A stretch of 64,000 nt of DNA from Aminobacter niigataensis (GTDB lineage Bacteria > Pseudomonadota > Alphaproteobacteria > Rhizobiales > Rhizobiaceae), in contig NZ_JACHOT010000006.1 in NCBI RefSeq assembly GCF_014200015.1, positions 1 to 64,000 of the forward strand, given 5' to 3'. The translations under genes and the position numbers were made by a program. Shown in pieces: positions 1 through 64,000 of the stretch. The stretch's first letter is position 1. Each line of letters starts with the position of its first letter. A model generated the notes under the pieces. It was given only the letters and a program-made list of their open reading frames with translations. It did not search any database and was not told the origin of the DNA.

Positions 1-136
1 CAAACCCCTCCCAGAACGCATCCGCCTCGACACCCGTGCCGACCATCGCTTCCGACACCACGAAGTCGTGCAACTCACGCGATATCGAAAGGCCATGAAG
101 GGAAACGGTATCTGTGACCCGGCTCATCATGTTCAT
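1..136 (-). CDS. glcB: Malate synthase G, N-terminal fragment (runs off the left edge)
   Basis: Only the first 45 codons are present; the gene continues beyond base 1. The visible peptide includes SRELHDFVV and GTGVEADAFW, which match the start of malate synthase G, where an N-terminal helix and a GTGVDAD-like stretch are typical. The ATG at 136 has GGAG about eight bases upstream; ATGs at 130 and 127 are alternatives. Malate synthase joins glyoxylate and acetyl-CoA to give malate in the cytoplasm. The gene begins 17 bp after the DadA-type oxidase and has no visible promoter of its own, so it is probably cotranscribed from the glycine riboswitch. The family call rests on a short segment. Confidence 0.72.
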   Translation of the reverse strand, partial: MNMMSRVTDTVSLHGLSISRELHDFVVSEAMVGTGVEADAFWEGF

Positions 137-153
137 TGTCTCAACTCCAAGGG

Positions 154-1407
154 TCAGGCCGCAATCGCGGCATCGGTGCGGAACTCGCCCGAAATGGTCT
201 CGGCGACCATCTGGGCGGTCGCGGCGGACAGGGTCCAGCCAAGGTGGCCGTGGCCGGTGTTGTAGAAGACGCCCGGCTGCCGGCCCTTGCCGACCCGTGG
301 CATCATGTTGGGCATCATCGGCCTGAGACCGGCCCAGGGCACGACGCGGTTGGTGTCGACATCGGGGAACAACATCCGCGTCCAGTCGACCAGCGGCCTG
401 ACGCGGTCGTCGCGAATGTCGCGGTTCATGCCGTTGAACTCGGCCGTGCCGGCGACCCGGAAGCGCCCGGCGCCCAGACGGCTGGTGACAATCTTGGCGC
501 GGTCGTCGAGCAGGCTGACCCAGGGTGCCGCCTTCTGGCTGCGCTCGTCATCGAGATGCACGGTGATCGAATAACCCTTGACCGGATAGACGTTGACGCG
601 GTCGCCTAGCATCGCCGCGAAGTGGCGACTGGCGGCACCGGCGCAGACGACGACGCCATCGGCCTCGACGATCTCTTGAGCTGCCTCCGCCACGGACCCG
701 CCGTGGGAATAGCCGATGCAGAACACGCCATCGCGGGCAATGCGGTTGACCGTGGCGTCGAAGACGAAACGCGCCCCGCGCCTTTCGCAGGCCTGGGCGA
801 GGCCATAGGTGAATTTGTGGATGTCGCCGGTCGAATCCGACGGGGTGTAGAAACCGGCGTGGAAATCGCCATGCAAGGCCGGTTCGATGGACTTCACTTC
901 TGCAGCCGTCACCGGGCGGCGGTCGAGGCCGCCTTCGACCAGCATCGAATTGACCTTCAGCGCATGCTGGAAGCTCGGCTTGTCCCAATAGACATGCAAG
1001 ATGCCGCGCTGGACATGGTCGAAATCGATGTTCTCGCGCTCGGCAATGGCAAACAGGTGCTTGCGCGCGGCAATCGCCAGCCGCGTCGTCTCCACCGTAT
1101 TGTCGCGATAGTTCATGATGTTGGAGACGAACTCCGCCAGCCAGGCGTATTTGTGCCAGGTCGGCGCCGGGTTCATCAGCAGCGGCGCGTCGCGCCTGAG
1201 CATCCACTTCATGCCCTTGAGCACGGTCGACCAGTGGTTCCAGACCTCGGCATTGCTGGCCGAAAGCTGGCCGCCATTGGCAAACGACGTTTCCATGCCG
1301 GCATAGCGCTGGCGGTCGATGACGGTGACGGAATAGCCGCGCTCCAGAAGCGCATAGGCAGTGGTGACGCCGGTGATACCGGCGCCGATAACGGCAATAT
1401 GGGGCAT
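154..1407 (-). CDS. DadA-type FAD-dependent D-amino-acid dehydrogenase / glycine oxidase
   Basis: 417 aa, the usual DadA length. The N-terminus carries the FAD-binding motif IAVIGAGITG followed by the acidic VIDR strand end. DadA-family enzymes deaminate D-amino acids or glycine to 2-oxo acids and pass electrons to the respiratory chain. The ATG at 1407 is chosen because GGAGAG lies just upstream and the FAD motif begins directly after it; the frame stays open to 1530, but that extension is riboswitch RNA. The glycine riboswitch upstream and malate synthase downstream suggest that glycine is the physiological substrate and glyoxylate the product. This is inference; D-alanine is the classical DadA substrate. 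Confidence 0.85.
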   Translation of the reverse strand: MPHIAVIGAGITGVTTAYALLERGYSVTVIDRQRYAGMETSFANGGQLSASNAEVWNHWSTVLKGMKWMLRRDAPLLMNPAPTWHKYAWLAEFVSNIMNYRDNTVETTRLAIAARKHLFAIAERENIDFDHVQRGILHVYWDKPSFQHALKVNSMLVEGGLDRRPVTAAEVKSIEPALHGDFHAGFYTPSDSTGDIHKFTYGLAQACERRGARFVFDATVNRIARDGVFCIGYSHGGSVAEAAQEIVEADGVVVCAGAASRHFAAMLGDRVNVYPVKGYSITVHLDDERSQKAAPWVSLLDDRAKIVTSRLGAGRFRVAGTAEFNGMNRDIRDDRVRPLVDWTRMLFPDVDTNRVVPWAGLRPMMPNMMPRVGKGRQPGVFYNTGHGHLGWTLSAATAQMVAETISGEFRTDAAIAA

Positions 1408-1459
1408 TTCACTCTCCGCGATCAAAGTTGGGGGCGGGCCTAAACCCGCTGTTTTTCCC

Positions 1460-1650
1460 CAATCTGTCGCTGTACCTGAGAGCTTAACCGCGACGGCCTT
1501 GCCGGCGCGGCTTTCCCCTTCGGTGGGCACTCGAGGTGCCTCTCTCCAGATCGTTCAGCTGCATGGTCACTTTTGCCTGAGAGTTTCCTGGGGGGTTGCT
1601 CCGTCGGCGCCGGCCGGTGCCTTCAAGGATACGGCCGATCTCTCCCATGC
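1460..1650 (-). promoter_or_regulatory. Tandem glycine riboswitch (two aptamers)
   Basis: On the minus strand there are two successive aptamers. The first (about 1650 to 1565) begins GGGAGAG, contains GCCGACGGAGCAA and closes with AACTCTCAGGCAAAAG. The second (about 1549 to 1462) begins GGAGAGAGGC, contains CACCGAAGGGG and closes with AGCTCTCAGGTACAG. This is the textbook glycine (gcvT-type) tandem architecture with a short linker. It lies 50 bp upstream of the DadA-type gene. The linker to the start codon holds GCGGG...CCCGC, which could act as the expression platform. Glycine riboswitches usually turn expression on when glycine binds. Confidence 0.93.
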
Positions 1651-1682
1651 AGCCTCTGAACGCATTTCTTCTACAGGCTGGC

Positions 1683-1716
1683 CAGTGCTTCCGCAACGTT
1701 AGATGCGGAAGCACTG
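1683..1716 (-). terminator. Hairpin after the amidohydrolase gene
   Basis: A perfect 13-bp stem, CAGTGCTTCCGCA paired with TGCGGAAGCACTG, with an 8-base loop. It sits 4 bp beyond the amidohydrolase stop and 33 bp before the riboswitch. There is no clear T tract on either strand, so it may be a weak or factor-assisted terminator that insulates the riboswitch from upstream transcription. Confidence 0.6.
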
Positions 1717-1720
1717 CGCG

Positions 1721-3160
1721 TCAGTTTCCTTCGTCGTAGAGCGTAGTCGTCGTCTCGACGCCGTGTTCGTGCAGGCCGGCGCGCACGACCGCAGCTGCGG
1801 CCAGCTCGCGTGCCTTGCGGCGGATGCCCGGCTCGTCGACGCCCTGCACCTTGCCGTCGGCATAAAGCACCTTGCCGTCCACCCAGGTCTGGGTGATGGA
1901 CGCGGTCGACGCCGAGAACACCAGCGCCTGCAGCGGATCGTAGAACGGCGTCCATTCGACATGGTCGAGGTCGAACAGGATGAAGTCGGCCTTCTTGCCG
2001 ATCTCCAGCGAACCGATCTCGTCGTCCCACATCAAGGCGCGCGCGCCTTCGATGGTGGCGGCGCGCAACGCCTGGCGCGCGGTGAAGATGTCGGGCTGCA
2101 TGCGGGCGTCCTTGAACATGCCGGCAACGACCAGCATCTGGCGCATCAGGTTCATGTTGCCTGCAGCCGACACACCGTCGGTGCCGAGGCCGACCTTGAC
2201 GCCTGCCTTGACCATCTCAGGGTACTTGCCGATGGCCGTCGCACCCTTGCCGAGCTTGAACGACGAGCATGGGCAGAAGGCGACGCTGGCGCCACGCTCG
2301 GCCAAAAGCTTGACCTCCTCGTCCGACACCGCTGCACCATGAGCGATGACCAGGTTCTTGCCGATGCCGCCGGCGCGGTCGATCCTGGTGATCGGCCAGC
2401 AGCCATATTTGCTTTCGCAGACCTTGGCTTCCTCGATCGAGGTTGCAAGGTGGTAGGTGGTACCAACACCGAGCTTTTCGGCCAGCTTAACCGCACCGAC
2501 ATGCAGCTCGAGGCTGCAGGGTTCCTTGCCCTCGATGTTGACCCAGCAGCGGGCGCGGCCGTCGAGCGTGTTGTTGTAGCGGAGAACGTTTTCCTCAAGC
2601 ACCTTCAGCGCCGACTGCGCATCGGGGAAGAAGTGGTGATCGGCCATCTCCTCGGTCCAGCCGCGCGGCAGCTCCGCCGGCCGGTTGTCGGCGGCGTGAC
2701 GGCCGGTGATGCCGCGGATGCCGGTCTTGTCCATCGCCCGGATGACGATGCCGGGATCGTATTGCGAGCCCATGTCGAGGAAGCAGGTGGTGCCGCAGCG
2801 CAGCATCTCGGTGATGCCGAGCAGCGCGCCCCAATACTCGTCTTCCTCGGTGATGTGGGCATAGAAGGGCTTGGCCCAGTGGAACACCCAGGCGCGGGTG
2901 TTGAGGTTATCCGGGAAGACCGCACGCGACAGCGTCTCCGACAGATGCACGTGGCTGTCGACGAAGCCAGGGCAGATGCCCAGCATCGTGCCATCGATCA
3001 CCCTGTCGAAGCTCTTGCCATTGTGGCGCGCCGCCACCTCGCTCGCCGTGCCGATGTCGGCAATGCGGTCGTTTTCCACCACCATGCTGGCGTTGCGCAG
3101 CACCGTGTCGTTCTTGTCGACCGTAAAGGCGAAATTCAAATTCTCGATCAGCGTGCGCAT
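1721..3160 (-). CDS. TRZ/ATZ-family amidohydrolase (cytosine/guanine deaminase-like)
   Basis: 479 aa metal-dependent amidohydrolase. Visible metal and catalytic features are HVH at residues 70-72, the TYHLATS and AHGAAVS histidine regions, and the LGTDG aspartate motif near the C-terminal third. The family removes amino or chloro groups from N-heterocycles such as cytosine, guanine, 8-oxoguanine or triazines. The ATG at 3160 is preferred over one five codons upstream because GGTGGAG precedes it. It is the last gene of an operon with an M24 hydrolase and a muconate-cycloisomerase-like enzyme, so the substrate is probably a nitrogen-containing ring or amide. The exact substrate cannot be read from the sequence. 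Confidence 0.82.
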   Translation of the reverse strand: MRTLIENLNFAFTVDKNDTVLRNASMVVENDRIADIGTASEVAARHNGKSFDRVIDGTMLGICPGFVDSHVHLSETLSRAVFPDNLNTRAWVFHWAKPFYAHITEEDEYWGALLGITEMLRCGTTCFLDMGSQYDPGIVIRAMDKTGIRGITGRHAADNRPAELPRGWTEEMADHHFFPDAQSALKVLEENVLRYNNTLDGRARCWVNIEGKEPCSLELHVGAVKLAEKLGVGTTYHLATSIEEAKVCESKYGCWPITRIDRAGGIGKNLVIAHGAAVSDEEVKLLAERGASVAFCPCSSFKLGKGATAIGKYPEMVKAGVKVGLGTDGVSAAGNMNLMRQMLVVAGMFKDARMQPDIFTARQALRAATIEGARALMWDDEIGSLEIGKKADFILFDLDHVEWTPFYDPLQALVFSASTASITQTWVDGKVLYADGKVQGVDEPGIRRKARELAAAAVVRAGLHEHGVETTTTLYDEGN

Positions 3161-3202
3161 GTGTCTCCACCCCATACTTCACTCACGGACCTTCAATCTC
3201 GT

Positions 3203-3267
3203 CCCGCCGGTCCGTGGCGGCGGGCGATATCTCGCTGTGCAGCCGGGCCACAAAGCACCCCGGCTGC
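3203..3267 (-). other. Two intergenic hairpins inside the catabolic operon
   Basis: Between the M24 gene and the amidohydrolase gene (128 bp) there are two stems: CCCGCCG/CGGCGGG (3203-3209/3218-3224) and GCAGCCGGG/CCCGGCTGC (3239-3247/3259-3267). Neither has a T tract. They may be attenuators or mRNA-stability elements that set the ratio of the two gene products. Confidence 0.4.
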
Positions 3268-3288
3268 CATTTCACAAGTCAAGTTCGC

Positions 3289-4461
3289 TCAGGCGACGGC
3301 CTTGACCTTGCCGCCCTGCTTTGCGGTACCGCAGAGGATCAGCTTGTCGGTGTCGGCATAGTCAGACAACAGTTCCGAGCCGTTCGACGTCACCAGCAGC
3401 ATGTCCTTGTTCTGCATGCCGTAGCCGTAGCCGGTGTCATAGCAGAGCGGCTCGAAGCCGAGCACCATGTTCTCTTCCAGCGGCGCGTCGCTGCCCGGCT
3501 TGCCGAGCACCGGCGTCAGGCCGAGATACGGATCCTCGTGCAGGTGCAGGCCGATGCCGTGGCCAACGAACGAGATCGGCGGCAGGTTCAGCTTGGCGAG
3601 CTTGGCGATGAAGGCATCGTAGATTTCGCGGCAGCTGGCGCCCGGCTTCACCTTCTCCATGATCTCATACTTGCATTCGACCAGGTGCGCCCAGATCTTG
3701 TCGGCCATGGGCGGCGCCTCGCCGACGATGGCGGTGCGGCAAACACCGGCCTGGTAGCCGTTGATGACCGAGAATATCTCGACACGGCAGACGTCGCCGC
3801 GCTTCAGAACGCGTTCGGACGGGCCGACATTTGGCAGCACCGAACGCTCGCCGGTGGCGACGATCAGAAGCTTGAAGTGCTCGGCGCCGAGCGAATAGAC
3901 GTTGCGGGTCAGGTGGCCGGCAATGTCCATCTCCGAATCGCCGGCATCGACAATGGCCAGCGTGTCGGTGATCGCCTGGTCAGCGATGCGCGACAGCTTG
4001 CGCAGCAGGGCCACTTCTTCGGCCGTCTTGATCTGGCGCAGCCGCGCCAGGATCGGCTCGGCATGCTCGAAGCGCGCACCAGGCATCGCCGCGATCAGGC
4101 GGGCAAGATCGCCAGCCGGCAAATAGTCCATTTCGAGGCCGATGCGAGCTCCGGCAAGGCCGAGTTCGGAAAGCTGGTCGGCAAGCACCAGCATCGGATC
4201 GTCGGAGAATTCGGCCCAGATGCGCGTCGCCACGTTTGGCTGCTTCCGCTTGATGGTCGACGCCTCCATGTCGACGCCGAAGATCGCGGTGCGACCGTCA
4301 GCGGTGACGATGGTCATCGCATGGCGATGACGGATCAGCGGCTGCGACGGCACCACGAAGCCGGTGGTGTAGGCGAAGTTTTCTGGCGACGAGCAGATGA
4401 TGGCATCGAGCCCGTGCTGGGCCATTGCCTTGACCTGCTTTGCGACGATTTCAGTCCGCAT
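3289..4461 (-). CDS. M24-family hydrolase, creatinase-like (pita-bread fold)
   Basis: 390 aa, with a creatinase/prolidase N-terminal domain (about 1-150) and a pita-bread catalytic domain. VGHGIGLHLHEDP (299-311) and GFEP with E337 are the conserved His and Glu motifs. Two metal ligands of true aminopeptidases appear replaced: the usual RIDLG aspartate reads VEIF (E228), and the SDITRT aspartate reads AGVCRT. The late RxED glutamate reads QNKD. That pattern recalls metal-independent creatinase rather than prolidase. GGGGAGA lies upstream of the ATG. It is cotranscribed with the MLE-like gene (35 bp upstream) and probably cleaves a C-N bond in the same pathway. Confidence 0.8.
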   Translation of the reverse strand: MRTEIVAKQVKAMAQHGLDAIICSSPENFAYTTGFVVPSQPLIRHRHAMTIVTADGRTAIFGVDMEASTIKRKQPNVATRIWAEFSDDPMLVLADQLSELGLAGARIGLEMDYLPAGDLARLIAAMPGARFEHAEPILARLRQIKTAEEVALLRKLSRIADQAITDTLAIVDAGDSEMDIAGHLTRNVYSLGAEHFKLLIVATGERSVLPNVGPSERVLKRGDVCRVEIFSVINGYQAGVCRTAIVGEAPPMADKIWAHLVECKYEIMEKVKPGASCREIYDAFIAKLAKLNLPPISFVGHGIGLHLHEDPYLGLTPVLGKPGSDAPLEENMVLGFEPLCYDTGYGYGMQNKDMLLVTSNGSELLSDYADTDKLILCGTAKQGGKVKAVA

Positions 4462-4496
4462 TCTTGTAGTTCTCCCCTAGATGGCTCGCGTCAGGC

Positions 4497-5657
4497 TCAA
4501 TCGCGGACGCGGTATTTTTCGATCTTTGCGAGGTCGACATCAATGCCCATGCCGGGCCCGGTCGGAACGGCGATGGCGCCTTCGGAGAAGCGCATCGGCT
4601 CGACCAAAAGGTCGTCCTTGTAGTAGATGCCGCCGACCTGGCCGTGCTGCGCTTCGGCCGGCGTCGAGATCGGAATGACGCAGGACAGCGTCACCGCTGG
4701 CGAAGCCGCCGCGACCTGGACGTTTGCGAGGTTGCCGATGCCGGTCTCGATCGAACCGTTGACGTTGCAGATGATGCCGGCCGCGCGGCAGACCGCGCCG
4801 ACCTCCATCGCCTTGTAGAGGCCGCCTGCCTTGGTGGTGTAGATCGACACGATCTGCACCTGGCCGGCAGCAATGATCTGGATCGCATCATGGGCGTTCC
4901 AGGCCGACTCGTCGGCCATGACAGGCGCATCGATACGGCGCGCCACCTCGGAGATGCGCTCGATGCCCATCACCGGCTGCTCAACATACTTGAGCCGGTA
5001 CTTTTCCATCTGGCGAACCGTCTGCACAGCCTCGCCTGGCGTCTTGTAGCCTTCGTTGGCGTCGACGCAGATTTCCATCGCTTCGCCGGCGGCCTCGCGG
5101 ACGGCAGCGACCATCTTGATGTCGCGTGCGGGATCGACACCGATCTTGACCTTGATCGTCTTGATGCCTTCCGCAGCGAGCTTGGCCGCCTCGACCTTAG
5201 CCTCGTCGATCGAAATCAGGCCGATCGAATGGGTGATGCCGACCTTGTCGCGCGCCTTGCCGCCCAGCAGGGTGTGAACCGGAACGTTGAGCCAGCGGCC
5301 CGTGAGATCGTAGGCCGCGAATTCGACGGCCGCCTTGGAATAGGGATAGCCGCGGATGATGGCATCCATGCGAGCATGCAGCTCGGCGAAATTGCCGAGT
5401 TCGAGGCCTATGACTGCGGGCGCCAGATAGGTTTCGATGACGCTGCGGGTAATCATGGCGGACTCGCCAAAGTAGCGGCCGAACTCGCCGCCCCAGTCCT
5501 TGAGTGCCGGCGCCTCGCCCCAGCCGACCCGGCCGTCGCTGTCGGTCATCTTGACCATGACATAGCGGCCGATAACCTCAGTGAGGCCGGCCCACTTGTG
5601 CTCGCGCCGCGTCGGCAGTTGGACAATCAGCGTTTCAATGGACTTGATCGTAGGCAA
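4497..5657 (-). CDS. Enolase-superfamily enzyme, muconate lactonizing subgroup
   Basis: 386 aa. The barrel motifs are in order: KVK (first catalytic Lys pair), VDAN, VEQP and ADES (three metal ligands), then TTKAGG with the second catalytic lysine that defines the MLE subgroup. Members are cycloisomerases, racemases of dipeptides or N-acyl amino acids, or o-succinylbenzoate synthases. The start is TTG at 5657, with AAGGTG about seven bases upstream; no in-frame ATG fits. It is the first gene of the operon and is preceded by the operator at 5718. The reaction is unknown; the hydrolase neighbours make a ring or N-acyl amino acid substrate plausible. Confidence 0.82.
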   Translation of the reverse strand: MPTIKSIETLIVQLPTRREHKWAGLTEVIGRYVMVKMTDSDGRVGWGEAPALKDWGGEFGRYFGESAMITRSVIETYLAPAVIGLELGNFAELHARMDAIIRGYPYSKAAVEFAAYDLTGRWLNVPVHTLLGGKARDKVGITHSIGLISIDEAKVEAAKLAAEGIKTIKVKIGVDPARDIKMVAAVREAAGEAMEICVDANEGYKTPGEAVQTVRQMEKYRLKYVEQPVMGIERISEVARRIDAPVMADESAWNAHDAIQIIAAGQVQIVSIYTTKAGGLYKAMEVGAVCRAAGIICNVNGSIETGIGNLANVQVAAASPAVTLSCVIPISTPAEAQHGQVGGIYYKDDLLVEPMRFSEGAIAVPTGPGMGIDVDLAKIEKYRVRD

Positions 5658-5715
5658 CGTTTTTCACCTTCTTCATTGTCACCGGCGATGCGTCGCGCTA
5701 CATTTGCGATCATCT

Positions 5716-5739
5716 AGTGTGATCACACTTTATGATCAT
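5716..5739. promoter_or_regulatory. Operator in the divergent promoter of the catabolic operon
   Basis: A perfect 14-bp palindrome, AGTGTGATCACACT (5716-5729), is part of TGTGATCAC-N6-TGATC (5718-5737). It lies between the MLE-like gene and the divergent small barrel gene. The same bipartite element with the same spacing occurs at 14224-14243. The form suits a dimeric repressor of the GntR or LacI type. No candidate regulator is encoded beside it. Confidence 0.65.
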
Positions 5740-5824
5740 ATTTTTGGAGCGTCAAGCACCCTGCCACATCGAATTTTCCGGGCCCGTCGGCTGCATCGGA
5801 AATCGTCGCAGGAGAGGAGAAAAA

Positions 5825-6121
5825 ATGATCGTCGAAGCGACCAACTACTTCGCCAAGGACGGGCACGCTGGCGCCGTTCTCGAACAGCGCCGCAAGGCGA
5901 CCGAGATCAGGAAGCAGCTAGGGCTCGATCCCGGGCGCATCCTCGTCAGGATCGAGGGAGACGGGCCTGATGTACGCTGGGAATGCAGCTTCGCCTCGCG
6001 TGAGGCATATGACGCCGACATGAAGGCCAGGGGCGGCTCGCAGGCCTTCGCCGACGCCCGCAAGGCCATGCACACGCTGCTCGAACGCTTCGAGCGCCAT
6101 ATCTACCAGACAGGAGGCTGA
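5825..6121 (+). CDS. Small dimeric alpha/beta-barrel-like protein
   Basis: 98 aa, cytoplasmic, no signal peptide. The pattern MIVEATNYFAKDGH, then a helix, then ILVRIEGDGPDVRWECSFAS, then a second helix resembles the ferredoxin-like dimeric barrel fold of NIPSNAP/ABM/YCII-type proteins. These bind or isomerise small metabolites. The ATG at 5825 follows GGAGAGGAG; a longer frame to 5732 overlaps the operator and is not used. It is divergent from the catabolic operon and shares its operator region, so it probably belongs to the same pathway. Function unknown. Confidence 0.7.
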   Translation: MIVEATNYFAKDGHAGAVLEQRRKATEIRKQLGLDPGRILVRIEGDGPDVRWECSFASREAYDADMKARGGSQAFADARKAMHTLLERFERHIYQTGG

Positions 6122-6185
6122 CGCCCGTCAGTTGCCTCTCGTCCAGAAGCGCGGCAGGGAGGTCCTCGATCTTGCCATGCCGCAC

Positions 6186-7733
6186 CTACACCCCGTGCCG
6201 GGAGTGGGTTGCCATGGAAGCCTCGCAGTCAAGCGCCTGGGCGTCGCGGCCGATGGCAGCAACGGCGACGATCTTGCCGTCCTTCCTGTAGCCGACCAGA
6301 CAGTCGCGGTCGGCAATGCTCCCGTCGATTTCGATGGCGTCCCACGTCCTGGCATAGCCGACATAGCGGATCGACACGTCGTAGTGCTCGCTCCAGAAGA
6401 ACGGAACGCTCAGGAATGGCTGTCGCCGGCCGAGCATGTTTTCCGCCGCGATCTGACCCTGCCGTTGCGCCACGACCCAGTGCTCGACGCGCCGTGCTTC
6501 GGCTGTGTCGAGGTCATGCCATTGCGCGATATCGCCGGCCGCAAAGATGCCGGCCACGCTGCTTTCCAGGAATTCGTTCACCAATACGCCGCGATCAACG
6601 GCAATTCCGGCGTCCGCTGCCAGCGAGATGCGCGGCTTCACTCCAACCCCGACGACGACAAGATCGGCATCGAGCACCTGGCCGTTGTTCAGCGTAACCG
6701 TCTGCGCGGCAATGCCTACAACCGTCGCGCCCATGTGAAAGACGACACCGTGTTGTTCATGCAGCGAGCGGATGAACGCGCCGAGTTCGGACCCGAGAAC
6801 CGCGCCGAGCGGATAGGCCTCGGGCGCCACGACATGAACCGCGAGGCCACGGCTGCGCAGTGCAGCAGCAACTTCCAATCCGATGAAACCTGCTCCCAGC
6901 ACGACGGCGGTCTGGGAGTTCCGGGCACGCTCGATGATGGCGCGGCTGTCGGCCAGCGATCTCAATGTGAACACATGCTCGCCATCGGCACCGGCGATCG
7001 GCAGGCGGACCGGTTCTGCTCCCGTCGCCACAAGAAGCCGGTCGAATGGGAATACCCTTCCGTCGGCTGCTATCACTGCGCGACCATCGACGTCGATACG
7101 TTCGACTGTCGTCCGCAGTTGGAGATCGATCTTGTTCCTGGCATAGAATTTAGGGCCGCGTAGCGGAATCCACGCCTCCGGAGCGTTTCCGGCGAGATAG
7201 TCCTTGGACAGGTTGGGGCGGTCGCAGGGCCCATCCTGGTCCGCGCTCACCATGGTGATTTCGCCGGCAAACTGGCGGCGGCGGAGCATTTCAGCCGCAG
7301 CAAAGCCAGCGGCACCGCCACCAACAATGACAATGCGGCCTTGCTGGCCGGACGCGTCGTGCTGCGGGGCGGTTGCAGGCTGTTCGTCGGCGGCCATCTT
7401 GCCGGTCACGAACATCCGGTCCCCTCGGCGCTCCACTCTCCACCTCTGCAGCGAGTCGAAGGCGGGCGCGCCGAGCGCCTCGCCGGTGCGGAGACTGAAG
7501 CAGGCATGGTGCCAAGGGCATCGAACAGTATCGCCGACGACGATCCCGTGGGCCAGTTCTGCGCCATAGTGCGTGCACAACCCGCCGACGGCCAGCACCT
7601 CGTCGCCGACACGCGCCAGGAGTACCGCCTCGTCGCCGACATGCCCCTGAAGCAGCCCTTTGCCGTCAAACGTGGCCATCGGCACGCCAACTTCGAAATC
7701 GGGGCCTGTAACAGGATTTTTCTGCGCAGCCAT
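6186..7733 (-). CDS. Rieske-FAD/NAD(P) oxidoreductase (ferredoxin reductase-like fusion)
   Basis: 515 aa fusion. Residues about 10-110 are a Rieske domain with CTH (C53, H55) and CPWHHAC (C72, H75) ligands. A pyridine-nucleotide-disulfide oxidoreductase follows, with VGGGAAG near 138-143 for FAD and VLGAGFIG for NAD(P). The architecture resembles AIF-like or NirD-NirB-like reductases in which the Rieske centre passes electrons to or from the flavin. GGAG lies eight bases before the ATG. It is divergent from folE; the 156-bp gap carries an ECF-like promoter pointing at folE. The electron partner is unknown. Confidence 0.88.
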   Translation of the reverse strand: MAAQKNPVTGPDFEVGVPMATFDGKGLLQGHVGDEAVLLARVGDEVLAVGGLCTHYGAELAHGIVVGDTVRCPWHHACFSLRTGEALGAPAFDSLQRWRVERRGDRMFVTGKMAADEQPATAPQHDASGQQGRIVIVGGGAAGFAAAEMLRRRQFAGEITMVSADQDGPCDRPNLSKDYLAGNAPEAWIPLRGPKFYARNKIDLQLRTTVERIDVDGRAVIAADGRVFPFDRLLVATGAEPVRLPIAGADGEHVFTLRSLADSRAIIERARNSQTAVVLGAGFIGLEVAAALRSRGLAVHVVAPEAYPLGAVLGSELGAFIRSLHEQHGVVFHMGATVVGIAAQTVTLNNGQVLDADLVVVGVGVKPRISLAADAGIAVDRGVLVNEFLESSVAGIFAAGDIAQWHDLDTAEARRVEHWVVAQRQGQIAAENMLGRRQPFLSVPFFWSEHYDVSIRYVGYARTWDAIEIDGSIADRDCLVGYRKDGKIVAVAAIGRDAQALDCEASMATHSRHGV

Positions 7734-7831
7734 CTTGGCTCTCCTTCACGACCTTGCCCGATCAGGCGTCGGATGCAGAATAGATGTGTCACCCCTCCAA
7801 AGGTTCCCAGGGTCGTGCGCCGTCGACTGCC

Positions 7832-7861
7832 GGAACCATTTCATTCCTGCCGCATCCAATG
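7832..7861 (+). promoter_or_regulatory. ECF-like promoter of folE
   Basis: GGAAC at 7832-7836, 16 bases, then CATCCAATG at 7853-7861. The same pair with the same spacing occurs upstream of the DUF4142 gene at 8616. GGAAC is the usual -35 core of ECF/RpoE-type sigma factors; the -10 (CATCC) differs from the CGTT expected for EcfG. The folE start is 29 bp downstream. Confidence 0.55.
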
Positions 7862-7889
7862 GATCTCATACGAACGCCAGGAGAGACCC

Positions 7890-8552
7890 ATGGACACGCG
7901 TGCGGAATTGCCGACCAGAGAATACACCCCCACCGACGCAACGCATACGGCATCTGGGCAATGCCTGTCCGGGTTGCTGCTTGCCGGCCGCCCCACCCGG
8001 CTGGAAGCCGAGGCCGCGGTTCGAACGCTGATCCGCTGGGCCGGCGACAATCCCGCTCGGCCCGGCCTCCTGGATACACCCGCACGCGTCGCACGCGCCT
8101 ACGAGGAATGGTTCGGCGGTTACGATCAGGATCCCGTCGCCCTGCTCGAACGAACATTCGATGAAATCGGCGGATACAATCACGCAGTCGAACTTCGCGA
8201 TATCCCGTTCGATTCGTTCTGCGAACACCACATGGCGGCCATTCGCGGCAAGGCGCATATCGCCTACATGCCCGTCAACCGGGTGGTCGGCATCTCCAAG
8301 CTGGCAAGGGTGGTCGACGCCTGCGCGCGTCGCCTGCAGATCCAGGAACGCCTGACCGACGACATCGCCATCGCGATCGAGGACGCCCTGCAGCCGGCTG
8401 GTGTCGCCGTGATCATCGAGGCGGAACACGGCTGCATGACCTCACGCGGTGTCCATGCCCACGGTACGCGCATGGTCACCAAACGCATGCTGGGTGTTTT
8501 CGAGACGGACGCAGACCTCAGGCGCGAATTCCTCTCCTCGCTCGGCATGTGA
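7890..8552 (+). CDS. folE: GTP cyclohydrolase I
   Basis: 220 aa, normal FolE length. It converts GTP to 7,8-dihydroneopterin triphosphate, the first step of folate and tetrahydropterin synthesis. Zinc ligands are present at C111, H114 (CEHH) and C182 (HGCMTSRGV), matching E. coli C110, H113 and C181. The PVNRVVGISKLARVVD and RLQIQERLT segments are family signatures. The start at 7890 has AGGAGAGA just upstream; the longer open frame is not coding. An ECF-like promoter suggests stress-responsive expression, so this may be an accessory copy. Confidence 0.95.
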   Translation: MDTRAELPTREYTPTDATHTASGQCLSGLLLAGRPTRLEAEAAVRTLIRWAGDNPARPGLLDTPARVARAYEEWFGGYDQDPVALLERTFDEIGGYNHAVELRDIPFDSFCEHHMAAIRGKAHIAYMPVNRVVGISKLARVVDACARRLQIQERLTDDIAIAIEDALQPAGVAVIIEAEHGCMTSRGVHAHGTRMVTKRMLGVFETDADLRREFLSSLGM

Positions 8553-8615
8553 CGATTGTCGGCGCGCAACCACGGCGAAAGCCATCGAGCGCAGCTGAAC
8601 GCAGTCAATGTCTCG

Positions 8616-8645
8616 GGAACGTTTTTCCCGGCGCCGCATCCAATG
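8616..8645 (+). promoter_or_regulatory. ECF-like promoter of the DUF4142-cupredoxin operon
   Basis: GGAAC at 8616-8620, 16 bases, then CATCCAATG at 8637-8645, identical in both boxes and spacing to the element before folE. The DUF4142 start codon is 55 bp downstream. The duplication in two adjacent promoters is the main evidence. Confidence 0.55.
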
Positions 8646-8700
8646 ATCGTCAACTCAATCAAGCCCCGGCACCATTGGCGTCCCGGGCAGGAGGTTTCCC

Positions 8701-9225
8701 ATGCGTATTCGCTCGACTGCCGCCCTGGCTGCGCTTTCCCTGCTGCTTGCCGCCCCCCTGGCCAGCGCCGCCGACAAGCCGACCGACCCTCAGATCGCTC
8801 ACATCGCCTACACGGCCGGCGTGATCGACGTCGAAGCGGCAAAGCTTGCCATCTCGAAATCCAAGAACAAGGATGTCGTGGCCTTCGCCGAGGACATGGT
8901 GCGCGACCACGAGGCCGTGAACACCCAGGCGCTGGACCTCGTCAAGAAGCTCAATGTGACGCCGGAGGACAACGACACCAGCCGCGCCTTGACCAAGGCT
9001 GCAGCCGACGAGCGGGCCAAGCTCGAGAAACTGGATGGTCCGGCCTTCGACAAGGCTTATGTCGACAACGAAGTGGCCTACCACAAGCAGGTCAACGGCG
9101 CGCTTGAGAGCCTGCTGATCCCGTCTGCGAGCAACGCCGACCTCAAGGCCTTGCTCGAAACCGGCCTGAAGATCTTCCAGGGCCACCAGCAGCATGCCGA
9201 ACACGTCGCGGCTACCGTCAAGTAA
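8701..9225 (+). CDS. DUF4142 periplasmic protein
   Basis: 174 aa. A signal peptide (hydrophobic 8-20, cleavage after ASA at 23) precedes an all-helical ferritin-like DUF4142 domain with EDMVRDHEAVN and VAYHKQVN segments, which carry the conserved His/Glu positions of the family. GGAGG precedes the ATG. DUF4142 proteins are often induced in the envelope or general stress response of alphaproteobacteria, but their activity is not known. It is cotranscribed with the cupredoxin gene 10 bp downstream. Confidence 0.88.
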   Translation: MRIRSTAALAALSLLLAAPLASAADKPTDPQIAHIAYTAGVIDVEAAKLAISKSKNKDVVAFAEDMVRDHEAVNTQALDLVKKLNVTPEDNDTSRALTKAAADERAKLEKLDGPAFDKAYVDNEVAYHKQVNGALESLLIPSASNADLKALLETGLKIFQGHQQHAEHVAATVK

Positions 9226-9235
9226 GGGTCAACAG

Positions 9236-9547
9236 ATGGTGTCGAAAAGGCGTTTGTGGATCGCTGCAGCACTTTTTGTGGCGGCGTTTCCCGCACAAGC
9301 GGAAACCATCCAGGTCACGATCGAGAAGCTGGTATTCTCCCCAGTCGAGGTCAATGCAAAGGTCGGCGACACGATCGAATGGATCAACAAGGACGTCTTC
9401 GTTCACACCGCGACCGTGAAGGGCGGCTGGGAGGTGATGATCCCGGCGAAGAAGTCAGCAAGCATGGTCGTGGAGAAGGCGGGACCTGTTGAATATTACT
9501 GCCGCTTTCACCCCAACATGAAAGGCCGCCTGACGGTCTCGCCCTGA
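9236..9547 (+). CDS. Periplasmic cupredoxin (amicyanin/pseudoazurin-like)
   Basis: 103 aa. The signal peptide ends near QAE (residues 21-23). The mature part is a single plastocyanin-like domain with type 1 copper ligands H57, C89, H92 and M95; the C-x2-H-x2-M spacing fits amicyanin. It probably transfers electrons in the periplasm or handles copper. The start at 9236 is chosen because the signal peptide begins there; the ribosome site is weak, so translation may depend on the DUF4142 gene upstream. A strong hairpin follows. Confidence 0.87.
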   Translation: MVSKRRLWIAAALFVAAFPAQAETIQVTIEKLVFSPVEVNAKVGDTIEWINKDVFVHTATVKGGWEVMIPAKKSASMVVEKAGPVEYYCRFHPNMKGRLTVSP

Positions 9548-9560
9548 CAGCCCTCAGAAC

Positions 9561-9600
9561 TCGGGGCCGCGGAACGCCAATTCCGCGGCCTCGGACTTTT
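9561..9600 (+). terminator. Rho-independent terminator after the cupredoxin gene
   Basis: A perfect 10-bp stem, GGCCGCGGAA/TTCCGCGGCC (9565-9574/9581-9590), with a six-base loop, followed by ACTTTT. It also separates the convergent SDR gene, whose stop codon is at 9600. Confidence 0.8.
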
Positions 9601-10373
9601 CAGTCGGCAGTCCAGCCGCCATCAACCAACAGCGACGAGCCAGTCACCAGCGACGACGCGTCCGATGCCAGGAACAGTATTGCGCCCATGAGGTCTTCCA
9701 CCTGACCGATCCTGCCCAGCTTGATCTTTGCCGTGACAGCAGCCAGCGCGTCAGAATCGAGACCATAGGAGCGCGTCATCGGCGTGTCGGTGAAAGTGGG
9801 CGCAATCGTATTGAATCGAATGCCCTTCGGGCCGAGCTCGGTGGCAAGCGCCTTGGTCAAGCCTTCGATCGCAAATTTCGATGCGACATAGATCGACCGA
9901 TTTGGCGCACCGACGTGCCCCAGCTGCGAAGAAATATGGATGATGGAACCCTTGCGACCTGCAGAGACGAGTGCATTCGTGACCGTCTGCGCCAGGAAGA
10001 AGGCAGCCCTGACATTGACGCCGAAAACGGCATCGAAATCGTCGGCACTGACATCGGCGAACGCAGCAGGACGATTGGCCCCGGCATTGCTGACGAGGAT
10101 GTCGTATGGCTCCCTGCCGTCCAAAGCCCGACGGACAGCGTCAAGATCGGCGACATCCAACACCAAGGCTTCGGCTTTCCCTCCCGCCGTTCGGATGGCT
10201 TCTGCCGCTGCCTCGACCTCCGATGCCGTTCGTGCACACAAGGTGACACTGGCGCCGGCTTCCGCCAGGCAAGCCGCGGCAGCAAGGCCGATGCCGCGTC
10301 CGGCACCGGTGACCAGGGCGCGGCGTCCGTCGAGACGAAATGACGGCGTCGAAGGAAGCGCGAACGCACTCAT
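9600..10373 (-). CDS. SDR-family oxidoreductase
   Basis: 257 aa classical short-chain dehydrogenase. TGAGRGIG is the cofactor motif, SNAGA the structural motif, HISS the catalytic serine and YVASK the catalytic Tyr/Lys. LCAR after the second strand favours NADP(H). It resembles gluconate 5-dehydrogenase or 3-oxoacyl-ACP reductases. It is the last gene of the transporter operon that starts at 14116, 9 bp after the saccharopine-dehydrogenase-like gene, and probably oxidises or reduces an intermediate of the imported compound. Confidence 0.85.
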   Translation of the reverse strand: MSAFALPSTPSFRLDGRRALVTGAGRGIGLAAAACLAEAGASVTLCARTASEVEAAAEAIRTAGGKAEALVLDVADLDAVRRALDGREPYDILVSNAGANRPAAFADVSADDFDAVFGVNVRAAFFLAQTVTNALVSAGRKGSIIHISSQLGHVGAPNRSIYVASKFAIEGLTKALATELGPKGIRFNTIAPTFTDTPMTRSYGLDSDALAAVTAKIKLGRIGQVEDLMGAILFLASDASSLVTGSSLLVDGGWTAD

Positions 10374-10381
10374 CGTGAGCT

Positions 10382-11458
10382 TCAGCCCCCGAGCTTGTCG
10401 CGGAGCTGGCCAAGGGCCGTTGCGGCATCCTCGACCTCGACGACATCAAAACCTTCCGCGAGAGTACGGCTGTAGGTGGCGAGTGCCTTGCGAGCTGGTT
10501 CGGAATAGCTCACGCGCCCTGTTTCGGAAATGCTGACGCCGTCGGCGTTTTCGAACCCTCGGTTCCAGAGAATTGCTTCGTCACGAGACACGCTCTTGGG
10601 AAGGTCAAGGGATACCTGGCCTTCCACCACCCGCACGGGGTATCCGCCCGGCAATCCGCCCGGACCCGGCACATGCGCCCGGATATCTCCAAGTCCGGCC
10701 AAGGCGAGAAGCACCGGCACGGCAGATGCGCCGGAGATGACGTTGAGGTCCCTGTAGGGAAGCACGATATGACGTGTCCGCTCGTCGACATCCGCCATTT
10801 CGTCATCCCCGATCCAGGCACGGACCGGAGCGCCTGAGCGCTCGTTGCCTATTTTTCGCCACTGCACGAGATGCTGATGATGCGCCAGAACGCGCACCGA
10901 CGCGCGCTGTTCAGGCTCCAGCATGCCGGCAATCACGGCAGAGAAGATACCGACGTTGCCCACGCCCGTCGTGATCGGCAAGCCGGCCGCATGCAGGACC
11001 TGGTTCACACCGTCGGGGTAGCACGTGTTGACGAAGGAAATGCCGCTGTCCACCTGCCGGATTGCAGCGGCTGTTCGCCTCGGAAGTACGGAATGGAGGG
11101 CGAGTGTCAGGCCGAATCCACCCTCCGCGACGAGACACGACCATTGCGAGTCCGCGCGGTCGACTTTCCAGGGCGACTGCAATGACGCGGAATGGACGAC
11201 AACCCGTGGACGTATCGCATCGAGACTTTCGGCGATTCCCGAAGACGAAGTGAAATCAACCTTCACGATCTCGAACGTCACGGGCCTCCCGAAGATGGCT
11301 GCCCGGGCACGGCCAGCCTCGGCCAGCCACTGAAGCCGCTCTTCATTGCGGCCCCCGATCGCGACACGAAGCCGTCCTGTTGCGGTGGAAGCCAGGTCAC
11401 CGATCATGACCTCGGCGTAGTAGCCGGTGCCAATGATGAAAATGTCGGCTGTAGTCAT
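10382..11458 (-). CDS. Saccharopine-dehydrogenase-like NAD(P)-binding protein
   Basis: 358 aa. The N-terminal Rossmann motif IFIIGTGYYAEVM is followed by a catalytic-like central domain with FVNTCYPDGVNQVL and ITTGVGNVG, a pattern of saccharopine dehydrogenase/reductase-like proteins. The ATG at 11458 is used because the Rossmann motif starts six residues later; the open frame extends 42 codons further without support. It lies between the substrate-binding protein gene and an SDR gene in one operon. The substrate is unknown. Confidence 0.72.
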   Translation of the reverse strand: MTTADIFIIGTGYYAEVMIGDLASTATGRLRVAIGGRNEERLQWLAEAGRARAAIFGRPVTFEIVKVDFTSSSGIAESLDAIRPRVVVHSASLQSPWKVDRADSQWSCLVAEGGFGLTLALHSVLPRRTAAAIRQVDSGISFVNTCYPDGVNQVLHAAGLPITTGVGNVGIFSAVIAGMLEPEQRASVRVLAHHQHLVQWRKIGNERSGAPVRAWIGDDEMADVDERTRHIVLPYRDLNVISGASAVPVLLALAGLGDIRAHVPGPGGLPGGYPVRVVEGQVSLDLPKSVSRDEAILWNRGFENADGVSISETGRVSYSEPARKALATYSRTLAEGFDVVEVEDAATALGQLRDKLGG

Positions 11459-11490
11459 GTCTGACCCCACATCAACGGCCCGGGAGGCCA

Positions 11491-12477
11491 CTATTTCAGG
11501 AACTGATTTGTGAACGCCTTGGACACGTCGATGCTGGTCTTCAGAAGCCCCATCTCGACGAGCTGCTTTTGGAGTTCGTCCCAACCTGCGAGCGTAGACG
11601 AGCCCAATCCGTTGGCACTGACGTCCGGCGACTGGGTGAGCTTCAGCACTTCCGGCAGCTTCAGCTTGGCATAGACCTTGTCCGTGCTGGGATTGGCCTT
11701 CACGAAGGCTTCGTAGGCCTCGTCGGGGTTCGCAACGGAGTATTCCCAGCCGCGCACAAATGCCTTGGTAAAGCGCGCCACCAGATCGGGATTCTCCGCA
11801 ATCAGCTCGGCATTGGTCAGCAGCGTCGTGGAGTACATTTTCATGCCGAGTTCTTCGAGGAGGATCCAGCTGACATCCTCGCCGGTGGCCTTCAGCTTCA
11901 GCGCGTCGTTGAAATAGAAGCCAACGCCGACATCGATGCGATCGGCAGCGATAAGGGACACCAACGCGCCATCCGCCGGCACCTCGGTCAGCTTGGCTGG
12001 ATCGAGATTAAGCGTCTTCTTGATCGCGTCCCACTGGCGGCCGGTGCTGCTCTTGAGCTGGATGCCGAGCGTCTTGCCGTAGAGATCCGTCTCCACGTTC
12101 TTGATGTTCTGCGACGTCTTGAAAATGAACGCCGTCGGGTTCTGCTGGAGCAGCACCGCCGTCGCAACGACGGGCAGGTCGCGCGAGGCTCCGAGCAGCA
12201 CCTGATCGGCCGACGCGTAGCCGAAGTCGGCATCCCGGTTGCCGACCAGTTTCGTGGTGACCGACGAACCCTCGCCCGGGAGGAGTTCGACCTCGATGCC
12301 CTCTTCCTTGAAGAACCCCTTCTCAAGCGCCAGGAAAATAGGCGCATGTTCCGATCCGAACACCCAGTCGAGGCGCAGCTTGACCGAATCCGCCGCATCG
12401 GCCGAGGTGCCGATAGCCACGAAGCCCAACGCCGCGATCGCAGTACGACAAATCCACGACCCAAAACTGTTTGACAT
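11491..12477 (-). CDS. ABC transporter substrate-binding protein, NMT1/THI5 (SsuA-like) family
   Basis: 328 aa periplasmic protein with a signal peptide ending near SADA. The segment RLDWVFGSEHAPIFLALEKGFFKEEGIEVEL is characteristic of the NMT1/THI5 family (thiamine precursors, taurine, alkanesulfonates, riboflavin, pyrimidines). The ATG at 12477 has GGGAG six bases upstream; ATGs at 12483 and 12519 are alternatives. Its permease and ATPase are directly upstream in the operon. The ligand is probably an N- or S-containing small molecule, given the shared operator with the amidohydrolase operon. Confidence 0.88.
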   Translation of the reverse strand: MSNSFGSWICRTAIAALGFVAIGTSADAADSVKLRLDWVFGSEHAPIFLALEKGFFKEEGIEVELLPGEGSSVTTKLVGNRDADFGYASADQVLLGASRDLPVVATAVLLQQNPTAFIFKTSQNIKNVETDLYGKTLGIQLKSSTGRQWDAIKKTLNLDPAKLTEVPADGALVSLIAADRIDVGVGFYFNDALKLKATGEDVSWILLEELGMKMYSTTLLTNAELIAENPDLVARFTKAFVRGWEYSVANPDEAYEAFVKANPSTDKVYAKLKLPEVLKLTQSPDVSANGLGSSTLAGWDELQKQLVEMGLLKTSIDVSKAFTNQFLK

Positions 12478-12534
12478 CTTCATCTCCCTTTTTGCGTAAC
12501 CCATTCCAAAAGCAGTCATCGCTCACCCGTCTCC

Positions 12535-13311
12535 TTACATGGTCGCTGATGCCCCTGAGGCGTCGTCCTGAGCGTTGACCACGATCAACCGCTCGGCTGC
12601 AACGATGACGAGAAAGAGCAGGATACCGAGCACGCTCATGCAGACGATGGCCGCAAACATGAGTTCGGTATCGAGCGAGATGTTCGAGGCATTGATGATG
12701 TAGCCGAGGCCTTCACCGGCAGCGACGAACTCGCCGACCACGGCACCGACGATGGCCAGGGTGATGGAAATCTTGAGCGCTGCGAAGAAGTAGGGCATGG
12801 CCCATGGCAGGCTGATCTTGGTGAATTTCTCCCAGCCACTGGCGCCGAGCGAATCCATGTACTGCAGCAGTTCCTTGTCGACCGAAGTCAGGCCCTTGGC
12901 CGTGTTGATCACGACCGGAAAGAAGGCGATCAGTGCGGCAATGACGATCTTCGGCGTCAAACCGAAGCCGAACCAGATGAGGAACAGCGGCGCAAACGCG
13001 ATCTTCGGCAGAATTTGCGCGGCGACGAGGAACGGATAGGTCAGTTCACGGATGATCCTCGAATAGGCGATGCCAATCGCAATGACGAAGCCCGTTGCGA
13101 CCGCATAGAGGAAGCCAAGCGTGATGGCGACGAAGGTCGGCCATGTGTTGACCAGCAGCAACTCGCGGTTTTCCCATGCCGATACAGCGATGCGGCTTGG
13201 GGGCGGCAAGATCACCGGCTTGATCTGGAGGAGGTGCACGAGCACCTCCCAAGCGGCGAAAAACACGATGAAGACCATAGCTTGGCCGGCGGCGACACTG
13301 AGGCGGTACAT
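12535..13311 (-). CDS. ABC transporter permease, SsuC/TauC type
   Basis: 258 aa integral membrane protein with about six hydrophobic segments. The coupling-helix region MDSLGASGWEKFTKISLPWAM is the EAA motif of BPD-type permeases, where it contacts the ATPase. AGGGGA precedes the ATG. It lies 13 bp after the ATPase gene and 57 bp before the binding-protein gene. Confidence 0.9.
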   Translation of the reverse strand: MYRLSVAAGQAMVFIVFFAAWEVLVHLLQIKPVILPPPSRIAVSAWENRELLLVNTWPTFVAITLGFLYAVATGFVIAIGIAYSRIIRELTYPFLVAAQILPKIAFAPLFLIWFGFGLTPKIVIAALIAFFPVVINTAKGLTSVDKELLQYMDSLGASGWEKFTKISLPWAMPYFFAALKISITLAIVGAVVGEFVAAGEGLGYIINASNISLDTELMFAAIVCMSVLGILLFLVIVAAERLIVVNAQDDASGASATM

Positions 13312-13324
13312 GTGTGGTCCCCTA

Positions 13325-14116
13325 TCAAGCGGTTACTGGATCGCGGTGACGCAGGAGACCGCGGATATGGCTGGCGAGCGCCAGGAACTCGGGTCGCTCG
13401 CGGGTCTCTTCGGTACGCGGCCGCTCGAACGGCACCGGAATGCGTTCAAGAACACGGCCGGGACGGGCCGACATGACCACGATCTGTTCCGACAACAGCA
13501 CGGCTTCGGGAATCGAATGCGTGATGAAAACCACAGTGGTTTCGGTCTGCGCCCACAGCAGCAGCAGCTCTTCCTGCAACGTCTCCCGCGTGATCTCATC
13601 GAGAGCGGCGAAAGGTTCATCCATCAGGAGAATTCGCGGCTGAAACGCCAGGGCGCGGCAGATCGAGACTCGCTGCTGCATGCCACCCGACAATTCGTGC
13701 GGAAAACGCTCCTCGAAGCCTTGAAGGCCGGCGATCTTGAGCCAGCGCCGTGCCTCGGCCTCACGCTCGGCGCGGCTCATGCCGCGGCGGGCCACTTCCA
13801 TCGTCAGCATGACGTTGTCGAGAGTGGTTCGCCATGGAAGCAACAGCGGTCGCTGAAAGACGTAGCCGACCTGGCCCTGGGTCTTGAGCCGGCTGAGCGG
13901 CTCGCCATCAAACAGCACCGTGCCACTCGTGGGCTGAAGGACACCTGAGAGAATCTTGAGCAGCGTGGTCTTGCCGCAGCCCGAAGGCCCGACGATGCTC
14001 AGGAACGATCCCGGTGCAATGTCGAACGAAACATCATCGAGAGCCGTGACTGTGCTGGTCTTTGTCCTGAATGAAACCGAGAGATTCTTGATCGAAATGC
14101 CGGGGGCCTTGCTCAT
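13325..14116 (-). CDS. ABC transporter ATP-binding protein, SsuB/TauB type
   Basis: 263 aa. Walker A GPSGCGKTT, signature LSGGMQQR and Walker B ILLMDEPFAALD are all present, as is the switch histidine in VVFITHS. The start at 14116 (MSKAPG) begins just before the first nucleotide-binding strand; the frame is open upstream to 14371, but that stretch includes the operator and is rejected. It is the first gene of the five-gene operon controlled from 14224. Confidence 0.9.
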   Translation of the reverse strand: MSKAPGISIKNLSVSFRTKTSTVTALDDVSFDIAPGSFLSIVGPSGCGKTTLLKILSGVLQPTSGTVLFDGEPLSRLKTQGQVGYVFQRPLLLPWRTTLDNVMLTMEVARRGMSRAEREAEARRWLKIAGLQGFEERFPHELSGGMQQRVSICRALAFQPRILLMDEPFAALDEITRETLQEELLLLWAQTETTVVFITHSIPEAVLLSEQIVVMSARPGRVLERIPVPFERPRTEETRERPEFLALASHIRGLLRHRDPVTA

Positions 14117-14223
14117 GACTGGTCGAACCGACCTGTCTGGCTGCGATCCGAACGTTCCGACAAAAGCTCCGCACTGGCGACGACAACTCTTCGCATTCAC
14201 TCCCCCACTTTGTGACAACAATA

Positions 14224-14243
14224 TGTGATCACGTACTGTGATC
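14224..14243. promoter_or_regulatory. Operator of the transporter operon (same element as at 5718)
   Basis: TGTGATCAC-N6-TGATC, identical in both half sequences and in spacing to 5718-5737. It lies 108 bp upstream of the ATPase start codon. Two copies this similar in front of two catabolic operons suggest one regulator, probably of the GntR family and encoded outside the window. Confidence 0.62.
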
Positions 14244-14668
14244 TGTGTCAATTGAGCCAAGCGAAAGTCAGCTTGAGAACCAGCGGGAGATGCACACCAG
14301 GCGATCGGCAAATCTAGATGTACGCACCGCCCGCCCCAACCTTCGAGCGAACTGAGGCCACGCCGCGTCAAATGGCGAAGCGACTACAAACATCTTGGCG
14401 GGACCTGCTCCGGCGGAGCTCACAAGCATGACCCGGGAAGCAGCTATTCGCGCTGAGCCCGCGAAACGCCGCCCCTAAAGATGCTGCCGGCGCTGGTTTG
14501 CGCGAAGGCCTCGTCACGCGACAATCTCTCGGGGCTTCCGATGCCGCCGCGCCGCGTCGAACTCGCCTGTCATCTCGTCGAGCGCTCTTCGACCGGACCG
14601 GCACGCTTATCGACCTGAAGCCGAACCCACCACGCGCCGAATATCAAACCGGTTCCAGGTGGAGGCCT
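14244..14668. other. Noncoding gap between two minus-strand operons
   Basis: 425 bp with no convincing gene. Short open frames on both strands have arginine/proline-rich, shadow-like translations. I see no hairpin with a T tract, no repeat and no RNA gene. It could hold the promoter of the operon to the left and the terminator of the operon to the right. Confidence 0.5.
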
Positions 14669-15547
14669 TCAACCCCAGGCGGCACCGTCAAGGGCGCCGA
14701 GGGGGAATTTCAGATAACGCATGCCGTTGGCTTCCGGCTCCGGAAGCCGTCCGCCATTGATGTTGATCTGCAGCGCATGCAGGATCAGCTTCGGCATCGG
14801 TAAGGTGCTGTCGCGCTCGTTGCGGAAAGCCACGAATTCATCTTCCCGGCCATAGCGCGTCAGGTGAATGTTCTCGGCTTTCTGCCGGGCGACATTGGTT
14901 TCCCAGCGCGGTTCGCGGCCGCCCGGCTGGTAGTCGTGGCCGACGAAGATGCGCGTGTCGCCGGGCAGAGCGACGATGTCCTGGATCGTCGACCACAGTG
15001 CCCTGGCGCTGCCGCCGGGAAAATCCGCCCGCGCGGTGCCGCCATCCGGCATGAAGACGGTGTCATGCACGAAGGCGGCGTCACCGACGACATAGGTGAT
15101 CGAGGCCAGCGTATGGCCGGGCGAGAACATCACGCCGGACTTGATGCCACCGATGTCGAAGCTGTCGCCTTGCTCGAACAGCCTGTCCCATTGCGAGCCA
15201 TCGGTACGCAGGCTCGGCCAGTTGTAGATGCAGGCCCAGAGTTTCTGCACATCGACGATGCGCGCGCCGATGGCGGTCGGTGCGCCGGTCCTGGCCTTCA
15301 GATAGGAGGCCGCCGAGAAATGGTCGGCATGCGGGTGCGTGTCGAGGATCCACTGCACCTCAAGGTTCTGGTCGCGGACGAAGTCGAGCAGCCGGTCGGC
15401 ATTGCCCGTCGCCGTGGCACCCGACTTTTCGTCGAAATCAAGAACCGGATCGATGATGGCGCACAGCTTCGTCTGCGGATCGCTGACCACATATTGCACC
15501 GACCAGGTGCGGGGATCGAAGAAGGCGGCGACGTCGGGCCTTGCCAT
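14669..15547 (-). CDS. MBL-fold metallohydrolase, persulfide-dioxygenase/Blh-like
   Basis: 292 aa. THPHADH is the metallo-beta-lactamase metal motif; SPGHT, HDTVFMPDGGTARADFPGG and FVGHDY match the ETHE1/Blh branch, which binds a single iron and oxidises glutathione persulfide to sulfite. It starts 3 bp after the cysteine-desulfurase-like gene, which could supply persulfide. The pair therefore looks like a cysteine-sulfur oxidation unit. Persulfide dioxygenase activity is inferred from the family. Confidence 0.82.
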   Translation of the reverse strand: MARPDVAAFFDPRTWSVQYVVSDPQTKLCAIIDPVLDFDEKSGATATGNADRLLDFVRDQNLEVQWILDTHPHADHFSAASYLKARTGAPTAIGARIVDVQKLWACIYNWPSLRTDGSQWDRLFEQGDSFDIGGIKSGVMFSPGHTLASITYVVGDAAFVHDTVFMPDGGTARADFPGGSARALWSTIQDIVALPGDTRIFVGHDYQPGGREPRWETNVARQKAENIHLTRYGREDEFVAFRNERDSTLPMPKLILHALQININGGRLPEPEANGMRYLKFPLGALDGAAWG

Positions 15548-15550
15548 GAG

Positions 15551-17008
15551 TTACGCCTCGGCCAGTTCGGCAATGCGCGGATAGAAGATCGCGCGGCTGG
15601 CGTCGAAATCATACTGCGGCGCGTATTGGGCCGCATCGGCGGCGATCCGTGCAACCGAATCCAGGATGAAGTTCACCTTCTCCTCGGGCAGCAGGACGCT
15701 GAAATTGAGCCTGATGAAGCCTGGCTTCTTCATTTCCTCGCCGGCCTTGATCGCCGCGCGCATCTGCTCGGATTCCTCCGCGCCGATGCCGAGAAGCCGG
15801 TGGACATAAGGCCCGGCGCAGGCACAGCCGCCGCGCGCCTGGATGCCGAAACGGTCGCTCAGCATGCGCGTGACGAGTTGCTGATGCACATGGCCGCCCT
15901 TGCCGTCGCGGACCCGGAACGAGAAGATCGGCAGCCGCTGCGCGTCGAGCGAACCCAGGAGCTCCAGCCGGTCGACACCGCGCCAGGCAGCCATCGCCCG
16001 AAGTGTGAGTTCGGCATTCCGCGCCTGCATGGCCTCGGCACCCAGCGCATCCTTGACCAGGAAGGCGAGCGCCGCACGAATATCGCCGACGACGTTGGGT
16101 GTACCTGCCTCCTCCCGCGCCTCGATGTTGTCGCTGTAGTCGTGACCGGTCGGAGAGACGAACTTGACCGTGCCGCCGCCCGGCCATGACGGCTTGGTCG
16201 TGACCACGGCATCGCGGCGAACGATCAGCACGCCCGAGGCGCCCGGACCGCCAATGAACTTGTGCGGCGACACCACCAGCGCGTCGATCTCGACGCCTTC
16301 CGCCGGCGTCATGGCGATGGGAAGATACGGACCGGCGCCGGCATAGTCCCAGACGGCCTTGGCGCCCGCAGAGTTGATGCGGCGGGTGACGGTGGCGACG
16401 TCAGTGACAATGCCGGTGACGTTGGAGGCCGCCGAGAAGGCGCAGACGGTGAGGTCGGCCGGAACCGCGAGCGCCGCATCGAGCGCTGCGAGATCGGGAC
16501 CGCCTGCTGCACATTCGGCGATCTCGACCATCTCGGCGCCGCTCTCGCGCCAGGGCAGGATGTTGGAATGATGCTCGTAGGGGCCGATGATGACGCGGAC
16601 GCGCTTGCCGGCGGCCACTGCGTCGGTGACGCCGAGCAGCTTGACCAGCCGGTTGAGGCCGGCGGTGGCGCCCGACCCGGCGAAGATCACCGCATGGTCC
16701 CCGGTGGCACCGCAACAAGTGGCGATTGCGGCGCGCGCCTCGCGGCGCAGCCGGGTCATGAAGCCGCCGCAGTAGGACGCCTCGGTGTGGCTGTTGGCGT
16801 AGTAAGGCAGGACTTCCTCGAGGATGAAGCGCTCGATCTGCATCAGCGCGCGGCCCGAAGCGACATAGTCGGCATAGACCAGAGCCTTGCTGCCGAACGG
16901 GCCCTCGATCCTGGCGTTCTGGCCGACCAGCCCGGCCTGCAGCGCAGCGACCGTGTCGCCGGCGAGGCCCCGCCTGAAACCCTGCAGCAAACCGGCGTTG
17001 GCGGACAT
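15551..17008 (-). CDS. Class V aminotransferase, cysteine-desulfurase-like (PLP)
   Basis: 485 aa. The PLP lysine lies in SPHKFIGGPGASG and the active-site cysteine region in RGGCACAGPY; NSHTEASYCG is the N-terminal substrate segment. The length is above the roughly 400 aa of IscS/SufS and resembles the CsdA-like or isopenicillin-N-epimerase-like long forms. The ATG at 17008 has GAGGAGC eight bases upstream. The neighbours are a persulfide-dioxygenase-like gene (same operon) and a divergent Lrp regulator. It probably removes sulfur from cysteine or a related thiol amino acid. Confidence 0.82.
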   Translation of the reverse strand: MSANAGLLQGFRRGLAGDTVAALQAGLVGQNARIEGPFGSKALVYADYVASGRALMQIERFILEEVLPYYANSHTEASYCGGFMTRLRREARAAIATCCGATGDHAVIFAGSGATAGLNRLVKLLGVTDAVAAGKRVRVIIGPYEHHSNILPWRESGAEMVEIAECAAGGPDLAALDAALAVPADLTVCAFSAASNVTGIVTDVATVTRRINSAGAKAVWDYAGAGPYLPIAMTPAEGVEIDALVVSPHKFIGGPGASGVLIVRRDAVVTTKPSWPGGGTVKFVSPTGHDYSDNIEAREEAGTPNVVGDIRAALAFLVKDALGAEAMQARNAELTLRAMAAWRGVDRLELLGSLDAQRLPIFSFRVRDGKGGHVHQQLVTRMLSDRFGIQARGGCACAGPYVHRLLGIGAEESEQMRAAIKAGEEMKKPGFIRLNFSVLLPEEKVNFILDSVARIAADAAQYAPQYDFDASRAIFYPRIAELAEA

Positions 17009-17077
17009 CTTCACGCTCCTCTGACAGCAAAACTTTTCCAGATCGGAATAGGCGAAGAGTCTAATCGCGTTTCGGTG

Positions 17078-17098
17078 GAGAAACCTCATCGTTTTCTC
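17078..17098. promoter_or_regulatory. Candidate Lrp-type operator
   Basis: Inverted repeat GAGAAA-N9-TTTCTC in the 116-bp divergent region between the aminotransferase gene and the Lrp-family gene. Its location 27 bp before the Lrp start codon and 70 bp from the other start fits an autoregulatory, divergent control site. Confidence 0.45.
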
Positions 17099-17124
17099 GC
17101 GACAGCAGCGCCAAATTGGGTCAT

Positions 17125-17607
17125 ATGATCCCGATCATGGAAAAGATCGACGAAATTGATCGCAAGATCCTGGCATGCCTTCAGAAGGACGGCTCGATCT
17201 CGCAGCGTGATTTGGCCGAACGTGTCGGGCTGTCGCAGAACGCCTGCTGGCGCAGGCTGCAACGGCTGAACACCACCGGCCTGATCCGTGGCACCCACGC
17301 CGACATCGACGTGGCAGCCCTTGGCTACGACCTCACCGTCTTCGTGATGATCCGCACCCGCCACCACTCCAAGGAATGGGCCGACGATTTCCGCAAGCAT
17401 GTCGATCGCCTGCCCGAGGTCATCGACTTCTACCGCATCGGCGGCGACTGGGACTACCTGATCAAGGTGGTGACCAGGGGCATGTCGGGCTACGACGCCT
17501 TCTACCAGAAGCTCATCACCAATTTCGACCTGGCGACGGTGACCGGCTTCTTCTCCATGGAGGCGATCATCGACAACAGGGCCGCGGATCTAAGCCGCCT
17601 GCGTTGA
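17125..17607 (+). CDS. Lrp/AsnC-family transcriptional regulator
   Basis: 160 aa. The N-terminal helix-turn-helix (residues about 5-55: IDRKILACLQKDGSISQ, then LAERVGLSQNACWRRLQRL) is followed by a RAM ligand-binding domain. Such regulators sense amino acids. The start may be 17125 or 17137; neither has a good ribosome site. It is divergent from the cysteine-desulfurase-like operon and is its likely regulator, with cysteine or alanine as plausible effector. Confidence 0.9.
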   Translation: MIPIMEKIDEIDRKILACLQKDGSISQRDLAERVGLSQNACWRRLQRLNTTGLIRGTHADIDVAALGYDLTVFVMIRTRHHSKEWADDFRKHVDRLPEVIDFYRIGGDWDYLIKVVTRGMSGYDAFYQKLITNFDLATVTGFFSMEAIIDNRAADLSRLR

Positions 17608-17657
17608 CCAGTTGACCAAAGGGGCTTTCGCCGCCCTGGCGACCCGGTGGCAATCCT

Positions 17658-18806
17658 TCACGCCAGGCCGAGATAGCCGGCAAGTTCCCTTGCCGCCGCC
17701 CCGCCGGCCCGGTTGGCTCCCACCGTGGAGGCGGAAGGGCCGTAGCCGACGAGGTGGATGCGCGGGTCCTTGGCAACTTGCGTCGCCAGCTTGCCGGACA
17801 TGACGATGCCGCCATTGTCCTCGCGGATTTGCAGCGGCGCCAAGTGGTCGAGCGAACTGCGAAAGCCGGTGCACCACAAGATGACATCGGCCTTTTGTTC
17901 CGTCCCATCAGCCCAACGGACGCCATGCTCGGTGATCTCGCTGAACATCGGCAGGCGATTGAGCACGCCGCGTGCGCGTGCGGCCTCGAGCGCGGGGGCC
18001 ATCGGAATGCCCGTGACCGAGACCACAGACCCCGGGATGAGTCCGCGCCTGACCCTATCCTCGACGAGGGCAACCGCGGCGCGCCCGTCCTCAGGCGTGA
18101 ACGGGCCTTCGCGGAACTGCGGCTCACGGCGCGTCACCCAGGTCGTGGAGGTGACCTTCGAGACCTCGTCGAGCAGTTGCAGGGCGGAGACGCCGCCACC
18201 GACGACGATGACATGCTTGCCCGTGAATTCGTCGGCCGTGCGATAGTCACGCGTATGCAGCTGCCGGCCCTCGAACCGCCCAGCGCCGGGATATTCGGGC
18301 ACAAAAGGCGTTTCCCAAGTTCCCGTCGCGTTGATGAGGCCGCGGGCGGAAAAAGTTTCCCTGTCGGTCTCTATGCGGAACCTCTCGTTGCGCGCGCAGA
18401 CGACCTTGACCGTCACCGGACGGTAGACAGGCAAACCGAACTTCTGCTCGTAGGCCGCATAATATTGCGGCACAGCCGACGACGCTCTCACTTCCGTAGC
18501 TCTGGTATCGACCGCGTCGGCAAACTGCATGCCGGGAAGGTCGTGGATACGATTGACCGTGCTCAATGTCAGGGACGGCCACCGATGTTGCCATGCGCCC
18601 CCTGCTCCCGTGTTCTTGTCGAGCACGAGATAGTTCCTGCCGGGTGTCAGGCCGAGTTTGTGCAGATGATAGGCCGAAGAAAGCCCCGCCTGGCCGCCGC
18701 CGATCACCACGATGTCGACCTTGAATGCCGCGCGGACATCGCTCCGGCCGGTGTGATTTTCGGCCTGCGAAGCAGGCGAGTCAGGGGACGTGTTTTCAGC
18801 GGTCAT
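17658..18806 (-). CDS. Flavin-containing monooxygenase-like FAD/NAD(P) protein
   Basis: 382 aa. Two Rossmann motifs are visible: VVIGGGQAGLSSAYHL near residue 35 for FAD and VVGGGVSALQLL in the middle for NADPH; INATGTWETP between them resembles the ATG motif of class B monooxygenases. The ATG at 18806 is used; a TTG two codons upstream is also open. It converges on the Lrp gene and has no clear operon partner. The substrate is unknown. Confidence 0.82.
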   Translation of the reverse strand: MTAENTSPDSPASQAENHTGRSDVRAAFKVDIVVIGGGQAGLSSAYHLHKLGLTPGRNYLVLDKNTGAGGAWQHRWPSLTLSTVNRIHDLPGMQFADAVDTRATEVRASSAVPQYYAAYEQKFGLPVYRPVTVKVVCARNERFRIETDRETFSARGLINATGTWETPFVPEYPGAGRFEGRQLHTRDYRTADEFTGKHVIVVGGGVSALQLLDEVSKVTSTTWVTRREPQFREGPFTPEDGRAAVALVEDRVRRGLIPGSVVSVTGIPMAPALEAARARGVLNRLPMFSEITEHGVRWADGTEQKADVILWCTGFRSSLDHLAPLQIREDNGGIVMSGKLATQVAKDPRIHLVGYGPSASTVGANRAGGAAARELAGYLGLA

Positions 18807-19442
18807 TTCCAAGCCTGAAATATCAAACTGCTGAATTCAAGTCGTGTCGTCGCTCCCGCGATGCAAGTTCGAAAAGCCAAGGCGACGCGCCGCGATGATC
18901 CAAGACGGTGCTACTGGCAGCGCATGCGGGAGGCCCAACTGGTCGGCATAGCCGACCGTTTCCGGCCTTGGCGTCGCGCATTGCATCAGTCATCGAGGGC
19001 CGGGCCCATATTGGTCCGCTTCGAGCAAACTCACGCGAGGCGAACACATATCCATGGGGCGGAGTCCGCATGCCGGAAAGCACGAAGTCCAAAAAGTCAC
19101 TCCGACCAGCTTGGACATGCGGCCTGCATAGGGTGCCAAGAGCGACACTAGGGCGCGTAAAACTGACCCCTAAGTCCTGCATCTGACCTAGGGTCCCGCA
19201 GAGTCTAGAAAAGCACAAAAGCGCCGCAAGTCCTGTTCGCGTCTCATCCAAACAATTTTATCCCGCTCCCTCGCGCAACCGTGTGGATCAAGGGGCTTGA
19301 AGGCCCCAGGTTCGAGCATATCGACGACTTGGACTCAACCTAAGCTGCCAATTAACCAATTGTTAACAATTGCCTACATCTTCCATCAGCATTTGCTACA
19401 CGTGACCTGAAATGTACTGGCTCAAGCTACGGGACGCAGGAG
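18807..19442. other. Noncoding boundary region before the surface-polysaccharide island
   Basis: 636 bp without a supported gene. The left half contains GCGCGTAAAACTGACCCCTA (19153-19172), which resembles terminal sequences of IS21-like elements and may be a relic. The right half is AT-richer and holds the CtrA-like box at 19352. It marks the junction between housekeeping genes and the accessory island. Confidence 0.4.
19352..19372 (+). promoter_or_regulatory. CtrA-like box and 16-bp palindrome
   Basis: TTAACCAATTGTTAAC (19352-19367) matches the CtrA full site TTAA-N7-TTAAC exactly. It overlaps a perfect 16-bp palindrome, CAATTGTTAACAATTG (19357-19372). The methyltransferase start is 71 bp after the palindrome. 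The palindrome could equally be the site of another dimeric regulator. Confidence 0.5.
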
Positions 19443-20150
19443 ATGGCTGATACGGATGTGGACGTGACCGAACGGAAAAGCTCGGGGCGCGCGGACCCAT
19501 ACGCCAACCGGAACAGTCGGGAGAGCCAGTTCCGGGCCAACCGGTTCAAGCTTGTCCAGGAGATCATACAGTCCATATTGCGTGCCAAGGGGAGTTGCAG
19601 AATTCTCGATTTGGGCGGCACCGAAAAATATTGGGATATCGGCGCAGAATTCATTCAGGACCATGCCGGCGTTCTGCATATCACGCTGGTCAACACCGAC
19701 CCCGTCGATGTCAAGAATACCCGTCTCTTTGCCGCGATTGAAGGCAGCGCCACCGACGAGGCCCTGCTCCGGGGCCAGAAGTTCGACTTCGTACACTCAA
19801 ATTCGGTGATCGAACACGTCGGCCAGATCCCCGACATGCAGTTGTTCGCCGAGAATGTACGACGCCTGGGCGAACGTCACTACGTCCAGACGCCAAACTA
19901 CTGGTTTCCCTACGAGCCGCACTTCCGGTTTATCGGCTTCCAGTACCTGCCGGAACGACTGCGCGTCGAGTTGCTACACCGGTTTGCGCTCGGTTTCTTC
20001 AGCCGTCAGGACGACCGAAACAACGCGGCTTCGCTGGTGCGTGGCAGCCGCCTGCTCTCCACAGCAGAAATGAGGCGCCTGTTTCCGGATTCTGAAATAA
20101 GATTTGAGAAATTCCTTCTTTTCAATAAATCTATAATTGCTTTCCGATAG
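19443..20150 (+). CDS. Class I SAM-dependent methyltransferase
   Basis: 235 aa. ILDLGGTEKYW is the SAM-binding motif I, and FDFVHSNSVIEHV is the motif typical of Methyltransf_11 enzymes. GGAG lies four bases before the ATG. It is the first gene of the polysaccharide island, 32 bp ahead of a glycosyltransferase, and may methylate a sugar or a chain end. Exact target unknown. Confidence 0.82.
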   Translation: MADTDVDVTERKSSGRADPYANRNSRESQFRANRFKLVQEIIQSILRAKGSCRILDLGGTEKYWDIGAEFIQDHAGVLHITLVNTDPVDVKNTRLFAAIEGSATDEALLRGQKFDFVHSNSVIEHVGQIPDMQLFAENVRRLGERHYVQTPNYWFPYEPHFRFIGFQYLPERLRVELLHRFALGFFSRQDDRNNAASLVRGSRLLSTAEMRRLFPDSEIRFEKFLLFNKSIIAFR

Positions 20151-20182
20151 TCGTGCTTGCAAGCAAGACATGGAGCCAACCG

Positions 20183-21451
20183 GTGAAGATCTCATATCTT
20201 CTCAACACCTACCCGATACCGAGCACGACCTTCATCCGAGGTGAAATCGAAGCCTTGGAAGAACTCGGCCTCAAGATTGGGAGGCTTTCCGTTCGCCGTT
20301 TTGGCGGGACGCTTGTTGACCGGTCCGATCAGGCAGAGATGGTGTCGACGCGCTACCTCCTCACCGGCAATGCTGCGGGGCTCATCGTCGCCTTTGGGCG
20401 GGAAATCCTGACAAACCCGCGCGGTCTGATTCATGCCCTCCCTGTGTTCCAGCAGATGCGCCGCAAAGCCTATGCCGGGCTTGTGCATCACATCGCCTAC
20501 CTGATGCAGGCATGCTATCTGCGCCAGGAAGCCCGCAGACAGGGCATTGCTCATGTCCATGCGCATTTCGGCACGAATCCTGCCGCCGTCGCGATGCTGT
20601 CGAAACTGCTTGGCGGGCCGAGCTACAGCTTCACCGCGCACGGTCCCGATGAATTCACTGACGCTGCGCATATGAGCTTCGACCTCAAGATCAAGCATGC
20701 CGCTTTTGTCGTGGCGATTTCCGATTATTGCAGCGGCCTGCTCGCATCGCTCGCCAATCACGGGGACGCACACAAAATCGTCATTTCCCGATGCGGCCTC
20801 AAGATAGAGGACTTCGAACCGACCCCTATCCCAGGCGGGAGCCGCACACTGGTGTGCATCGGCAGGCTCTGCCCCCAGAAGGGCCAGGTCCACATTCCCG
20901 CTGCTGTCGCGGCATTGCGGGCGGAATTTCCCGATATGAAGGTCGTTCTGGTCGGCGACGGTGAAAGCCGGGCAGAAATCGAGGCCGAAATCGAGCGTCA
21001 CGATGTCGGCGCACAGGTCATCCTGCCGGGATGGGCATCCAACGATGAGGTTCGGAAAATCCTGAAGGAGAGCCGCGCCATGCTGCTGCCGAGCTACGCC
21101 GAAGGCCTGCCGGTGGCGATCATGGAATCGCTGGCACTGTCTCGCCCTGTCATCTCCACGACGATCGCCGGCATCCCTGAACTCGTGGATGAAGAGTGCG
21201 GATGGCTGGTCGAATCAGGCAACCACCAGCAACTGGTCGACGCTATGCGGTCAGCCCTGGCAGCACCGGCAGACGTCCTGGCTCGCATGGGCAAGGTCGG
21301 GCGCGAACGTGTCGAACGCCTTCATGACCGGAAACGTCTGGCGCTCGAGTTGCAGCGGCTTTTCACGGAAGCTACCAGCACTGGCCACAACAGCAATTCG
21401 GCACAGAGCCCGCTTCAAGGCGGAGCGAACTTCCAGCCCGCCGCCGAGTAG
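20183..21451 (+). CDS. Glycosyltransferase family 4 (colanic-acid WcaL-like)
   Basis: 422 aa GT-B enzyme. ISYLLNTYPIPSTTFIRGEIEALEE-type N-terminus (positions 2 onward), HVHAHFGTNPA and the C-terminal donor-site EGLPVAIMESLA are present; the EX7E motif begins at that glutamate. GTG at 20183 is chosen because GGAG is eight bases upstream; an upstream GTG at 20153 has no ribosome site. It probably adds a hexose during repeat-unit assembly on the inner face of the cytoplasmic membrane. Confidence 0.88.
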   Translation: MKISYLLNTYPIPSTTFIRGEIEALEELGLKIGRLSVRRFGGTLVDRSDQAEMVSTRYLLTGNAAGLIVAFGREILTNPRGLIHALPVFQQMRRKAYAGLVHHIAYLMQACYLRQEARRQGIAHVHAHFGTNPAAVAMLSKLLGGPSYSFTAHGPDEFTDAAHMSFDLKIKHAAFVVAISDYCSGLLASLANHGDAHKIVISRCGLKIEDFEPTPIPGGSRTLVCIGRLCPQKGQVHIPAAVAALRAEFPDMKVVLVGDGESRAEIEAEIERHDVGAQVILPGWASNDEVRKILKESRAMLLPSYAEGLPVAIMESLALSRPVISTTIAGIPELVDEECGWLVESGNHQQLVDAMRSALAAPADVLARMGKVGRERVERLHDRKRLALELQRLFTEATSTGHNSNSAQSPLQGGANFQPAAE

Positions 21452-21470
21452 AATACTTACTTGTATTCTA
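21449..21470. terminator. AT-rich hairpin shared by two convergent genes
   Basis: TAGAATAC, six bases, GTATTCTA. The stem includes the stop codon of the plus-strand glycosyltransferase and overlaps the stop of the convergent one at 21457. It is weak but symmetrical and could slow both transcripts. Confidence 0.45.
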
Positions 21471-22440
21471 TCAACCCCTGGCGTCGGCCCATCAGGCGGT
21501 TCAGCGCATATTGCGCAACGCCCTGCATCTCGGGGAACTTTGCCAGCAACGCGAAGGCCGCGTAGAGCCAGGCGAGCCGGTCCCCGCCCTCGCGCAACGC
21601 GATGCGGGCGATCTGCAGCGGATATGCGGCAAGCAGAAGCAGGAACGCGGGGTGCAATATCACCGCGCCCAGCACTGCTCCCAGCGGCAGCACGCAGCCC
21701 CAGAACACGGCACGCAACACGTTGCGCCGCCAGATTTCGTGGGGCGATCCTAGGTGACGATGTGCAACCTCCGCGAAGGCATGGCCGGCGCGTTTCGACC
21801 TGCTCCACCATTGGCCAAGACGCGTGATGTTCGCATCGTGCAGCGTCATCTCCGCTTCCAGCCGATAGATCTTCCAGCCCGCTGCACGCAGGCGCACGCA
21901 CATTTCCGGTTCCTCGCCGGCAATCAGGTCTGCCGCATAGGCACCGATTGAGGCAAGTGCATCGACACGCGCCAGGCAATCGCCGCCACAGGCGAGCGCG
22001 TCGCCAATCGGCGTGTCCCATTCGCGATCACACAGGGCATTGTAGATGGTCGCATCCGGAAAGCGTTCCCGACGGCGGCCGCAGACGATCGCGTAGGCTC
22101 GGTTTTCGGCGAGAAATCCGGCAGCTTCAGCCAGCCAGCCCGCGTCGATCCGACAGTCGCCATCGACGAACTGCACCAATTCGACAGTCGGGACCAGTCG
22201 CCGGAGTTGGGCAAGTCCGGCATTGCGGGCCCGCGCCGCAGTGAAGGCAACAGTCATGTCGAGCCTCACGACCGCCGCCCCCATCCTTTCCGCGACCTCC
22301 GCGCTGCCGTCGGTCGAGCCGGAATCGACGTAGGCCGTGTTGACGATCAGCTCGCCGAGGCTTTCCAGGCAGGCAACCAGGCGGGGCCCCTCGTTGCGGC
22401 CTATGACCACCACGCCAACGGTCGGGACTGCAGCATTCAT
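21457..22440 (-). CDS. Glycosyltransferase family 2 with C-terminal membrane segments
   Basis: 327 aa GT-A enzyme. VGVVVIGRNEG is the nucleotide-binding start, FVDGDCRID the DXD-like metal motif, and GEEPEMC plus SRSKRAGHAF lie at the acceptor end. Residues about 245-300 are hydrophobic and probably anchor it to the membrane. The gene overlaps the flippase gene by 4 bp (ATGA), so the two are translationally coupled. Confidence 0.87.
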   Translation of the reverse strand: MNAAVPTVGVVVIGRNEGPRLVACLESLGELIVNTAYVDSGSTDGSAEVAERMGAAVVRLDMTVAFTAARARNAGLAQLRRLVPTVELVQFVDGDCRIDAGWLAEAAGFLAENRAYAIVCGRRRERFPDATIYNALCDREWDTPIGDALACGGDCLARVDALASIGAYAADLIAGEEPEMCVRLRAAGWKIYRLEAEMTLHDANITRLGQWWSRSKRAGHAFAEVAHRHLGSPHEIWRRNVLRAVFWGCVLPLGAVLGAVILHPAFLLLLAAYPLQIARIALREGGDRLAWLYAAFALLAKFPEMQGVAQYALNRLMGRRQGLIEYK

Positions 22441-23783
22441 GAGCGGAACGCCTCCAGCGCGCCGTCGAATGCCGTCCCGTAGCCGGCCTCATAACGAACG
22501 AAGGAAAACATCAGGATGAACAGCACGAGCAATGCGGTCGTTGCCACATCTTGCCGGAAGAAGGCGATCCGCTCGCGATACTGGCCGATCAGGATGGGAA
22601 AATAACGGCAAAGTTCGCTGGCGGTGATCATCAAGACGGCGCCGGCAATGCCATAAAATTGCAAGCCGAGTGGGATCGCGACGACCATGAACAGCAGCTT
22701 CGTCATGTTGCCCGCCGCACCGTACACGGGACGTCCAAGCCCCAGCAGCGAATATTCCGATATGGTGCAAAGGAGAGAGCACCAGACGCCGAGAAGGAGA
22801 ACCGGCAGGATCCAGCCTGCATCCTGATAGCGTGGGTCGTAGACGAGCCAGACCGCAAAATCCGAAACCGAAACCACAAAGCCGATGCACGCGGCGAAAG
22901 CAAGCAGGAGCCGCAGTCGCAGCGGCCGCATCTCGGCGCGGAGCACGCCCATCTCTTGGCCCCTGCGCGAGGAAACCACTGGAAAGATCAAGGAATGGCT
23001 TAGCCGGCCCACCAGTACCGAGGGAAGGTCGGCAATCGTCCGCGCTATGCCGTAGACGCCAAGCACGGCAAGCGGCACCGCATGGCCGAGATAGAGCTTG
23101 TCGAAACTGGCGCAGAGGAAGGAGAGCAGGGAAGACAGGAATATCCACTTGCCGAACGACATGATCTCGCGGGCATAGGATGCCTGCCATGCGAACCACG
23201 CGCGGCCATAGGGCAAGAAATAACTTGCGAGCGTTCGCACGCCCATCGCCAAGATATTGGCAGCGAGAAGCGACCAGATCGTCGGACTGTAGAGCGCCAG
23301 CGCAATCACTAGGCCGACATTCACAAACTCGACCATGAGATCGAACAGGTTCAGCTTCACGAACTGAAGCTGGCGCTGCAGCATGTAGATCGAGACCGAG
23401 GTGCCTCCCCCAAGCAAGAGGACAACCGCAGACAGCTGAATCGCCGAAGACGGAAGGGAATAGAGCTGGCCCAGCGGTGCAGCCAGAAGGAACATCAGGC
23501 TGGAAAGAAGGAAGCCTCGGATGAGTTGGATGGTCCAGGCCGTGTCCCGGAACCTGAGTTCCTCGCCCTTGCTGTTGTGGACAATATTCTGGCCAATGCC
23601 AACGTCAGAGATCAGTTCGATACCGTTGCGCAAGGTGCCGATGATCAGCAGCGCGCCAAAGACTTCCGGCATGACCAGTCGTGACAGGATTACGTTCGAC
23701 CCGAACCGCAGCGCGACCGAGACGAAATAGACGCCGGTGGTCCAGATTGCCCCGTGAAGGAGGCGTTTCGCAGAAATAGCCAT
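22437..23783 (-). CDS. Polysaccharide flippase (Wzx/MATE-like)
   Basis: 448 aa with about 12-14 hydrophobic segments and the N-terminal LRFGSNVILSRLVMPEVFGAL segment (split here by function: helix 1-2) typical of PST/Wzx exporters. It would move lipid-linked repeat units across the inner membrane. The ATG at 23783 is used since the upstream 42-codon extension overlaps the intergenic gap after the kinase-like gene. It lies 44 bp after that gene in one operon. Confidence 0.87.
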   Translation of the reverse strand: MAISAKRLLHGAIWTTGVYFVSVALRFGSNVILSRLVMPEVFGALLIIGTLRNGIELISDVGIGQNIVHNSKGEELRFRDTAWTIQLIRGFLLSSLMFLLAAPLGQLYSLPSSAIQLSAVVLLLGGGTSVSIYMLQRQLQFVKLNLFDLMVEFVNVGLVIALALYSPTIWSLLAANILAMGVRTLASYFLPYGRAWFAWQASYAREIMSFGKWIFLSSLLSFLCASFDKLYLGHAVPLAVLGVYGIARTIADLPSVLVGRLSHSLIFPVVSSRRGQEMGVLRAEMRPLRLRLLLAFAACIGFVVSVSDFAVWLVYDPRYQDAGWILPVLLLGVWCSLLCTISEYSLLGLGRPVYGAAGNMTKLLFMVVAIPLGLQFYGIAGAVLMITASELCRYFPILIGQYRERIAFFRQDVATTALLVLFILMFSFVRYEAGYGTAFDGALEAFRS

Positions 23784-23827
23784 CAGGCCCGTGCCCTGTC
23801 CTGTTTGCCTGAGAGCTGAAATTGTAT

Positions 23828-25318
23828 CTAGCGCCCGAAAGTCGGCAGCCACTTGAATACCGGTTGGGGATCGCAGCGATTGAGGATCGACCCAACTAGT
23901 TTTTCCCAAACGGGCGGCGTTGCCGACAATGCCACAGACAGCGCCTCGTCCGAAACACGACCGGCTTCGACGACCAGGACGAAGGAATCGATGAAGCGAG
24001 CCGATGCGCGAAGATCACCGGCGGCGTCGAGCGCAGGCAGGTCGAAAACCACCAGATCATAGGCCGCTGCCTGGTTCAGGAGGTGCTCCATGCGGCCTGC
24101 CCACAACATCCCCGGCGCCTTGCCGGCCTGGCCGTAGGGCAAGGTGTCCAGCCCCGTTCTCGTATCCTGGACGATCAGGGCTTTCAGGTCGCTCTCGCGT
24201 CCCTCGATATAGTCGACGAGGCCGCGGCGATTGGCATACTCCATAGATTTCGACAGTTCCGGCCGATAGGATTGAGCATCGACGAGCAGAGCGCGTTTGC
24301 CCATCTGGGCAATATGAAGCGCAAGATTGGCGGCGAGCACGGTCTTGCCCTCACCCGGGAGTGCCGAGGTCACGCCAAGTGACCGCATATGCGGAGTGGC
24401 GGCCAAGGGAAGAATTGCTACGCTAGCCAGCCGCAGCGTCTGCCATTCCGGCGTTCCGGGGCGGCGGGCAATCTCCGACAAAAGCGCAGGACTGCCCTGC
24501 TTCGAAGAAGCGTGATCGTGCTGCACATTCGGAATCACACCGAAGCACTCTACGCCCACGGTGGAGGTTAGTTGGTCTGTTCGGCGGAAACTGCGATCGA
24601 GAAACGCCAACGTCAGTGCAGCCACGAAGCCAGCCGCGCCACCGACAATCCCCGCCAGGGCTATGATGACCAGGCCACGCGGATTGCTCTTGTCGACCGG
24701 CGGCGTGGCAGCAGACATCACCTGCGCCTTCGGACCTGCCTCGCGAAGCCGGTCCCGCAGCCACCCGCTGGCCGATTGAACGGCTTCCGCACGGTCCGAT
24801 TCCTGCTTTGCCATGTAGGCACGCGCCACCTCGTTGGCGACGGTCGCGGCATGCTGGGGGGTCCCTGATGTATAGCGGATCTCGACCAGATTGCTCTGGC
24901 CGAGGCGCTGGATAGCGAGGCCACCGCGCAACGCCTTGAGGGCACCTTGCTGATCCAAGGCGTCAGGCTGGCCGAGCTTCAGCGTCTGAATAACGTTGGA
25001 AAGAACCGGCGTGGAGCCGATGGTCTCGATCTGCGTCTCGAGGAAGGTCGGATCGAACTGCGACTCGGTGAAGAACGCGTCCTCGCCGCTGGTGGTCAGC
25101 CGCAGATTGGTGATGTTGAGCACGGCCGACGCCGTATACAGCGCTGGACGAAGCGAGACATAGGCAACCGCAAGTGCTCCGCACAGCACGCCACCCGCAA
25201 GGATAAGCCAGAACCCCTTCAGGGCCGATCTTATCATCCAGCGCCAGTCATAGAGACTGGCGTCCGACGCCACGCCCTGCTGGATTGGCAATTCCTTCGG
25301 GTGTCGCGATTCAAGCAT
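23828..25318 (-). CDS. Wzz/BY-kinase-like chain-length protein, coiled coil reduced
   Basis: 496 aa. A Wzz domain with membrane segments near 35-58 and 215-237 is followed by a cytoplasmic P-loop domain with SALPGEGKT (Walker A), LLVDAQSYRPEL (A') and DLVVFDLPAL (B). Two things are odd. The periplasmic loop is only about 155 aa and lacks the long coiled coil of ExoP/Wzc proteins (about 700-750 aa), and the C-terminus (QPVFKWLPTFGR) has no tyrosine cluster. It may regulate polymerisation by ATP binding rather than by tyrosine autophosphorylation. It lies 33 bp after the export gene. Confidence 0.85.
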   Translation of the reverse strand: MLESRHPKELPIQQGVASDASLYDWRWMIRSALKGFWLILAGGVLCGALAVAYVSLRPALYTASAVLNITNLRLTTSGEDAFFTESQFDPTFLETQIETIGSTPVLSNVIQTLKLGQPDALDQQGALKALRGGLAIQRLGQSNLVEIRYTSGTPQHAATVANEVARAYMAKQESDRAEAVQSASGWLRDRLREAGPKAQVMSAATPPVDKSNPRGLVIIALAGIVGGAAGFVAALTLAFLDRSFRRTDQLTSTVGVECFGVIPNVQHDHASSKQGSPALLSEIARRPGTPEWQTLRLASVAILPLAATPHMRSLGVTSALPGEGKTVLAANLALHIAQMGKRALLVDAQSYRPELSKSMEYANRRGLVDYIEGRESDLKALIVQDTRTGLDTLPYGQAGKAPGMLWAGRMEHLLNQAAAYDLVVFDLPALDAAGDLRASARFIDSFVLVVEAGRVSDEALSVALSATPPVWEKLVGSILNRCDPQPVFKWLPTFGR

Positions 25319-25351
25319 GGTGGTGCCTACAGTAAGCCAGTGCTGCGGTGG

Positions 25352-26629
25352 TCAGGGCCGGGTCGTCGGCGTTTCGACCTGCAGCGCACCGGTCATCTCC
25401 GTTGCCACGCGGAAGACCTTGACGATGTCTCCGGGCTGCACGCGCGTCGTTTCGGTGGCGTCGAACTCGGACGTTCCGTTGTCATCGGTCCGCACAATCC
25501 TGAAGCGCAACTGCGGGGCAGTCTCGGACTCGGCCAAGCGGGAGAGGTTCGATGAATAGTACGCAGCGCTGTCCAGGATCCGGGTCGAGGTGTCGTTCTG
25601 CTCGGCGATGGCGCGCAGGTCGATGGCAATGCGCTGGACGCCAGACAGAGCCGCGGCCCGGCGATGCTCGTCCAGTGTGGCGATCTCGCGCGTCGCGATG
25701 TTGATTTCCTGGCGCGCCCGCAGTTTGCCGATCTCCAGATCCTGCTGCTCGCGCTGAACGTCGCTCAGGCTGCGCTCCAGCGGCCCAAGGCGATGAACGG
25801 CGAGATCCTGCTTGGCCAGTCGACGTATCGTCTCAAGTTCGCCTTTCGTTGAACCCAACTTCACGGCGACGTCGGCAAGCTGCTGGTCAAGCGCCCCGAT
25901 TTCCTGTTGTCGCATGGCAATCGACGCTTCAAGGCTGCGTCGTTCGGCACGATGGCGCCCAAGTTCCGTAGCGAAAATACGACGCTGCTCCTCGACAGCT
26001 TTTGCATGTTCGGGAGTTGCACCGCCGGGTGCTGCGCCTATGTCCTCGGCACCATCGAGCTGTGCCTGCCAGCGTTGCTGCTCGGCCAGCAGATCCCAGC
26101 GCCGCGCTTCGTTGAGTTTCAGCTCGCCCCGGCTCGAAATCGCCACGCGTTCGAGGTCCCATTGCGAGCCTTGCTCCGGCCGATAAGCGCCGCCACCGAG
26201 GCTCAGGGCATTGAGAATCATCATGCCGGGCCGATAGGCATACTCGCCAGGGGTGGTCACGCTGCCGAGGATATAGAAGGGACGATACGCAACGATATCG
26301 ACCGTCGCGTCTGGCATCTGCTGGAGATTGGCCTTCTCCTGGAGGCGCGCCGCGATCGAGGCCGCAAGTTCAGGCGTGCTCAGCCCCTGTGCCGGAATCT
26401 GACCGAGCATCGGCATCAATATGTCGCCACCGGCACCAACAGTCAGCTCGCCGGTCAACGCCGGCCATTCGGAAACATGGATGCGCAATCGGTCCTGGGG
26501 ACCAAGCTCGTACTCGACCGTCTCGGCTAGGGCATTGCCGGGCAAGCCAAGCAAGCTCAGCAGCGCCAGGCTGGCGACGATGGCGTCGCGTGCCGCGTAC
26601 AGCTTTCTCCGTCCATCAAGCAACTTCAT
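25352..26629 (-). CDS. Outer-membrane polysaccharide export protein, ExoF-like, with long coiled coil
   Basis: 425 aa. The signal peptide ends at NALA. A polysaccharide export domain (YELGPQDRLRIHV, about 38-120) and a SLBB-like segment (YRPFYILGSVTTPGEYAYRPGM) follow. Residues about 190-330 are a charged, heptad-like coiled coil rich in Glu, Arg and Gln. This layout resembles S. meliloti ExoF. The ATG at 26629 has GGGAG eight bases before it. It probably bridges the periplasm, partnering the Wzz-like protein encoded next. Confidence 0.85.
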   Translation of the reverse strand: MKLLDGRRKLYAARDAIVASLALLSLLGLPGNALAETVEYELGPQDRLRIHVSEWPALTGELTVGAGGDILMPMLGQIPAQGLSTPELAASIAARLQEKANLQQMPDATVDIVAYRPFYILGSVTTPGEYAYRPGMMILNALSLGGGAYRPEQGSQWDLERVAISSRGELKLNEARRWDLLAEQQRWQAQLDGAEDIGAAPGGATPEHAKAVEEQRRIFATELGRHRAERRSLEASIAMRQQEIGALDQQLADVAVKLGSTKGELETIRRLAKQDLAVHRLGPLERSLSDVQREQQDLEIGKLRARQEINIATREIATLDEHRRAAALSGVQRIAIDLRAIAEQNDTSTRILDSAAYYSSNLSRLAESETAPQLRFRIVRTDDNGTSEFDATETTRVQPGDIVKVFRVATEMTGALQVETPTTRP

Positions 26630-26767
26630 CGAATCGCTCCCGACAATATCTGGCAACAACCCAAAGCTGCTATCGTGCAACCCCTGACATATGCTGAAGA
26701 TGTTCGATGATGCCGGACGAAATGGCCGTATCGGCGCCACTTTCGTTGTTCATGGTTAATACTGTCC

Positions 26768-28138
26768 TCATACTGCATTGATCGGCATCACCTTCGTTGG
26801 CGCCGCTTGCCGTGCGTTGGTACCCGGCGCCTTCAGGCGCAAGGCGATGCCGAAGACCATGCCCATCGTCATGGCCAGCAGATATTGGATTTCCTTGATG
26901 AAGATCACCCACTCGTAGAAGGAATGGAGATAAGCGATCAGAAGGGTCACGCCGAAGCCGAGAAGCAAATTGCCCTCCAATGTGCCCCGCGAGCGCCAGC
27001 CGGTCCACCACGCGACGAACATGGGCACGATCAGCATGATGCAGAACGCGATCACACCCGGATATCCGGCCTCGGCGGCGGTCAGCCAATAAGCGTTGTG
27101 GACAATGTTATTGCGGTTACCCTCGAAGCCGATGACGCCAGCTCGCTCCGAATAGCCAAAGTCCCGGGCCATATGAACGTAGTGGTTGATGCCGACGCCG
27201 AGCGGATAGTCATCGAGGATGAGCGATGCCGCACGATTGAAGGCCGCGCGCTCGTCATATTGGCTTTCTCCCAGCGGATTGAGTTCGAAGCGGTTGGAGA
27301 ATGTGGAAATTGCCAGGGGTGCCACGATGAGAAGCGAGGCGAGCGCGGCAAAGCCGACGGCCATCTTGCGCTGCGTCAAGCCGGCAAGCGCCTGCGTCAC
27401 GAACAGCGTCCCCAATCCGATCACCGAAAACCCGACCGTCGCACGCGATGCCGTGAAGACGACCACGACGATCGTCGCCACAACCATGCCGACCAGATAA
27501 CGGACGTGGCGATAGCCGGCCAGAAGCAGGGCAAGGTGCGGGAAGAGGACGAAGTGGGCCGCCATGCCGAGCGTGTTCTGATGGATGAAGAGACCCATCG
27601 TCTGCGGCAATTGAAGCTGGAATCGCTGGTACAGGACGGCAACGAAATGCGCCGCCATGCCAATCGCCATTCCTTTCAAGATCAGGAAGGGCACATCCGG
27701 ATCAGCGCTGGCACGAGCCACCACCACCATGACGAAGAAGATGCGGACGAATTGCAGCAGGCCGAAACTCGCGGCGACCGGCTCATCGGCTTGCAACAGC
27801 GAAAGCGCGGCAGCGAAAATGTAGAGAAGGAACGGCAGCTTGCACCACATGGGCAGCCTGCCGCGGGGCAAGGTGAAGAGAACCGCAGCAGCGAGCAAGT
27901 CGATGATCGTCACCTGCAGGCCGTATACGAAGCCAATCCAATAGCCGGACCAGGAAAGCAATCCGATGTCGAACATCGGGATGGCGGCGGCAAAAAATGG
28001 CAGGGCGCCGAAAACTATCCAGAATGGCTTGCGCAGCGCGGGCGTGCTTCTTAACAGCAAGCCGAGCGGAAAAATCGCAAGCAAAGCGAGAAAAAGCACC
28101 CCGAACTTCAAAGAACGATAACCCTTATGGCTCGACAT
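26768..28138 (-). CDS. O-antigen ligase/polymerase family (Wzy/ExoQ-like)
   Basis: 456 aa with about 10-12 hydrophobic segments and a periplasmic loop containing NNIVHNAYWLTAAEAG, the NxxH-type motif of the Wzy_C/O-antigen ligase family. It would polymerise repeat units or ligate glycans in the periplasm. Start at ATG 28138; no strong ribosome site. It is the first gene of the leftward polysaccharide operon. The 138-bp gap before the export gene contains TTAACCAT (minus strand, about 26753-26760), a CtrA half-site. Confidence 0.85.
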   Translation of the reverse strand: MSSHKGYRSLKFGVLFLALLAIFPLGLLLRSTPALRKPFWIVFGALPFFAAAIPMFDIGLLSWSGYWIGFVYGLQVTIIDLLAAAVLFTLPRGRLPMWCKLPFLLYIFAAALSLLQADEPVAASFGLLQFVRIFFVMVVVARASADPDVPFLILKGMAIGMAAHFVAVLYQRFQLQLPQTMGLFIHQNTLGMAAHFVLFPHLALLLAGYRHVRYLVGMVVATIVVVVFTASRATVGFSVIGLGTLFVTQALAGLTQRKMAVGFAALASLLIVAPLAISTFSNRFELNPLGESQYDERAAFNRAASLILDDYPLGVGINHYVHMARDFGYSERAGVIGFEGNRNNIVHNAYWLTAAEAGYPGVIAFCIMLIVPMFVAWWTGWRSRGTLEGNLLLGFGVTLLIAYLHSFYEWVIFIKEIQYLLAMTMGMVFGIALRLKAPGTNARQAAPTKVMPINAV

Positions 28139-28169
28139 GGGTGCAATAACATGGCGCCTGGGAACTCCG

Positions 28170-28206
28170 GGTTAACGTCCGAGAACAACCCGACGGAAGG
28201 TTAACG
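28170..28206 (+). repeat. Direct repeat GGTTAACG upstream of the GH9 gene
   Basis: GGTTAACG occurs at 28170-28177 and 28199-28206, 29 bp apart, in the 73-bp divergent promoter between the polymerase gene and the glycoside hydrolase gene. It is a candidate binding site for a regulator acting on both directions. Confidence 0.4.
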
Positions 28207-28211
28207 ACAAC

Positions 28212-30950
28212 GTGGTCTTCGCATTTCGTGTGTTTCTCATGGCGTTGCTGGTCTTGCCGGCGAGTGCTCGCGCCAATCCACCCGCGATCGAAATCGCGGA
28301 GATCGCCATGGCTGCGCCTGATATCATCGCTGTCGAACTGCGCGATCCGTCGTTCGTGCGTGGGCGGATCGTGACCTTGCCCGAGCCGATGCCGGCGATG
28401 CGCGGGCGGTGGACTGCCGTCGATGGGGTGCCAGGCCTGGTCATCGGGCCGAAAGCCGACCATGTCCGGCTCTCGGACACGCCACCCGGCACATTCCTCG
28501 ACCGAGCCAGCGTCGATGCTGCCGGCCTCTACGGTACGATTGGCGGACGTCGCGTCATCTCGGTTCATCGCAAATCCATGCCCTACGATTCCGGGCTCTA
28601 TCCCGGCCCGAATGGCGACACGCGGACAGGCGCCGCCTTCAAGCACCAGGTCTATCTCAAGCTCGACGGTCCCCTGCCGCAGGGCACACATGTCATCCGC
28701 TGGCCGAACGGCATGCTGGCCGACCGAAGCTTCACCTTCGACGACCGGACGACCCGCGCGGTGGCGATCCGTTCGACGCAACTTGGACATGCGACAAAGG
28801 ACACGGCGAAGGCCGGTTTTCTTGCGCTCTGGCTGCCGGGCGGCAAGGACGACGGCGCGGTCGATTTCAGGGACTACGGCACTACCGCCTTCGACATCAT
28901 CGATCCCGAAGGCAAGACGGTCTTCGCTGGCGCCATCAACCTGCGCAAAGATCCTGGTGACGCCGAACCGGGTAATGGCCTGCCCAAGCCGCTGATCGAC
29001 TACACCACGGCAACCGCACCGCGCATCGTGATCCGGTCACTCGACACGAATGCCCGGCGCGTGACGACGGTTGCGCCACACGGCTTGACCGATGGTCAGC
29101 GTGTAGGTCTCGAACGACTGGGCGGCGAACAGGATCCCAGTGCGGTCTTCGGCACTGTGGCCGAGTCCACGGCCAACGCATTCACGCTGGACGATCCAAA
29201 CGAGCAGCTTCCGGCAACCCTCTCCCCCCAGGCAACAGCCACCCCAGCATACAGCGCCAACCGCGCCGGAACCTTCGTCTTCGAGCTCGACTACTCCGCC
29301 TGGATGCCGCAGTCAGGCGGACCATTCCGACTGCGTGTTCCGGGCCTCGGCGTTTCGGACCCATTTCAGGTCGAACCGGATATCTGGCTGAGCGCAGCGC
29401 GGGTTTCCATGACGGGACTCTACCACCAGCGCAGCGGCATCGAGATTGACGGGCGCTTCGGCTACAGCCGACCTGTCGCCTTCCGGCCCGGCCCCGACAT
29501 GTCCATCGTCGAAAGCAGGCTGCCACTGGCCTGGTCGTCCAATTTCGACACGGGTTTCATTGCCTTCGAGGAAGGTGTGAAGCCGCGCTGGCGCACCGAA
29601 AGAAAAGCGCCGGACAGCTATTGGGGCGGCTATATGGATGCAGGCGACTGGGACCGTCGCATCCAGCATGTCGAGGTCGCGGCCCTTCTGCTCGAAGCCT
29701 TCGAGGCCCTGCCTGAGGCACAGCGCGGGACCAGCTTCGATCTGCCGAAGTCGAGCGCCCTGCTCACCAACCCCACCTATCGCGATACCGACGATCTGCC
29801 GGACCTTCTCCATGAAGCGATCTGGGTCATGGATTTCTTCCGCAGGCTGCAGACCGACGACGGAGGCATTCGCGGCGGGATCGAGAGCGCAGCGCATCCC
29901 ATGCTGGGCGAACCCAGCTATCTCGAGCGGCAGGAGGTCTATGCCTACGCGCCCGACCATATCTCGACCTACAAATACGCCGCTGTTGCCGCAAAACTTG
30001 CGCGCATTCTGAAAACGCGGGGCAAAGCGGGCGCCGCCATGCTTTTCGAAGACAGCGCCCGCGCAGCGTGGGCTGCCGCGGAACGCGGCTTCGCCGACCC
30101 AGACACCTTTTATCGCGACGCGATTGTCGTCGCCACGGAGACCGGCGCGTTCGGACCGGGCGGCTGGCCTGCACGACGCGAGCAGTTGCAAGGTATCGCT
30201 CGCGAATATCGCGGCGCCGCGGCGGCAGCACTCTACCGGCTCCTCGGCAGCACCAAACATCGCGATATCTTCGAAGCGTCCTGGCGCGATGACCAGGGAC
30301 TTTTTGCACACAAGGGCGATGCTGCCTGGGACTATCTCAAGACAGCCGGCTCGGATGCGGGGATAGGCGAGGAGATTGTGGCGCGTTTCGCCGCGGAAGC
30401 TGCAATCATCACCGACGCGCAGCAACATGCCGCCTACCCAAACATGAAGCATCCTTATGCCCCTGCCGGGTGGGGAGAAGGCGGCGCGCCCGACTACAAC
30501 CAGACGCAGACGCTGATCCGCGCGCATCTTCTGGCGGGCGACCCACAGATCCTGCAGGTCATGGAACAGGGATTTCAGGCCATGGTCGGGGTCAATCAGG
30601 TAGGCCTGAGTTTCGTGACCGGGATCGGGGCTCGACAGATCCTGCATCCATTGCACGAGGATCACCGTGCCATGGGCGTCGCCGCGCCGAGCGGCATCAC
30701 CATCTTTGGCTTCGCTTCACAGAACGCGACCGCCTACAGCTGGGTGTTCGGCCCGGCATGGTCGCCGCTGGCAGAGTCGGGCACGACCGAAAACGCGCCG
30801 CAGCGCCGAATCGAACCGCCACGCTTTTCCCTGCCCTATCACGAATATCTGGTCGAGCACCCCGCGGTCATCATGCAGCAGGAATACACGGTGCATCAGT
30901 CCATCGGAACCATGGCCGCGCTGGCGCTCTACCTGCACGGCCGGCAGTAA
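28212..30950 (+). CDS. Secreted glycoside hydrolase family 9 enzyme
   Basis: 912 aa. A signal peptide (cleavage near ARA) leads into about 350 residues of beta-rich N-terminal modules, then an Ig-like CelD_N-type domain, then the GH9 (alpha/alpha)6 barrel. GGYMDAGDWDRR holds the catalytic pair D476 and D479; SFVTGIGAR is the substrate-cleft motif; E891 in QQEYTVHQSIG fits the general acid. The start is GTG with GAAGG upstream. GH9 enzymes are mostly beta-1,4-glucanases. Its place among polysaccharide genes suggests it trims or releases the local glycan or cleans mislocalised polymer from the periplasm. Confidence 0.83.
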   Translation: MVFAFRVFLMALLVLPASARANPPAIEIAEIAMAAPDIIAVELRDPSFVRGRIVTLPEPMPAMRGRWTAVDGVPGLVIGPKADHVRLSDTPPGTFLDRASVDAAGLYGTIGGRRVISVHRKSMPYDSGLYPGPNGDTRTGAAFKHQVYLKLDGPLPQGTHVIRWPNGMLADRSFTFDDRTTRAVAIRSTQLGHATKDTAKAGFLALWLPGGKDDGAVDFRDYGTTAFDIIDPEGKTVFAGAINLRKDPGDAEPGNGLPKPLIDYTTATAPRIVIRSLDTNARRVTTVAPHGLTDGQRVGLERLGGEQDPSAVFGTVAESTANAFTLDDPNEQLPATLSPQATATPAYSANRAGTFVFELDYSAWMPQSGGPFRLRVPGLGVSDPFQVEPDIWLSAARVSMTGLYHQRSGIEIDGRFGYSRPVAFRPGPDMSIVESRLPLAWSSNFDTGFIAFEEGVKPRWRTERKAPDSYWGGYMDAGDWDRRIQHVEVAALLLEAFEALPEAQRGTSFDLPKSSALLTNPTYRDTDDLPDLLHEAIWVMDFFRRLQTDDGGIRGGIESAAHPMLGEPSYLERQEVYAYAPDHISTYKYAAVAAKLARILKTRGKAGAAMLFEDSARAAWAAAERGFADPDTFYRDAIVVATETGAFGPGGWPARREQLQGIAREYRGAAAAALYRLLGSTKHRDIFEASWRDDQGLFAHKGDAAWDYLKTAGSDAGIGEEIVARFAAEAAIITDAQQHAAYPNMKHPYAPAGWGEGGAPDYNQTQTLIRAHLLAGDPQILQVMEQGFQAMVGVNQVGLSFVTGIGARQILHPLHEDHRAMGVAAPSGITIFGFASQNATAYSWVFGPAWSPLAESGTTENAPQRRIEPPRFSLPYHEYLVEHPAVIMQQEYTVHQSIGTMAALALYLHGRQ

Positions 30951-30959
30951 CGCGGCAGG

Positions 30960-32039
30960 TCAATCGCTGTAGGCATTGCGCAGGTTCCAGCCGAACCGTG
31001 CCGTATCCCGCAGGCGCTGAATCGCCACGCGCGGCCAGGAGAAGTCGGCGCGATAGGTCTTGCCGACATAGCCGGAATAAGCCCAGGCAAACGAGAGTGA
31101 AATACCGCCGGAGCATTGATCAAGAGGCTCGGCACGGTACCGGCTGAGGAAATCCGCCGCGAAGCTCTTCAGCGTCTGCGCTTGCGCGTCGCTTACTCCC
31201 GCCGGCATGCGCACCGTCTGCGCGTCCAGCCCCTCGATCGTCGCCAGGACGATCAGCGCGATATAGGCCTCGCCAAGTTCCGTCGAATGGACGGTGTCGG
31301 TAAACAGCGCCCGTACGATGTCTTCAGGTGACATATCTTCAAAGCCAGCGCGGGGAGCGCTGGTGAGATGGTCGACCAGTTCGGCCAGGGCGAGGCTCGC
31401 CGGGATGAAGCCGATGCCTGACGTGCTCTTGCCAGACGCCGCGGCACCACTGGCGGCTTGCACCGCGCATCGCCAGACCGGCAAGGCAAGCCGTTCATAG
31501 GCGATCCAGTCCCGCGGATCCTCCTTGTCTGACACGTCCAGCCACGGCGCCATGAACCAAATCGCCCCCAAGGGATTGGTCTCGAGGAATCGGCCCTGGT
31601 ATTCGGCGAGATAACGCACCGTGCCTTGCCGCATGATCGTATCGAGCAGGGAGTGCAGTTCCGTCACGAGCAGAACGTCATAGGTCGCGCCCCCAACGGA
31701 CGGTTGGCGAAATTCGGCGAGGACGTCGACGGAGCCGCCATTGCGATTCATGCCAGCTTTGAAGCCCGACCAAGGGCGCTCGGGATCGGATCCCATGGAG
31801 CGCTGTTCGAGCGACGAGCCGCCGATGTTCTGCATGTTCCAGACAACGGGCCGGCCCGCGCCCGCGGCCATTTCCGCCAGCTTGTCGAGCATCGGCCGGT
31901 CCGTGAGGCTATGGCCGGAAACAAACAATCTCATCGGCGCAACCCACTCCAGGGTTTGCTCCGCGGCCGAAAGGGCGATTGCCGCCGGAGCAATGAACAA
32001 TCCCGCCGCGCACAGCACCAGTCGTCGCATGCCCCACAT
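30960..32039 (-). CDS. Secreted SGNH-hydrolase-like protein
   Basis: 359 aa with a signal peptide (hydrophobic 8-25). FVSGHSLTD carries a block I serine, VTELHSL lies in the middle, and DTVHSTELG resembles the block V Asp-x-x-His pair. Such proteins are esterases or O-acyltransferases acting on polysaccharides. The ATG at 32039 overlaps the upstream glycosyltransferase stop by one base (TGATG), so it is the last gene of the NRPS operon. It could transfer or remove the acyl group made by that system. The family call is from motifs only. Confidence 0.68.
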   Translation of the reverse strand: MWGMRRLVLCAAGLFIAPAAIALSAAEQTLEWVAPMRLFVSGHSLTDRPMLDKLAEMAAGAGRPVVWNMQNIGGSSLEQRSMGSDPERPWSGFKAGMNRNGGSVDVLAEFRQPSVGGATYDVLLVTELHSLLDTIMRQGTVRYLAEYQGRFLETNPLGAIWFMAPWLDVSDKEDPRDWIAYERLALPVWRCAVQAASGAAASGKSTSGIGFIPASLALAELVDHLTSAPRAGFEDMSPEDIVRALFTDTVHSTELGEAYIALIVLATIEGLDAQTVRMPAGVSDAQAQTLKSFAADFLSRYRAEPLDQCSGGISLSFAWAYSGYVGKTYRADFSWPRVAIQRLRDTARFGWNLRNAYSD

Positions 32040-33322
32040 CACGCGTAGGATGCAATCAGTTCGGCGCGTTGACGATAGACCGTCGCCTCATCGAAACGAC
32101 GACCGCAAGAGGCAGCATCACGCACCAGTTTGACGAGGCGGCCGCGATCCCGATCCAGTTCGGTAATGAGCTTTGCCAGGCCAGCGAAATCATCCATGGC
32201 GCTGAACATCCCACCGCCGGCACCTTCGACCAGGCCCACCGGATAGTGGGTACCATATCCCACGATCGGACACCCCGAGACCAATGCCTCGATCAGGCAG
32301 CGGGGCGATTCAGGCGTCTTGTGGCAGAACAGGAAGAGATGGCTTTCGCGTAAGGCATCTAGCACCTTGTCGCGGTCGCCTACATAGCCGGCCAGTTCGA
32401 CATGGTTTCCAAGGCCAAGCTGTTTTACCGTCAACTGCATCTGGTCCAGCAGCGGGCCGTCACCGAGCCAGGTCGCCCGAACATCGACGCCAGCCTGTAC
32501 GACGCCGTGTATGACGCGCAGCCAGTCTTCCGGCCCTTTCATTGCAACCGCACGCCCAACATAGACGATGCGCAGGGGTGCAGCCGCCTCAATCCCTGCC
32601 AGTTTTTGCTCGATCTGTTCGGCATTGATGAAATCCTCCGGCTGCGTGTGGACGTCATAGACGCAGGCAGGATTGGACGAATACTTCTCGTAGGCTTTGA
32701 AAGTATCCATGCCTTGGAAAAGGCCAAGCGAGGACTTGCGCACCAAATGTCGATGATAGGCTATCATCACCGGCAGCGTCATTCTTTCCTTGACACGCCG
32801 TCGAAACCGCAAAGCATGCAACGTGTTGCGCAGGACGTCATGTTCGACGCGGTCAAACCATGTCGCGAAACGGCGCCCTTGTTTGATCGCTTCGAGGGCA
32901 GCAACACCACCCCAATCACCAAAGACGTACCCGAGCGTGAAGCACAGCTTGTCGGCTTTCCCGATCTCCTCCGCCAGTTGCCGACGCGTTGCCCGATATG
33001 CACGGGCAAATGCTCCGATCTTGTAGGCAAAGGGCAGCGGCACGATGCGCATGCGGTCCCGATTGGGCAGGCTATCTATGTCGACCCAGGTCACGGACGC
33101 GTCGTCGCAGTCATCGCTCTCCTGCAACAGACCGCAATAGACGACACGCTCGAAATGCTCGGTCCAGCGTACTAGCCCCGCACATGTCTGGTCATCCAGT
33201 TGCAGACCGCGTGGTCCCCGACGCAGACGCACCATGGTGACCAGGAGCAACGTTTGGCCGCGCGCGGTAGCTTCCATGGCCGCGCCCATGTGCCTTTGTT
33301 CGTCGTATTGCACCAGGCTCAT
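32039..33322 (-). CDS. Glycosyltransferase, GT4-like
   Basis: 427 aa GT-B fold. The C-terminal half shows IVYVGRAVAMKGPEDWL (donor-domain start), WLGDGPLLDQM and ESPRCLIEALVSGCPIVGYG, the EX7E-type donor site. It overlaps the phosphopantetheinyl transferase gene by 4 bp and the SGNH gene by 1 bp. Being cotranslated with an NRPS suggests it glycosylates the NRPS/PKS product or prepares its glycan acceptor. Confidence 0.82.
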   Translation of the reverse strand: MSLVQYDEQRHMGAAMEATARGQTLLLVTMVRLRRGPRGLQLDDQTCAGLVRWTEHFERVVYCGLLQESDDCDDASVTWVDIDSLPNRDRMRIVPLPFAYKIGAFARAYRATRRQLAEEIGKADKLCFTLGYVFGDWGGVAALEAIKQGRRFATWFDRVEHDVLRNTLHALRFRRRVKERMTLPVMIAYHRHLVRKSSLGLFQGMDTFKAYEKYSSNPACVYDVHTQPEDFINAEQIEQKLAGIEAAAPLRIVYVGRAVAMKGPEDWLRVIHGVVQAGVDVRATWLGDGPLLDQMQLTVKQLGLGNHVELAGYVGDRDKVLDALRESHLFLFCHKTPESPRCLIEALVSGCPIVGYGTHYPVGLVEGAGGGMFSAMDDFAGLAKLITELDRDRGRLVKLVRDAASCGRRFDEATVYRQRAELIASYA

Positions 33323-34011
33323 GCCGACAGTTCCCTTTGCGCGGCTTTTTCCTTGACGTTTTTCAGCGCAACACTAGTGGCAATGAATTCGGATGTAATC
33401 GCGATGCGGCCACTGGCTTGGTAGCCGGACAGGAACGGCTCGGCGTCTACGCGAAACCTGGCAAGGAAGCTGCCGCTGGCCATATCCAACGCTACCGAAA
33501 CGGCATGGAAACCGATGATTTGTCGCGATAGCGGGTATTGAGCCTTGTAGACGCTTTCCTTGGCGGAAAAGATGGCCTTCGCTAGGAGCCCTCGCCCAGG
33601 CTCAGCCTGCCTCGCCAGCCACCGTAGCTCGTCGTCATCGCATATCGTGTCGAGGAGGTCTTCGTCTAGCGGTGTCGCCGGTTCGACATCTATGCCGATC
33701 GAACTGCAATCCTGGCTTTCGCGCGCCACGGCCGCAACGCACAAGCCGGAGCAATGGCTGATGCTTCCAACGATGCCGGCCGGCCAGACCGGCGCCCGAT
33801 CCGACGCTGCAGGGATCGCAGCCTGTGGCACGCCCAGCGACGCCATCGCCTGGCGTGCCAGCGATCGGCCTGCTGCAAACTCGCGGCGACGGGATTCCGT
33901 CGCTCGCGACACATAGGACTGCTCGATGGGATACATCACTGCGGCCAGCGAGCGGGGATCCCCCTGCGCTGTCGCCACATGCCCATCGAATAGCTCGGCG
34001 AGCAGACCCAT
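33319..34011 (-). CDS. Sfp-type 4'-phosphopantetheinyl transferase
   Basis: 230 aa, the two-lobed Sfp length. GIDVEPATPL is the magnesium-binding motif and FSAKESVYKAQY the second signature (F-S-x-K-E-S-x-x-K). It converts apo carrier proteins to the holo form with CoA. The start codon overlaps the NRPS stop by one base (TGATG). It is almost certainly dedicated to the carrier domains of the adjacent NRPS (S1471) and PKS (S1822). Confidence 0.93.
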   Translation of the reverse strand: MGLLAELFDGHVATAQGDPRSLAAVMYPIEQSYVSRATESRRREFAAGRSLARQAMASLGVPQAAIPAASDRAPVWPAGIVGSISHCSGLCVAAVARESQDCSSIGIDVEPATPLDEDLLDTICDDDELRWLARQAEPGRGLLAKAIFSAKESVYKAQYPLSRQIIGFHAVSVALDMASGSFLARFRVDAEPFLSGYQASGRIAITSEFIATSVALKNVKEKAAQRELSA

Positions 34012-37000
34012 CAGCTTTCTCGCAGGCGCTGCATCGCGGCGCGCCGGTCGCCGAGCGCGGCTCGGCGCATGGCGGCGCGGTCTGCAACCTGGCTGAGCCG
34101 CTCGTCGGACTTGCCGCGGTCGGCAAGATGCGCAGACAGCGCCGCCACCGTCGGGAAGCGGAACAGATCGGTGATGGCGATGTCGGGCGCGACCGATGCC
34201 TTCAGTTCCCGGTGCGCCTGCACGGCCAGCAGCGAATGACCTCCGAGCGCAAAGAAGCTGTCGTTGAGCCCGACACGCTCGACGCCGAGGATCCGGCGGA
34301 AGGTTTCAGCGATTTCCCTCTGCACGTTGTCGACCGGTGCGACGTAGATCTCGGCTTCCGCCTCGCGCTTGGCCTCAGGCTTCGGCAGGGCCTTGCGGTC
34401 GACCTTGGCATTTGGCGTCAGCGGGAAGGCGTTGAGCGTTACGAAATGCGCCGGCACCATGTATTCCGGCAGCGACTTCGCCAAATGGGCGCGCAAGGCA
34501 CTCTCGTCGAATTTCTTCTCCTTGAGGCGCAGATAGGCGACGATGCGCACGTCGTCGGCGCGATCCTCGCGGGCCATCACGACGCTCTCGGCGATACCGG
34601 GGAACTCGGCGATCCGCGATTCGATCTCGCCAAGCTCGATGCGATAACCCCGCACCTTAACCTGATGGTCGGTGCGGCCGAGGAACTGCAGGACGCCGTC
34701 GGTGGTGTAGCGCACCAGATCGCCGGTGCGATACATCCTGCCGTCGGCAAAGGGATTGGCCACGAAGCGCTCGCGGGTCAGGTCGTCGCGGCCGAAATAG
34801 CCGCGCGCCACGCCCTCGCCGCCGATGACGAGTTCGCCGGCCATACCAGGCGCGACAGGACGAAGCGACGCATCGAGCACATAGAGCTGCGTGTTGGCGA
34901 TCGGCTTGCCGAGAGGCACGACGCCCTCGCCGATGTCGGCCGTCATCGTCGAGGACCAGATGGTCGTCTCTGTCGGGCCATACATGTTTTCGACCGGCGC
35001 CGAGGTCACCTTGCGCAGTTCGGCCAGGAGGGACGCCGGCAGCGCCTCGCCGCCGATGAGCAGATGACGGACCTGCTTGAGGGCCTTGCGGTCCTCCTCG
35101 TTGACAAGGAACATGCGCGCCATCGACGGCGTGCACTGCAGGTGCGTCGCTCCATGAGCTGCGATGTCGGCTGCAAGCGCGCTTTGTGGCATGGCCTCGT
35201 CCGCTTCGGCCCCACGCGACCGTGCAACCACCTCGGCCAGCGGCTTCAGACGCTCCAGCACGATGTCGCTCGGAATGCCATAGTCGATCAGGCAGGCGAC
35301 CTCGTCGACGCCGATGGTCGCGATCTGGTCGACGCGGTCGAGCGCATCGTCGACGGTGCCGAACAGGCCGCTGTCTTCGAAATAGCGCAGGAAGGCGAAT
35401 TCCAGGATGGCATCGAGTTCGTCCGGCTGCAGCGACTGCAGGTCGATGTCCATCGGCTGGACCACGCCCTGCGGCTTCTTGAAGGCTGGGAAGGCCCAGG
35501 CATATTGCTTGATCAGTGCCGCAGCGCTGCGCAGATAGTCCTTCATCGGGCCGCGCGCACGCTCCCGCACCTCCTCGCGATCCGCACCGAGCAGCGTGTG
35601 CAGCATCAGCGTGACCTTGTGCGCGCTCGGGTCGTGGCCAGCCTCGGCCAGCGCCTCGCGATAGACGCGGATCTTGCCGGCCAGCTCGTCGATCGACTGG
35701 CCGAGCAGATGGGTCAACACATTCGCGCCCAGGCGACCGGCTTCGCGGTAGGTGTCGGTATTGCCGGCCGTGGTGATCCAGACCGGCAGCTCCTTTTGCA
35801 CCGGCCGCGGCTGGGTCACGACACCCAGCTTGCCATCGCCGAAATCGAACTCGACCTTTTCGCCGCGCCATAGGCGGCGCACGGTCTCGATGTCACGCAG
35901 CATAGCCGCCTTGTTGTGCGGCGGCGCGTTCTCCGGCCGCAGTACGAAATCTTCGGGCATCCACCCCGACGCGAAGGCCAAGCCGACGCGGCCGTTGCTG
36001 ATGTTGTCGAGGATGGCCCACTCCTCGGCTACGCGCGCGGGATGGTGCAGCGGCAGGACGCAGGAGCCCGCGCGGATCGCCAGGTTCTTCGTCACGGCAG
36101 CGACCGCAGCTCCTGTCACCGCGGGGTTCGGATAGGGACCGCCGAAGGCATGGAAATGCCGCTCCGGCGTCCACAGCGCCTGGAAGCCATGCTCGTCGGC
36201 GAACTTCGCCCCTTCCAGCAGCAGCCGGTACTTTGCTGGCCCGGCGCCGTCGTCATTGCCCCAGTAGAACAGACCGAAATCCATCGGCGCCTTGCCGCTT
36301 GCGCGGCGGCGCGGCACTGCCGGAGCCGCGTTCTTGTGGTCATGCACGTCGCTTGCATGGATCACCACCTTGAAGCCCCGCGCCAGCGTCCAGAACAGCT
36401 CCAGCACGGAGATGTCGAAGGACAGGCTGGTGACGGCGAGCCATACCGGCTGTCCGGCTTCATCGACCGTGATCCGGTCGTCCATGCCAACGAAGAAATT
36501 CGCGACATTGCGATGCTCGACCATCACGCCCTTGGGGCGGCCTGTCGAGCCCGACGTGTAGATCATGTAGGCAAGGTTGGCCGGGGTGACGCCGCTGCGC
36601 GGCCGCTCGGCACTGCCGGAGGCCGCGAGGATGTCTTCGACATTCACACGCCGGGCGCCGTCCACGGCAAGCGATCCATCGAGCGAACGCTCGCTGAGCA
36701 CCACCGGCGCGCCGCTGTCTTCGACCATCAGGGCAAGCCGGTCGGCCGGGAACATCGGGTCGAGCGGCACATAAGCACCGCCGGCCTTCTGGATTGCCAG
36801 CGCCCCGATGACGAGCTCCGGCGAACGTGAGACATGGAGGCCGACCAGCGTGTCCGGCTTCACGCCGAGTTCGATCAGCCGGTGGGCGACGCGGTTGGCC
36901 TTCTCGTCGAGTTCGCGATAGCTCAGCGACCGCTCGCGGAAGGCGACCGCGATGGCGTCCGGCGTCAGTTCGGCCTGTCGCTCGATCAACGTATGTACGC

Positions 37001-38645
37001 AAGCCGTACGATCATGGTCGCGCGCGGTCTCGTTCCAGCCATAGAGGACGCGCTGGCGCTCTTCCTGGGACATCAGCGGCAGCTCGGAAACCGCCTTGTC
37101 GCCGACGGCAAATGCAGCGGCGAATGTGCCCAGCCGGGACAGCATGTCGGCAAGGTCGCGCGCGCCAATCCGCGCCTGATCGGCCAAGACCAGGGTCTCG
37201 TCCGTACCGAGCACGAATGTCAGGGCCGACCCCTCGACAAGGCGATCCTGGGAGGGCGACGCCGCTTCCACCAGCCCGACGGCCAGGGGCGGAACTACCA
37301 GTCCGGGAACGCGCTCCACGAGGTCGGACACGTGGGTGCCGCGCTCGCGCTGCTTGCCCAGGGCTTCATTGGTCCGGGCTGCGAAAGCCTCGACCGTTTC
37401 ATCCGGAGACTCGATGCGGAACGGAACTGACTTGGCGAAATACCCTGGGAACTGGCTGTCCAGCGCTGCGACGGCATCCGTCGCATAGGCGATGTCGAGG
37501 GAATCCTGGCCGGAGAAACGAGCCAGGAAAGCGCCAATGGCGGCGGCGCGGGCTCCTGACGGAACCGGCAATTGCAACGGCTGCGCGATCACCCGCGCCT
37601 CGCTGTCCGGCGACCATGCCCTCACGTCGGGCAAATCGACATCGCGCGCGGCGGCAAGCGCCTTGCGGAAGCGCCCCTCATGGCTGGCGGCCCGAGCAAC
37701 TGCCTCGTCCAGCGCCTGTGCTTCGGCGTCGTTCATCAGCGGCAGGCGCATCCCCTGGCTGAGGCAGGAACTCAGCGTCTTGCCTGCATTGCGCCCAAGG
37801 CCAATCCCCTGCACCAGCACATGCTGGTCTGCCGCTGCAATGACGGCGCCGTCATCCGAAACCGAAATCACCGTGCCGGCGGGCTGGCCGTCGGCGTGCC
37901 CGATTGCCTCGAACTTCGTGACCGCGAACAGGCCGGCTTCGGTGCGCACCTTCGCCCGGGCCAGCGGGTTGGCATAGCCGGAGCCGAAATCGAGCCCGCG
38001 CGCCACGCGCGACAATGTCTGCGCATCGCGGTCGAAACGCAGCGTTCCAGCGGCCGCCGGGCGGCGGTCCCTGGCGTAGTAGGTGCGCTGCGACAGATCC
38101 TGCGCCTGCGGCGCTAACGCGCCTGTTTCGATGGCGGTCAGCATTTCCTCGAAGGTCGCGATGCCCGCTTCGAAGCATCTGGTGTTGAGGGTGAGCGCTG
38201 TCTCGTCGGGGCCGATCTCGACCATGCGCTGCGTATAGATCTCGCCCTCGTCGACCCGCGCCGTCAGCGCATGCCAGGTGACACCGTGGCCTGCCTCGCC
38301 TTCCATGATCGCCCAAGCCGGCGCATTGAGGCCGGCATAGCGCGGCAATGGACCGTCATGGAAATTCGCCGCACCCTGTCGTGCGTTGCGCCAGAGTGCA
38401 TCCGGGATGATGCGCAGGTTGGCCGCACTGAAAAGCCAGTCATAGGCGACCGTTGCGAGCCGCACCTCGACGTCGCTGTCGAACGCGCAAACCGGGAGGC
38501 CAAGGCCTTCAGCCCAATTCCGGATCGACGCATTGTCCGTGACGATCATCGCGACGGCATGGCCATGGGCCCGCACGATCTCGGCGCATTGCACCAGAAG
38601 CGACTCGTCCCCGATCAGAACGCATTCCAATTGCCCTGATGGCAT
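34011..38645 (-). CDS. NRPS: formyltransferase - partial C - adenylation with embedded luciferase-like monooxygenase - PCP
   Basis: 1544 aa. Residues 1-310 form a methionyl-tRNA-formyltransferase-like domain with N94, H96 and D132 as the catalytic trio. About 345-540 resembles only the C-terminal half of a condensation domain; the HHxxxDG motif is absent. The adenylation domain shows A3 YTSGSTGRPKG (about 695), A4 SFDISVLELF (about 744), A5 NMYGPTE (about 1220), A7 YRTGDL, A8 VRGYRIELGE and A10 NAKVDRK. A luciferase-like FMN monooxygenase (788 to about 1140, MupA/Atu3671 type) sits between A4 and A5. The code I read, DILQLGMIWK, is glycine-like. PCP serine is S1471. Predicted starter: N-formylglycine, possibly oxidised. 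Confidence 0.93.
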   Translation of the reverse strand: MPSGQLECVLIGDESLLVQCAEIVRAHGHAVAMIVTDNASIRNWAEGLGLPVCAFDSDVEVRLATVAYDWLFSAANLRIIPDALWRNARQGAANFHDGPLPRYAGLNAPAWAIMEGEAGHGVTWHALTARVDEGEIYTQRMVEIGPDETALTLNTRCFEAGIATFEEMLTAIETGALAPQAQDLSQRTYYARDRRPAAAGTLRFDRDAQTLSRVARGLDFGSGYANPLARAKVRTEAGLFAVTKFEAIGHADGQPAGTVISVSDDGAVIAAADQHVLVQGIGLGRNAGKTLSSCLSQGMRLPLMNDAEAQALDEAVARAASHEGRFRKALAAARDVDLPDVRAWSPDSEARVIAQPLQLPVPSGARAAAIGAFLARFSGQDSLDIAYATDAVAALDSQFPGYFAKSVPFRIESPDETVEAFAARTNEALGKQRERGTHVSDLVERVPGLVVPPLAVGLVEAASPSQDRLVEGSALTFVLGTDETLVLADQARIGARDLADMLSRLGTFAAAFAVGDKAVSELPLMSQEERQRVLYGWNETARDHDRTACVHTLIERQAELTPDAIAVAFRERSLSYRELDEKANRVAHRLIELGVKPDTLVGLHVSRSPELVIGALAIQKAGGAYVPLDPMFPADRLALMVEDSGAPVVLSERSLDGSLAVDGARRVNVEDILAASGSAERPRSGVTPANLAYMIYTSGSTGRPKGVMVEHRNVANFFVGMDDRITVDEAGQPVWLAVTSLSFDISVLELFWTLARGFKVVIHASDVHDHKNAAPAVPRRRASGKAPMDFGLFYWGNDDGAGPAKYRLLLEGAKFADEHGFQALWTPERHFHAFGGPYPNPAVTGAAVAAVTKNLAIRAGSCVLPLHHPARVAEEWAILDNISNGRVGLAFASGWMPEDFVLRPENAPPHNKAAMLRDIETVRRLWRGEKVEFDFGDGKLGVVTQPRPVQKELPVWITTAGNTDTYREAGRLGANVLTHLLGQSIDELAGKIRVYREALAEAGHDPSAHKVTLMLHTLLGADREEVRERARGPMKDYLRSAAALIKQYAWAFPAFKKPQGVVQPMDIDLQSLQPDELDAILEFAFLRYFEDSGLFGTVDDALDRVDQIATIGVDEVACLIDYGIPSDIVLERLKPLAEVVARSRGAEADEAMPQSALAADIAAHGATHLQCTPSMARMFLVNEEDRKALKQVRHLLIGGEALPASLLAELRKVTSAPVENMYGPTETTIWSSTMTADIGEGVVPLGKPIANTQLYVLDASLRPVAPGMAGELVIGGEGVARGYFGRDDLTRERFVANPFADGRMYRTGDLVRYTTDGVLQFLGRTDHQVKVRGYRIELGEIESRIAEFPGIAESVVMAREDRADDVRIVAYLRLKEKKFDESALRAHLAKSLPEYMVPAHFVTLNAFPLTPNAKVDRKALPKPEAKREAEAEIYVAPVDNVQREIAETFRRILGVERVGLNDSFFALGGHSLLAVQAHRELKASVAPDIAITDLFRFPTVAALSAHLADRGKSDERLSQVADRAAMRRAALGDRRAAMQRLRES

Positions 38646-38952
38646 GTGCCCGACCCCATGAACTGCGATTGCTGCCGTATCTATATACGAATTGATCTAA
38701 ACAAGAATGAGAATACCCTCCTTGTTTTCCATCAGGACTTCAATGTTTGGTTAAGGCTGTAGCGCGACAGTGGCATCAATATCGTCGCAGGGGCTGCGGG
38801 TCTGACCTGACAGCGGAAAGCTTAACGCCGTTTTCATTCTAGATGTTTCTTAGAATGAGCCTATCGGCAGGACGATTGGATATCGGCTACTGTGTTACCC
38901 GTATCCAGGCTTGGCTTGCCAAAGGAATAATAGGCTCTCGGGGCATTACGCG
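38646..38952. promoter_or_regulatory. Divergent promoter region between NRPS and PKS genes
   Basis: 307 bp, AT-richer than its surroundings. It holds the inverted repeat TCATTCTA-N9-TAGAATGA (38834-38841/38851-38858), a looser AAACAAG/CTTGTTT pair (38699-38705/38721-38727) and one TTAACCAA half-site on the minus strand near 38750. The internal AATGAGAAT recalls a Fur-type hexamer, but this is weak. No gene is present. It probably controls both megasynthase operons together. Confidence 0.5.
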
Positions 38953-41900
38953 ATGTATGAAACCGATCAGGTGTCTCCGAACGACATCGCCATTGTCGGC
39001 ATGGCGCTTCGCGTGCCGGGTGCGCGCAATGTCCGCGAATTCTGGGACAACCTGCGCGGCGGCGTGGAGTCGATCCGCGATTTGACGGAAGAAGAGCTGC
39101 TTGCCGCGGGCGAGTCCGCCGCGCGCATGCATCTGCCCAACTATGTGCGCCGCACCTCAGAGCTTCCCGGCATGGAGATGTTCGATGCCGACTTCTTCGG
39201 GCTGAGTCCCAAGGAAGCGGCGATCATGGACCCGCAGCACCGCCATTTCCTGGAATGTGCCTGGGAGGCGATGGAGGACGCCGGACGCACGCCCGATTCG
39301 AGCGCCGGTCCCGTCGGCGTCTTCGCCGGCTGCGGCATGGGCTCCTATTTCTACTTCAACGTCTGCAGCAATCGCCAGCTTGTCGACCAAGTCGGCATGT
39401 TCCTTTTGCGTCACACCGGCAACGACAAGGACTTCCTCGCAACGCGCGCCTCGTTCGCCTTCGACCTGCGTGGTCCGAGCGTCAACATCCAGACGGCATG
39501 CTCGACCTCGCTCGTCGCGATCCACACCGCCTGCCAGAGCCTACTTGCCGGCGAATGCGAAATGGCGCTGGCCGGAGGCGTCACCATCGAATTGCCGCAC
39601 CGGCGCGGCTATCTGTTCCAGGACGGCGAGATTCTCTCGACCGACGGCCATTGCCGCGCCTTCGACCATCGTGCCGACGGCACGGTGTTCGGCAGCGGTG
39701 CCGGCGTGGTCGTGTTGCGCCGCCTGTCCGACGCGATCGCCGATGGCGACATCATCCACGCCGTCATCAAGGCGACCGCCGTCAACAATGACGGCAGCAG
39801 CAAGGCCGGCTATCTCGCGCCGAGCGTCACCGGCCAGGCCGAGGCCATCATCGAGGCGCAAGGTCTCGCAGGTGTTTCCGCCGACGACATCCAGTATGTC
39901 GAGTGCCACGGAACCGGCACCTATCTCGGCGATCCGATCGAGATCGAGGCGCTGACGCAGGCCTTCCGGCAAAGCACCGCGCGCACCGGCTTCTGCCGCG
40001 TCGGTTCTGTGAAGTCGAACATCGGCCACCTCGACACCGCTGCCGGCGTGGTCAGCCTGATCAAGACGACCTTGGCGCTCAAGCATGGCGAGATGCCGCC
40101 GACGCTGAATTTCGAGAAGCCCAATCCTGCCATCGACTTCGCCCGCAGTCCGTTCATCGTCAACGACAAGCTGACCCCTTGGCCGGCAGCTGCAGGACCG
40201 CGACGCGCGGCGGTGAACTCGCTGGGCGTCGGCGGAACCAACGCCCATGCGATCCTCGAGGTTGCGCCCAAGCCGATAGTCGGCGCTGCAGGCACGGGCG
40301 ACCGGGAGCCGCAGCTTTTCCTGTTTGCCACCAAGAGCCGCAAGGCGCTGGACCGCGCCATGGAGCAGATCGGCGAGGAAATTGTCCGGCAGCCGGCGCT
40401 GCCGCTCGCCGATGTCTCCCACACCTTGTTTGCCGGGCGAAAGCACTTCGAGCACCGCCGCGCCATCGCTGCACGCGGGCGCGACGAGGCCATCGCCCTG
40501 CTTTCCGGTTCCGAACCGAGGCGCGTCCACACCCACAGCACGATCGAGGCCGCCAACGCCGTGTTTCTGTTTCCGGGCGGCGGCGCACAGCATGTTGGCA
40601 TGACCCGCAGCCTGTATGCCGAGGATGTCGGATTCCGTGCGACCGTCGATGAGGGCTTGAACTATCTCAAGCCGGAAGCCGCAACCGAGATCCGCCGCGT
40701 ATGGCTGGCGGCCGATACCGACCCGTCCCTTGCGGCGAGCGATTTCCTCCGGCCTTCGGTGCAGCTTCCCGCCATCCTGATCGTCGAAATCGCCATCGCA
40801 CGGCTTTGGATGCGCTGGGGCATCAAGCCCTCGGCGCTGATCGGCCACTCCATGGGCGAGAATGCCGCCGCCTGCATCGCAGGCGTGATGAGCTTCCGCG
40901 ACGTCGTCAATCTCGTCCGCCTGCGCGGCGAACTGTTCGACACGGTCGAGGCCGGCGGCATGCTGTCCGTCCCGCTGTCGCCCGAAGCCCTTTCCGAGCA
41001 TATGAACCCGGCGCTCGACCTCGCCTCGGTGAATGCGCCCGAGCTCTGCGTGGTTTCGGGCCGCAATGGGGATCTCGAGGCGCTGCGCCTCAGGCTAGCC
41101 GAGCGCGGCATCGATGCATCGCGCATCGCCATCGATATCGCTGCGCATTCGCAGATGCTGGACCCGATCCTCGGACAGTTCGAAGCGTTCCTGCGCGGCA
41201 TCGACCTGCGGGCGCCGACCATCCCGATCGTTTCCAACCTCACTGGCGAATGGCTCAGCGAAGCTCAGGCACGCGACCCGCTCTACTGGGTCCGGCATCT
41301 CCGCTCGACCGTCCACTTCGCCAAGGGTCTCGCCGCGGTTTCGGCGCAGCCGGGGCGGGTCTATGTCGAAGTGGGCCCGAGCCGGGCTCTGTCGTCACTG
41401 GTCAAGCTTCAGCCGGGCATCGAGGCAAACCAGGTCATTAACAGCCTGCCGCATCCCGACGAGGCTACCGACGACCGCGTGCATTTCCTCGCCGCGATGG
41501 GCCGCGCCTGGGCGACCGGTCTCGACGTGAGCATCGCCAAGCTGTGGGAGGGAAGCGGCGCGCGGCGCGTGTCATTGCCAACCTATCCGTTCCAGCACCA
41601 GCGCTACTTCATCGAGCGCAGCGTCGCGGCGGTAGCCAACGAGAACGAGCAGGACTTCATCGGCAAGCTTCCCGAGATGGCAGACTGGGGTTTCCGGCCA
41701 AGCTGGAAACAGGCATTGGCCGATGTGACGATCGACGCCGATGCCCAGCCGGCATCCTGGCTGGTCTTCATGGACGATACGGGCCTGAGTGCAGCACTGG
41801 TCGAACGGCTTCGCGCCAAGGGCCATCGCGTTGCCACGGTCAAGGCCGGCGACGGCTTCGTAAGGCACGACAGCGGCGACTACACCCTGTGCGCCGAACA

Positions 41901-44900
41901 GGAACGGCCAGGCTATGACGCGCTGTTTTCAGGGCTCGCCGGCGACGGCGGCGTCCCCGAGCGCATCGTGCATCTCTGGCTGGTGACGGCCGAGGAAACC
42001 TTCCGCCCGGGTTCCAACTTCTTCAACCGCAACCAGGAACGCGGCTTCCAGAGCCTGTTCTTCATCGCCCAGGCGCTTGGCGACATCGAGGGCCTCGAGC
42101 CGCAGATCACCGTCGTGACCAACGGCATGCAGCGGGTCGGCAGCGAAGCCCTGCCCTATCCGGAAAAGGCAACCATCCTCGGCCCCGCGCTCGTCATGCC
42201 GAAGGAAATGCCGGGCGTCACGGTTCGCCTCGTCGACCTTGAATTTTCGGTGCCGTCTCGGCCGGACAAGGGCGGCTTCTTACGGACGCGCACGGCAGCG
42301 AGCGACTTTGCGGCATCATTGCGTGGCCAGCAGCTCGACCAATTGTGGGACGACATCTTCGCTGCGCCCGCGTCGGAAACCGTTGCCCACCGCAAGGGCA
42401 AACGCTGGATTCGCAGCTACGAGAAGCTGGCGCTTGCCGAAGCCAATGCCGATAACGGCTTGCTGCGCACAGGCGGAGTCTATCTGATCACCGGCGGCCT
42501 TGGCGATCTCGCTCAGGTCGTCGCCGGCGAACTTGCATCACGTTTCCAGGCAAAGCTGGTCCTGACCGGACGGCACGCACTGCCGCCTCGGGAGGAATGG
42601 GAAAAACTGGCCATTCCGCTCTCGCGCAACGACCGGATACGCCGCGCCATCGAGGCAATCCAGAGCCTGGAGGCCAAGGGGGCCGAGGTGCTCTACGTCA
42701 CCGCCGACGTAAGCAACGTCGAAGACATGACAGCGGTTGCCGACGAGGCGCGCGCCACTTTCGGCGACATCAATGGCGTGTTCCACGCCGCCGGTCTCGT
42801 CGACGACAACCTGATCCAGCTGAAGTCGCTGGAGGGGATGGAGGCTGTGCTGTCGCCGAAGCTGCGTGGCACCGTGGTTCTCGACCAGGTCTTCCGTGAC
42901 AGCCCACTCGATCTCTTTGTGCTGTTTTCGTCGACCAGCACCGACACGGCTCCCGCCGGACAGGTCGACTACGTCGCCGCCAATGCCTATCTCAACGCCT
43001 ATGCCGACAGCCGTTTCGCAGACAGCTCACGCAAGACCGTCGCGCTCCACTGGGGCGTCTGGAACGCTGTCGGACTGGCGGCGCGTGCCACCGGCCAGGC
43101 GGGGCAAGCGGGGCAAGCGGGGCAAGCCGACGCGCCAAACCCGCATCGTGGCAAGGCACAAGGACCGTTCTTCACCGACTGGGTGGAGGACACGTCGGGC
43201 GATGTTTGGCTCGAGACGCGCATTTCACCGCGCAGCCACTGGATGCTCGACGAGCATCGCCTGGTCTCGGGACAGGCCATCCTGCCGGGTACCGGCACGA
43301 TTGAAATCATCGCCCAGGCGATGAAGGAGTACGGCGTCGATCAGGGCGGGGAGCTTGCTGATCTCTTCTTCCTGCGCCCGCTCGAAGTCGATGACGGGCG
43401 CGACAAGATCCTGCGCGTGCGGCTTGCCGCCGACGGCGATCGACAACGGGTGCTTGTCACCGCCGCCGATGCCGAACTCATGTCGGAAGGCTTCACCCTC
43501 CACGCCGAAGCGACGCTGCGCAAACGCCTCGCCAAGCCACACGCTGCCTCCGATGTCGCTGCCGCTTCGGCGCGCCTGACCGTGGGCCAGCGCGCCGAAG
43601 GCGAAGCTGCGCTGCGCTCGGTACAGGAAGATCATATCCACTTCGGGTCACGCTGGAAGGTGTTGCGCTCCCTTGCCCGCGGGGATCGGGAAGCCTTTGC
43701 CGAGCTCAGGCTCGATGAGGCCTATCGCGGCGACATCGCCACCGGCTTCATCGCCCATCCAGCGCTGCTCGACATCGCCACCGGATTTGCACTCGACTTG
43801 GCGCCCGGCCATGCGACATCCCACGCCCTGTGGGCGCCGATGTCCTACGGCAGCATCGCGCTCTACATGAAGTTGCCCGAGGCGATCGTCAGCTGGGCGC
43901 GGCTGAGCGAGGCATCGGATCTCGGTGACGGATTCGCGACCTTCGACATCACAATCGCCACACCAGACGGCAGCATCGTCGTGGAAATCGAGCGTTTCGT
44001 CATGAAGCGGCTGGACGACGACCTCGCCTTGGCTGCAACGCAGCGCGTTGATCGCGCACGCAAGCCTGCGGGCGATGACAAGGAACCGCTGTCGCCGGCG
44101 GCACTGCAGCTTGCTGCGCAGGTCAGCCAGGGCATCCTGCCGGCCGAGGGCTTCGAAGCCATGATGCGTGCGCTCGGCACCGGCCAGCCGCAGCCGATCG
44201 TGAGCTCGATGGATCTCGGATCGCTGCGCAAACGTGCGTCCCAACCGCGCGCCGAAGCGCAGGGCGCGGGCGAGGTCTTCGAACGTCCCGATCTCGACAA
44301 TGACTATGTCGCGCCGCGAGACGACATCGAGCGCACGCTTGCCGGATTCTGGAGCGAATTGCTCGGCGTCGAGAAGATCGGCGTCCACGACAGCTTCTTC
44401 GACATTGGCGGCCATTCGCTGATCGCGGTGCGCCTGTTTCGGATGATCCGGAAGCAATTCGCAATCGACCTGCCGATCTCCGTGCTGTTTGAGGCGCCGA
44501 CAATCGCCGAGTGCGCGGCGCTGATCGGCGAGCAGGCCGCGCCGCTGTCAGCCAAGACGGAAGAAGCCGCCGCTCCGAAGGACAATAAGATCGAGAAGGC
44601 CACTCACCTGGTCACGATGAGCGCGGGACGCTCGGGCGGAGGAACACCGTTCTTCCTCTGCGCCGGCATGTTCGGCAATGTACTCAATCTGCGCCAGTTG
44701 GCCATGCAGCTCGGCACCGACCGCCCGGTCTACGGGCTCCAGGCGCGCGGTCTCTATGGCGACCAGGAGCCCCACGACAACTTCGTCGAGATGGCACGCG
44801 ACAATCTCAAGGAGGTTCGCGCCGTCCAGCCGCACGGACCCTATCTGCTGGGCGGGTTCTCCGGTGGCGGCCTCGTTGCCTACGAGATGGCGCAGCAGCT

Positions 44901-45447
44901 GCTCGCCGGAGGCGAGGAAGTCGCGCAAGTGATCCTGCTGGACACGCCGCTGCCGACACAGCCGCCGTTGTCATTGCTCGACCGGCTCTCGATGAAGCTT
45001 CAGGATCTGCGCCGGGAGCGGCATAATTTCGTCGCCAGATGGATCGACGATCGCCGCCGGTGGAAAGAAAGAGTCGCAGGCCGCGCGGATGCCGAACAGG
45101 CCGAGCAGTCTTCCGAGCAGTTCCACGATTTGGCGATTGAAAACGCCTTCCGCGCCGCATTGCCACGCTACGAGCTCAAGCCCTACGCGGGCAGCGTGCT
45201 GCTACTCCGGCCGAAGCTCAACGTCATCTATCGTTTGAGCGGCGGGCGCATGTTGCAGGACGGCCGCAACGTTGCGATGGAAGACAATGGCTGGACGCCC
45301 TTTGCCGCCGGCTTGACCGTGCAGGAAGTGCCCGGCGACCACGACAGCATGGTGCTGGAGCCTTTCGTGCGCATTCTCGCCGACCGTATCCGCAAGCGGC
45401 TCAAGGAACCGGCGCGCGGGCTCGCCTACGGCATGGCGGCGGAATAG
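38953..45447 (+). CDS. Type I polyketide synthase: KS-AT-KR-DH-ACP-TE
   Basis: 2164 aa. KS: C183 (TACSTS), H319 (HGTG), H359 (NIGH). AT: S633 (GHSMGE), H732 in IAAHS; malonyl-CoA is likely but not certain. KR: ITGGLGDL (1179-1186), S1326, Y1340. DH-like: H1435 and D1607, but the motif is H-x4-G rather than H-x3-G and the usual DxxxQ reads DIATG. ACP: S1822 (GGHSL). TE: S1970 (GFSGGG), with LLDTPLP and GDHDS. KR precedes DH, unlike canonical DH-KR order. The ATG at 38953 begins just before the KS; the ribosome site is weak. It probably extends the NRPS starter and releases the product. Confidence 0.94.
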   Translation: MYETDQVSPNDIAIVGMALRVPGARNVREFWDNLRGGVESIRDLTEEELLAAGESAARMHLPNYVRRTSELPGMEMFDADFFGLSPKEAAIMDPQHRHFLECAWEAMEDAGRTPDSSAGPVGVFAGCGMGSYFYFNVCSNRQLVDQVGMFLLRHTGNDKDFLATRASFAFDLRGPSVNIQTACSTSLVAIHTACQSLLAGECEMALAGGVTIELPHRRGYLFQDGEILSTDGHCRAFDHRADGTVFGSGAGVVVLRRLSDAIADGDIIHAVIKATAVNNDGSSKAGYLAPSVTGQAEAIIEAQGLAGVSADDIQYVECHGTGTYLGDPIEIEALTQAFRQSTARTGFCRVGSVKSNIGHLDTAAGVVSLIKTTLALKHGEMPPTLNFEKPNPAIDFARSPFIVNDKLTPWPAAAGPRRAAVNSLGVGGTNAHAILEVAPKPIVGAAGTGDREPQLFLFATKSRKALDRAMEQIGEEIVRQPALPLADVSHTLFAGRKHFEHRRAIAARGRDEAIALLSGSEPRRVHTHSTIEAANAVFLFPGGGAQHVGMTRSLYAEDVGFRATVDEGLNYLKPEAATEIRRVWLAADTDPSLAASDFLRPSVQLPAILIVEIAIARLWMRWGIKPSALIGHSMGENAAACIAGVMSFRDVVNLVRLRGELFDTVEAGGMLSVPLSPEALSEHMNPALDLASVNAPELCVVSGRNGDLEALRLRLAERGIDASRIAIDIAAHSQMLDPILGQFEAFLRGIDLRAPTIPIVSNLTGEWLSEAQARDPLYWVRHLRSTVHFAKGLAAVSAQPGRVYVEVGPSRALSSLVKLQPGIEANQVINSLPHPDEATDDRVHFLAAMGRAWATGLDVSIAKLWEGSGARRVSLPTYPFQHQRYFIERSVAAVANENEQDFIGKLPEMADWGFRPSWKQALADVTIDADAQPASWLVFMDDTGLSAALVERLRAKGHRVATVKAGDGFVRHDSGDYTLCAEQERPGYDALFSGLAGDGGVPERIVHLWLVTAEETFRPGSNFFNRNQERGFQSLFFIAQALGDIEGLEPQITVVTNGMQRVGSEALPYPEKATILGPALVMPKEMPGVTVRLVDLEFSVPSRPDKGGFLRTRTAASDFAASLRGQQLDQLWDDIFAAPASETVAHRKGKRWIRSYEKLALAEANADNGLLRTGGVYLITGGLGDLAQVVAGELASRFQAKLVLTGRHALPPREEWEKLAIPLSRNDRIRRAIEAIQSLEAKGAEVLYVTADVSNVEDMTAVADEARATFGDINGVFHAAGLVDDNLIQLKSLEGMEAVLSPKLRGTVVLDQVFRDSPLDLFVLFSSTSTDTAPAGQVDYVAANAYLNAYADSRFADSSRKTVALHWGVWNAVGLAARATGQAGQAGQAGQADAPNPHRGKAQGPFFTDWVEDTSGDVWLETRISPRSHWMLDEHRLVSGQAILPGTGTIEIIAQAMKEYGVDQGGELADLFFLRPLEVDDGRDKILRVRLAADGDRQRVLVTAADAELMSEGFTLHAEATLRKRLAKPHAASDVAAASARLTVGQRAEGEAALRSVQEDHIHFGSRWKVLRSLARGDREAFAELRLDEAYRGDIATGFIAHPALLDIATGFALDLAPGHATSHALWAPMSYGSIALYMKLPEAIVSWARLSEASDLGDGFATFDITIATPDGSIVVEIERFVMKRLDDDLALAATQRVDRARKPAGDDKEPLSPAALQLAAQVSQGILPAEGFEAMMRALGTGQPQPIVSSMDLGSLRKRASQPRAEAQGAGEVFERPDLDNDYVAPRDDIERTLAGFWSELLGVEKIGVHDSFFDIGGHSLIAVRLFRMIRKQFAIDLPISVLFEAPTIAECAALIGEQAAPLSAKTEEAAAPKDNKIEKATHLVTMSAGRSGGGTPFFLCAGMFGNVLNLRQLAMQLGTDRPVYGLQARGLYGDQEPHDNFVEMARDNLKEVRAVQPHGPYLLGGFSGGGLVAYEMAQQLLAGGEEVAQVILLDTPLPTQPPLSLLDRLSMKLQDLRRERHNFVARWIDDRRRWKERVAGRADAEQAEQSSEQFHDLAIENAFRAALPRYELKPYAGSVLLLRPKLNVIYRLSGGRMLQDGRNVAMEDNGWTPFAAGLTVQEVPGDHDSMVLEPFVRILADRIRKRLKEPARGLAYGMAAE
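43093..43128 (+). repeat. Nine-base tandem repeat coding for GQA in the PKS
   Basis: Units GGGCAAGCG at 43102 and 43111 are exact, with diverged copies at 43093 and 43120, giving GQAGQAGQAGQA. It lies in the linker just after the KR domain. Such a repeat can change length by slippage without breaking the frame. Confidence 0.75.
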
Positions 45448-46791
45448 CTATTCGGCAACCGCAGTCTGCTGGACGCCTGGTACGCCGAAGAGTTCGCCGA
45501 TCAGGCCCGTTTCCGCCGCGATCGTATACTCGGCGGCGATCAGGTCGTAGCGCGCATTGTTGAGATTGATTTCCGAATTGGCGAGGTCGGCAATCGCCCT
45601 TATCTCGTCAAAGGTCGAGCGCTCGCCGACCTTGCGTTCGGCGCGTACGCCCTCGAGGGCCGAGGCGGCGTTGCGCCGTTCCGCCTGGGCCAGAGTCTGC
45701 ATGCGCCTTGCCAGCACGCGGCGGTCGAATGCGGACCGAATCGCGGCAGTCACGCCAATTCGCGCGGCATCGGCTTCGAACACCGCGGCGCGGTTTTCAT
45801 CGTTGCGCTGTCTGATACCGGCACTGACACGGCCACCCGTGTAGATCGGCATCGAGAACCGCACCTCACCACGACCTGCGACATGGCGATCGACGCCGGG
45901 AAGCGTATCCTCGCCGCCCCGCACGCTCAGCCCCGCGGACACGGTCGGCAGCAGATCGCCCTTTGCCTGATTGACCCGGGCCTTTGCCGCATCGGCGCGG
46001 GCATCGCGTTCCTTGACGCGCGGATTGTTTTTCACAGCCAGTTCGATGAGGTCCTGTTCTTCGCTCGGCAGATAGAGCTTAGAGACCTCCGGCAGTTTCG
46101 TCTCGGGTGTGATCCCGAGCCGCAGCGCCGTGCGGCTCGCCTGGGCAATCAACAGCCTGGCGCGCTCACGCTCGACCGACAAGCGCGACAACTGGCGCCC
46201 GACGTCGTCGACGTCGACGCGACTTGCTGCGCCTGCCTTCAATTCAGTCTCTAGGCCGCCTTTCAGGCTGGCGAGAATGGCTGCCTGCTTGCTCAGGATG
46301 ACAACGGCGCCCTTCTGGCGGTGGACTTCTATCAGCGCCAGCGCCAGTTCATAGGCGGCGGAAACACGCCTGTCATTGGCCACCTCGCCGCTGGCGCGGT
46401 AGTCCGCCTTGGCAGCAGCCACGGCGGACTGTCCCCTGCCACCCTGGTAGAGCGGGATGTCGACCGTCAGCGCATAGGAATAGGCATTGCCGGTCGTGCG
46501 GCTGTCGAATTCGTCGCCGTCGCCGGCTGCAACACCCGCGCTCGCCTCGATGCCGGCACTTGGCAGCAGGGTCGACCGCGCGCGCGCAATCTCCTCGCCG
46601 GCCGCATCGCGCCGTGCATCAGCTGCCAGTATTTCCGGATGGGTATTGATCGATGCAAGGTTGCTGCCGACGCTGCCAGTCACGACCTTGCCGGTCGCGG
46701 GAGCGGAAACCTGGCGGACAGCGCCGTTGGCGCACCCTGCAAGCGCAACGCAGGCACTCAACACCGCTACAGCCGTTCTGCAGTAAGACAT
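45448..46791 (-). CDS. TolC-family outer-membrane efflux lipoprotein
   Basis: 447 aa. A lipoprotein signal (VALAGC at about residue 19) is followed by two OEP repeats, as in NodT/CusC-like channels; ARSTLLPSAGIEASAG and ARVNQAKGDLLPTVSAGLSV are the paired repeat segments. The ATG at 46791 is used because the lipobox follows; the 30-codon extension is unsupported. Its stop codon directly abuts the PKS stop codon on the other strand. No inner-membrane pump or adaptor is nearby. It may export the NRPS/PKS product. Confidence 0.87.
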   Translation of the reverse strand: MSYCRTAVAVLSACVALAGCANGAVRQVSAPATGKVVTGSVGSNLASINTHPEILAADARRDAAGEEIARARSTLLPSAGIEASAGVAAGDGDEFDSRTTGNAYSYALTVDIPLYQGGRGQSAVAAAKADYRASGEVANDRRVSAAYELALALIEVHRQKGAVVILSKQAAILASLKGGLETELKAGAASRVDVDDVGRQLSRLSVERERARLLIAQASRTALRLGITPETKLPEVSKLYLPSEEQDLIELAVKNNPRVKERDARADAAKARVNQAKGDLLPTVSAGLSVRGGEDTLPGVDRHVAGRGEVRFSMPIYTGGRVSAGIRQRNDENRAAVFEADAARIGVTAAIRSAFDRRVLARRMQTLAQAERRNAASALEGVRAERKVGERSTFDEIRAIADLANSEINLNNARYDLIAAEYTIAAETGLIGELFGVPGVQQTAVAE

Positions 46792-47466
46792 CAGCGATCG
46801 CCAACCCGTTTTCTTAGACCAGTTTATGCGTGGCGGGTCGCAGGACCACGCCGTAATAATAACCAGGTGGTAAACAAACACGGTTAAGGCATGGTAAACA
46901 CTTGATGCCCAGCGTCAACGACAGCTTGCATTAATCCTTTGGCTGCACACCGGGAGTTGACAACTTCTTGAGGTAGTTTCAGGGCCGCAAGAACGGCGCA
47001 CCTCTATTGTTCGTCCCCCACGCAGCATGCAAGGAACCAGTTTCGCGTGCAAACGCCCGGTGTTCGGCTTGCCCGTTGCAGGAAATAGGGTTGAGGAAGG
47101 GACTGACCGAGGCATACCTGAAGTGTCCATCCTAACATCACCAGGAAACGGGCGATAAATCTGAAATCCTTCGGATCGCATGGGCGTCATTTTTATCGAT
47201 CTTCTCTTCAATTCTTCTTTATCGAAAACCCCGATGAACCCCGCGCCTTGATTATTGAATTTAAACAGCTACCAATAAGACATGGAATTCGTGCTTGTTG
47301 TCCGCAGTGAGCCGAGGAGGCTCAAAACAGGAATCTAGCCCGGACGTCGACGAAGCCCTGGCCGGGCGTCCGGGAGAGCCAGGCTCCCCAACCTGTTCCT
47401 TTGAGTACGTCCGCGCTGCAGATCGCTTGCTGCGTGCGACACCGGCAGGCACGCACGGAGGCAGCC
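46792..47466. other. Long intergenic region between tolC-like and ptsN-like genes
   Basis: 675 bp without a supported gene. It holds a direct repeat TGGTAAACA (46868 and 46892), the CtrA-like site at 46882, an AT-rich stretch near 47190-47260, and a CCCGGACG/CGTCCGGG stem (47339-47346/47366-47373) in front of the ptsN-like gene. It marks the right edge of the accessory island. Confidence 0.45.
46882..46898 (-). promoter_or_regulatory. CtrA-like box upstream of the TolC-family gene
   Basis: On the minus strand TTTACCATGCCTTAACC fits TTAA-N7-TTAAC with one mismatch and includes the extended TTAACCAT-like left half. It lies about 90-107 bp upstream of the TolC-family start codon. Confidence 0.4.
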
Positions 47467-48015
47467 ATGCAACTCCACGAGGTCCTTGCAGAAGACGGCA
47501 TCGACTTGAACTTTATCGCCAAGGAAAAGCACTCTGCATTGGCCAAGCTTGCGGCTATGCTCGCAACCCAGGCCGGCATCGACGACAAGATCATTCGCCG
47601 CGAACTCCTCGCACGCGAACGCCTGGGCGCAACGGGAGTCGGGTGGGGAATCGCAATTCCACACGCATTGATGGATGAGCTTACCAAGCCAGTCGCGTGT
47701 ATGGCGCGCCTGAAAGAGCCCATCGACTTTGGCGCGATCGACGACGCTCCCGTGGACATTCTGTTCGGCTTGCTTTGGCCGCGCAGCAAGGTGGGTACCT
47801 TCCTGCCGGCCCTGTCCTACCTGGCTCGCACGTTCCGCAACCAGACAACGCGACACCTGATCCGGCAGGCGACAACGCCCGCCGCCGTTCTGAGCTGTCT
47901 CGATCATTGCGAAGAATTGCCTGTCGCCGCGCACGACTGGCCTTCTCTGATACCGGACAGCGAGTTGCAGCACTCCAGGGAGCCAGGCAGCCCGGACCGA
48001 GCCGGCGGCACGTGA
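47467..48015 (+). CDS. PTS EIIA (PtsN/fructose-type) regulatory domain protein
   Basis: 182 aa, a single PTS_EIIA_2 domain with the phosphoryl-accepting histidine in GIAIPH (about residue 73) and a C-terminal tail of about 30 disordered residues. GGAGG precedes the ATG at 47467. It is not next to rpoN, where the main ptsN usually lies, so it may be a second copy. In rhizobia EIIA(Ntr) regulates potassium transport and other ABC or ion systems; the convergent neighbour is a cation antiporter. Link not proven. Confidence 0.82.
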   Translation: MQLHEVLAEDGIDLNFIAKEKHSALAKLAAMLATQAGIDDKIIRRELLARERLGATGVGWGIAIPHALMDELTKPVACMARLKEPIDFGAIDDAPVDILFGLLWPRSKVGTFLPALSYLARTFRNQTTRHLIRQATTPAAVLSCLDHCEELPVAAHDWPSLIPDSELQHSREPGSPDRAGGT

Positions 48016-48040
48016 CGGCGCACCGGCTCCTCGCGTGACA

Positions 48041-48067
48041 ACGGCAGCCTCGGCAAGAGGCTGCCGT
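48041..48067. terminator. Hairpin between convergent ptsN-like and antiporter genes
   Basis: A perfect 11-bp stem, ACGGCAGCCTC/GAGGCTGCCGT, with a five-base loop. There is no T tract on either side, but it stands between two convergent stop codons and probably serves both. Confidence 0.6.
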
Positions 48068-48078
48068 CATCTCATGGC

Positions 48079-49263
48079 TCAGGAACTGAACAGCAGGACG
48101 CTGAACACTGCGAACAGCATGAGGTGCATCAAGCCCTGCACCGCAGAAGTCCGCTGCCCCAGGAATGTAAGGGCGGTCAGGCCGATCGTCAGAAGCAGCA
48201 ACACCGTCTCGGTCGGTGTAATTCCCAGTACGACGGTCTTTCCGGTGACAAGCCCGACCACCAGCACTGCCGGAACCGTAAGGCCGACGGTCGAGACGAA
48301 CGCGCCGAGGCAAAGATTGACCGCACGCTGCATCTCGTTGCGCAGTGCAGCCTTGACCGCGGTGATCGACTCGGGCGTGAAGACGATGATCGCAATCAAC
48401 ACCCCGCCCAGGGCAACCGGGGCACCAGCAAGCTCGATTCCATGGTCGATCAGAATCGCCAGATCATGGGCCAGCAGGATGATCGGAAGCATCATGCCGA
48501 CCAGGGTGATCGAGCGGATTGTGTTACCTCTGGTGTCCAGACTTGCCTTTGGATGCGTTGTATCGCCATCCGGGGCCGCCCGGGCCGGAATCGAAAGCGA
48601 CCCTGGCTCGGGCTGCATGAAGAGCCGGCGATAGCCGCGCATCTGCATCAGCAGGAATGCCCCATAGAGCACGACTGTGAACGCCGCGAAGGCGATTGCC
48701 TGCGCCGGCCAAAAAGTGCCGTTGCCAGTGCTCAACGTATTCGGCAGCACGAGCGCGGTTCCGGTCAGCAAGACCGTCATCGAGATATAGGCCAGCGCAC
48801 CCTGGGCGTTGTATTCCTGCTCGCCATAGCGCATCCCGCCGACGAGCAGGCAGATGCCCGTCACCAGGTTCAGGATGATCATCATCACGGCGAAGATCGA
48901 ATCCCGGCCGATCGTGGGAGCCTCGCCTGGCCCCAGCATGACGGCTGCGATCAGGATCACTTCGATCGACACGATCGACAAGGTCAGGATCAACGTGCCA
49001 TAGGGCTCGCCAAGCTGATGGGCGAGGTGATCGGCCTCGCGCACGACACCGAAAGCCGCTGTCAGGATCGTGGCAAACAGCACCACGAAACAGACGATGG
49101 CTGTGACCGGCGAGATGGGCTCGGAGAGCCAGGAACTGCCGCCGAGCTGAAATGCGACCACGACCGCCCAGGCAACCACAAGCCGCGCTACGGTGACCTT
49201 GGGAAACAGCTCTCCGAGTGAAGCGGTCGAAGGCGCGGTGTTGGATATTGCAGGAGAAGACAT
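48079..49263 (-). CDS. chaA: Calcium/proton antiporter, ChaA type (CaCA family)
   Basis: 394 aa with about 11 hydrophobic segments. The two alpha-repeat motifs are seen as LILTLSIVSIEVILIAAVML (first) and VIAIIVFTPESITAVKAAL-like (second: IVFTPESITAVKAA), with the key glutamates. ChaA exchanges Ca2+, Na+ or K+ for H+ at the inner membrane. The ATG at 49263 is preferred over a start 15 codons upstream. It converges on the ptsN-like gene. Confidence 0.9.
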   Translation of the reverse strand: MSSPAISNTAPSTASLGELFPKVTVARLVVAWAVVVAFQLGGSSWLSEPISPVTAIVCFVVLFATILTAAFGVVREADHLAHQLGEPYGTLILTLSIVSIEVILIAAVMLGPGEAPTIGRDSIFAVMMIILNLVTGICLLVGGMRYGEQEYNAQGALAYISMTVLLTGTALVLPNTLSTGNGTFWPAQAIAFAAFTVVLYGAFLLMQMRGYRRLFMQPEPGSLSIPARAAPDGDTTHPKASLDTRGNTIRSITLVGMMLPIILLAHDLAILIDHGIELAGAPVALGGVLIAIIVFTPESITAVKAALRNEMQRAVNLCLGAFVSTVGLTVPAVLVVGLVTGKTVVLGITPTETVLLLLTIGLTALTFLGQRTSAVQGLMHLMLFAVFSVLLFSS

Positions 49264-49445
49264 CACGTTGACCCCTGGTGGGGTCGTCCCCTCAATACTA
49301 GGTCGCAACGGGTCGTCCCTGCTGCGTCAGCAACCGACACCCGGCTGCTGCGCAGGGAGATAGCACCGGGCTCTCGCAGTGTCCAGCCACGGGCTTGCCA
49401 CCGCCGGACCGGTTCTCCAATATCGAAACTGCCTTCCGCCTGCCG

Positions 49446-50228
49446 TCATTGCGCAGCGTGCTGAAGCACGCTCAAGCCACCATCGATGACAAGGCTGGCG
49501 GCGTTCATGAACGGGCACTCGTCGGAGATCATGAACACGGCGGCCTTGGCGATCTCGGTCGTGGAAGCGATGCGCTTGCCCGGATGCAGCGCCAGCGTCT
49601 CGGCCTTTGCCTTGGCGGGATCGGGGAAACTGTTCCAGTAGTCGACGTTCTTCTGCGTCTCGACATAGCCAGGCGCCAGCGCATTTACCCGTATGCCCGC
49701 AGCCGCATATTCCAGCGCCAGCGACTTGGTCAGCCCAAGCAGCGCATGCTTGGCCAGCGGATAGGGGAAGGTATGCGGGATGATGGTGAAAGCGTGCGTC
49801 GAGGCTATGTTGAGGATCGCCCCTCCGCCAGCCGCAATCATGCCCGGCAGAGCCGCCTTGCAACAGTTCCACGCGCCCTTGAGGTTGATGTCGAAGCAGC
49901 GCTGCCATTCGTCGTCGGTGGTTTCCAACGGCGTGTTGAAGACATTGATGCCGGCATTGTTGATCAGCGCATTGACCGGCCCGATCGTATTTCCGGCCGC
50001 GGCCATGGCGGCTGCGATTGCCCCGGCATCCGCAATATCCGCCTCCGCATGGGCCAGCGTGCCCTCGCCTGCGCCGAGCCGAGCCATGGCCTCGCGCAAC
50101 AGGGCGCCATCGCGGTCGACCACGAAAAGTCTCGCGCCTTCCTTCAGGCACTCCTCGGCGATGGCAAGGCCGATGCCTTGCGCCGCGCCGGTAAGAAAGA
50201 TGCGCTTGCCGGCGAGACGTTCGCTCAT
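49446..50228 (-). CDS. SDR sugar dehydrogenase (D-galactose 1-dehydrogenase-like)
   Basis: 260 aa. TGAAQGIG (cofactor), NNAGI, IASTHAF (Ser) and YPLAKHA (Tyr/Lys) are present; VVDRD after the second strand favours NAD+. Next to a mutarotase, an AraFGH-type importer and galactonate dehydratase, it most likely oxidises D-galactose (or L-arabinose) to the aldonolactone. GAGGAC precedes the ATG, and the gene overlaps the epimerase gene by 4 bp. Confidence 0.85.
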   Translation of the reverse strand: MSERLAGKRIFLTGAAQGIGLAIAEECLKEGARLFVVDRDGALLREAMARLGAGEGTLAHAEADIADAGAIAAAMAAAGNTIGPVNALINNAGINVFNTPLETTDDEWQRCFDINLKGAWNCCKAALPGMIAAGGGAILNIASTHAFTIIPHTFPYPLAKHALLGLTKSLALEYAAAGIRVNALAPGYVETQKNVDYWNSFPDPAKAKAETLALHPGKRIASTTEIAKAAVFMISDECPFMNAASLVIDGGLSVLQHAAQ

Positions 50229-51103
50229 GGGATGTCCTCTAGGTTCGAAACTGTGATCGAGAAGCCTCCGGATAGCGTTTCACCGGAGGCAAGCATGTGC
50301 AGCGCCGCCGGTCCGGCGAGCATCAGCGCATTGGGAGCGTGGGTCATCGGCTCCAGACAGAAGAAGCCGCGATCTTCCTCCGGCGCGTAGAGCATGTATC
50401 TGGAAAAGACCGGATCGGCCGCAATATCGGCAGCAAGGCCAGCCTCCGGCCAGACGATCCTGGCCAAGCCGCTCCAGCCTTCGAAGCAATTGTTCAGCCT
50501 GCGGCGAGGAAGGCGGCGCGAGGCCGAGAAGTCGGCACTGTCGGGGATCGGCGTGCGCACGCCGGGCAGGCAGCCGTCGCGCTCGGTCCACCATGTCTGC
50601 GCCGGAGCCATGAGCCTCGTGCCCTCGGTGCGTGGAAAATAAGGATGGAAGCCGATGCCGAAGGGCAGCGCCTCCTGGCCCCGGTTTGTCACCGAAAGCT
50701 CCAGCCGCACCGTCGCCCCATCGATGGCGACGGTTTGGACCGCACGATAGGCATGAGGCGAGCTGGCCGGCCGCAATTGCTCGAAGGCGAGCTTCACATG
50801 CGCAGTCGACACCTCCTCGACGTTCCAGCCCACCAGCCAGCCGTCGCCATGGATGTAGTTTGGCTCGGCGGTGTTGGGCTCGAAGCGATAGTGCTTGCCG
50901 CGAAGTTCGAACCCGTTGCCTTCGACACGGTTGCCAATCGGCACCAGCGGAAAGCAGGCCGAGCGCAGCACGTCGAACGCACCATCCCCGTGGGGCCGCA
51001 GAAACGGACGGCCGTCTTGCGTCACGCCGTCGATGATCGCGCCGCCTCGCGCACTGAGACGCAAGGACAAGCGCTCATTTTCGAGTGTGATGAAGCCGGG
51101 CAT
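50225..51103 (-). CDS. Aldose 1-epimerase (mutarotase) family protein
   Basis: 292 aa. GFHPYFPR is the conserved His/Pro motif of the GalM superfamily, and the beta-sandwich pattern runs throughout. It interconverts alpha and beta anomers so that the dehydrogenase receives the right form. It lies 8 bp after the permease gene and overlaps the dehydrogenase gene. Confidence 0.87.
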   Translation of the reverse strand: MPGFITLENERLSLRLSARGGAIIDGVTQDGRPFLRPHGDGAFDVLRSACFPLVPIGNRVEGNGFELRGKHYRFEPNTAEPNYIHGDGWLVGWNVEEVSTAHVKLAFEQLRPASSPHAYRAVQTVAIDGATVRLELSVTNRGQEALPFGIGFHPYFPRTEGTRLMAPAQTWWTERDGCLPGVRTPIPDSADFSASRRLPRRRLNNCFEGWSGLARIVWPEAGLAADIAADPVFSRYMLYAPEEDRGFFCLEPMTHAPNALMLAGPAALHMLASGETLSGGFSITVSNLEDIP

Positions 51104-51111
51104 CGATCAAC

Positions 51112-52062
51112 TTAACGCCGTCCGAGCGCATTCGAGCGTAGGTTGTCGAGCAGCACTGCCAGCAGCAGGATCACGCCGCGGACGATGTACTGGTAGAAGG
51201 CCGGAATGTTGAGCAGGTTCATGACATTCTCGGCGATACCCATGATCATCACGCCGACGATGACGCCGGCAATCGCCGCCCGGCCGCCGGCCAGCGACAC
51301 GCCGCCGAGCACGCAGGCCGAGATGACCGACAATTCGAGGCCGACGGCCGCATTGGGCTGGCCGGAGGTGATGCGCGAGGCAAGCAAGATACCGGCGATG
51401 GCACAGACGGCGCCCTGCAGCGTGAATATCCAGATGCGCGTGCGATCGACATTGACGCCGGCGAGACGCGAAGCCTCGGGATTGCCGCCGATGGCGAGCG
51501 TGTTCTTGCCGAAGACAGTGCGATTGAGCACGAAGCCGAAAACCACGAACAGGACCAGCAATACCCAGATCGGCGTCGGCACGCCGAACAGCTTCGACAG
51601 TGCGAGCTGATAGAAGTTGGGATCGTTGATACCGACAGCGCGACCGTCCGACGAGATCAGCGCCAGACCTCGAACGATCTGCATGGTCGCAAGCGTGGTG
51701 ATCAGCGCATTGATGCGGAATTTGGCGATGACAACGCCGTTGATCAGTCCGACGGTGGCGCCGCAAAGGATCGCGGCCAGGATGCCTATGGTGATCGATC
51801 CTGTCGCGTTCGACGCCATCACAGCGACCATGCCCGCGAAAGCGACGATCGAGCCCACCGACAGGTCGAAGTCGCGTGCCGCCAGGCAGAACATCATGGT
51901 GCAGGCGACGATGCCGACGGTGACGACCGACTGCAGCAGGCCCAGCATGTTGCGTTCGGTCAGGAAGTTGGGGACGAAGATCGACACCAGAGCGAAGGCG
52001 AGCACGAAGATGACGACCAGCCCCTGGTCGCCGAGCAAGATCTTCTTGAAGGAATTTGTCAT
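51112..52062 (-). CDS. araH: Sugar ABC transporter permease, AraH type
   Basis: 316 aa with about 8-10 hydrophobic segments. DFDLSVGSIVAFAGM and ISACVLGGVSLAGGR are signatures of the RbsC/AraH family. AREs of the importer are ordered araF-araG-araH as in E. coli. It lies 12 bp after the ATPase gene. Confidence 0.9.
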   Translation of the reverse strand: MTNSFKKILLGDQGLVVIFVLAFALVSIFVPNFLTERNMLGLLQSVVTVGIVACTMMFCLAARDFDLSVGSIVAFAGMVAVMASNATGSITIGILAAILCGATVGLINGVVIAKFRINALITTLATMQIVRGLALISSDGRAVGINDPNFYQLALSKLFGVPTPIWVLLVLFVVFGFVLNRTVFGKNTLAIGGNPEASRLAGVNVDRTRIWIFTLQGAVCAIAGILLASRITSGQPNAAVGLELSVISACVLGGVSLAGGRAAIAGVIVGVMIMGIAENVMNLLNIPAFYQYIVRGVILLLAVLLDNLRSNALGRR

Positions 52063-52074
52063 GCCGCGGTCCCT

Positions 52075-53586
52075 CTAGGATGCGATTGCGTCTGGCGTTT
52101 TCTTGTCGGGCAGAGCGGCGGCCAGAATGGCCCGCTCGCTGAACTGCTCGCGGTCGATATGCGCCGAGATGCGACCGCCGCACATCACCAGGATGCGGTC
52201 GCAGATGCCCATCACCTCGGGCAGTTCGCTCGAGACGACGACGATCGCCATGCCGTCTTCCGCAAGCCGGTAAAGGATCTCGTAGATCTCGGACTTGGCG
52301 CCGACGTCGATGCCACGGGTCGGCTCGTCGATGATCAGGACGCGCACGCCCTGCTCGGAAAGCCAGCGGCCAAGAATGACCTTCTGCTGGTTGCCGCCCG
52401 ACAGGTTGACGATATCCTGCTTGCGCGAAGGCGTCCGCACCTTGAGCTTCTTGATGAAGGTTTCGGCGATCTCGACTTCCTTGCGCAGGTCGAGGATGCC
52501 GAACCTCGAATGATGTCGGCGCGAGGAGATATTGATGTTCTCCTCCAGCGAACGGCCCTGGACAATGCCGTCGTGCTTGCGGTCTTCCGAGCACAGCACG
52601 ACCCCGGCGCGGATCGCCTGGCGCGGGTCGGCTATCTCGGCTCGCTCGCCATCTATCGTCATCGAGCCGCCACGACGGGCATCAGCGCCATAGACCAAGC
52701 GCATCAGTTCCGAGCGCCCGGCCCCGATCAGGCCAAAGAAACCGAGGATCTCGCCGGCGTGCGCTTCGAAACTGGCCGGCACGGGCAGCTTCTCGCCCGA
52801 CATGTCCTCGACCTTCAGGCGCACCTTGCCAAGCTCGCGCGGCCGCCAGCCCCAGACGTTGGAGATCTCGCGGCCGACCATCTCGGCCACCACCTGTTCG
52901 CGGGTGACGTCCTTGAGGCTCGGGTGATGTGCGGCAAGCTTGCCGTCGCGCAGCACGGTCAGGCTATCGCAAAGGCGGAACACCTCGTCGAGCCGGTGAG
53001 AGATATAGAGGATGACCTTGCCCTCGGCGCGCAGGCGCTCGATCAGGGCAAACAGGATTTCGCTTTCGCGCGACGACAGCGACGAGGTCGGCTCGTCGAG
53101 CGCGATCACCCTGGCGTCGAGCATGATCGCCTTGGCGATCTCGACCATCTGGCGTTCGCCGATCGACAAAGTCTTGACCTTGCGACGCGGGTCGATGTCG
53201 ATGCCGGCCGATTTCAGCTTCTCGCCGACTTCGGCGAACATCTGCCTGGCCTGGATGACACCGGCATTGGCAGGAAAGCGGCCAAGCCGCAAATTCTCGG
53301 CCACCGTCAGTTCCGGGACGAGTTGCAGTTCCTGGTGGATGACGATGACACCGGCGTGAAAGGCATCGCGCGTCGATGCGTATTTCTGGACCTGGCCATC
53401 GATGTTGATCTCGCCAGTGTCGGAGTGCTGGTCGCCCGACAGGATGCGGATCAGGGTCGACTTGCCGGCGCCATTCTCCCCCATCAGGCCGTGCACGGCG
53501 CCCTTTGCGACACCGAACGACACGTCCGACAGGGCCTGGACGCCGGGATAGGATTTCGAGATATGCGAAAATTCGAGAAACGACAT
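52075..53586 (-). CDS. araG: Sugar ABC transporter ATP-binding protein, AraG type
   Basis: 503 aa with two nucleotide-binding domains, as in CUT2 importers. The first has GENGAGKST, LSIGERQ and VIALDEPTSSLS; the second has FFGLIGAGRSE (degenerate Walker A), LSGGNQQK and VLIIDEPTRGID. GGAGGA lies before the ATG at 53586; a start 16 codons upstream has no support. It lies 64 bp after the binding-protein gene. Confidence 0.92.
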   Translation of the reverse strand: MSFLEFSHISKSYPGVQALSDVSFGVAKGAVHGLMGENGAGKSTLIRILSGDQHSDTGEINIDGQVQKYASTRDAFHAGVIVIHQELQLVPELTVAENLRLGRFPANAGVIQARQMFAEVGEKLKSAGIDIDPRRKVKTLSIGERQMVEIAKAIMLDARVIALDEPTSSLSSRESEILFALIERLRAEGKVILYISHRLDEVFRLCDSLTVLRDGKLAAHHPSLKDVTREQVVAEMVGREISNVWGWRPRELGKVRLKVEDMSGEKLPVPASFEAHAGEILGFFGLIGAGRSELMRLVYGADARRGGSMTIDGERAEIADPRQAIRAGVVLCSEDRKHDGIVQGRSLEENINISSRRHHSRFGILDLRKEVEIAETFIKKLKVRTPSRKQDIVNLSGGNQQKVILGRWLSEQGVRVLIIDEPTRGIDVGAKSEIYEILYRLAEDGMAIVVVSSELPEVMGICDRILVMCGGRISAHIDREQFSERAILAAALPDKKTPDAIAS

Positions 53587-53650
53587 CGACGGTCCTCCAG
53601 CATGTCCGGCGGCAGTGAGCCCGCCGCCGGACACCGTTCAATGATGCGAT

Positions 53651-54643
53651 TTACTCGATGCCGAGTTCCGCACGAACCTTCTCGAAGTCGTCACGCTTGG
53701 CAAGGGCGCCAGCGGTCAGGATGAGCTTTTCCGGCTCCTTGTTGTTGGCGACCCAGTCAAACATGTTGAGGGCCGTCTCGTAGCCGTGCCGCTTCGGCGA
53801 GATGATCACCGAGCCGATGAACCCGGTGGCCGCCGGCTTCTTGAACTCGTTGATCGCCGAGTCCGCACCGCCGATGCCGACGCCGATCACGCCGTCAGCC
53901 GGGATGCCGACGCTTTCGGACGCACGCACGGCACCCAGGACCGCCTCGTCGTTGAGGCCGAAGGCAACCCACTTCTTGATGCCGGCGTTCTTGTTGAGGA
54001 CGACGGTCGCGGCATTGAGCGCGGCTTCCGTGTCGGTCTTGGCCTGCGGGGCGTCGAAGATGTTCTCGGCCTTGAAGCCATTCGCCTTCAGCACCGAGAT
54101 CGCACCCTCGACACGGTCGACGGCAGTCGGAAGCTGGTCGTAGGAGACGCGGATGGCACCGACCTCCTCGGCCTTCCAGCCACGCGCCTTCATCTCGTCG
54201 ACGATGGCCTGGCCGACCGCCTCGCCGATCTTGGTCGCCGAAATGCCCATGTGAGGCACGTCTTCGAGCGGCTTGCCGTCGGCGCTGACCAGTCGGTCGT
54301 CCACGGTCATCAGCTTGAGGTTGTTGGCGGCAGCCTTGGCGACGATGCCAGGTCCGAGCTTGACGTCAGGCGTGCAGACGATGAAGCCCTGGGCGCCTTG
54401 CGCGCCGAGATTGTCGATGGCCGACATCAGCTTTTCGCCGTCCTCGGCGCCGATCTTCACCAGCGTGAAGCCTTTTTCCTTGGCTGCCTGATCGGCAAAC
54501 TTCCACTCGTCCTGGAACCAGGGTTCCTCGGGCTGCTTCACGATGAAGCCGATCTTGGTCTCCTGCGCATAGGCAGAAGTAATGGTGGTGGCGGACAGGA
54601 CGGCAAGGGCGCCCGCAAGGAGCGCCTTCTTCAAAAATCGCAT
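53651..54643 (-). CDS. araF: Periplasmic sugar-binding protein, AraF type
   Basis: 330 aa. The signal peptide ends at SAYA. The mature start KIGFIVKQPEEPWFQDEWKF (one residue altered from AraF homologues at several sites) closely resembles E. coli AraF, as do DGEKLMSAID and GFIVCTPD. AraF binds L-arabinose, D-galactose and D-fucose, which fits the downstream galactose enzymes. GGGAGGA precedes the ATG at 54643. Confidence 0.9.
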   Translation of the reverse strand: MRFLKKALLAGALAVLSATTITSAYAQETKIGFIVKQPEEPWFQDEWKFADQAAKEKGFTLVKIGAEDGEKLMSAIDNLGAQGAQGFIVCTPDVKLGPGIVAKAAANNLKLMTVDDRLVSADGKPLEDVPHMGISATKIGEAVGQAIVDEMKARGWKAEEVGAIRVSYDQLPTAVDRVEGAISVLKANGFKAENIFDAPQAKTDTEAALNAATVVLNKNAGIKKWVAFGLNDEAVLGAVRASESVGIPADGVIGVGIGGADSAINEFKKPAATGFIGSVIISPKRHGYETALNMFDWVANNKEPEKLILTAGALAKRDDFEKVRAELGIE

Positions 54644-54696
54644 GGTTTCCTCCCAAAAACGCGCCGGGCAAGCAGCCCGGATGACAAAAGCTAGCG

Positions 54697-54737
54697 TCAT
54701 TCATCATACCAGTCAATTGCCTTGGTATGATGAATGA
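54697..54737. promoter_or_regulatory. Long inverted-repeat operator between araF and the GntR gene
   Basis: TCATTCATCATACCA (54697-54711), 11 bases, TGGTATGATGAATGA (54723-54737): a perfect 15-bp inverted repeat. It lies 54 bp upstream of araF and about 105 bp upstream of the divergent GntR gene, so one site probably controls both. The TACCA/TGGTA core suits GntR/FadR regulators. Confidence 0.75.
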
Positions 54738-54841
54738 GATAGTTTCTTTCCGGAGGAGATGTGCTGCATGCCGTTACGGAGGATTGTCCGGCATACGGGG
54801 CACACATAAGAACGACGAGACTGACGGCAGGGGAGGAATGC

Positions 54842-55591
54842 ATGGACAGTGCCAGGGCTGGTACGATGGACACCGCTTCAAAGGCGCGCCGTCCGCGTGT
54901 GATGCCGGACGTGGTGCGGGCAATTGCCTCCGACATCCTGGCCGGCCGCTATCCCTCCGGCGCCAACCTGCCGAGCGAAAACGACCTTGGCGTCGAACAC
55001 GGCGTCAGCCGCACGGTCATTCGCGAAGCCCTGAAGATATTGGCCGCCAAGGGTCTTGTGCTCAGCCGCTCGCGGATCGGCACCGTCGTCTGCGAAAAGG
55101 AAAACTGGAACATCATCGACCCCCAGGTCCTGGAGTGGCACCGGCCGAATACGCTCGATCCCAAGCTGTTCGATTCCATCCTCGAGACACGGCGCGCCAT
55201 CGAGCCGCTGGTCGCAGAGCTCGCTGCGGAGCGCGCTTCGCTGCACGAGATCGCCGATCTGGAATTGGCCTGGAAAGGCATGGAGGCGGCCGGCAGCGAC
55301 GTTGCAAGTTTTGCCCGCTCGGACGCCGCCTTTCACCAGGTTCTCTATGGCGCCTGCCACAATCCGATCTTCCGGCAGATCGGCGGCCTGATCGAGACCG
55401 CGCTGAACTTCGCCCTCGAGGCGACGGCGAACTCCGTCGACCGGCGCGATGAAGCCGTCAAGGTCCACTACGGCGTCGTCGAGGCACTGCGAATGCGCGA
55501 CGGCCCGGCAGCGCGCAAGGCCGCCAACGAGATCCTGGACCTCGCCGCGCGCGACCTCGCGCGGGCCAAGGCCCAGAAGAACCAGAGCTGA
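54842..55591 (+). CDS. GntR-family regulator, FadR/FCD subfamily
   Basis: 249 aa. The winged helix (about 15-80) contains [22 protein letters not shown]; the FCD domain (about 95-235) holds the D-x3-H (DAAFHQVLY) and later His residues that bind a metal and an organic acid. The ATG at 54842 follows GGGAGGA. Located between the importer and dgoD, it is probably a galactonate- or lactone-responsive repressor acting at 54697. Confidence 0.9.
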
Positions 55592-55625
55592 CACCGCGCG
55601 AGCATTTGGAAAGAAGCGTCGAGCC

Positions 55626-56774
55626 ATGAAGATCACCGCGTTCAAGACCTACATCGTTCCGCCCCGCTGGATGTTCCTCAAGATCGAGACCGACGAGGGC
55701 GTCTGCGGCTGGGGCGAGCCGGTCGTGGAGGGCCGCGCCCACACCGTCGAAGCGGCGGTGCACGAACTTTCCGACTATCTGATCGGCAAGGATCCCAGGC
55801 TCATCGAGGATCACTGGAACGTCATGTATCGCGGCGGATTCTATCGCGGCGGCCCAATCCTGATGAGCGCCATCGCCGGCATCGACCAGGCGTTATGGGA
55901 CATCAAGGGCCGGGCGCTCGGCGTACCGGTGCACGAACTGCTCGGCGGCAAGTGCCGCGACCGCATCAAGGTCTATTCCTGGATCGGCGGCGACCGGCCC
56001 TCCGACGTCGCCGACGGCGCCCGGGACGTGGTGGCGCGCGGCTTCACCGCGCTCAAGATGAACGGCACAGAGGAGCTGCAGATCGTCGACAGCCACGACA
56101 AGATCGACGCCGCGGTCGAGCGCGTCGCCATGGTGCGCGAGGCCGTCGGCCCGCATGTCGGCATCGCCGTCGACTTCCATGGCCGCGTCCACCGGCCCAT
56201 GGCGCGCATGCTGGTCAAGGAGCTCGAGCCCTACCGGCTGATGTTCATCGAGGAGCCGGTGCTCAGCGAGAACCGCGAGGCGCTCAAGGAGATCGCCGCA
56301 ATGTCGTCGGCGCCGATCGCGCTCGGCGAACGGCTCTACAGCCGCTGGGACTTCAAGAGCGTGCTGCAGGAAGGCGTGGTCGACATCATCCAGCCCGATC
56401 TGTCGCATGCCGGCGGCATCACCGAATGCCGCAAGATTGCGGCGATGGCCGAAGCCTACGACGTGGCCGTGGCGCCCCACTGCCCTCTCGGGCCGATCGC
56501 GCTCGCCGCCTGCCTGCAACTCGATGCGGTCAGCTACAATGCCTTCATCCAGGAACAGAGCCTCGGCATCCACTACAACAAGTCCAACGACCTGATCGAC
56601 TACGCCAAGAACAAGGACGTGTTCCGCTACGAGGACGGTTACGTCACCATCCCCGATGGCCCCGGCCTCGGCGTCGATGTCGACGAGGACTATGTCAAGG
56701 AACGCGCCAAGGAAGGCCACCGCTGGCGCAACCCCGTCTGGCGCCATGCCGACGGGTCCTTCGCCGAGTGGTGA
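55626..56774 (+). CDS. dgoD: D-galactonate dehydratase
   Basis: 382 aa, the length of E. coli DgoD, with high visible similarity: [57 protein letters not shown] and [10 protein letters not shown] all match. The motifs supply three acidic metal ligands and the catalytic His in APHC. It removes water from D-galactonate to give 2-keto-3-deoxy-D-galactonate. It starts 34 bp after the GntR gene, probably one operon, and ends at a strong terminator. Confidence 0.95.
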
Positions 56775-56850
56775 CTGCCGGCGGGTTGGGTAGCGTTGCG
56801 CCCGCCCGCAAGGCGTTTCGTCGGTGCTGCCTCCGCCGCGCTGCTCAAAA

Positions 56851-56883
56851 AAAGAGCCAGACATCGTCGATGTCTGGCTCTTT
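56851..56883. terminator. Bidirectional rho-independent terminator
   Basis: A perfect 15-bp stem, AAAGAGCCAGACATC/GATGTCTGGCTCTTT, with a three-base loop. A-rich sequence on the left and TTT on the right serve both dgoD and the convergent opine-dehydrogenase-like gene. Confidence 0.9.
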
Positions 56884-56928
56884 GCGATTTAGCCCGCGCG
56901 CGGGTTCAGATCCGAACCGCGATGGCCG

Positions 56929-58011
56929 TCAGGCGGCCGCTGCAAACCCGTCGCGGCACAGCCCGTTGAGCTGATCGAGCGACATCGTGTCGAGATCGAG
57001 CGCGGTGAGAAGGTCGTTCTCGGCGTTGAAGTCTCGGCCATACATGGCCGAGAAGATACGCACGCCGGCTTCGTGCAGCTCGGCGGGCTGGCCGGCAAGC
57101 TGGCCGATCTTGGCGGTCATGACCAGGCCGAACGGCACGTCCTCGGTGACATAGCGGCTGTCGGCGGTGGTCGGGCCCGTGCCGCCGTTACCGGCTTCGT
57201 GCATTTCCTGGTTCATCTGCGAGATCGAGTTCATCGGCACGTGGAACGACAGATGGAAGTGCTGGAAGATATTGCGCACTTCGAGGCCGAGCTTGGTGGC
57301 GATGGCGATACGCTCCTCGTCGAGCCGCTCGAGCAGCCGCCCGACATTCGGCGTCACGTTCTGGCCCTGGCTCCAGTTCTCGCCGCGCTCCATGCGCGTC
57401 ATGTTGCCGAGCGCGATGCCCATGTGGTTCTGCGGGTTGAGGTTGGAAAGCGCGATCGCCATCAGGCTGCCGCGGTCGACGAAGCGGTCGCCGAACAGCG
57501 CCTGGCAGACGGCGAAGCCGTCGGCGCTGCGCGAAGCCGGCACCGTGGCGAGGTCGACCTTCTTGCGCACGGTGTTGACGTTGACCAGCGTCGGGCTGAG
57601 CTGTCGTCCCGACACCACGGTGGTGCCCCAGCCGACGATAGGCGCAACGACGCCGCGAGCCGCGAGCAGGCGCGACAGGTAGAGCGCGCCGAAGGACGCG
57701 TGCGAGCTGATGATGATCGTCTGGGCCGGCGTGATGTAGGGTGCGATGGCGTCGAGCACGGTCTTGTGGCCATAGGCAGGCAACGCGATCACGATCGCCT
57801 CCGAACCGGCGACAAGCGCTTCGGCGCTGGCCGCTGCCGATGGATGGAAGGTGCCTTCGACCGCGCCCAGCGCGACCAGTGACTCACCCTTGGCCAGCGC
57901 CTTGGTGCGCTCGCCCGACGGCGACCACAACGTCGCGTGGTGGCCCTGCTGTTCGAGAAACGCCGCCGTTCCAAAGGCGATCGAACCCGCGCCGACAATA
58001 CCTACCTGCAT
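56929..58011 (-). CDS. NAD/NADP octopine/nopaline dehydrogenase family protein
   Basis: 360 aa. GIVGAGSIAFGTAAFL is the Rossmann motif. The C-terminal helical domain contains NPQNHMGIALGN and FHVPMNSISQMNQEMH, with the conserved Asn/His region of opine dehydrogenases. These enzymes oxidise or form N-(carboxyalkyl) amino acids. The ATG at 58011 has AAAGGA upstream. It is the last gene of an operon with a polyamine-type importer, so a catabolic role on an imported opine-like compound is likely. Confidence 0.83.
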   Translation of the reverse strand: MQVGIVGAGSIAFGTAAFLEQQGHHATLWSPSGERTKALAKGESLVALGAVEGTFHPSAAASAEALVAGSEAIVIALPAYGHKTVLDAIAPYITPAQTIIISSHASFGALYLSRLLAARGVVAPIVGWGTTVVSGRQLSPTLVNVNTVRKKVDLATVPASRSADGFAVCQALFGDRFVDRGSLMAIALSNLNPQNHMGIALGNMTRMERGENWSQGQNVTPNVGRLLERLDEERIAIATKLGLEVRNIFQHFHLSFHVPMNSISQMNQEMHEAGNGGTGPTTADSRYVTEDVPFGLVMTAKIGQLAGQPAELHEAGVRIFSAMYGRDFNAENDLLTALDLDTMSLDQLNGLCRDGFAAAA

Positions 58012-58063
58012 TTCACTAATTCCTTTCTGGTAAATCATCATCCCGGCCCCGAGAGGCCGGTCG

Positions 58064-58678
58064 TCATTTCGGGCGTATCAACGCCCTGGGTGTGTTGGTT
58101 CCCACTTCGGCCGAAGCCACGACCAGGAACGCCCTCGCCCCGACCGAGCCGGCGCCCACGCTGGTCAGGGAGTGCGGCACATCGGCTGCGTAGCGCGCCG
58201 TCTCTCCCGCCCGCACGATCATTTCATTGCCGGCACTGCGCACAACAATCTCGCCTTGCGTGCAATGCAGGTGCTCGATGGTCCCGGCGCCATGCGGATC
58301 GCTAACCAGCTTGCCCTCACGCTCGAAGCTCAGGAGATACCATTCGATCATCGACACCATGCCGGCGGGCGACAATATCTGCATCGTGCAGCTGCCATCC
58401 GCACTTCGGATGGTGGGCGTCATGTTGCCGGGCTGCAGGTCGATACGGTCGCTGCGCTCTTCGCTGGCGCCGCTGACCAGGCTGTTGAGGTCGATGTTGA
58501 GCGCGCGCGTCAAATGCCAGAGAGTGCCGTAGGTCGGGTTTGCGTTGCCACGTTCGATCTCCGACAACATGGAGCGCGACACGCCCGACATTGTCGCCAG
58601 ATCGTTGAGCGTGAGCTTCAGCTCCTTGCGGTGTGCCTGCAGGCGCGGCCCAATTTCGGGCGGATTGATCGAATTCAT
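58064..58678 (-). CDS. XRE-family regulator with C-terminal cupin
   Basis: 204 aa. The N-terminal HTH (about 10-65) includes LTLNDLATMSGVSRSMLSEIERG, and the C-terminal cupin_2 barrel (about 110-190) includes HLHCTQGEIVV. This layout is that of PuuR/SutR-type regulators of polyamine or amino-acid catabolism. GGAGGAG precedes the ATG. It probably regulates the operon that contains it. Confidence 0.9.
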   Translation of the reverse strand: MNSINPPEIGPRLQAHRKELKLTLNDLATMSGVSRSMLSEIERGNANPTYGTLWHLTRALNIDLNSLVSGASEERSDRIDLQPGNMTPTIRSADGSCTMQILSPAGMVSMIEWYLLSFEREGKLVSDPHGAGTIEHLHCTQGEIVVRSAGNEMIVRAGETARYAADVPHSLTSVGAGSVGARAFLVVASAEVGTNTPRALIRPK

Positions 58679-58721
58679 GCTTCTCCTCCCGCTTGACCGA
58701 TCTACTTTGCGTGCCGGCCGG

Positions 58722-59297
58722 TCATTCTCCGACCGGCTCGCCGAGCGTGTGCATGAGCCGGTTGGCCCAGCCGAACAGCGACGAGGACAGGATCAGGTCG
58801 AGAATCTCGTCTTTGCCCAAGCCGGCATCGACAAGCGACTGCATGTCCGAAGCATCCGCATCGGAGGGACATTTCGACAGCTTGACCGCGAAATCGAAGA
58901 TCGCCTTGAGACGGGGCTCCATCTCGGCATCGACGCCATCGGCGAAGATCGCCGCAATGACGGTTTCGTCCTTGGTGATCTGGTTGTAGCGCCCGGCGTG
59001 CACCGCAGCGCAGTAAATGCAGCGATTGACGATCGAGGCGCCGACAGCACCAATCTCACGCTCGGCGCGCGAAAGGCCGCCACGGTTGTACATCACGCCG
59101 TTGAACAGCGGCGAGCGGTGCGTCAGCGTCTCGACGTCATGCGCCAGCACCAGCACGTAGTCCGACACCTTGGTGTTGGAAGGCGTGACCTTGAGCGCTT
59201 CGAGTTGCTCGGCGCTGGCCTCCGCCAGATCGAGCGGCTTCACATAGGGCTTCCACTCGGGAATGGTGGTGGTGAATTCGTGAACGACCTTGCTCAT
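58722..59297 (-). CDS. Alkylhydroperoxidase-domain protein (Avi_7169-like)
   Basis: 191 aa CMD/AhpD-fold protein. NRCIYCAAVHAG contains the redox C-x2-C-x3-H motif. The N-terminus (TTIPEWKPYVKPLDLAEAS) and the pairing with a second CMD protein fit the Avi_7169/Avi_7170 pair known from rhizobia. Start overlaps the upstream gene stop by 4 bp. It probably handles peroxide or organic hydroperoxide produced by the flavin enzyme upstream. Confidence 0.8.
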   Translation of the reverse strand: MSKVVHEFTTTIPEWKPYVKPLDLAEASAEQLEALKVTPSNTKVSDYVLVLAHDVETLTHRSPLFNGVMYNRGGLSRAEREIGAVGASIVNRCIYCAAVHAGRYNQITKDETVIAAIFADGVDAEMEPRLKAIFDFAVKLSKCPSDADASDMQSLVDAGLGKDEILDLILSSSLFGWANRLMHTLGEPVGE

Positions 59298-59794
59298 GCC
59301 AGCCCCCGCATCAGCCGCAGCCCGGCGGCAACCCTGATCTGATAGCTGACGAAGGCGACGAGTTCCGACAGCCGTACGATGTCGGCATCGGTGAGCCCGG
59401 CTTCCTGCAGCAGCTCGATGTCACGCCGCGTCGCATCCTTGGGCGCATGCGCCACAAGGTCGACATGCCGGATCAGTGCCTTGATGCGGGCGTCGCTGCC
59501 GCCGTCAAACCAGATGTCGGCAATGCGTGCGGTGGCGCCGGAAGCGCCGGCCTTGTCGAGCAGCGCCTCGAAGTGCTCCTCGAAATCCTTGTCGTCGTTG
59601 ATCTTGGCGATTCGGCAGGCAAGTGCTGCACGCTCGGCGTGCGACAGCCCGCCTGGTTCGACCGGCGTCAACGCCCCGTCATGGGTCTGCTGGGTCAGTG
59701 CCATGATGTCGGCACGTCCCACCACCACCTCGGCCAGCGCGCTACCGGGTTCGATGCCGACGATTGCGGCGATCACGTCCTTGTTGTCGGCCAT
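59294..59794 (-). CDS. CMD-domain protein (Avi_7170-like), no redox cysteines
   Basis: 166 aa with an AhpD-like helical pattern (GLSHAERAALACRIAKIN and DIVRLSELVAFVSYQIRVA), but the C-x2-C motif is missing. It is translationally coupled to the cysteine-bearing CMD protein and probably forms a mixed complex with it. It starts 9 bp after the flavin monooxygenase gene. Confidence 0.78.
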   Translation of the reverse strand: MADNKDVIAAIVGIEPGSALAEVVVGRADIMALTQQTHDGALTPVEPGGLSHAERAALACRIAKINDDKDFEEHFEALLDKAGASGATARIADIWFDGGSDARIKALIRHVDLVAHAPKDATRRDIELLQEAGLTDADIVRLSELVAFVSYQIRVAAGLRLMRGLA

Positions 59795-59803
59795 GCCGTC
59801 CTC

Positions 59804-61303
59804 CTATGCCTGCTGGCGGACGGCCGTCCGCGCCTCGTCCGGCAAGGGCGATGCCGTCCACTCGTCGCCACGCAGTTCGGGCGTGTCGTAGTCGAGCAGG
59901 CGCTGCCAGTACTGGCCGAAATTCTCGGTGTAGAGTTTGGCGGCGATCTCGCGCGCTAGCCATGCCGCACCTTCGCTGATGCCCGGTATGTCGCCGCTCA
60001 TCTTGCCGAGGCTGGCGGCAGCACCGGAGTTGAAGCTGTGGATGTTGGCAAGCCACGGCGCCTGCCCCGGCTCGCGCTCCAGGAAGGTGAAGTCGTTGGC
60101 GAGGTAAGGGTAATTGCCGAGTTCGGTGTTTTCCTGGCCTTCGGGCGGCGTGAAGCGGTCCTGCCACAGAAGGATCTTGTCGGCGTAGCCGTCGAGTTCC
60201 TTGCGCGCCAGCGGATCGACGCCGAAGCCGGTGCCGAGGATCAGGAAGTCGGCGCGCACCGTCTTGCCCTGCGATGTCGAAATGACGATCTCGTCGCCAT
60301 CGAGCTCGGTCTTTTCGACGGCTGCATCGAAATGGAACCAGGCATTCGGATGCCGGCTGACGCGCATCGTCGAGCCACGCGGTGCCGGGGTCTGGGTGCG
60401 CAGCGAGTAGTTCATGATCTGCCAGCGCCTGGCATCGCCCAGTTGCGGGAAGGCAGCGGTGAAGCCGAACGAGCCGATGCCCATCAGCTTGTTGATGCAG
60501 GGCATCTCCTTGCGTCGGATGAGGTGGCGGACTTCCGCGGCACCTGCCTCCAGCGCCTCGGCCGCATTGTCGACGGCAGATGCGCCGACCCCTACCACTA
60601 CGACACGCTTGCCGCGCAGGGCAGCGAAGTCGATGTCATGGGACGAATGCGCCCAGTATTTCGCCGGCAGGCCGTCGACGAAACCAGGAATGCTGGGATG
60701 CCCCATGCCGTCGCGGCCGGTCGCCATCACCACCTTGCGGGCCAGCACCGATTTTTCGCGCGCGCCATCGCCGCTGAGCGTCAGCCGCATCAGCTCGCCT
60801 TCCGGCAAGATGGTCTTGACCTCGACGCCATTCTCGACCGGCAGGTCGAGCACCTTGCGGTACCAGCGCAGGTATTCCATCCACATCGGGCGTGGGATCT
60901 TGTCGAGTTCAGCCCAGGTCTCGCTGCCGAACTGCGCGACATACCAGGCGCGGAAGGTCAGCGACGCCATGCCATAGGCCGGGCCGGTCAATTGCTTGGG
61001 CGAGCGCAGCGTTTCCATGCGCGCATAGGTCAGCCACGGGCCCTCGAAGCCCACCGGGCTGCGGTCGAAGATGCGGATGTTCTGGATGCCGGCGCCGATC
61101 AGCGCGAAGCTGGCAACCAGGCCGCACATGCCGCCGCCGATGACGACGACGTCGTGGACCTGTTCCTCCCCCTCGACTGCAGTCGGCACCACCCAGTTTG
61201 ACGGCGGGTAGCACAGGCATGCGAGATCGTCGTGAACACGCTGCTCGAGTTCGGCCAGGCCGCCGGCGGCCGATTGAAGCGGCGCCTGTACGTCATACGC
61301 CAT
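59804..61303 (-). CDS. Flavin-dependent monooxygenase-like FAD/NAD(P) protein
   Basis: 499 aa. VVVIGGGMCGLVASFAL binds FAD, YARMETLRSPKQ follows at the flavin edge, and VVVVGVGASAVDNAAEAL binds NADPH. It resembles FAD-dependent N- or S-oxygenases. Two ATGs are possible, at 61303 (GGGGGCG upstream) and 61336 (AGGAC upstream). Its place between transporter genes and the CMD pair suggests it oxidises the imported compound and that the CMD proteins deal with the peroxide by-product. Confidence 0.8.
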   Translation of the reverse strand: MAYDVQAPLQSAAGGLAELEQRVHDDLACLCYPPSNWVVPTAVEGEEQVHDVVVIGGGMCGLVASFALIGAGIQNIRIFDRSPVGFEGPWLTYARMETLRSPKQLTGPAYGMASLTFRAWYVAQFGSETWAELDKIPRPMWMEYLRWYRKVLDLPVENGVEVKTILPEGELMRLTLSGDGAREKSVLARKVVMATGRDGMGHPSIPGFVDGLPAKYWAHSSHDIDFAALRGKRVVVVGVGASAVDNAAEALEAGAAEVRHLIRRKEMPCINKLMGIGSFGFTAAFPQLGDARRWQIMNYSLRTQTPAPRGSTMRVSRHPNAWFHFDAAVEKTELDGDEIVISTSQGKTVRADFLILGTGFGVDPLARKELDGYADKILLWQDRFTPPEGQENTELGNYPYLANDFTFLEREPGQAPWLANIHSFNSGAAASLGKMSGDIPGISEGAAWLAREIAAKLYTENFGQYWQRLLDYDTPELRGDEWTASPLPDEARTAVRQQA

Positions 61304-61400
61304 GGGTCGCCCCCGCTGTCCGCTCGAAATCGTCATTTCGCATGTCCTGCCCTGCCTGCTGTCGGCCCGCATCCGTCACCGGCGCGGGCCGTTTGTCGTC

Positions 61401-62486
61401 TCAGTTGTGTGCGTGGCGGTCGGGGATGACCGTCGTGGTCTCGGGCTTCCAGCCGACCCAGATGTCTTCGCCATTGAGCTGGGCAACGTCGGAAGGGTGG
61501 ACCAGCGCATTGAGAACCGCACCGTCGGCAACCTCGACCGAAAGCGAGGTGTGATTACCCTTGAACACGCGCTGGCGGACCTTGCCCTTGATGCGATTGC
61601 CGCTTGTCGGTTCGTCGGCCGAGCAATGGATCGCCTCTGGGCGCAGCACGACATAAAGGTGATCGCCGGCCTTGGGCGCGAGCCCGCCCTGTGCCGCCTT
61701 GATGGTGACACCGTTCCAGTTCAGCGCCGTCGTATCGCCTTCGGTGCCGACAACGGTGCTGCGCAGGAGGTTGGTCTCGCCGATGAAGTTGGCGACGAAG
61801 ACGCTGCCCGGACGGCCATAGAGCGTGTTCGGATCGCCCATCTGCTCGATCTTGCCCTTGTTCATGACCACGATCGTGTCCGACATGGTCAGCGCCTCTT
61901 CCTGGTCGTGGGTCACGAACATGAAGGTCTTGCCGGTCTTTTCCTGGATCGACTTGAGTTCGATCTGCATCTGCTGGCGCAGCTTGGCATCGAGCGCCGA
62001 CAGCGGCTCGTCGAGCAGCAGCACGTCCGGATCGGGCGCAAGCGCACGCATCAGTGCGACGCGCTGGCGCTGGCCGCCGGACAGTTCCGACGGGAGGCGC
62101 TTGGCGTAGTCCTGCAACTGGACGAGTTCGAGCAGTTCCGATACGCGGCGGTGGATCTGCTGGTTGTCGAGCCCCTTGAGCTCAAGGCCGAAGGCGATGT
62201 TCTTGGCGACGCTCATATGCGGGAACAGCGCATAGTCCTGGAACACGATGTTGACGTTGCGCTTGTTGGGCGGAACGCGCGTCACGTCCTTGCCGCCGAG
62301 CAGGATGCGCCCGGAATTCGGCATTTCGAAACCACCGAGCATGCGCAGCGAGGTCGACTTGCCGCAGCCGGAGGGGCCGAGCAGGGTGACGAACTTGCCC
62401 GCCTCGATGCTGAGGTTCAGGTTTTCGACGGCAACGTGCTTGCCATAGCTCTTGGTAACGTTGTCGAACTGGACGACGGGTTGCAT
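61401..62486 (-). CDS. ABC transporter ATP-binding protein, PotA-like
   Basis: 361 aa. GPSGCGKST, LSGGQRQRV, LLLDEPLSALD and VTHDQEEA are the ATPase motifs; the C-terminal 100 residues are a TOBE domain. This is the length and layout of polyamine/opine/iron-type importers. The start overlaps the permease stop by one base. Confidence 0.92.
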   Translation of the reverse strand: MQPVVQFDNVTKSYGKHVAVENLNLSIEAGKFVTLLGPSGCGKSTSLRMLGGFEMPNSGRILLGGKDVTRVPPNKRNVNIVFQDYALFPHMSVAKNIAFGLELKGLDNQQIHRRVSELLELVQLQDYAKRLPSELSGGQRQRVALMRALAPDPDVLLLDEPLSALDAKLRQQMQIELKSIQEKTGKTFMFVTHDQEEALTMSDTIVVMNKGKIEQMGDPNTLYGRPGSVFVANFIGETNLLRSTVVGTEGDTTALNWNGVTIKAAQGGLAPKAGDHLYVVLRPEAIHCSADEPTSGNRIKGKVRQRVFKGNHTSLSVEVADGAVLNALVHPSDVAQLNGEDIWVGWKPETTTVIPDRHAHN

Positions 62487-63280
62487 CAGCGGGTCCTCGC
62501 GCGGCGGGTCAGGTATTCGGCGTAAAGTCCGACGGCGGCGGTAACCACCAGGACGAGTGTCGCCATTGCGTTGATTTCGGGAGACATGCCGCCCTGCACC
62601 TTGGCGAAGATCAGCATCGGCAGCGTCGGGCGGTAGCCGCCCAGGAAGAAGGTGCGGACAAAGTCGTCGATCGACAACAGCACACAGAAGATCATGCCGC
62701 CGACCAGCGCCGGCTTCAGGTAGGGCAGCGTCACGCGGAAGAAGGCAACGACGCTGTCGGCGCCGAGGTCACGCGCCGCGTCGACCAGATTGCCCGGCAT
62801 CGAGCGCAGCCGCGTCAGCGCCATCACCACCACGAAGGGCACCGCGTGCACCGTGTGGCCAAGGATGATGGCGGCCGTTCCCGTCGGCATGTCGATGGTC
62901 GAGATGAAGATGCGCAGCGAGATCGCCGAGATCATGCCGGGCACGACGGCAGGCAGGCAGGCGAGCGCGAAGATGATAACCTGGCCCTTGATGCCTTCGG
63001 CAACGATCAGCATGGCGATCCAGGTGCCGAGCGTCGTCGCGGCCAGCGTCGAAGCGGCGGCGATCATCACCGAATACAGGCAGGCCTCCAGGAACTGCTT
63101 GTCCTGCATCACCTTGGCGTACCAGTCGAGCGTCCAGTCGCCGATCGGGAAGGCGACGAAGTTGGCGTCCTTGAAGCTCATCGCCATCATCAGCGTCAGC
63201 GGCAGGAGCAGATAGAGCAGGAAGGCCCAGTAGAACGCGGTCAGCGTCGTGCGCGGAGCGTCCGCAAACATGTTGCGCAT
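62486..63280 (-). CDS. ABC transporter permease, PotC-like
   Basis: 264 aa with about six hydrophobic segments. The EAA loop AARDLGADSVVAFFRVTLPYLKP (two parts: ARDLGADS and RVTLPYLKP) is present. GGAG precedes the ATG at 63280, which overlaps the upstream permease stop by one base. It forms the pore with the neighbouring PotB-like permease. Confidence 0.9.
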   Translation of the reverse strand: MRNMFADAPRTTLTAFYWAFLLYLLLPLTLMMAMSFKDANFVAFPIGDWTLDWYAKVMQDKQFLEACLYSVMIAAASTLAATTLGTWIAMLIVAEGIKGQVIIFALACLPAVVPGMISAISLRIFISTIDMPTGTAAIILGHTVHAVPFVVVMALTRLRSMPGNLVDAARDLGADSVVAFFRVTLPYLKPALVGGMIFCVLLSIDDFVRTFFLGGYRPTLPMLIFAKVQGGMSPEINAMATLVLVVTAAVGLYAEYLTRRARTR

Positions 63281-64000
63281 CAGAATGCACTCCTTTTTTT
63301 GCCGCCCACGAGGCGCATGAAGATGCCGGCCGTGATCAGGGCCGTGACCAGCATGATCAGTGCGAAGGCGGCACCGACGGGCCACTTGTCGCTGGCGCCG
63401 TGGAAGAAGCCGCTGATCGTCTCGGGGAACAGCACGGTGGTCGGGCCGCCGAGCAGCATGGGCGTAGCGAAGACGCCGATGCAGGTCAGGAACACCAGCG
63501 AGCAGCCTGACACGATCCCGTCCTTGGACAGCGGCAGGATGATCCTGCGGAAGCGCGTGAACGGACCGGCGCCGAGATCGGCCGCCGCGTCGAGATACTG
63601 GGAAGGAATCTTCTCAATCGCCGAATAGAGCGGCAGCAGCATGTAGAGGCATATGAGATAGACAAGGCCGAAGCCGAGCGAGAAGGAGGTGTAGAGCATC
63701 GGGATCGGGCGGTCGATCAGCCCGATTTCGCGCAGCAGCACGTTGACCGCGCCGCGGTTGGCCAGAAGCATGATGACCGAGAAGGTGCGGATCAGTTCGC
63801 CGGCCCAGAACGGCACCAGCAGCAGCAGCAGCGCCTTGGAACGCCCCTCCGGCTTGACGATCTTGGCGACGTAGTAGGCGACCGGATAGACGACCACCAG
63901 GGTGACCGCGGTCGCTGTCGTGGCGAAGATGAAGCTCTTGATCAGCGGCGTGAAATAGAGCGATTCTTTGAAGAAGATCGCGTAGTTATCGAGGGTGAAA
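63280..64000 (-). CDS. ABC transporter permease, PotB-like, 5' end outside the window
   Basis: The frame is open from the stop at 63280 to the right edge, 240 codons, so the start lies beyond 64000. Visible parts include VYPVAYYVAKI, a hydrophobic core, and the EAA motif AAADLGAGPFTRFRRIILP. A binding-protein gene is not in the window and is probably further upstream. Confidence 0.9.
   Translation of the reverse strand, partial: FTLDNYAIFFKESLYFTPLIKSFIFATTATAVTLVVVYPVAYYVAKIVKPEGRSKALLLLLVPFWAGELIRTFSVIMLLANRGAVNVLLREIGLIDRPIPMLYTSFSLGFGLVYLICLYMLLPLYSAIEKIPSQYLDAAADLGAGPFTRFRRIILPLSKDGIVSGCSLVFLTCIGVFATPMLLGGPTTVLFPETISGFFHGASDKWPVGAAFALIMLVTALITAGIFMRLVGGKKRSAF

Follow-up and report, generated by a model that had tools for sequence, protein, structure and literature searches.

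The NRPS and the divergent type I PKS encoded in a polysaccharide island of Aminobacter niigataensis form an assembly line whose glycan dedication is well supported, and it is probable that the pair serves surface glycans by supplying a Wzx/Wzy polysaccharide with a short acyl group that is primed by formylglycine. The usual reading of NRPS and PKS genes is as makers of free antibiotics, siderophores or toxins; the conserved pair described here behaves as part of polysaccharide biosynthesis. This could explain product-less clusters in genome mining and suggests a novel kind of decoration on surface polymers.

Gene organisation of the locus

The window (the whole stretch of 64,000 nucleotides that was analysed) contained the following genes, assigned by Pfam/NCBIfam matches unless stated otherwise.

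20153..21451, + strand, GT4 glycosyltransferase, EpsE-like, a profile match under the cut-off of that model
21457..22440, - strand, GT2 glycosyltransferase
22437..23909, - strand, Wzx flippase (Polysacc_synt_3)
23828..25318, - strand, Wzz-like protein with a BY-kinase-like domain
25352..26740, - strand, Wza-like polysaccharide export protein (Poly_export)
26768..28138, - strand, Wzy/O-antigen ligase-like protein (Wzy_C)
28212..30950, + strand, GH9 glycoside hydrolase, convergent with the SGNH gene
30960..32042, - strand, SGNH protein, probably exported, DUF4886-like, with GHS...DxxH (by motif and predicted structure); likely start ATG at 32039
32039..33322, - strand, GT4-type glycosyltransferase
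33319..34011, - strand, 4'-phosphopantetheinyl transferase (PPTase; 4PPT_N/ACPS)
34011..38645, - strand, NRPS of 1544 aa
38911..45447, + strand, type I PKS, KS-AT-KR-DH-ACP-TE, 2178 aa from TTG
45448..46881, - strand, TolC/OEP-family lipoprotein (OEP)

In the ORFs of the window, the NRPS and PPTase genes overlapped by 1 bp and the PPTase and glycosyltransferase genes by 4 bp. The overlap between the glycosyltransferase and SGNH genes was 1 bp, the stop TGA of the former meeting the ATG at 32039, or 4 bp if the SGNH gene starts from the GTG at 32042, as annotated in strain MSH1. The NRPS, PPTase, GT4 and SGNH genes are one overlapping operon, and the ORFs were found at the positions that the sequence-only reading had given for this gene set with overlaps of 1, 4 and 1 bp. 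That reading had also described a TE-ending PKS divergent from the operon and Wzx, Wzy, Wzz and export genes on the left, and both descriptions were borne out. The PKS, with the domain order KS-AT-KR-DH-ACP-TE, lay on the strand opposite to the NRPS with ca. 265 bp between them, and an in-frame ATG ('MYETD') was present 14 codons downstream of its TTG start. Polysacc_synt_3, Wzy_C, Wzz and Poly_export were all matched, placing Wzx, Wzy, Wzz and Wza of the Wzx/Wzy-dependent pathway in the window, with the Wzy_C score near its cut-off (34.1 vs 31.7) and the Wzz score slightly below (24.9 vs 25.5). Sugar-transferase and WecB profiles found no initiating sugar phosphate transferase or WecB within the window. 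The NRPS was 95.5% identical to that on plasmid pUSP1 of Aminobacter sp. MSH1.

Distribution and glycan context of relatives

The NRPS was present in 63 of the 148 sampled genomes of one order (inferred to be Rhodobacterales); outside that order it occurred in rhizobia, in one betaproteobacterium and in a myxobacterial MAG. It was rare in the order of the window, where the formyltransferase (FT) and the luciferase-like monooxygenase (LLM) were both seen in 5/297 genomes besides the window's own, and an even sample of the class gave two clear matches and one partial match among 239 other genomes. Methylobacterium bullatum and Neorhizobium SOG26, whose records are unannotated, were left out of the counts, as was G171, which had four FT-like matches, two stretches of which were examined and lacked an LLM.

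Gene neighbourhoods were compared in 80 named relatives, the best 80 of at least 570 candidates, which were mostly Rhodobacteraceae and not independent of one another; 18 of the 80 trimmed windows were shorter than 19 kb because of contig ends. Glycan markers were found near the NRPS in 76 of these loci with windows of up to 19.9 kb, using profiles that had been trained on test and control loci together, with most positives from the test loci, and that were reused in all glycan-marker counts. With flanks of up to 10 kb a side, the count was 78/80. By the same profiles, which miss some glycosyltransferases (e.g. three annotated in L137), 1 of 19 loci of other NRPSs had glycan markers; of 20 arbitrary loci in the order of the window none did, and of 20 in the Rhodobacterales sample 2 did. 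The 19 loci were hand-picked from 52 Condensation matches, usually one window per cluster, so that large clusters were covered in part, and the arbitrary loci were hand-picked positions chosen without a random generator. All 20 loci fetched from the Rhodobacterales sample contained glycosyltransferase genes, and 16 of them a Wzx, Wzz, Wza, sugar-transferase or WecB marker. The five other FT- and LLM-bearing loci of the 297-genome sample all lay among glycan genes, one of them (G232) by glycosyltransferase genes only; some of the named loci and some G loci of the genome samples come from the same genomes (e.g. G232 = L063, G627 = L086).

In 12/80 loci the gene order was Wzx-PKS-GT2-NRPS, all four genes sharing a strand and no gap exceeding 150 bp, and PKS-GT2-NRPS was seen in 32/80; these tallies are approximate in their gaps and overlaps, since a loose ORF caller produced some antisense frames and over-long starts. 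Exact junctions were taken from the window ORFs and annotated records, in which tight NRPS/PPTase/GT/SGNH junctions (overlaps of 4 bp or less, or gaps of a few bp) recurred in Aminobacter, Agrobacterium and Roseobacter-group records. A single conserved glycosyltransferase at the operon position did not hold up: the slot was occupied by GT4 in the window and by GT2 between PKS and NRPS in Rhodobacterales, and in A. aganoensis the operon glycosyltransferase was swapped for a different one together with a UDP-galactopyranose mutase (Glf). In Hydrogenophaga, an extra A-PCP-C-A-PCP-TE enzyme was encoded between the glycosyltransferase and SGNH genes.

In the 148-genome sample, with the cut-offs used, 62 of the 63 genomes that carry the NRPS also had the SGNH family, against 0 of the 85 that lack it, and in 55 of the 63 a copy was no more than 15 kb away from the NRPS. 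Among individual loci, the SGNH count varied with the profile: iterative profiles detected it in 54 of the 93 loci searched, one profile in 45 of the 80 named loci with flanks of up to 10 kb a side, and narrow windows of up to 19.9 kb gave 26/80. The impression from simple BLAST that the SGNH gene is rare was overturned by the iterative profiles. By profile search, no SGNH gene was found genome-wide in G117 and G257, which came from 51 genomes selected by hand from the earlier sample, including six with FT matches, nor in the flank of L055. The check proposed with the sequence-only reading, whether glycosyltransferase and SGNH genes accompany the NRPS-PKS pair, had a positive outcome well beyond Rhizobiales (for SGNH in the Rhodobacterales sample, 62/63 vs 0/85 genomes), although SGNH was seen in 45/80 loci and so not in every relative.

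If glycan islands were insertion hot spots, the NRPS-PKS pair might be unrelated cargo, and its plasmid location in Aminobacter, Shinella, Ruegeria and Paracoccus would fit this. The recurrent tight junctions, the SGNH co-occurrence and the rarity of glycan markers at other NRPS loci (1/19) speak against it, and we regard it as highly improbable and largely excluded. Two counter-examples to the glycan context were found. In Aliiroseovarius M344, an NRPS of 42% identity adjoins a 9.2-kb NRPS/PKS gene; the stretch examined encodes neither a flippase nor a polymerase nor export proteins, and three annotated glycosyltransferases are ca. 16 kb or more distant. In Mesorhizobium mediterraneum, a weaker match lies in a giant NRPS-PKS, and its gene table, which is incomplete, lists no glycan-assembly genes.

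Domains of the NRPS

The NRPS begins with a formyltransferase (residues ca. 1-300; Formyl_trans_N, Pfam 64.3 bits), N-terminal to the A-PCP, followed by a half condensation domain that corresponds to the C-terminal lobe (ca. 320-550), an adenylation domain (555-1420) and a PCP (1444-1507; PP-binding). The AMP-binding domain is split by an inserted luciferase-like monooxygenase (ca. 790-1139), which matched TIGR04020, 'MupA/Atu3671 family LLM', with 481.8 bits against a curated cut-off of 244.45. An Asn-His-Asp triad is expected of the formyltransferase in FT-type NRPS initiation modules, and this triad (N94/H96/D132) was retained in 6/6 NRPSs. The adenylation-domain code, located by motif, was DILQ[LFYM]GM[IV]W in 6/6 NRPSs, the final K of the code being supplied by the script and not read from the sequences; we take DILQLGxxWK to be a glycine-specific code. 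The glycine-type code and the triad are consistent with the loading of formylglycine by this NRPS, as had been proposed from the sequence.

Glycine-type adenylation domains of the MtaG/MelG kind carry an inserted luciferase-like flavin monooxygenase, as in this NRPS, but those modules terminate the chain to give an amide, whereas the module examined here would be a formylating starter. The monooxygenase PuwE comes from a different synthetase type (puwainaphycin). Its structure (PDB 6ket) covered NRPS residues 788-1136 (E 9.7e-105), the only such match among the 60 PDB matches listed. The initiation module of LgrA (PDB 6mfz and others) likewise has an N-terminal formyltransferase before A-PCP; the NRPS of the window differs from it in the half condensation domain between FT and A and in the monooxygenase within the A domain.

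The PKS and the release of its product

The catalytic residues of the PKS domains and the KS motif DPQHR were invariant in 8/8 PKSs, and a Pfam/NCBIfam domain search found no ER domain in the PKS of the window. Distances among the NRPSs and among the PKSs were correlated (r 0.89). Judged by eye, the substrate of the AT domain may be malonyl or methylmalonyl.

To our knowledge, the RkpA/WcbR capsule PKSs have no NRPS partner or SGNH gene; a role like that of a cap, primer or anchor has been discussed for such PKSs in capsule loci. The product of the present locus, made by an iterative PKS, could serve the polysaccharide as a terminal cap, as a primer or as a lipid-like anchor instead of decorating its repeat unit. 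A single module of the KR-DH type could iterate, the extra Hydrogenophaga enzyme would be in keeping with this, and a type I PKS in capsule loci (rkpA/wcbR) is a known pattern: in the relevant excerpts of PMC3908369, RkpA/WcbR is a type I PKS among capsule biosynthesis and export genes, as is the PKS of the window. The same excerpts give the KS motif of WcbR/RkpA as DPQQR, while DPQHR was invariant here, and the PKS of the window has a terminal TE and no ER; together with the NRPS starter, the TE argues for a defined short product, and we consider a cap, primer or anchor distinctly improbable. Membership of the RkpA/WcbR family, judged by motif alone, was not adopted, since DPQQR was absent and DPQHR present in 8/8.

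Release as a free acid is as compatible with the terminal TE as transfer of the chain, and this domain can be read in favour of a free small molecule, glycosylated by the operon glycosyltransferase and exported through TolC, or with Wzx as exporter, the glycan island being a mere neighbour or co-regulated. The TolC-like gene, which encodes a LAGC lipobox and is convergent with the PKS, adjoins the locus in Aminobacter and one Devosia, and published antiSMASH runs class such loci as hybrid NRPS/PKS, as excerpts of PMC8273931 and PMC10508160 indicate. However, the TolC-like gene recurred in 4 loci only in neighbour clustering, and it was rejected as part of the system and of the conserved core; the sequence-only reading had listed it as following the PKS. 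Glycan genes recurred in nearly all relatives examined, in 12/80 loci Wzx belonged to the same gene row as PKS and NRPS, and the A. aganoensis operon includes UDP-galactopyranose mutase. These observations make a free small molecule unlikely.

The SGNH protein

The SGNH protein had no Pfam match at E ≤ 0.001. Its predicted model matched the DUF4886 protein 4i8i (Z 21.3, rmsd 2.9, 230 aligned) and the periplasmic SGNH acyltransferase domain 6se1 (Z 12.6), sharing with them the fold and the Ser...Asp-x-x-His arrangement at 14-15% identity. G43, S45, D249 and H252 (Ser block I and DxxH block V) were invariant in 27/27 proteins, and a hydrophobic N-terminus was present in 26/26 proteins tested from this set, suggesting that the protein is probably exported. 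The structure matches (VIA-align) include many esterases as well as 6se1, and the modelled fold by itself fits a transferase and an esterase alike. Among the proteins of the window that were scanned, none was recognisable as a membrane partner donating acyl groups.

Proposed mechanism

Since the assembly line lies in sugar-coat islands of many soil and marine bacteria, in the company of a dedicated exported enzyme, the product is probably a small group that decorates the coat. The identity of the acyl group, its chemistry, its attachment to the glycan and the direction of the SGNH reaction are what we infer, as follows. The A domain would load glycine and the formyltransferase would N-formylate it; the inserted monooxygenase would then oxidise the formylglycine, probably at the alpha carbon. 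The PKS would extend the starter with one (or a few) malonyl units, with reduction by the KR and probably dehydration by the DH; a short formamido-acyl chain would result, for example 4-formamido-3-hydroxybutyryl or 4-formamidobut-2-enoyl. The TE may release this chain or hand it over to one of the sugars in the lipid-linked repeat unit that the island glycosyltransferases build; no cytoplasmic acyltransferase was identified. Wzx would flip the decorated unit, Wzy/Wzz would polymerise it and Wza would export the polymer, and the exported SGNH enzyme may then modify the acyl group within the periplasm, either as a transferase or as a trimming esterase.

A broader proposal, which we put forward tentatively and rate a little below an even chance, is that this is a widespread and unrecognised class of glycan assembly, with the NRPS-PKS as part of Wzx/Wzy islands, an N-formylated, flavin-oxidised amino-acyl ketide on each repeat unit and a dedicated exported SGNH enzyme installing or editing that group. 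If true, roughly four of every ten members sampled from one alphaproteobacterial order would bear a surface polymer with a non-ribosomal peptide/polyketide side group. Were the monooxygenase to oxidise nitrogen and not carbon, this group would be a hydroxamate, through which the polysaccharide could bind iron.

Earlier sightings of the locus

The statement that no described pathway has this gene set needs amending in one respect, as the neighbourhood had been noticed earlier in one genome. One sentence in the excerpted text of PMC10508160, the only direct sighting recognised in a search of open-licence papers, describes a small NRPS-T1PKS in Bosea sp. NBC_00550 with genes for glycosyltransferases and polysaccharides close by. 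It concerns a single genome, without gene-level analysis or function in that text, and its likeness to the present locus is by description only. In the available text of PMC8273931, the Paracoccus CP157 cluster is given as a hybrid cluster, with 0 matches for 'exopolysaccharide' and 'glycosyl', and that of PMC8460812, on the MSH1 plasmids, gave 0 matches for 'polysaccharide' and 'polyketide'. Another Bosea (L066) was among the genomes with a relative of the NRPS of the window.

Operon and enzyme architecture

The six genes of an NRPS-PKS system that the sequence-only reading had placed within a polysaccharide island were all found, to the right of genes for Wzx, Wzy, Wzz, Wza, glycosyltransferases (GTs) and a GH9 protein:

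30960-32042 (-), SGNH hydrolase
32039-33322 (-), GT
33319-34011 (-), PPTase (PPT)
34011-38645 (-), NRPS
38911-45447 (+), PKS
45448-46881 (-), TolC-like protein

The translational coupling which that reading had claimed for the NRPS, PPTase, GT and SGNH genes also held, with overlaps of 1, 4 and 1 (or 4) bp. The NRPS consists of a formyltransferase (FT), a condensation C-lobe, an adenylation (A) domain with an inserted luciferase-like monooxygenase (LLM), and a PCP. Motif reading of six NRPSs located in the FT domain the characteristic Asn/His/Asp triad, and an A-domain code, DILQ[LFYM]GM[IV]W, presumably for glycine. Residues ca. 320-550 resemble the second half of a condensation domain (six-sequence profile; McyB, 4e-14). 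The monooxygenase (TIGR04020) interrupts the A domain after an FDIS-type motif, and PuwE (6ket), among the PDB matches listed, spans the insert.

The PKS has the order KS-AT-KR-DH-ACP-TE. Residues to which we assign catalytic roles by known motifs (KS C197/H333/H373, AT S647, KR S1341/Y1354, DH H1449/D1621, ACP S1836, and TE S1984/H2144) were invariant in eight of eight aligned PKSs; thus, no PKS domain looks decayed.

Glycan genes surround the NRPS and its relatives

Relatives were collected by a one-genome-per-species scan with the NRPS alignment, and the best 80 of at least 570 were retained. Profiles for Wzx, Wza, Wzz/BY-kinase, sugar transferase, WecB, GT2 and GT4 served as glycan markers. 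A marker was present in 76 of these 80 loci when the sequence considered around the NRPS did not exceed 19.9 kb, as compared to 1/19 other NRPS loci and 0/20 arbitrary loci from the window's order. When up to 10 kb was included on either side, 78 of the 80 carried a marker and 70 a non-GT marker; the two marker-less loci (L068 and L094) are each a contig of ca. 7 kb. The profile search found no match to an initiating sugar transferase in the window.

FT and LLM occurred together in five other genomes in a sample of 297 from the window's order (G295, G196, G232, G117 and G257), and in all five the NRPS lies amid glycan genes, with GT genes only in G232. The G117 neighbours encode Wzz/kinase, GT4, an epimerase, a DegT aminotransferase and UDP-glucose dehydrogenase. 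Prevalence of the window-type NRPS (FT-NRPS) was uneven: it was detected in 63 of 148 genomes of a Rhodobacterales sample (order name inferred; E <= 1e-25), while an even class sample of 239 other genomes gave two clear matches and one partial match. Twenty of the 63 loci were fetched, and contained GT genes (20/20), PKS (20/20), PPT (19/20), SGNH (12/20) and a glycan marker besides GT (16/20); arbitrary loci from the same sample had a marker in 2/20. Relatives in Hydrogenophaga, where SGNH is present, and in a Myxococcales MAG, where a profile search of the locus found no SGNH match, extend the set beyond Alphaproteobacteria.

Gene order and co-inheritance

In Rhodobacterales, PKS-GT2-NRPS-PPT lie on a single strand, and the annotated junctions overlap by at most 4 bp or are separated by a few to 14 bp; the SGNH gene comes next in Ruegeria conchae and Parasedimentitalea. 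By hand tally (gaps <=150 bp), one-strand PKS-GT2-NRPS was seen in 32, and Wzx-PKS-GT2-NRPS in 12, of the best 80 of at least 570 loci. Two Roseovarius loci have GT2-Wzx-PKS-GT2-NRPS-PPT-Wzz in line, where Wzx and PKS are ca. 80-100 bp apart and Wzz follows after 130-215 bp. The window's NRPS-PPT-GT4-SGNH operon was found again in Ectorhizobium and in Agrobacterium AGB01, the latter with Wzx, Wza, Wzz, Wzy and GH9.

Aminobacter aganoensis retains the set at high identity (LLM 97%, NRPS above 90%, PKS 92%, SGNH 76%), and another GT (Glyco_trans_1_2) and a UDP-galactopyranose mutase (424.6 bits; cut-off, 303.75) replace the window GT in the same slot between PPTase and SGNH (L091:15327-17748). 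This swap indicates that sugar-specific enzymes are taken up by the NRPS operon.

Pairwise NRPS distances correlated with those of the PKS at 0.89 (71 loci; none of 500 permutations was equally high), and with those of GT2 (0.80), Wzx (0.72), Wzz/BY-kinase (0.71), PPT (0.55) and SGNH (0.41). Since species relatedness is still contained in these values, they show a coherent gene set, not function.

The SGNH partner

No Pfam match was obtained for the SGNH protein of the window at E 0.001, and two homologues from the corresponding position in Rhodobacterales matched DUF4886 weakly, below cut-off (E 0.011 and 0.013). The predicted model of the window protein (mean pLDDT 86) resembles the DUF4886 structure 4i8i (Foldseek 7e-9; Z 21.3, rmsd 2.9, 230 aligned). 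G43, S45, D249 and H252 were kept in 27/27 family members, and all 26 members having an N-terminus begin with a hydrophobic segment, so that the enzyme is probably exported.

In the Rhodobacterales sample, the SGNH family (E <= 1e-15) occurred in 62 genomes: 62 of the 63 with FT-NRPS (the exception is genome G629) and none of the 85 without, giving a Fisher p of about 2e-41 by a statistic that ignores relatedness. In 55 of the 63, the NRPS had a copy no more than 15 kb away. Among 51 hand-chosen genomes of the window's order, strong SGNH matches were obtained in NRPS-bearing G295, G196 and G232 and in G253, weak ones (1e-7 level) in G274 and G270, and none in G117, G257 and G171, all with FT matches. 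In G253, the SGNH gene adjoins an LLM-NRPS gene that gave no FT match and a PKS gene of 40% identity, a predicted variant with another starter. The G253 LLM-NRPS has 1860 aa; at this locus (L183/L184), profiles found two GT4 matches only and neither Wzx nor Wzz.

Related modules in other settings

In Aliiroseovarius sp. M344 (L137:20004-33743), a 42%-identical NRPS adjoins a 9.2-kb NRPS/PKS gene; the plasmid concerned also carries nos genes and the exosortase gene xrtD. The stretch has no flippase, polymerase or export gene, and three annotated glycosyltransferases are ca. 16 kb or more distant; this related module probably serves another product. Mesorhizobium mediterraneum has a weaker match inside a giant NRPS-PKS, with no glycan-assembly genes among those listed. 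These two loci suggest that the window-type module can serve other products.

Paracoccus marcusii has a second NRPS in the glycan island (L136:2775-6653 in strain CP157; L181:1-1653 in another strain), which is C-A-PCP-TE by Pfam in CP157 and known from annotation only in the other. Its gene overlaps that of a WecB/TagA/CpsF glycosyltransferase by 4 and 1 bp, respectively, so the glycan may draw on more than one NRPS. CP157 also has the FT annotated as a separate gene (L136:22102-23118) overlapping the LLM-NRPS gene, where the other strain has a single 4.6-kb gene; the separation would be either a recent split or a frameshift. Hydrogenophaga pseudoflava carries a 2001-aa A-PCP-C-A-PCP-TE NRPS between the operon's GT4 and SGNH genes (L072:18768-24773). 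At the end of its first adenylation domain stands a DIP2-like AMP domain, suggesting that synthesis starts by acyl loading.

Proposed pathway

The NRPS would form N-formylglycyl-PCP, which the inserted monooxygenase would oxidise; by the precedents of MtaG/MelG and nitrilotriacetate monooxygenase, it would do so at the alpha position. The PKS would elongate the formylglycyl unit in one or more cycles, followed by reduction and dehydration, and the TE would release or transfer a short formamido acid. Domain order and motifs make this most likely for the NRPS-PKS half; we know of no product of such a pair. For the other half, neighbourhood and co-occurrence point to a scheme, again the most likely one, in which the island's GTs, Wzx, Wzy, Wzz and Wza would make and export a polymer, and the exported SGNH enzyme would act on the acylated glycan, either adding or removing the acyl group.

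PMC10508160 mentions, in one sentence, that a small NRPS-T1PKS of one Bosea strain has GT and polysaccharide genes nearby, and PMC3908369 describes the rkpA/wcbR PKSs in capsule loci. The portion of the open-licence literature covered gave no description of the general NRPS-PKS/glycan association, the SGNH partner or a product. Assembly-line enzymes serving surface glycans are already known, and we rate the window's NRPS-PKS-SGNH set as a variant, with a fair chance that it forms a class of its own.

Genomic setting

The window lies on contig 6 (334331 nt) of a 26-contig, 5.28-Mb assembly. The NRPSs encoded on plasmid pUSP1 of Aminobacter sp. MSH1 and in A. niigataensis share 95.5% identity with the one in the window, and the entire island is syntenic in MSH1. 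A tRNA-Glu (ttc) gene is located at 14846-14931, yet the island is plasmid-borne in MSH1 and A. niigataensis. To the right of the island, 49446-54700 encodes an L-arabinose-type ABC transporter (AraG, 779.9 bits), an aldose epimerase and SDR proteins, and this transporter region is common to pUSP1.
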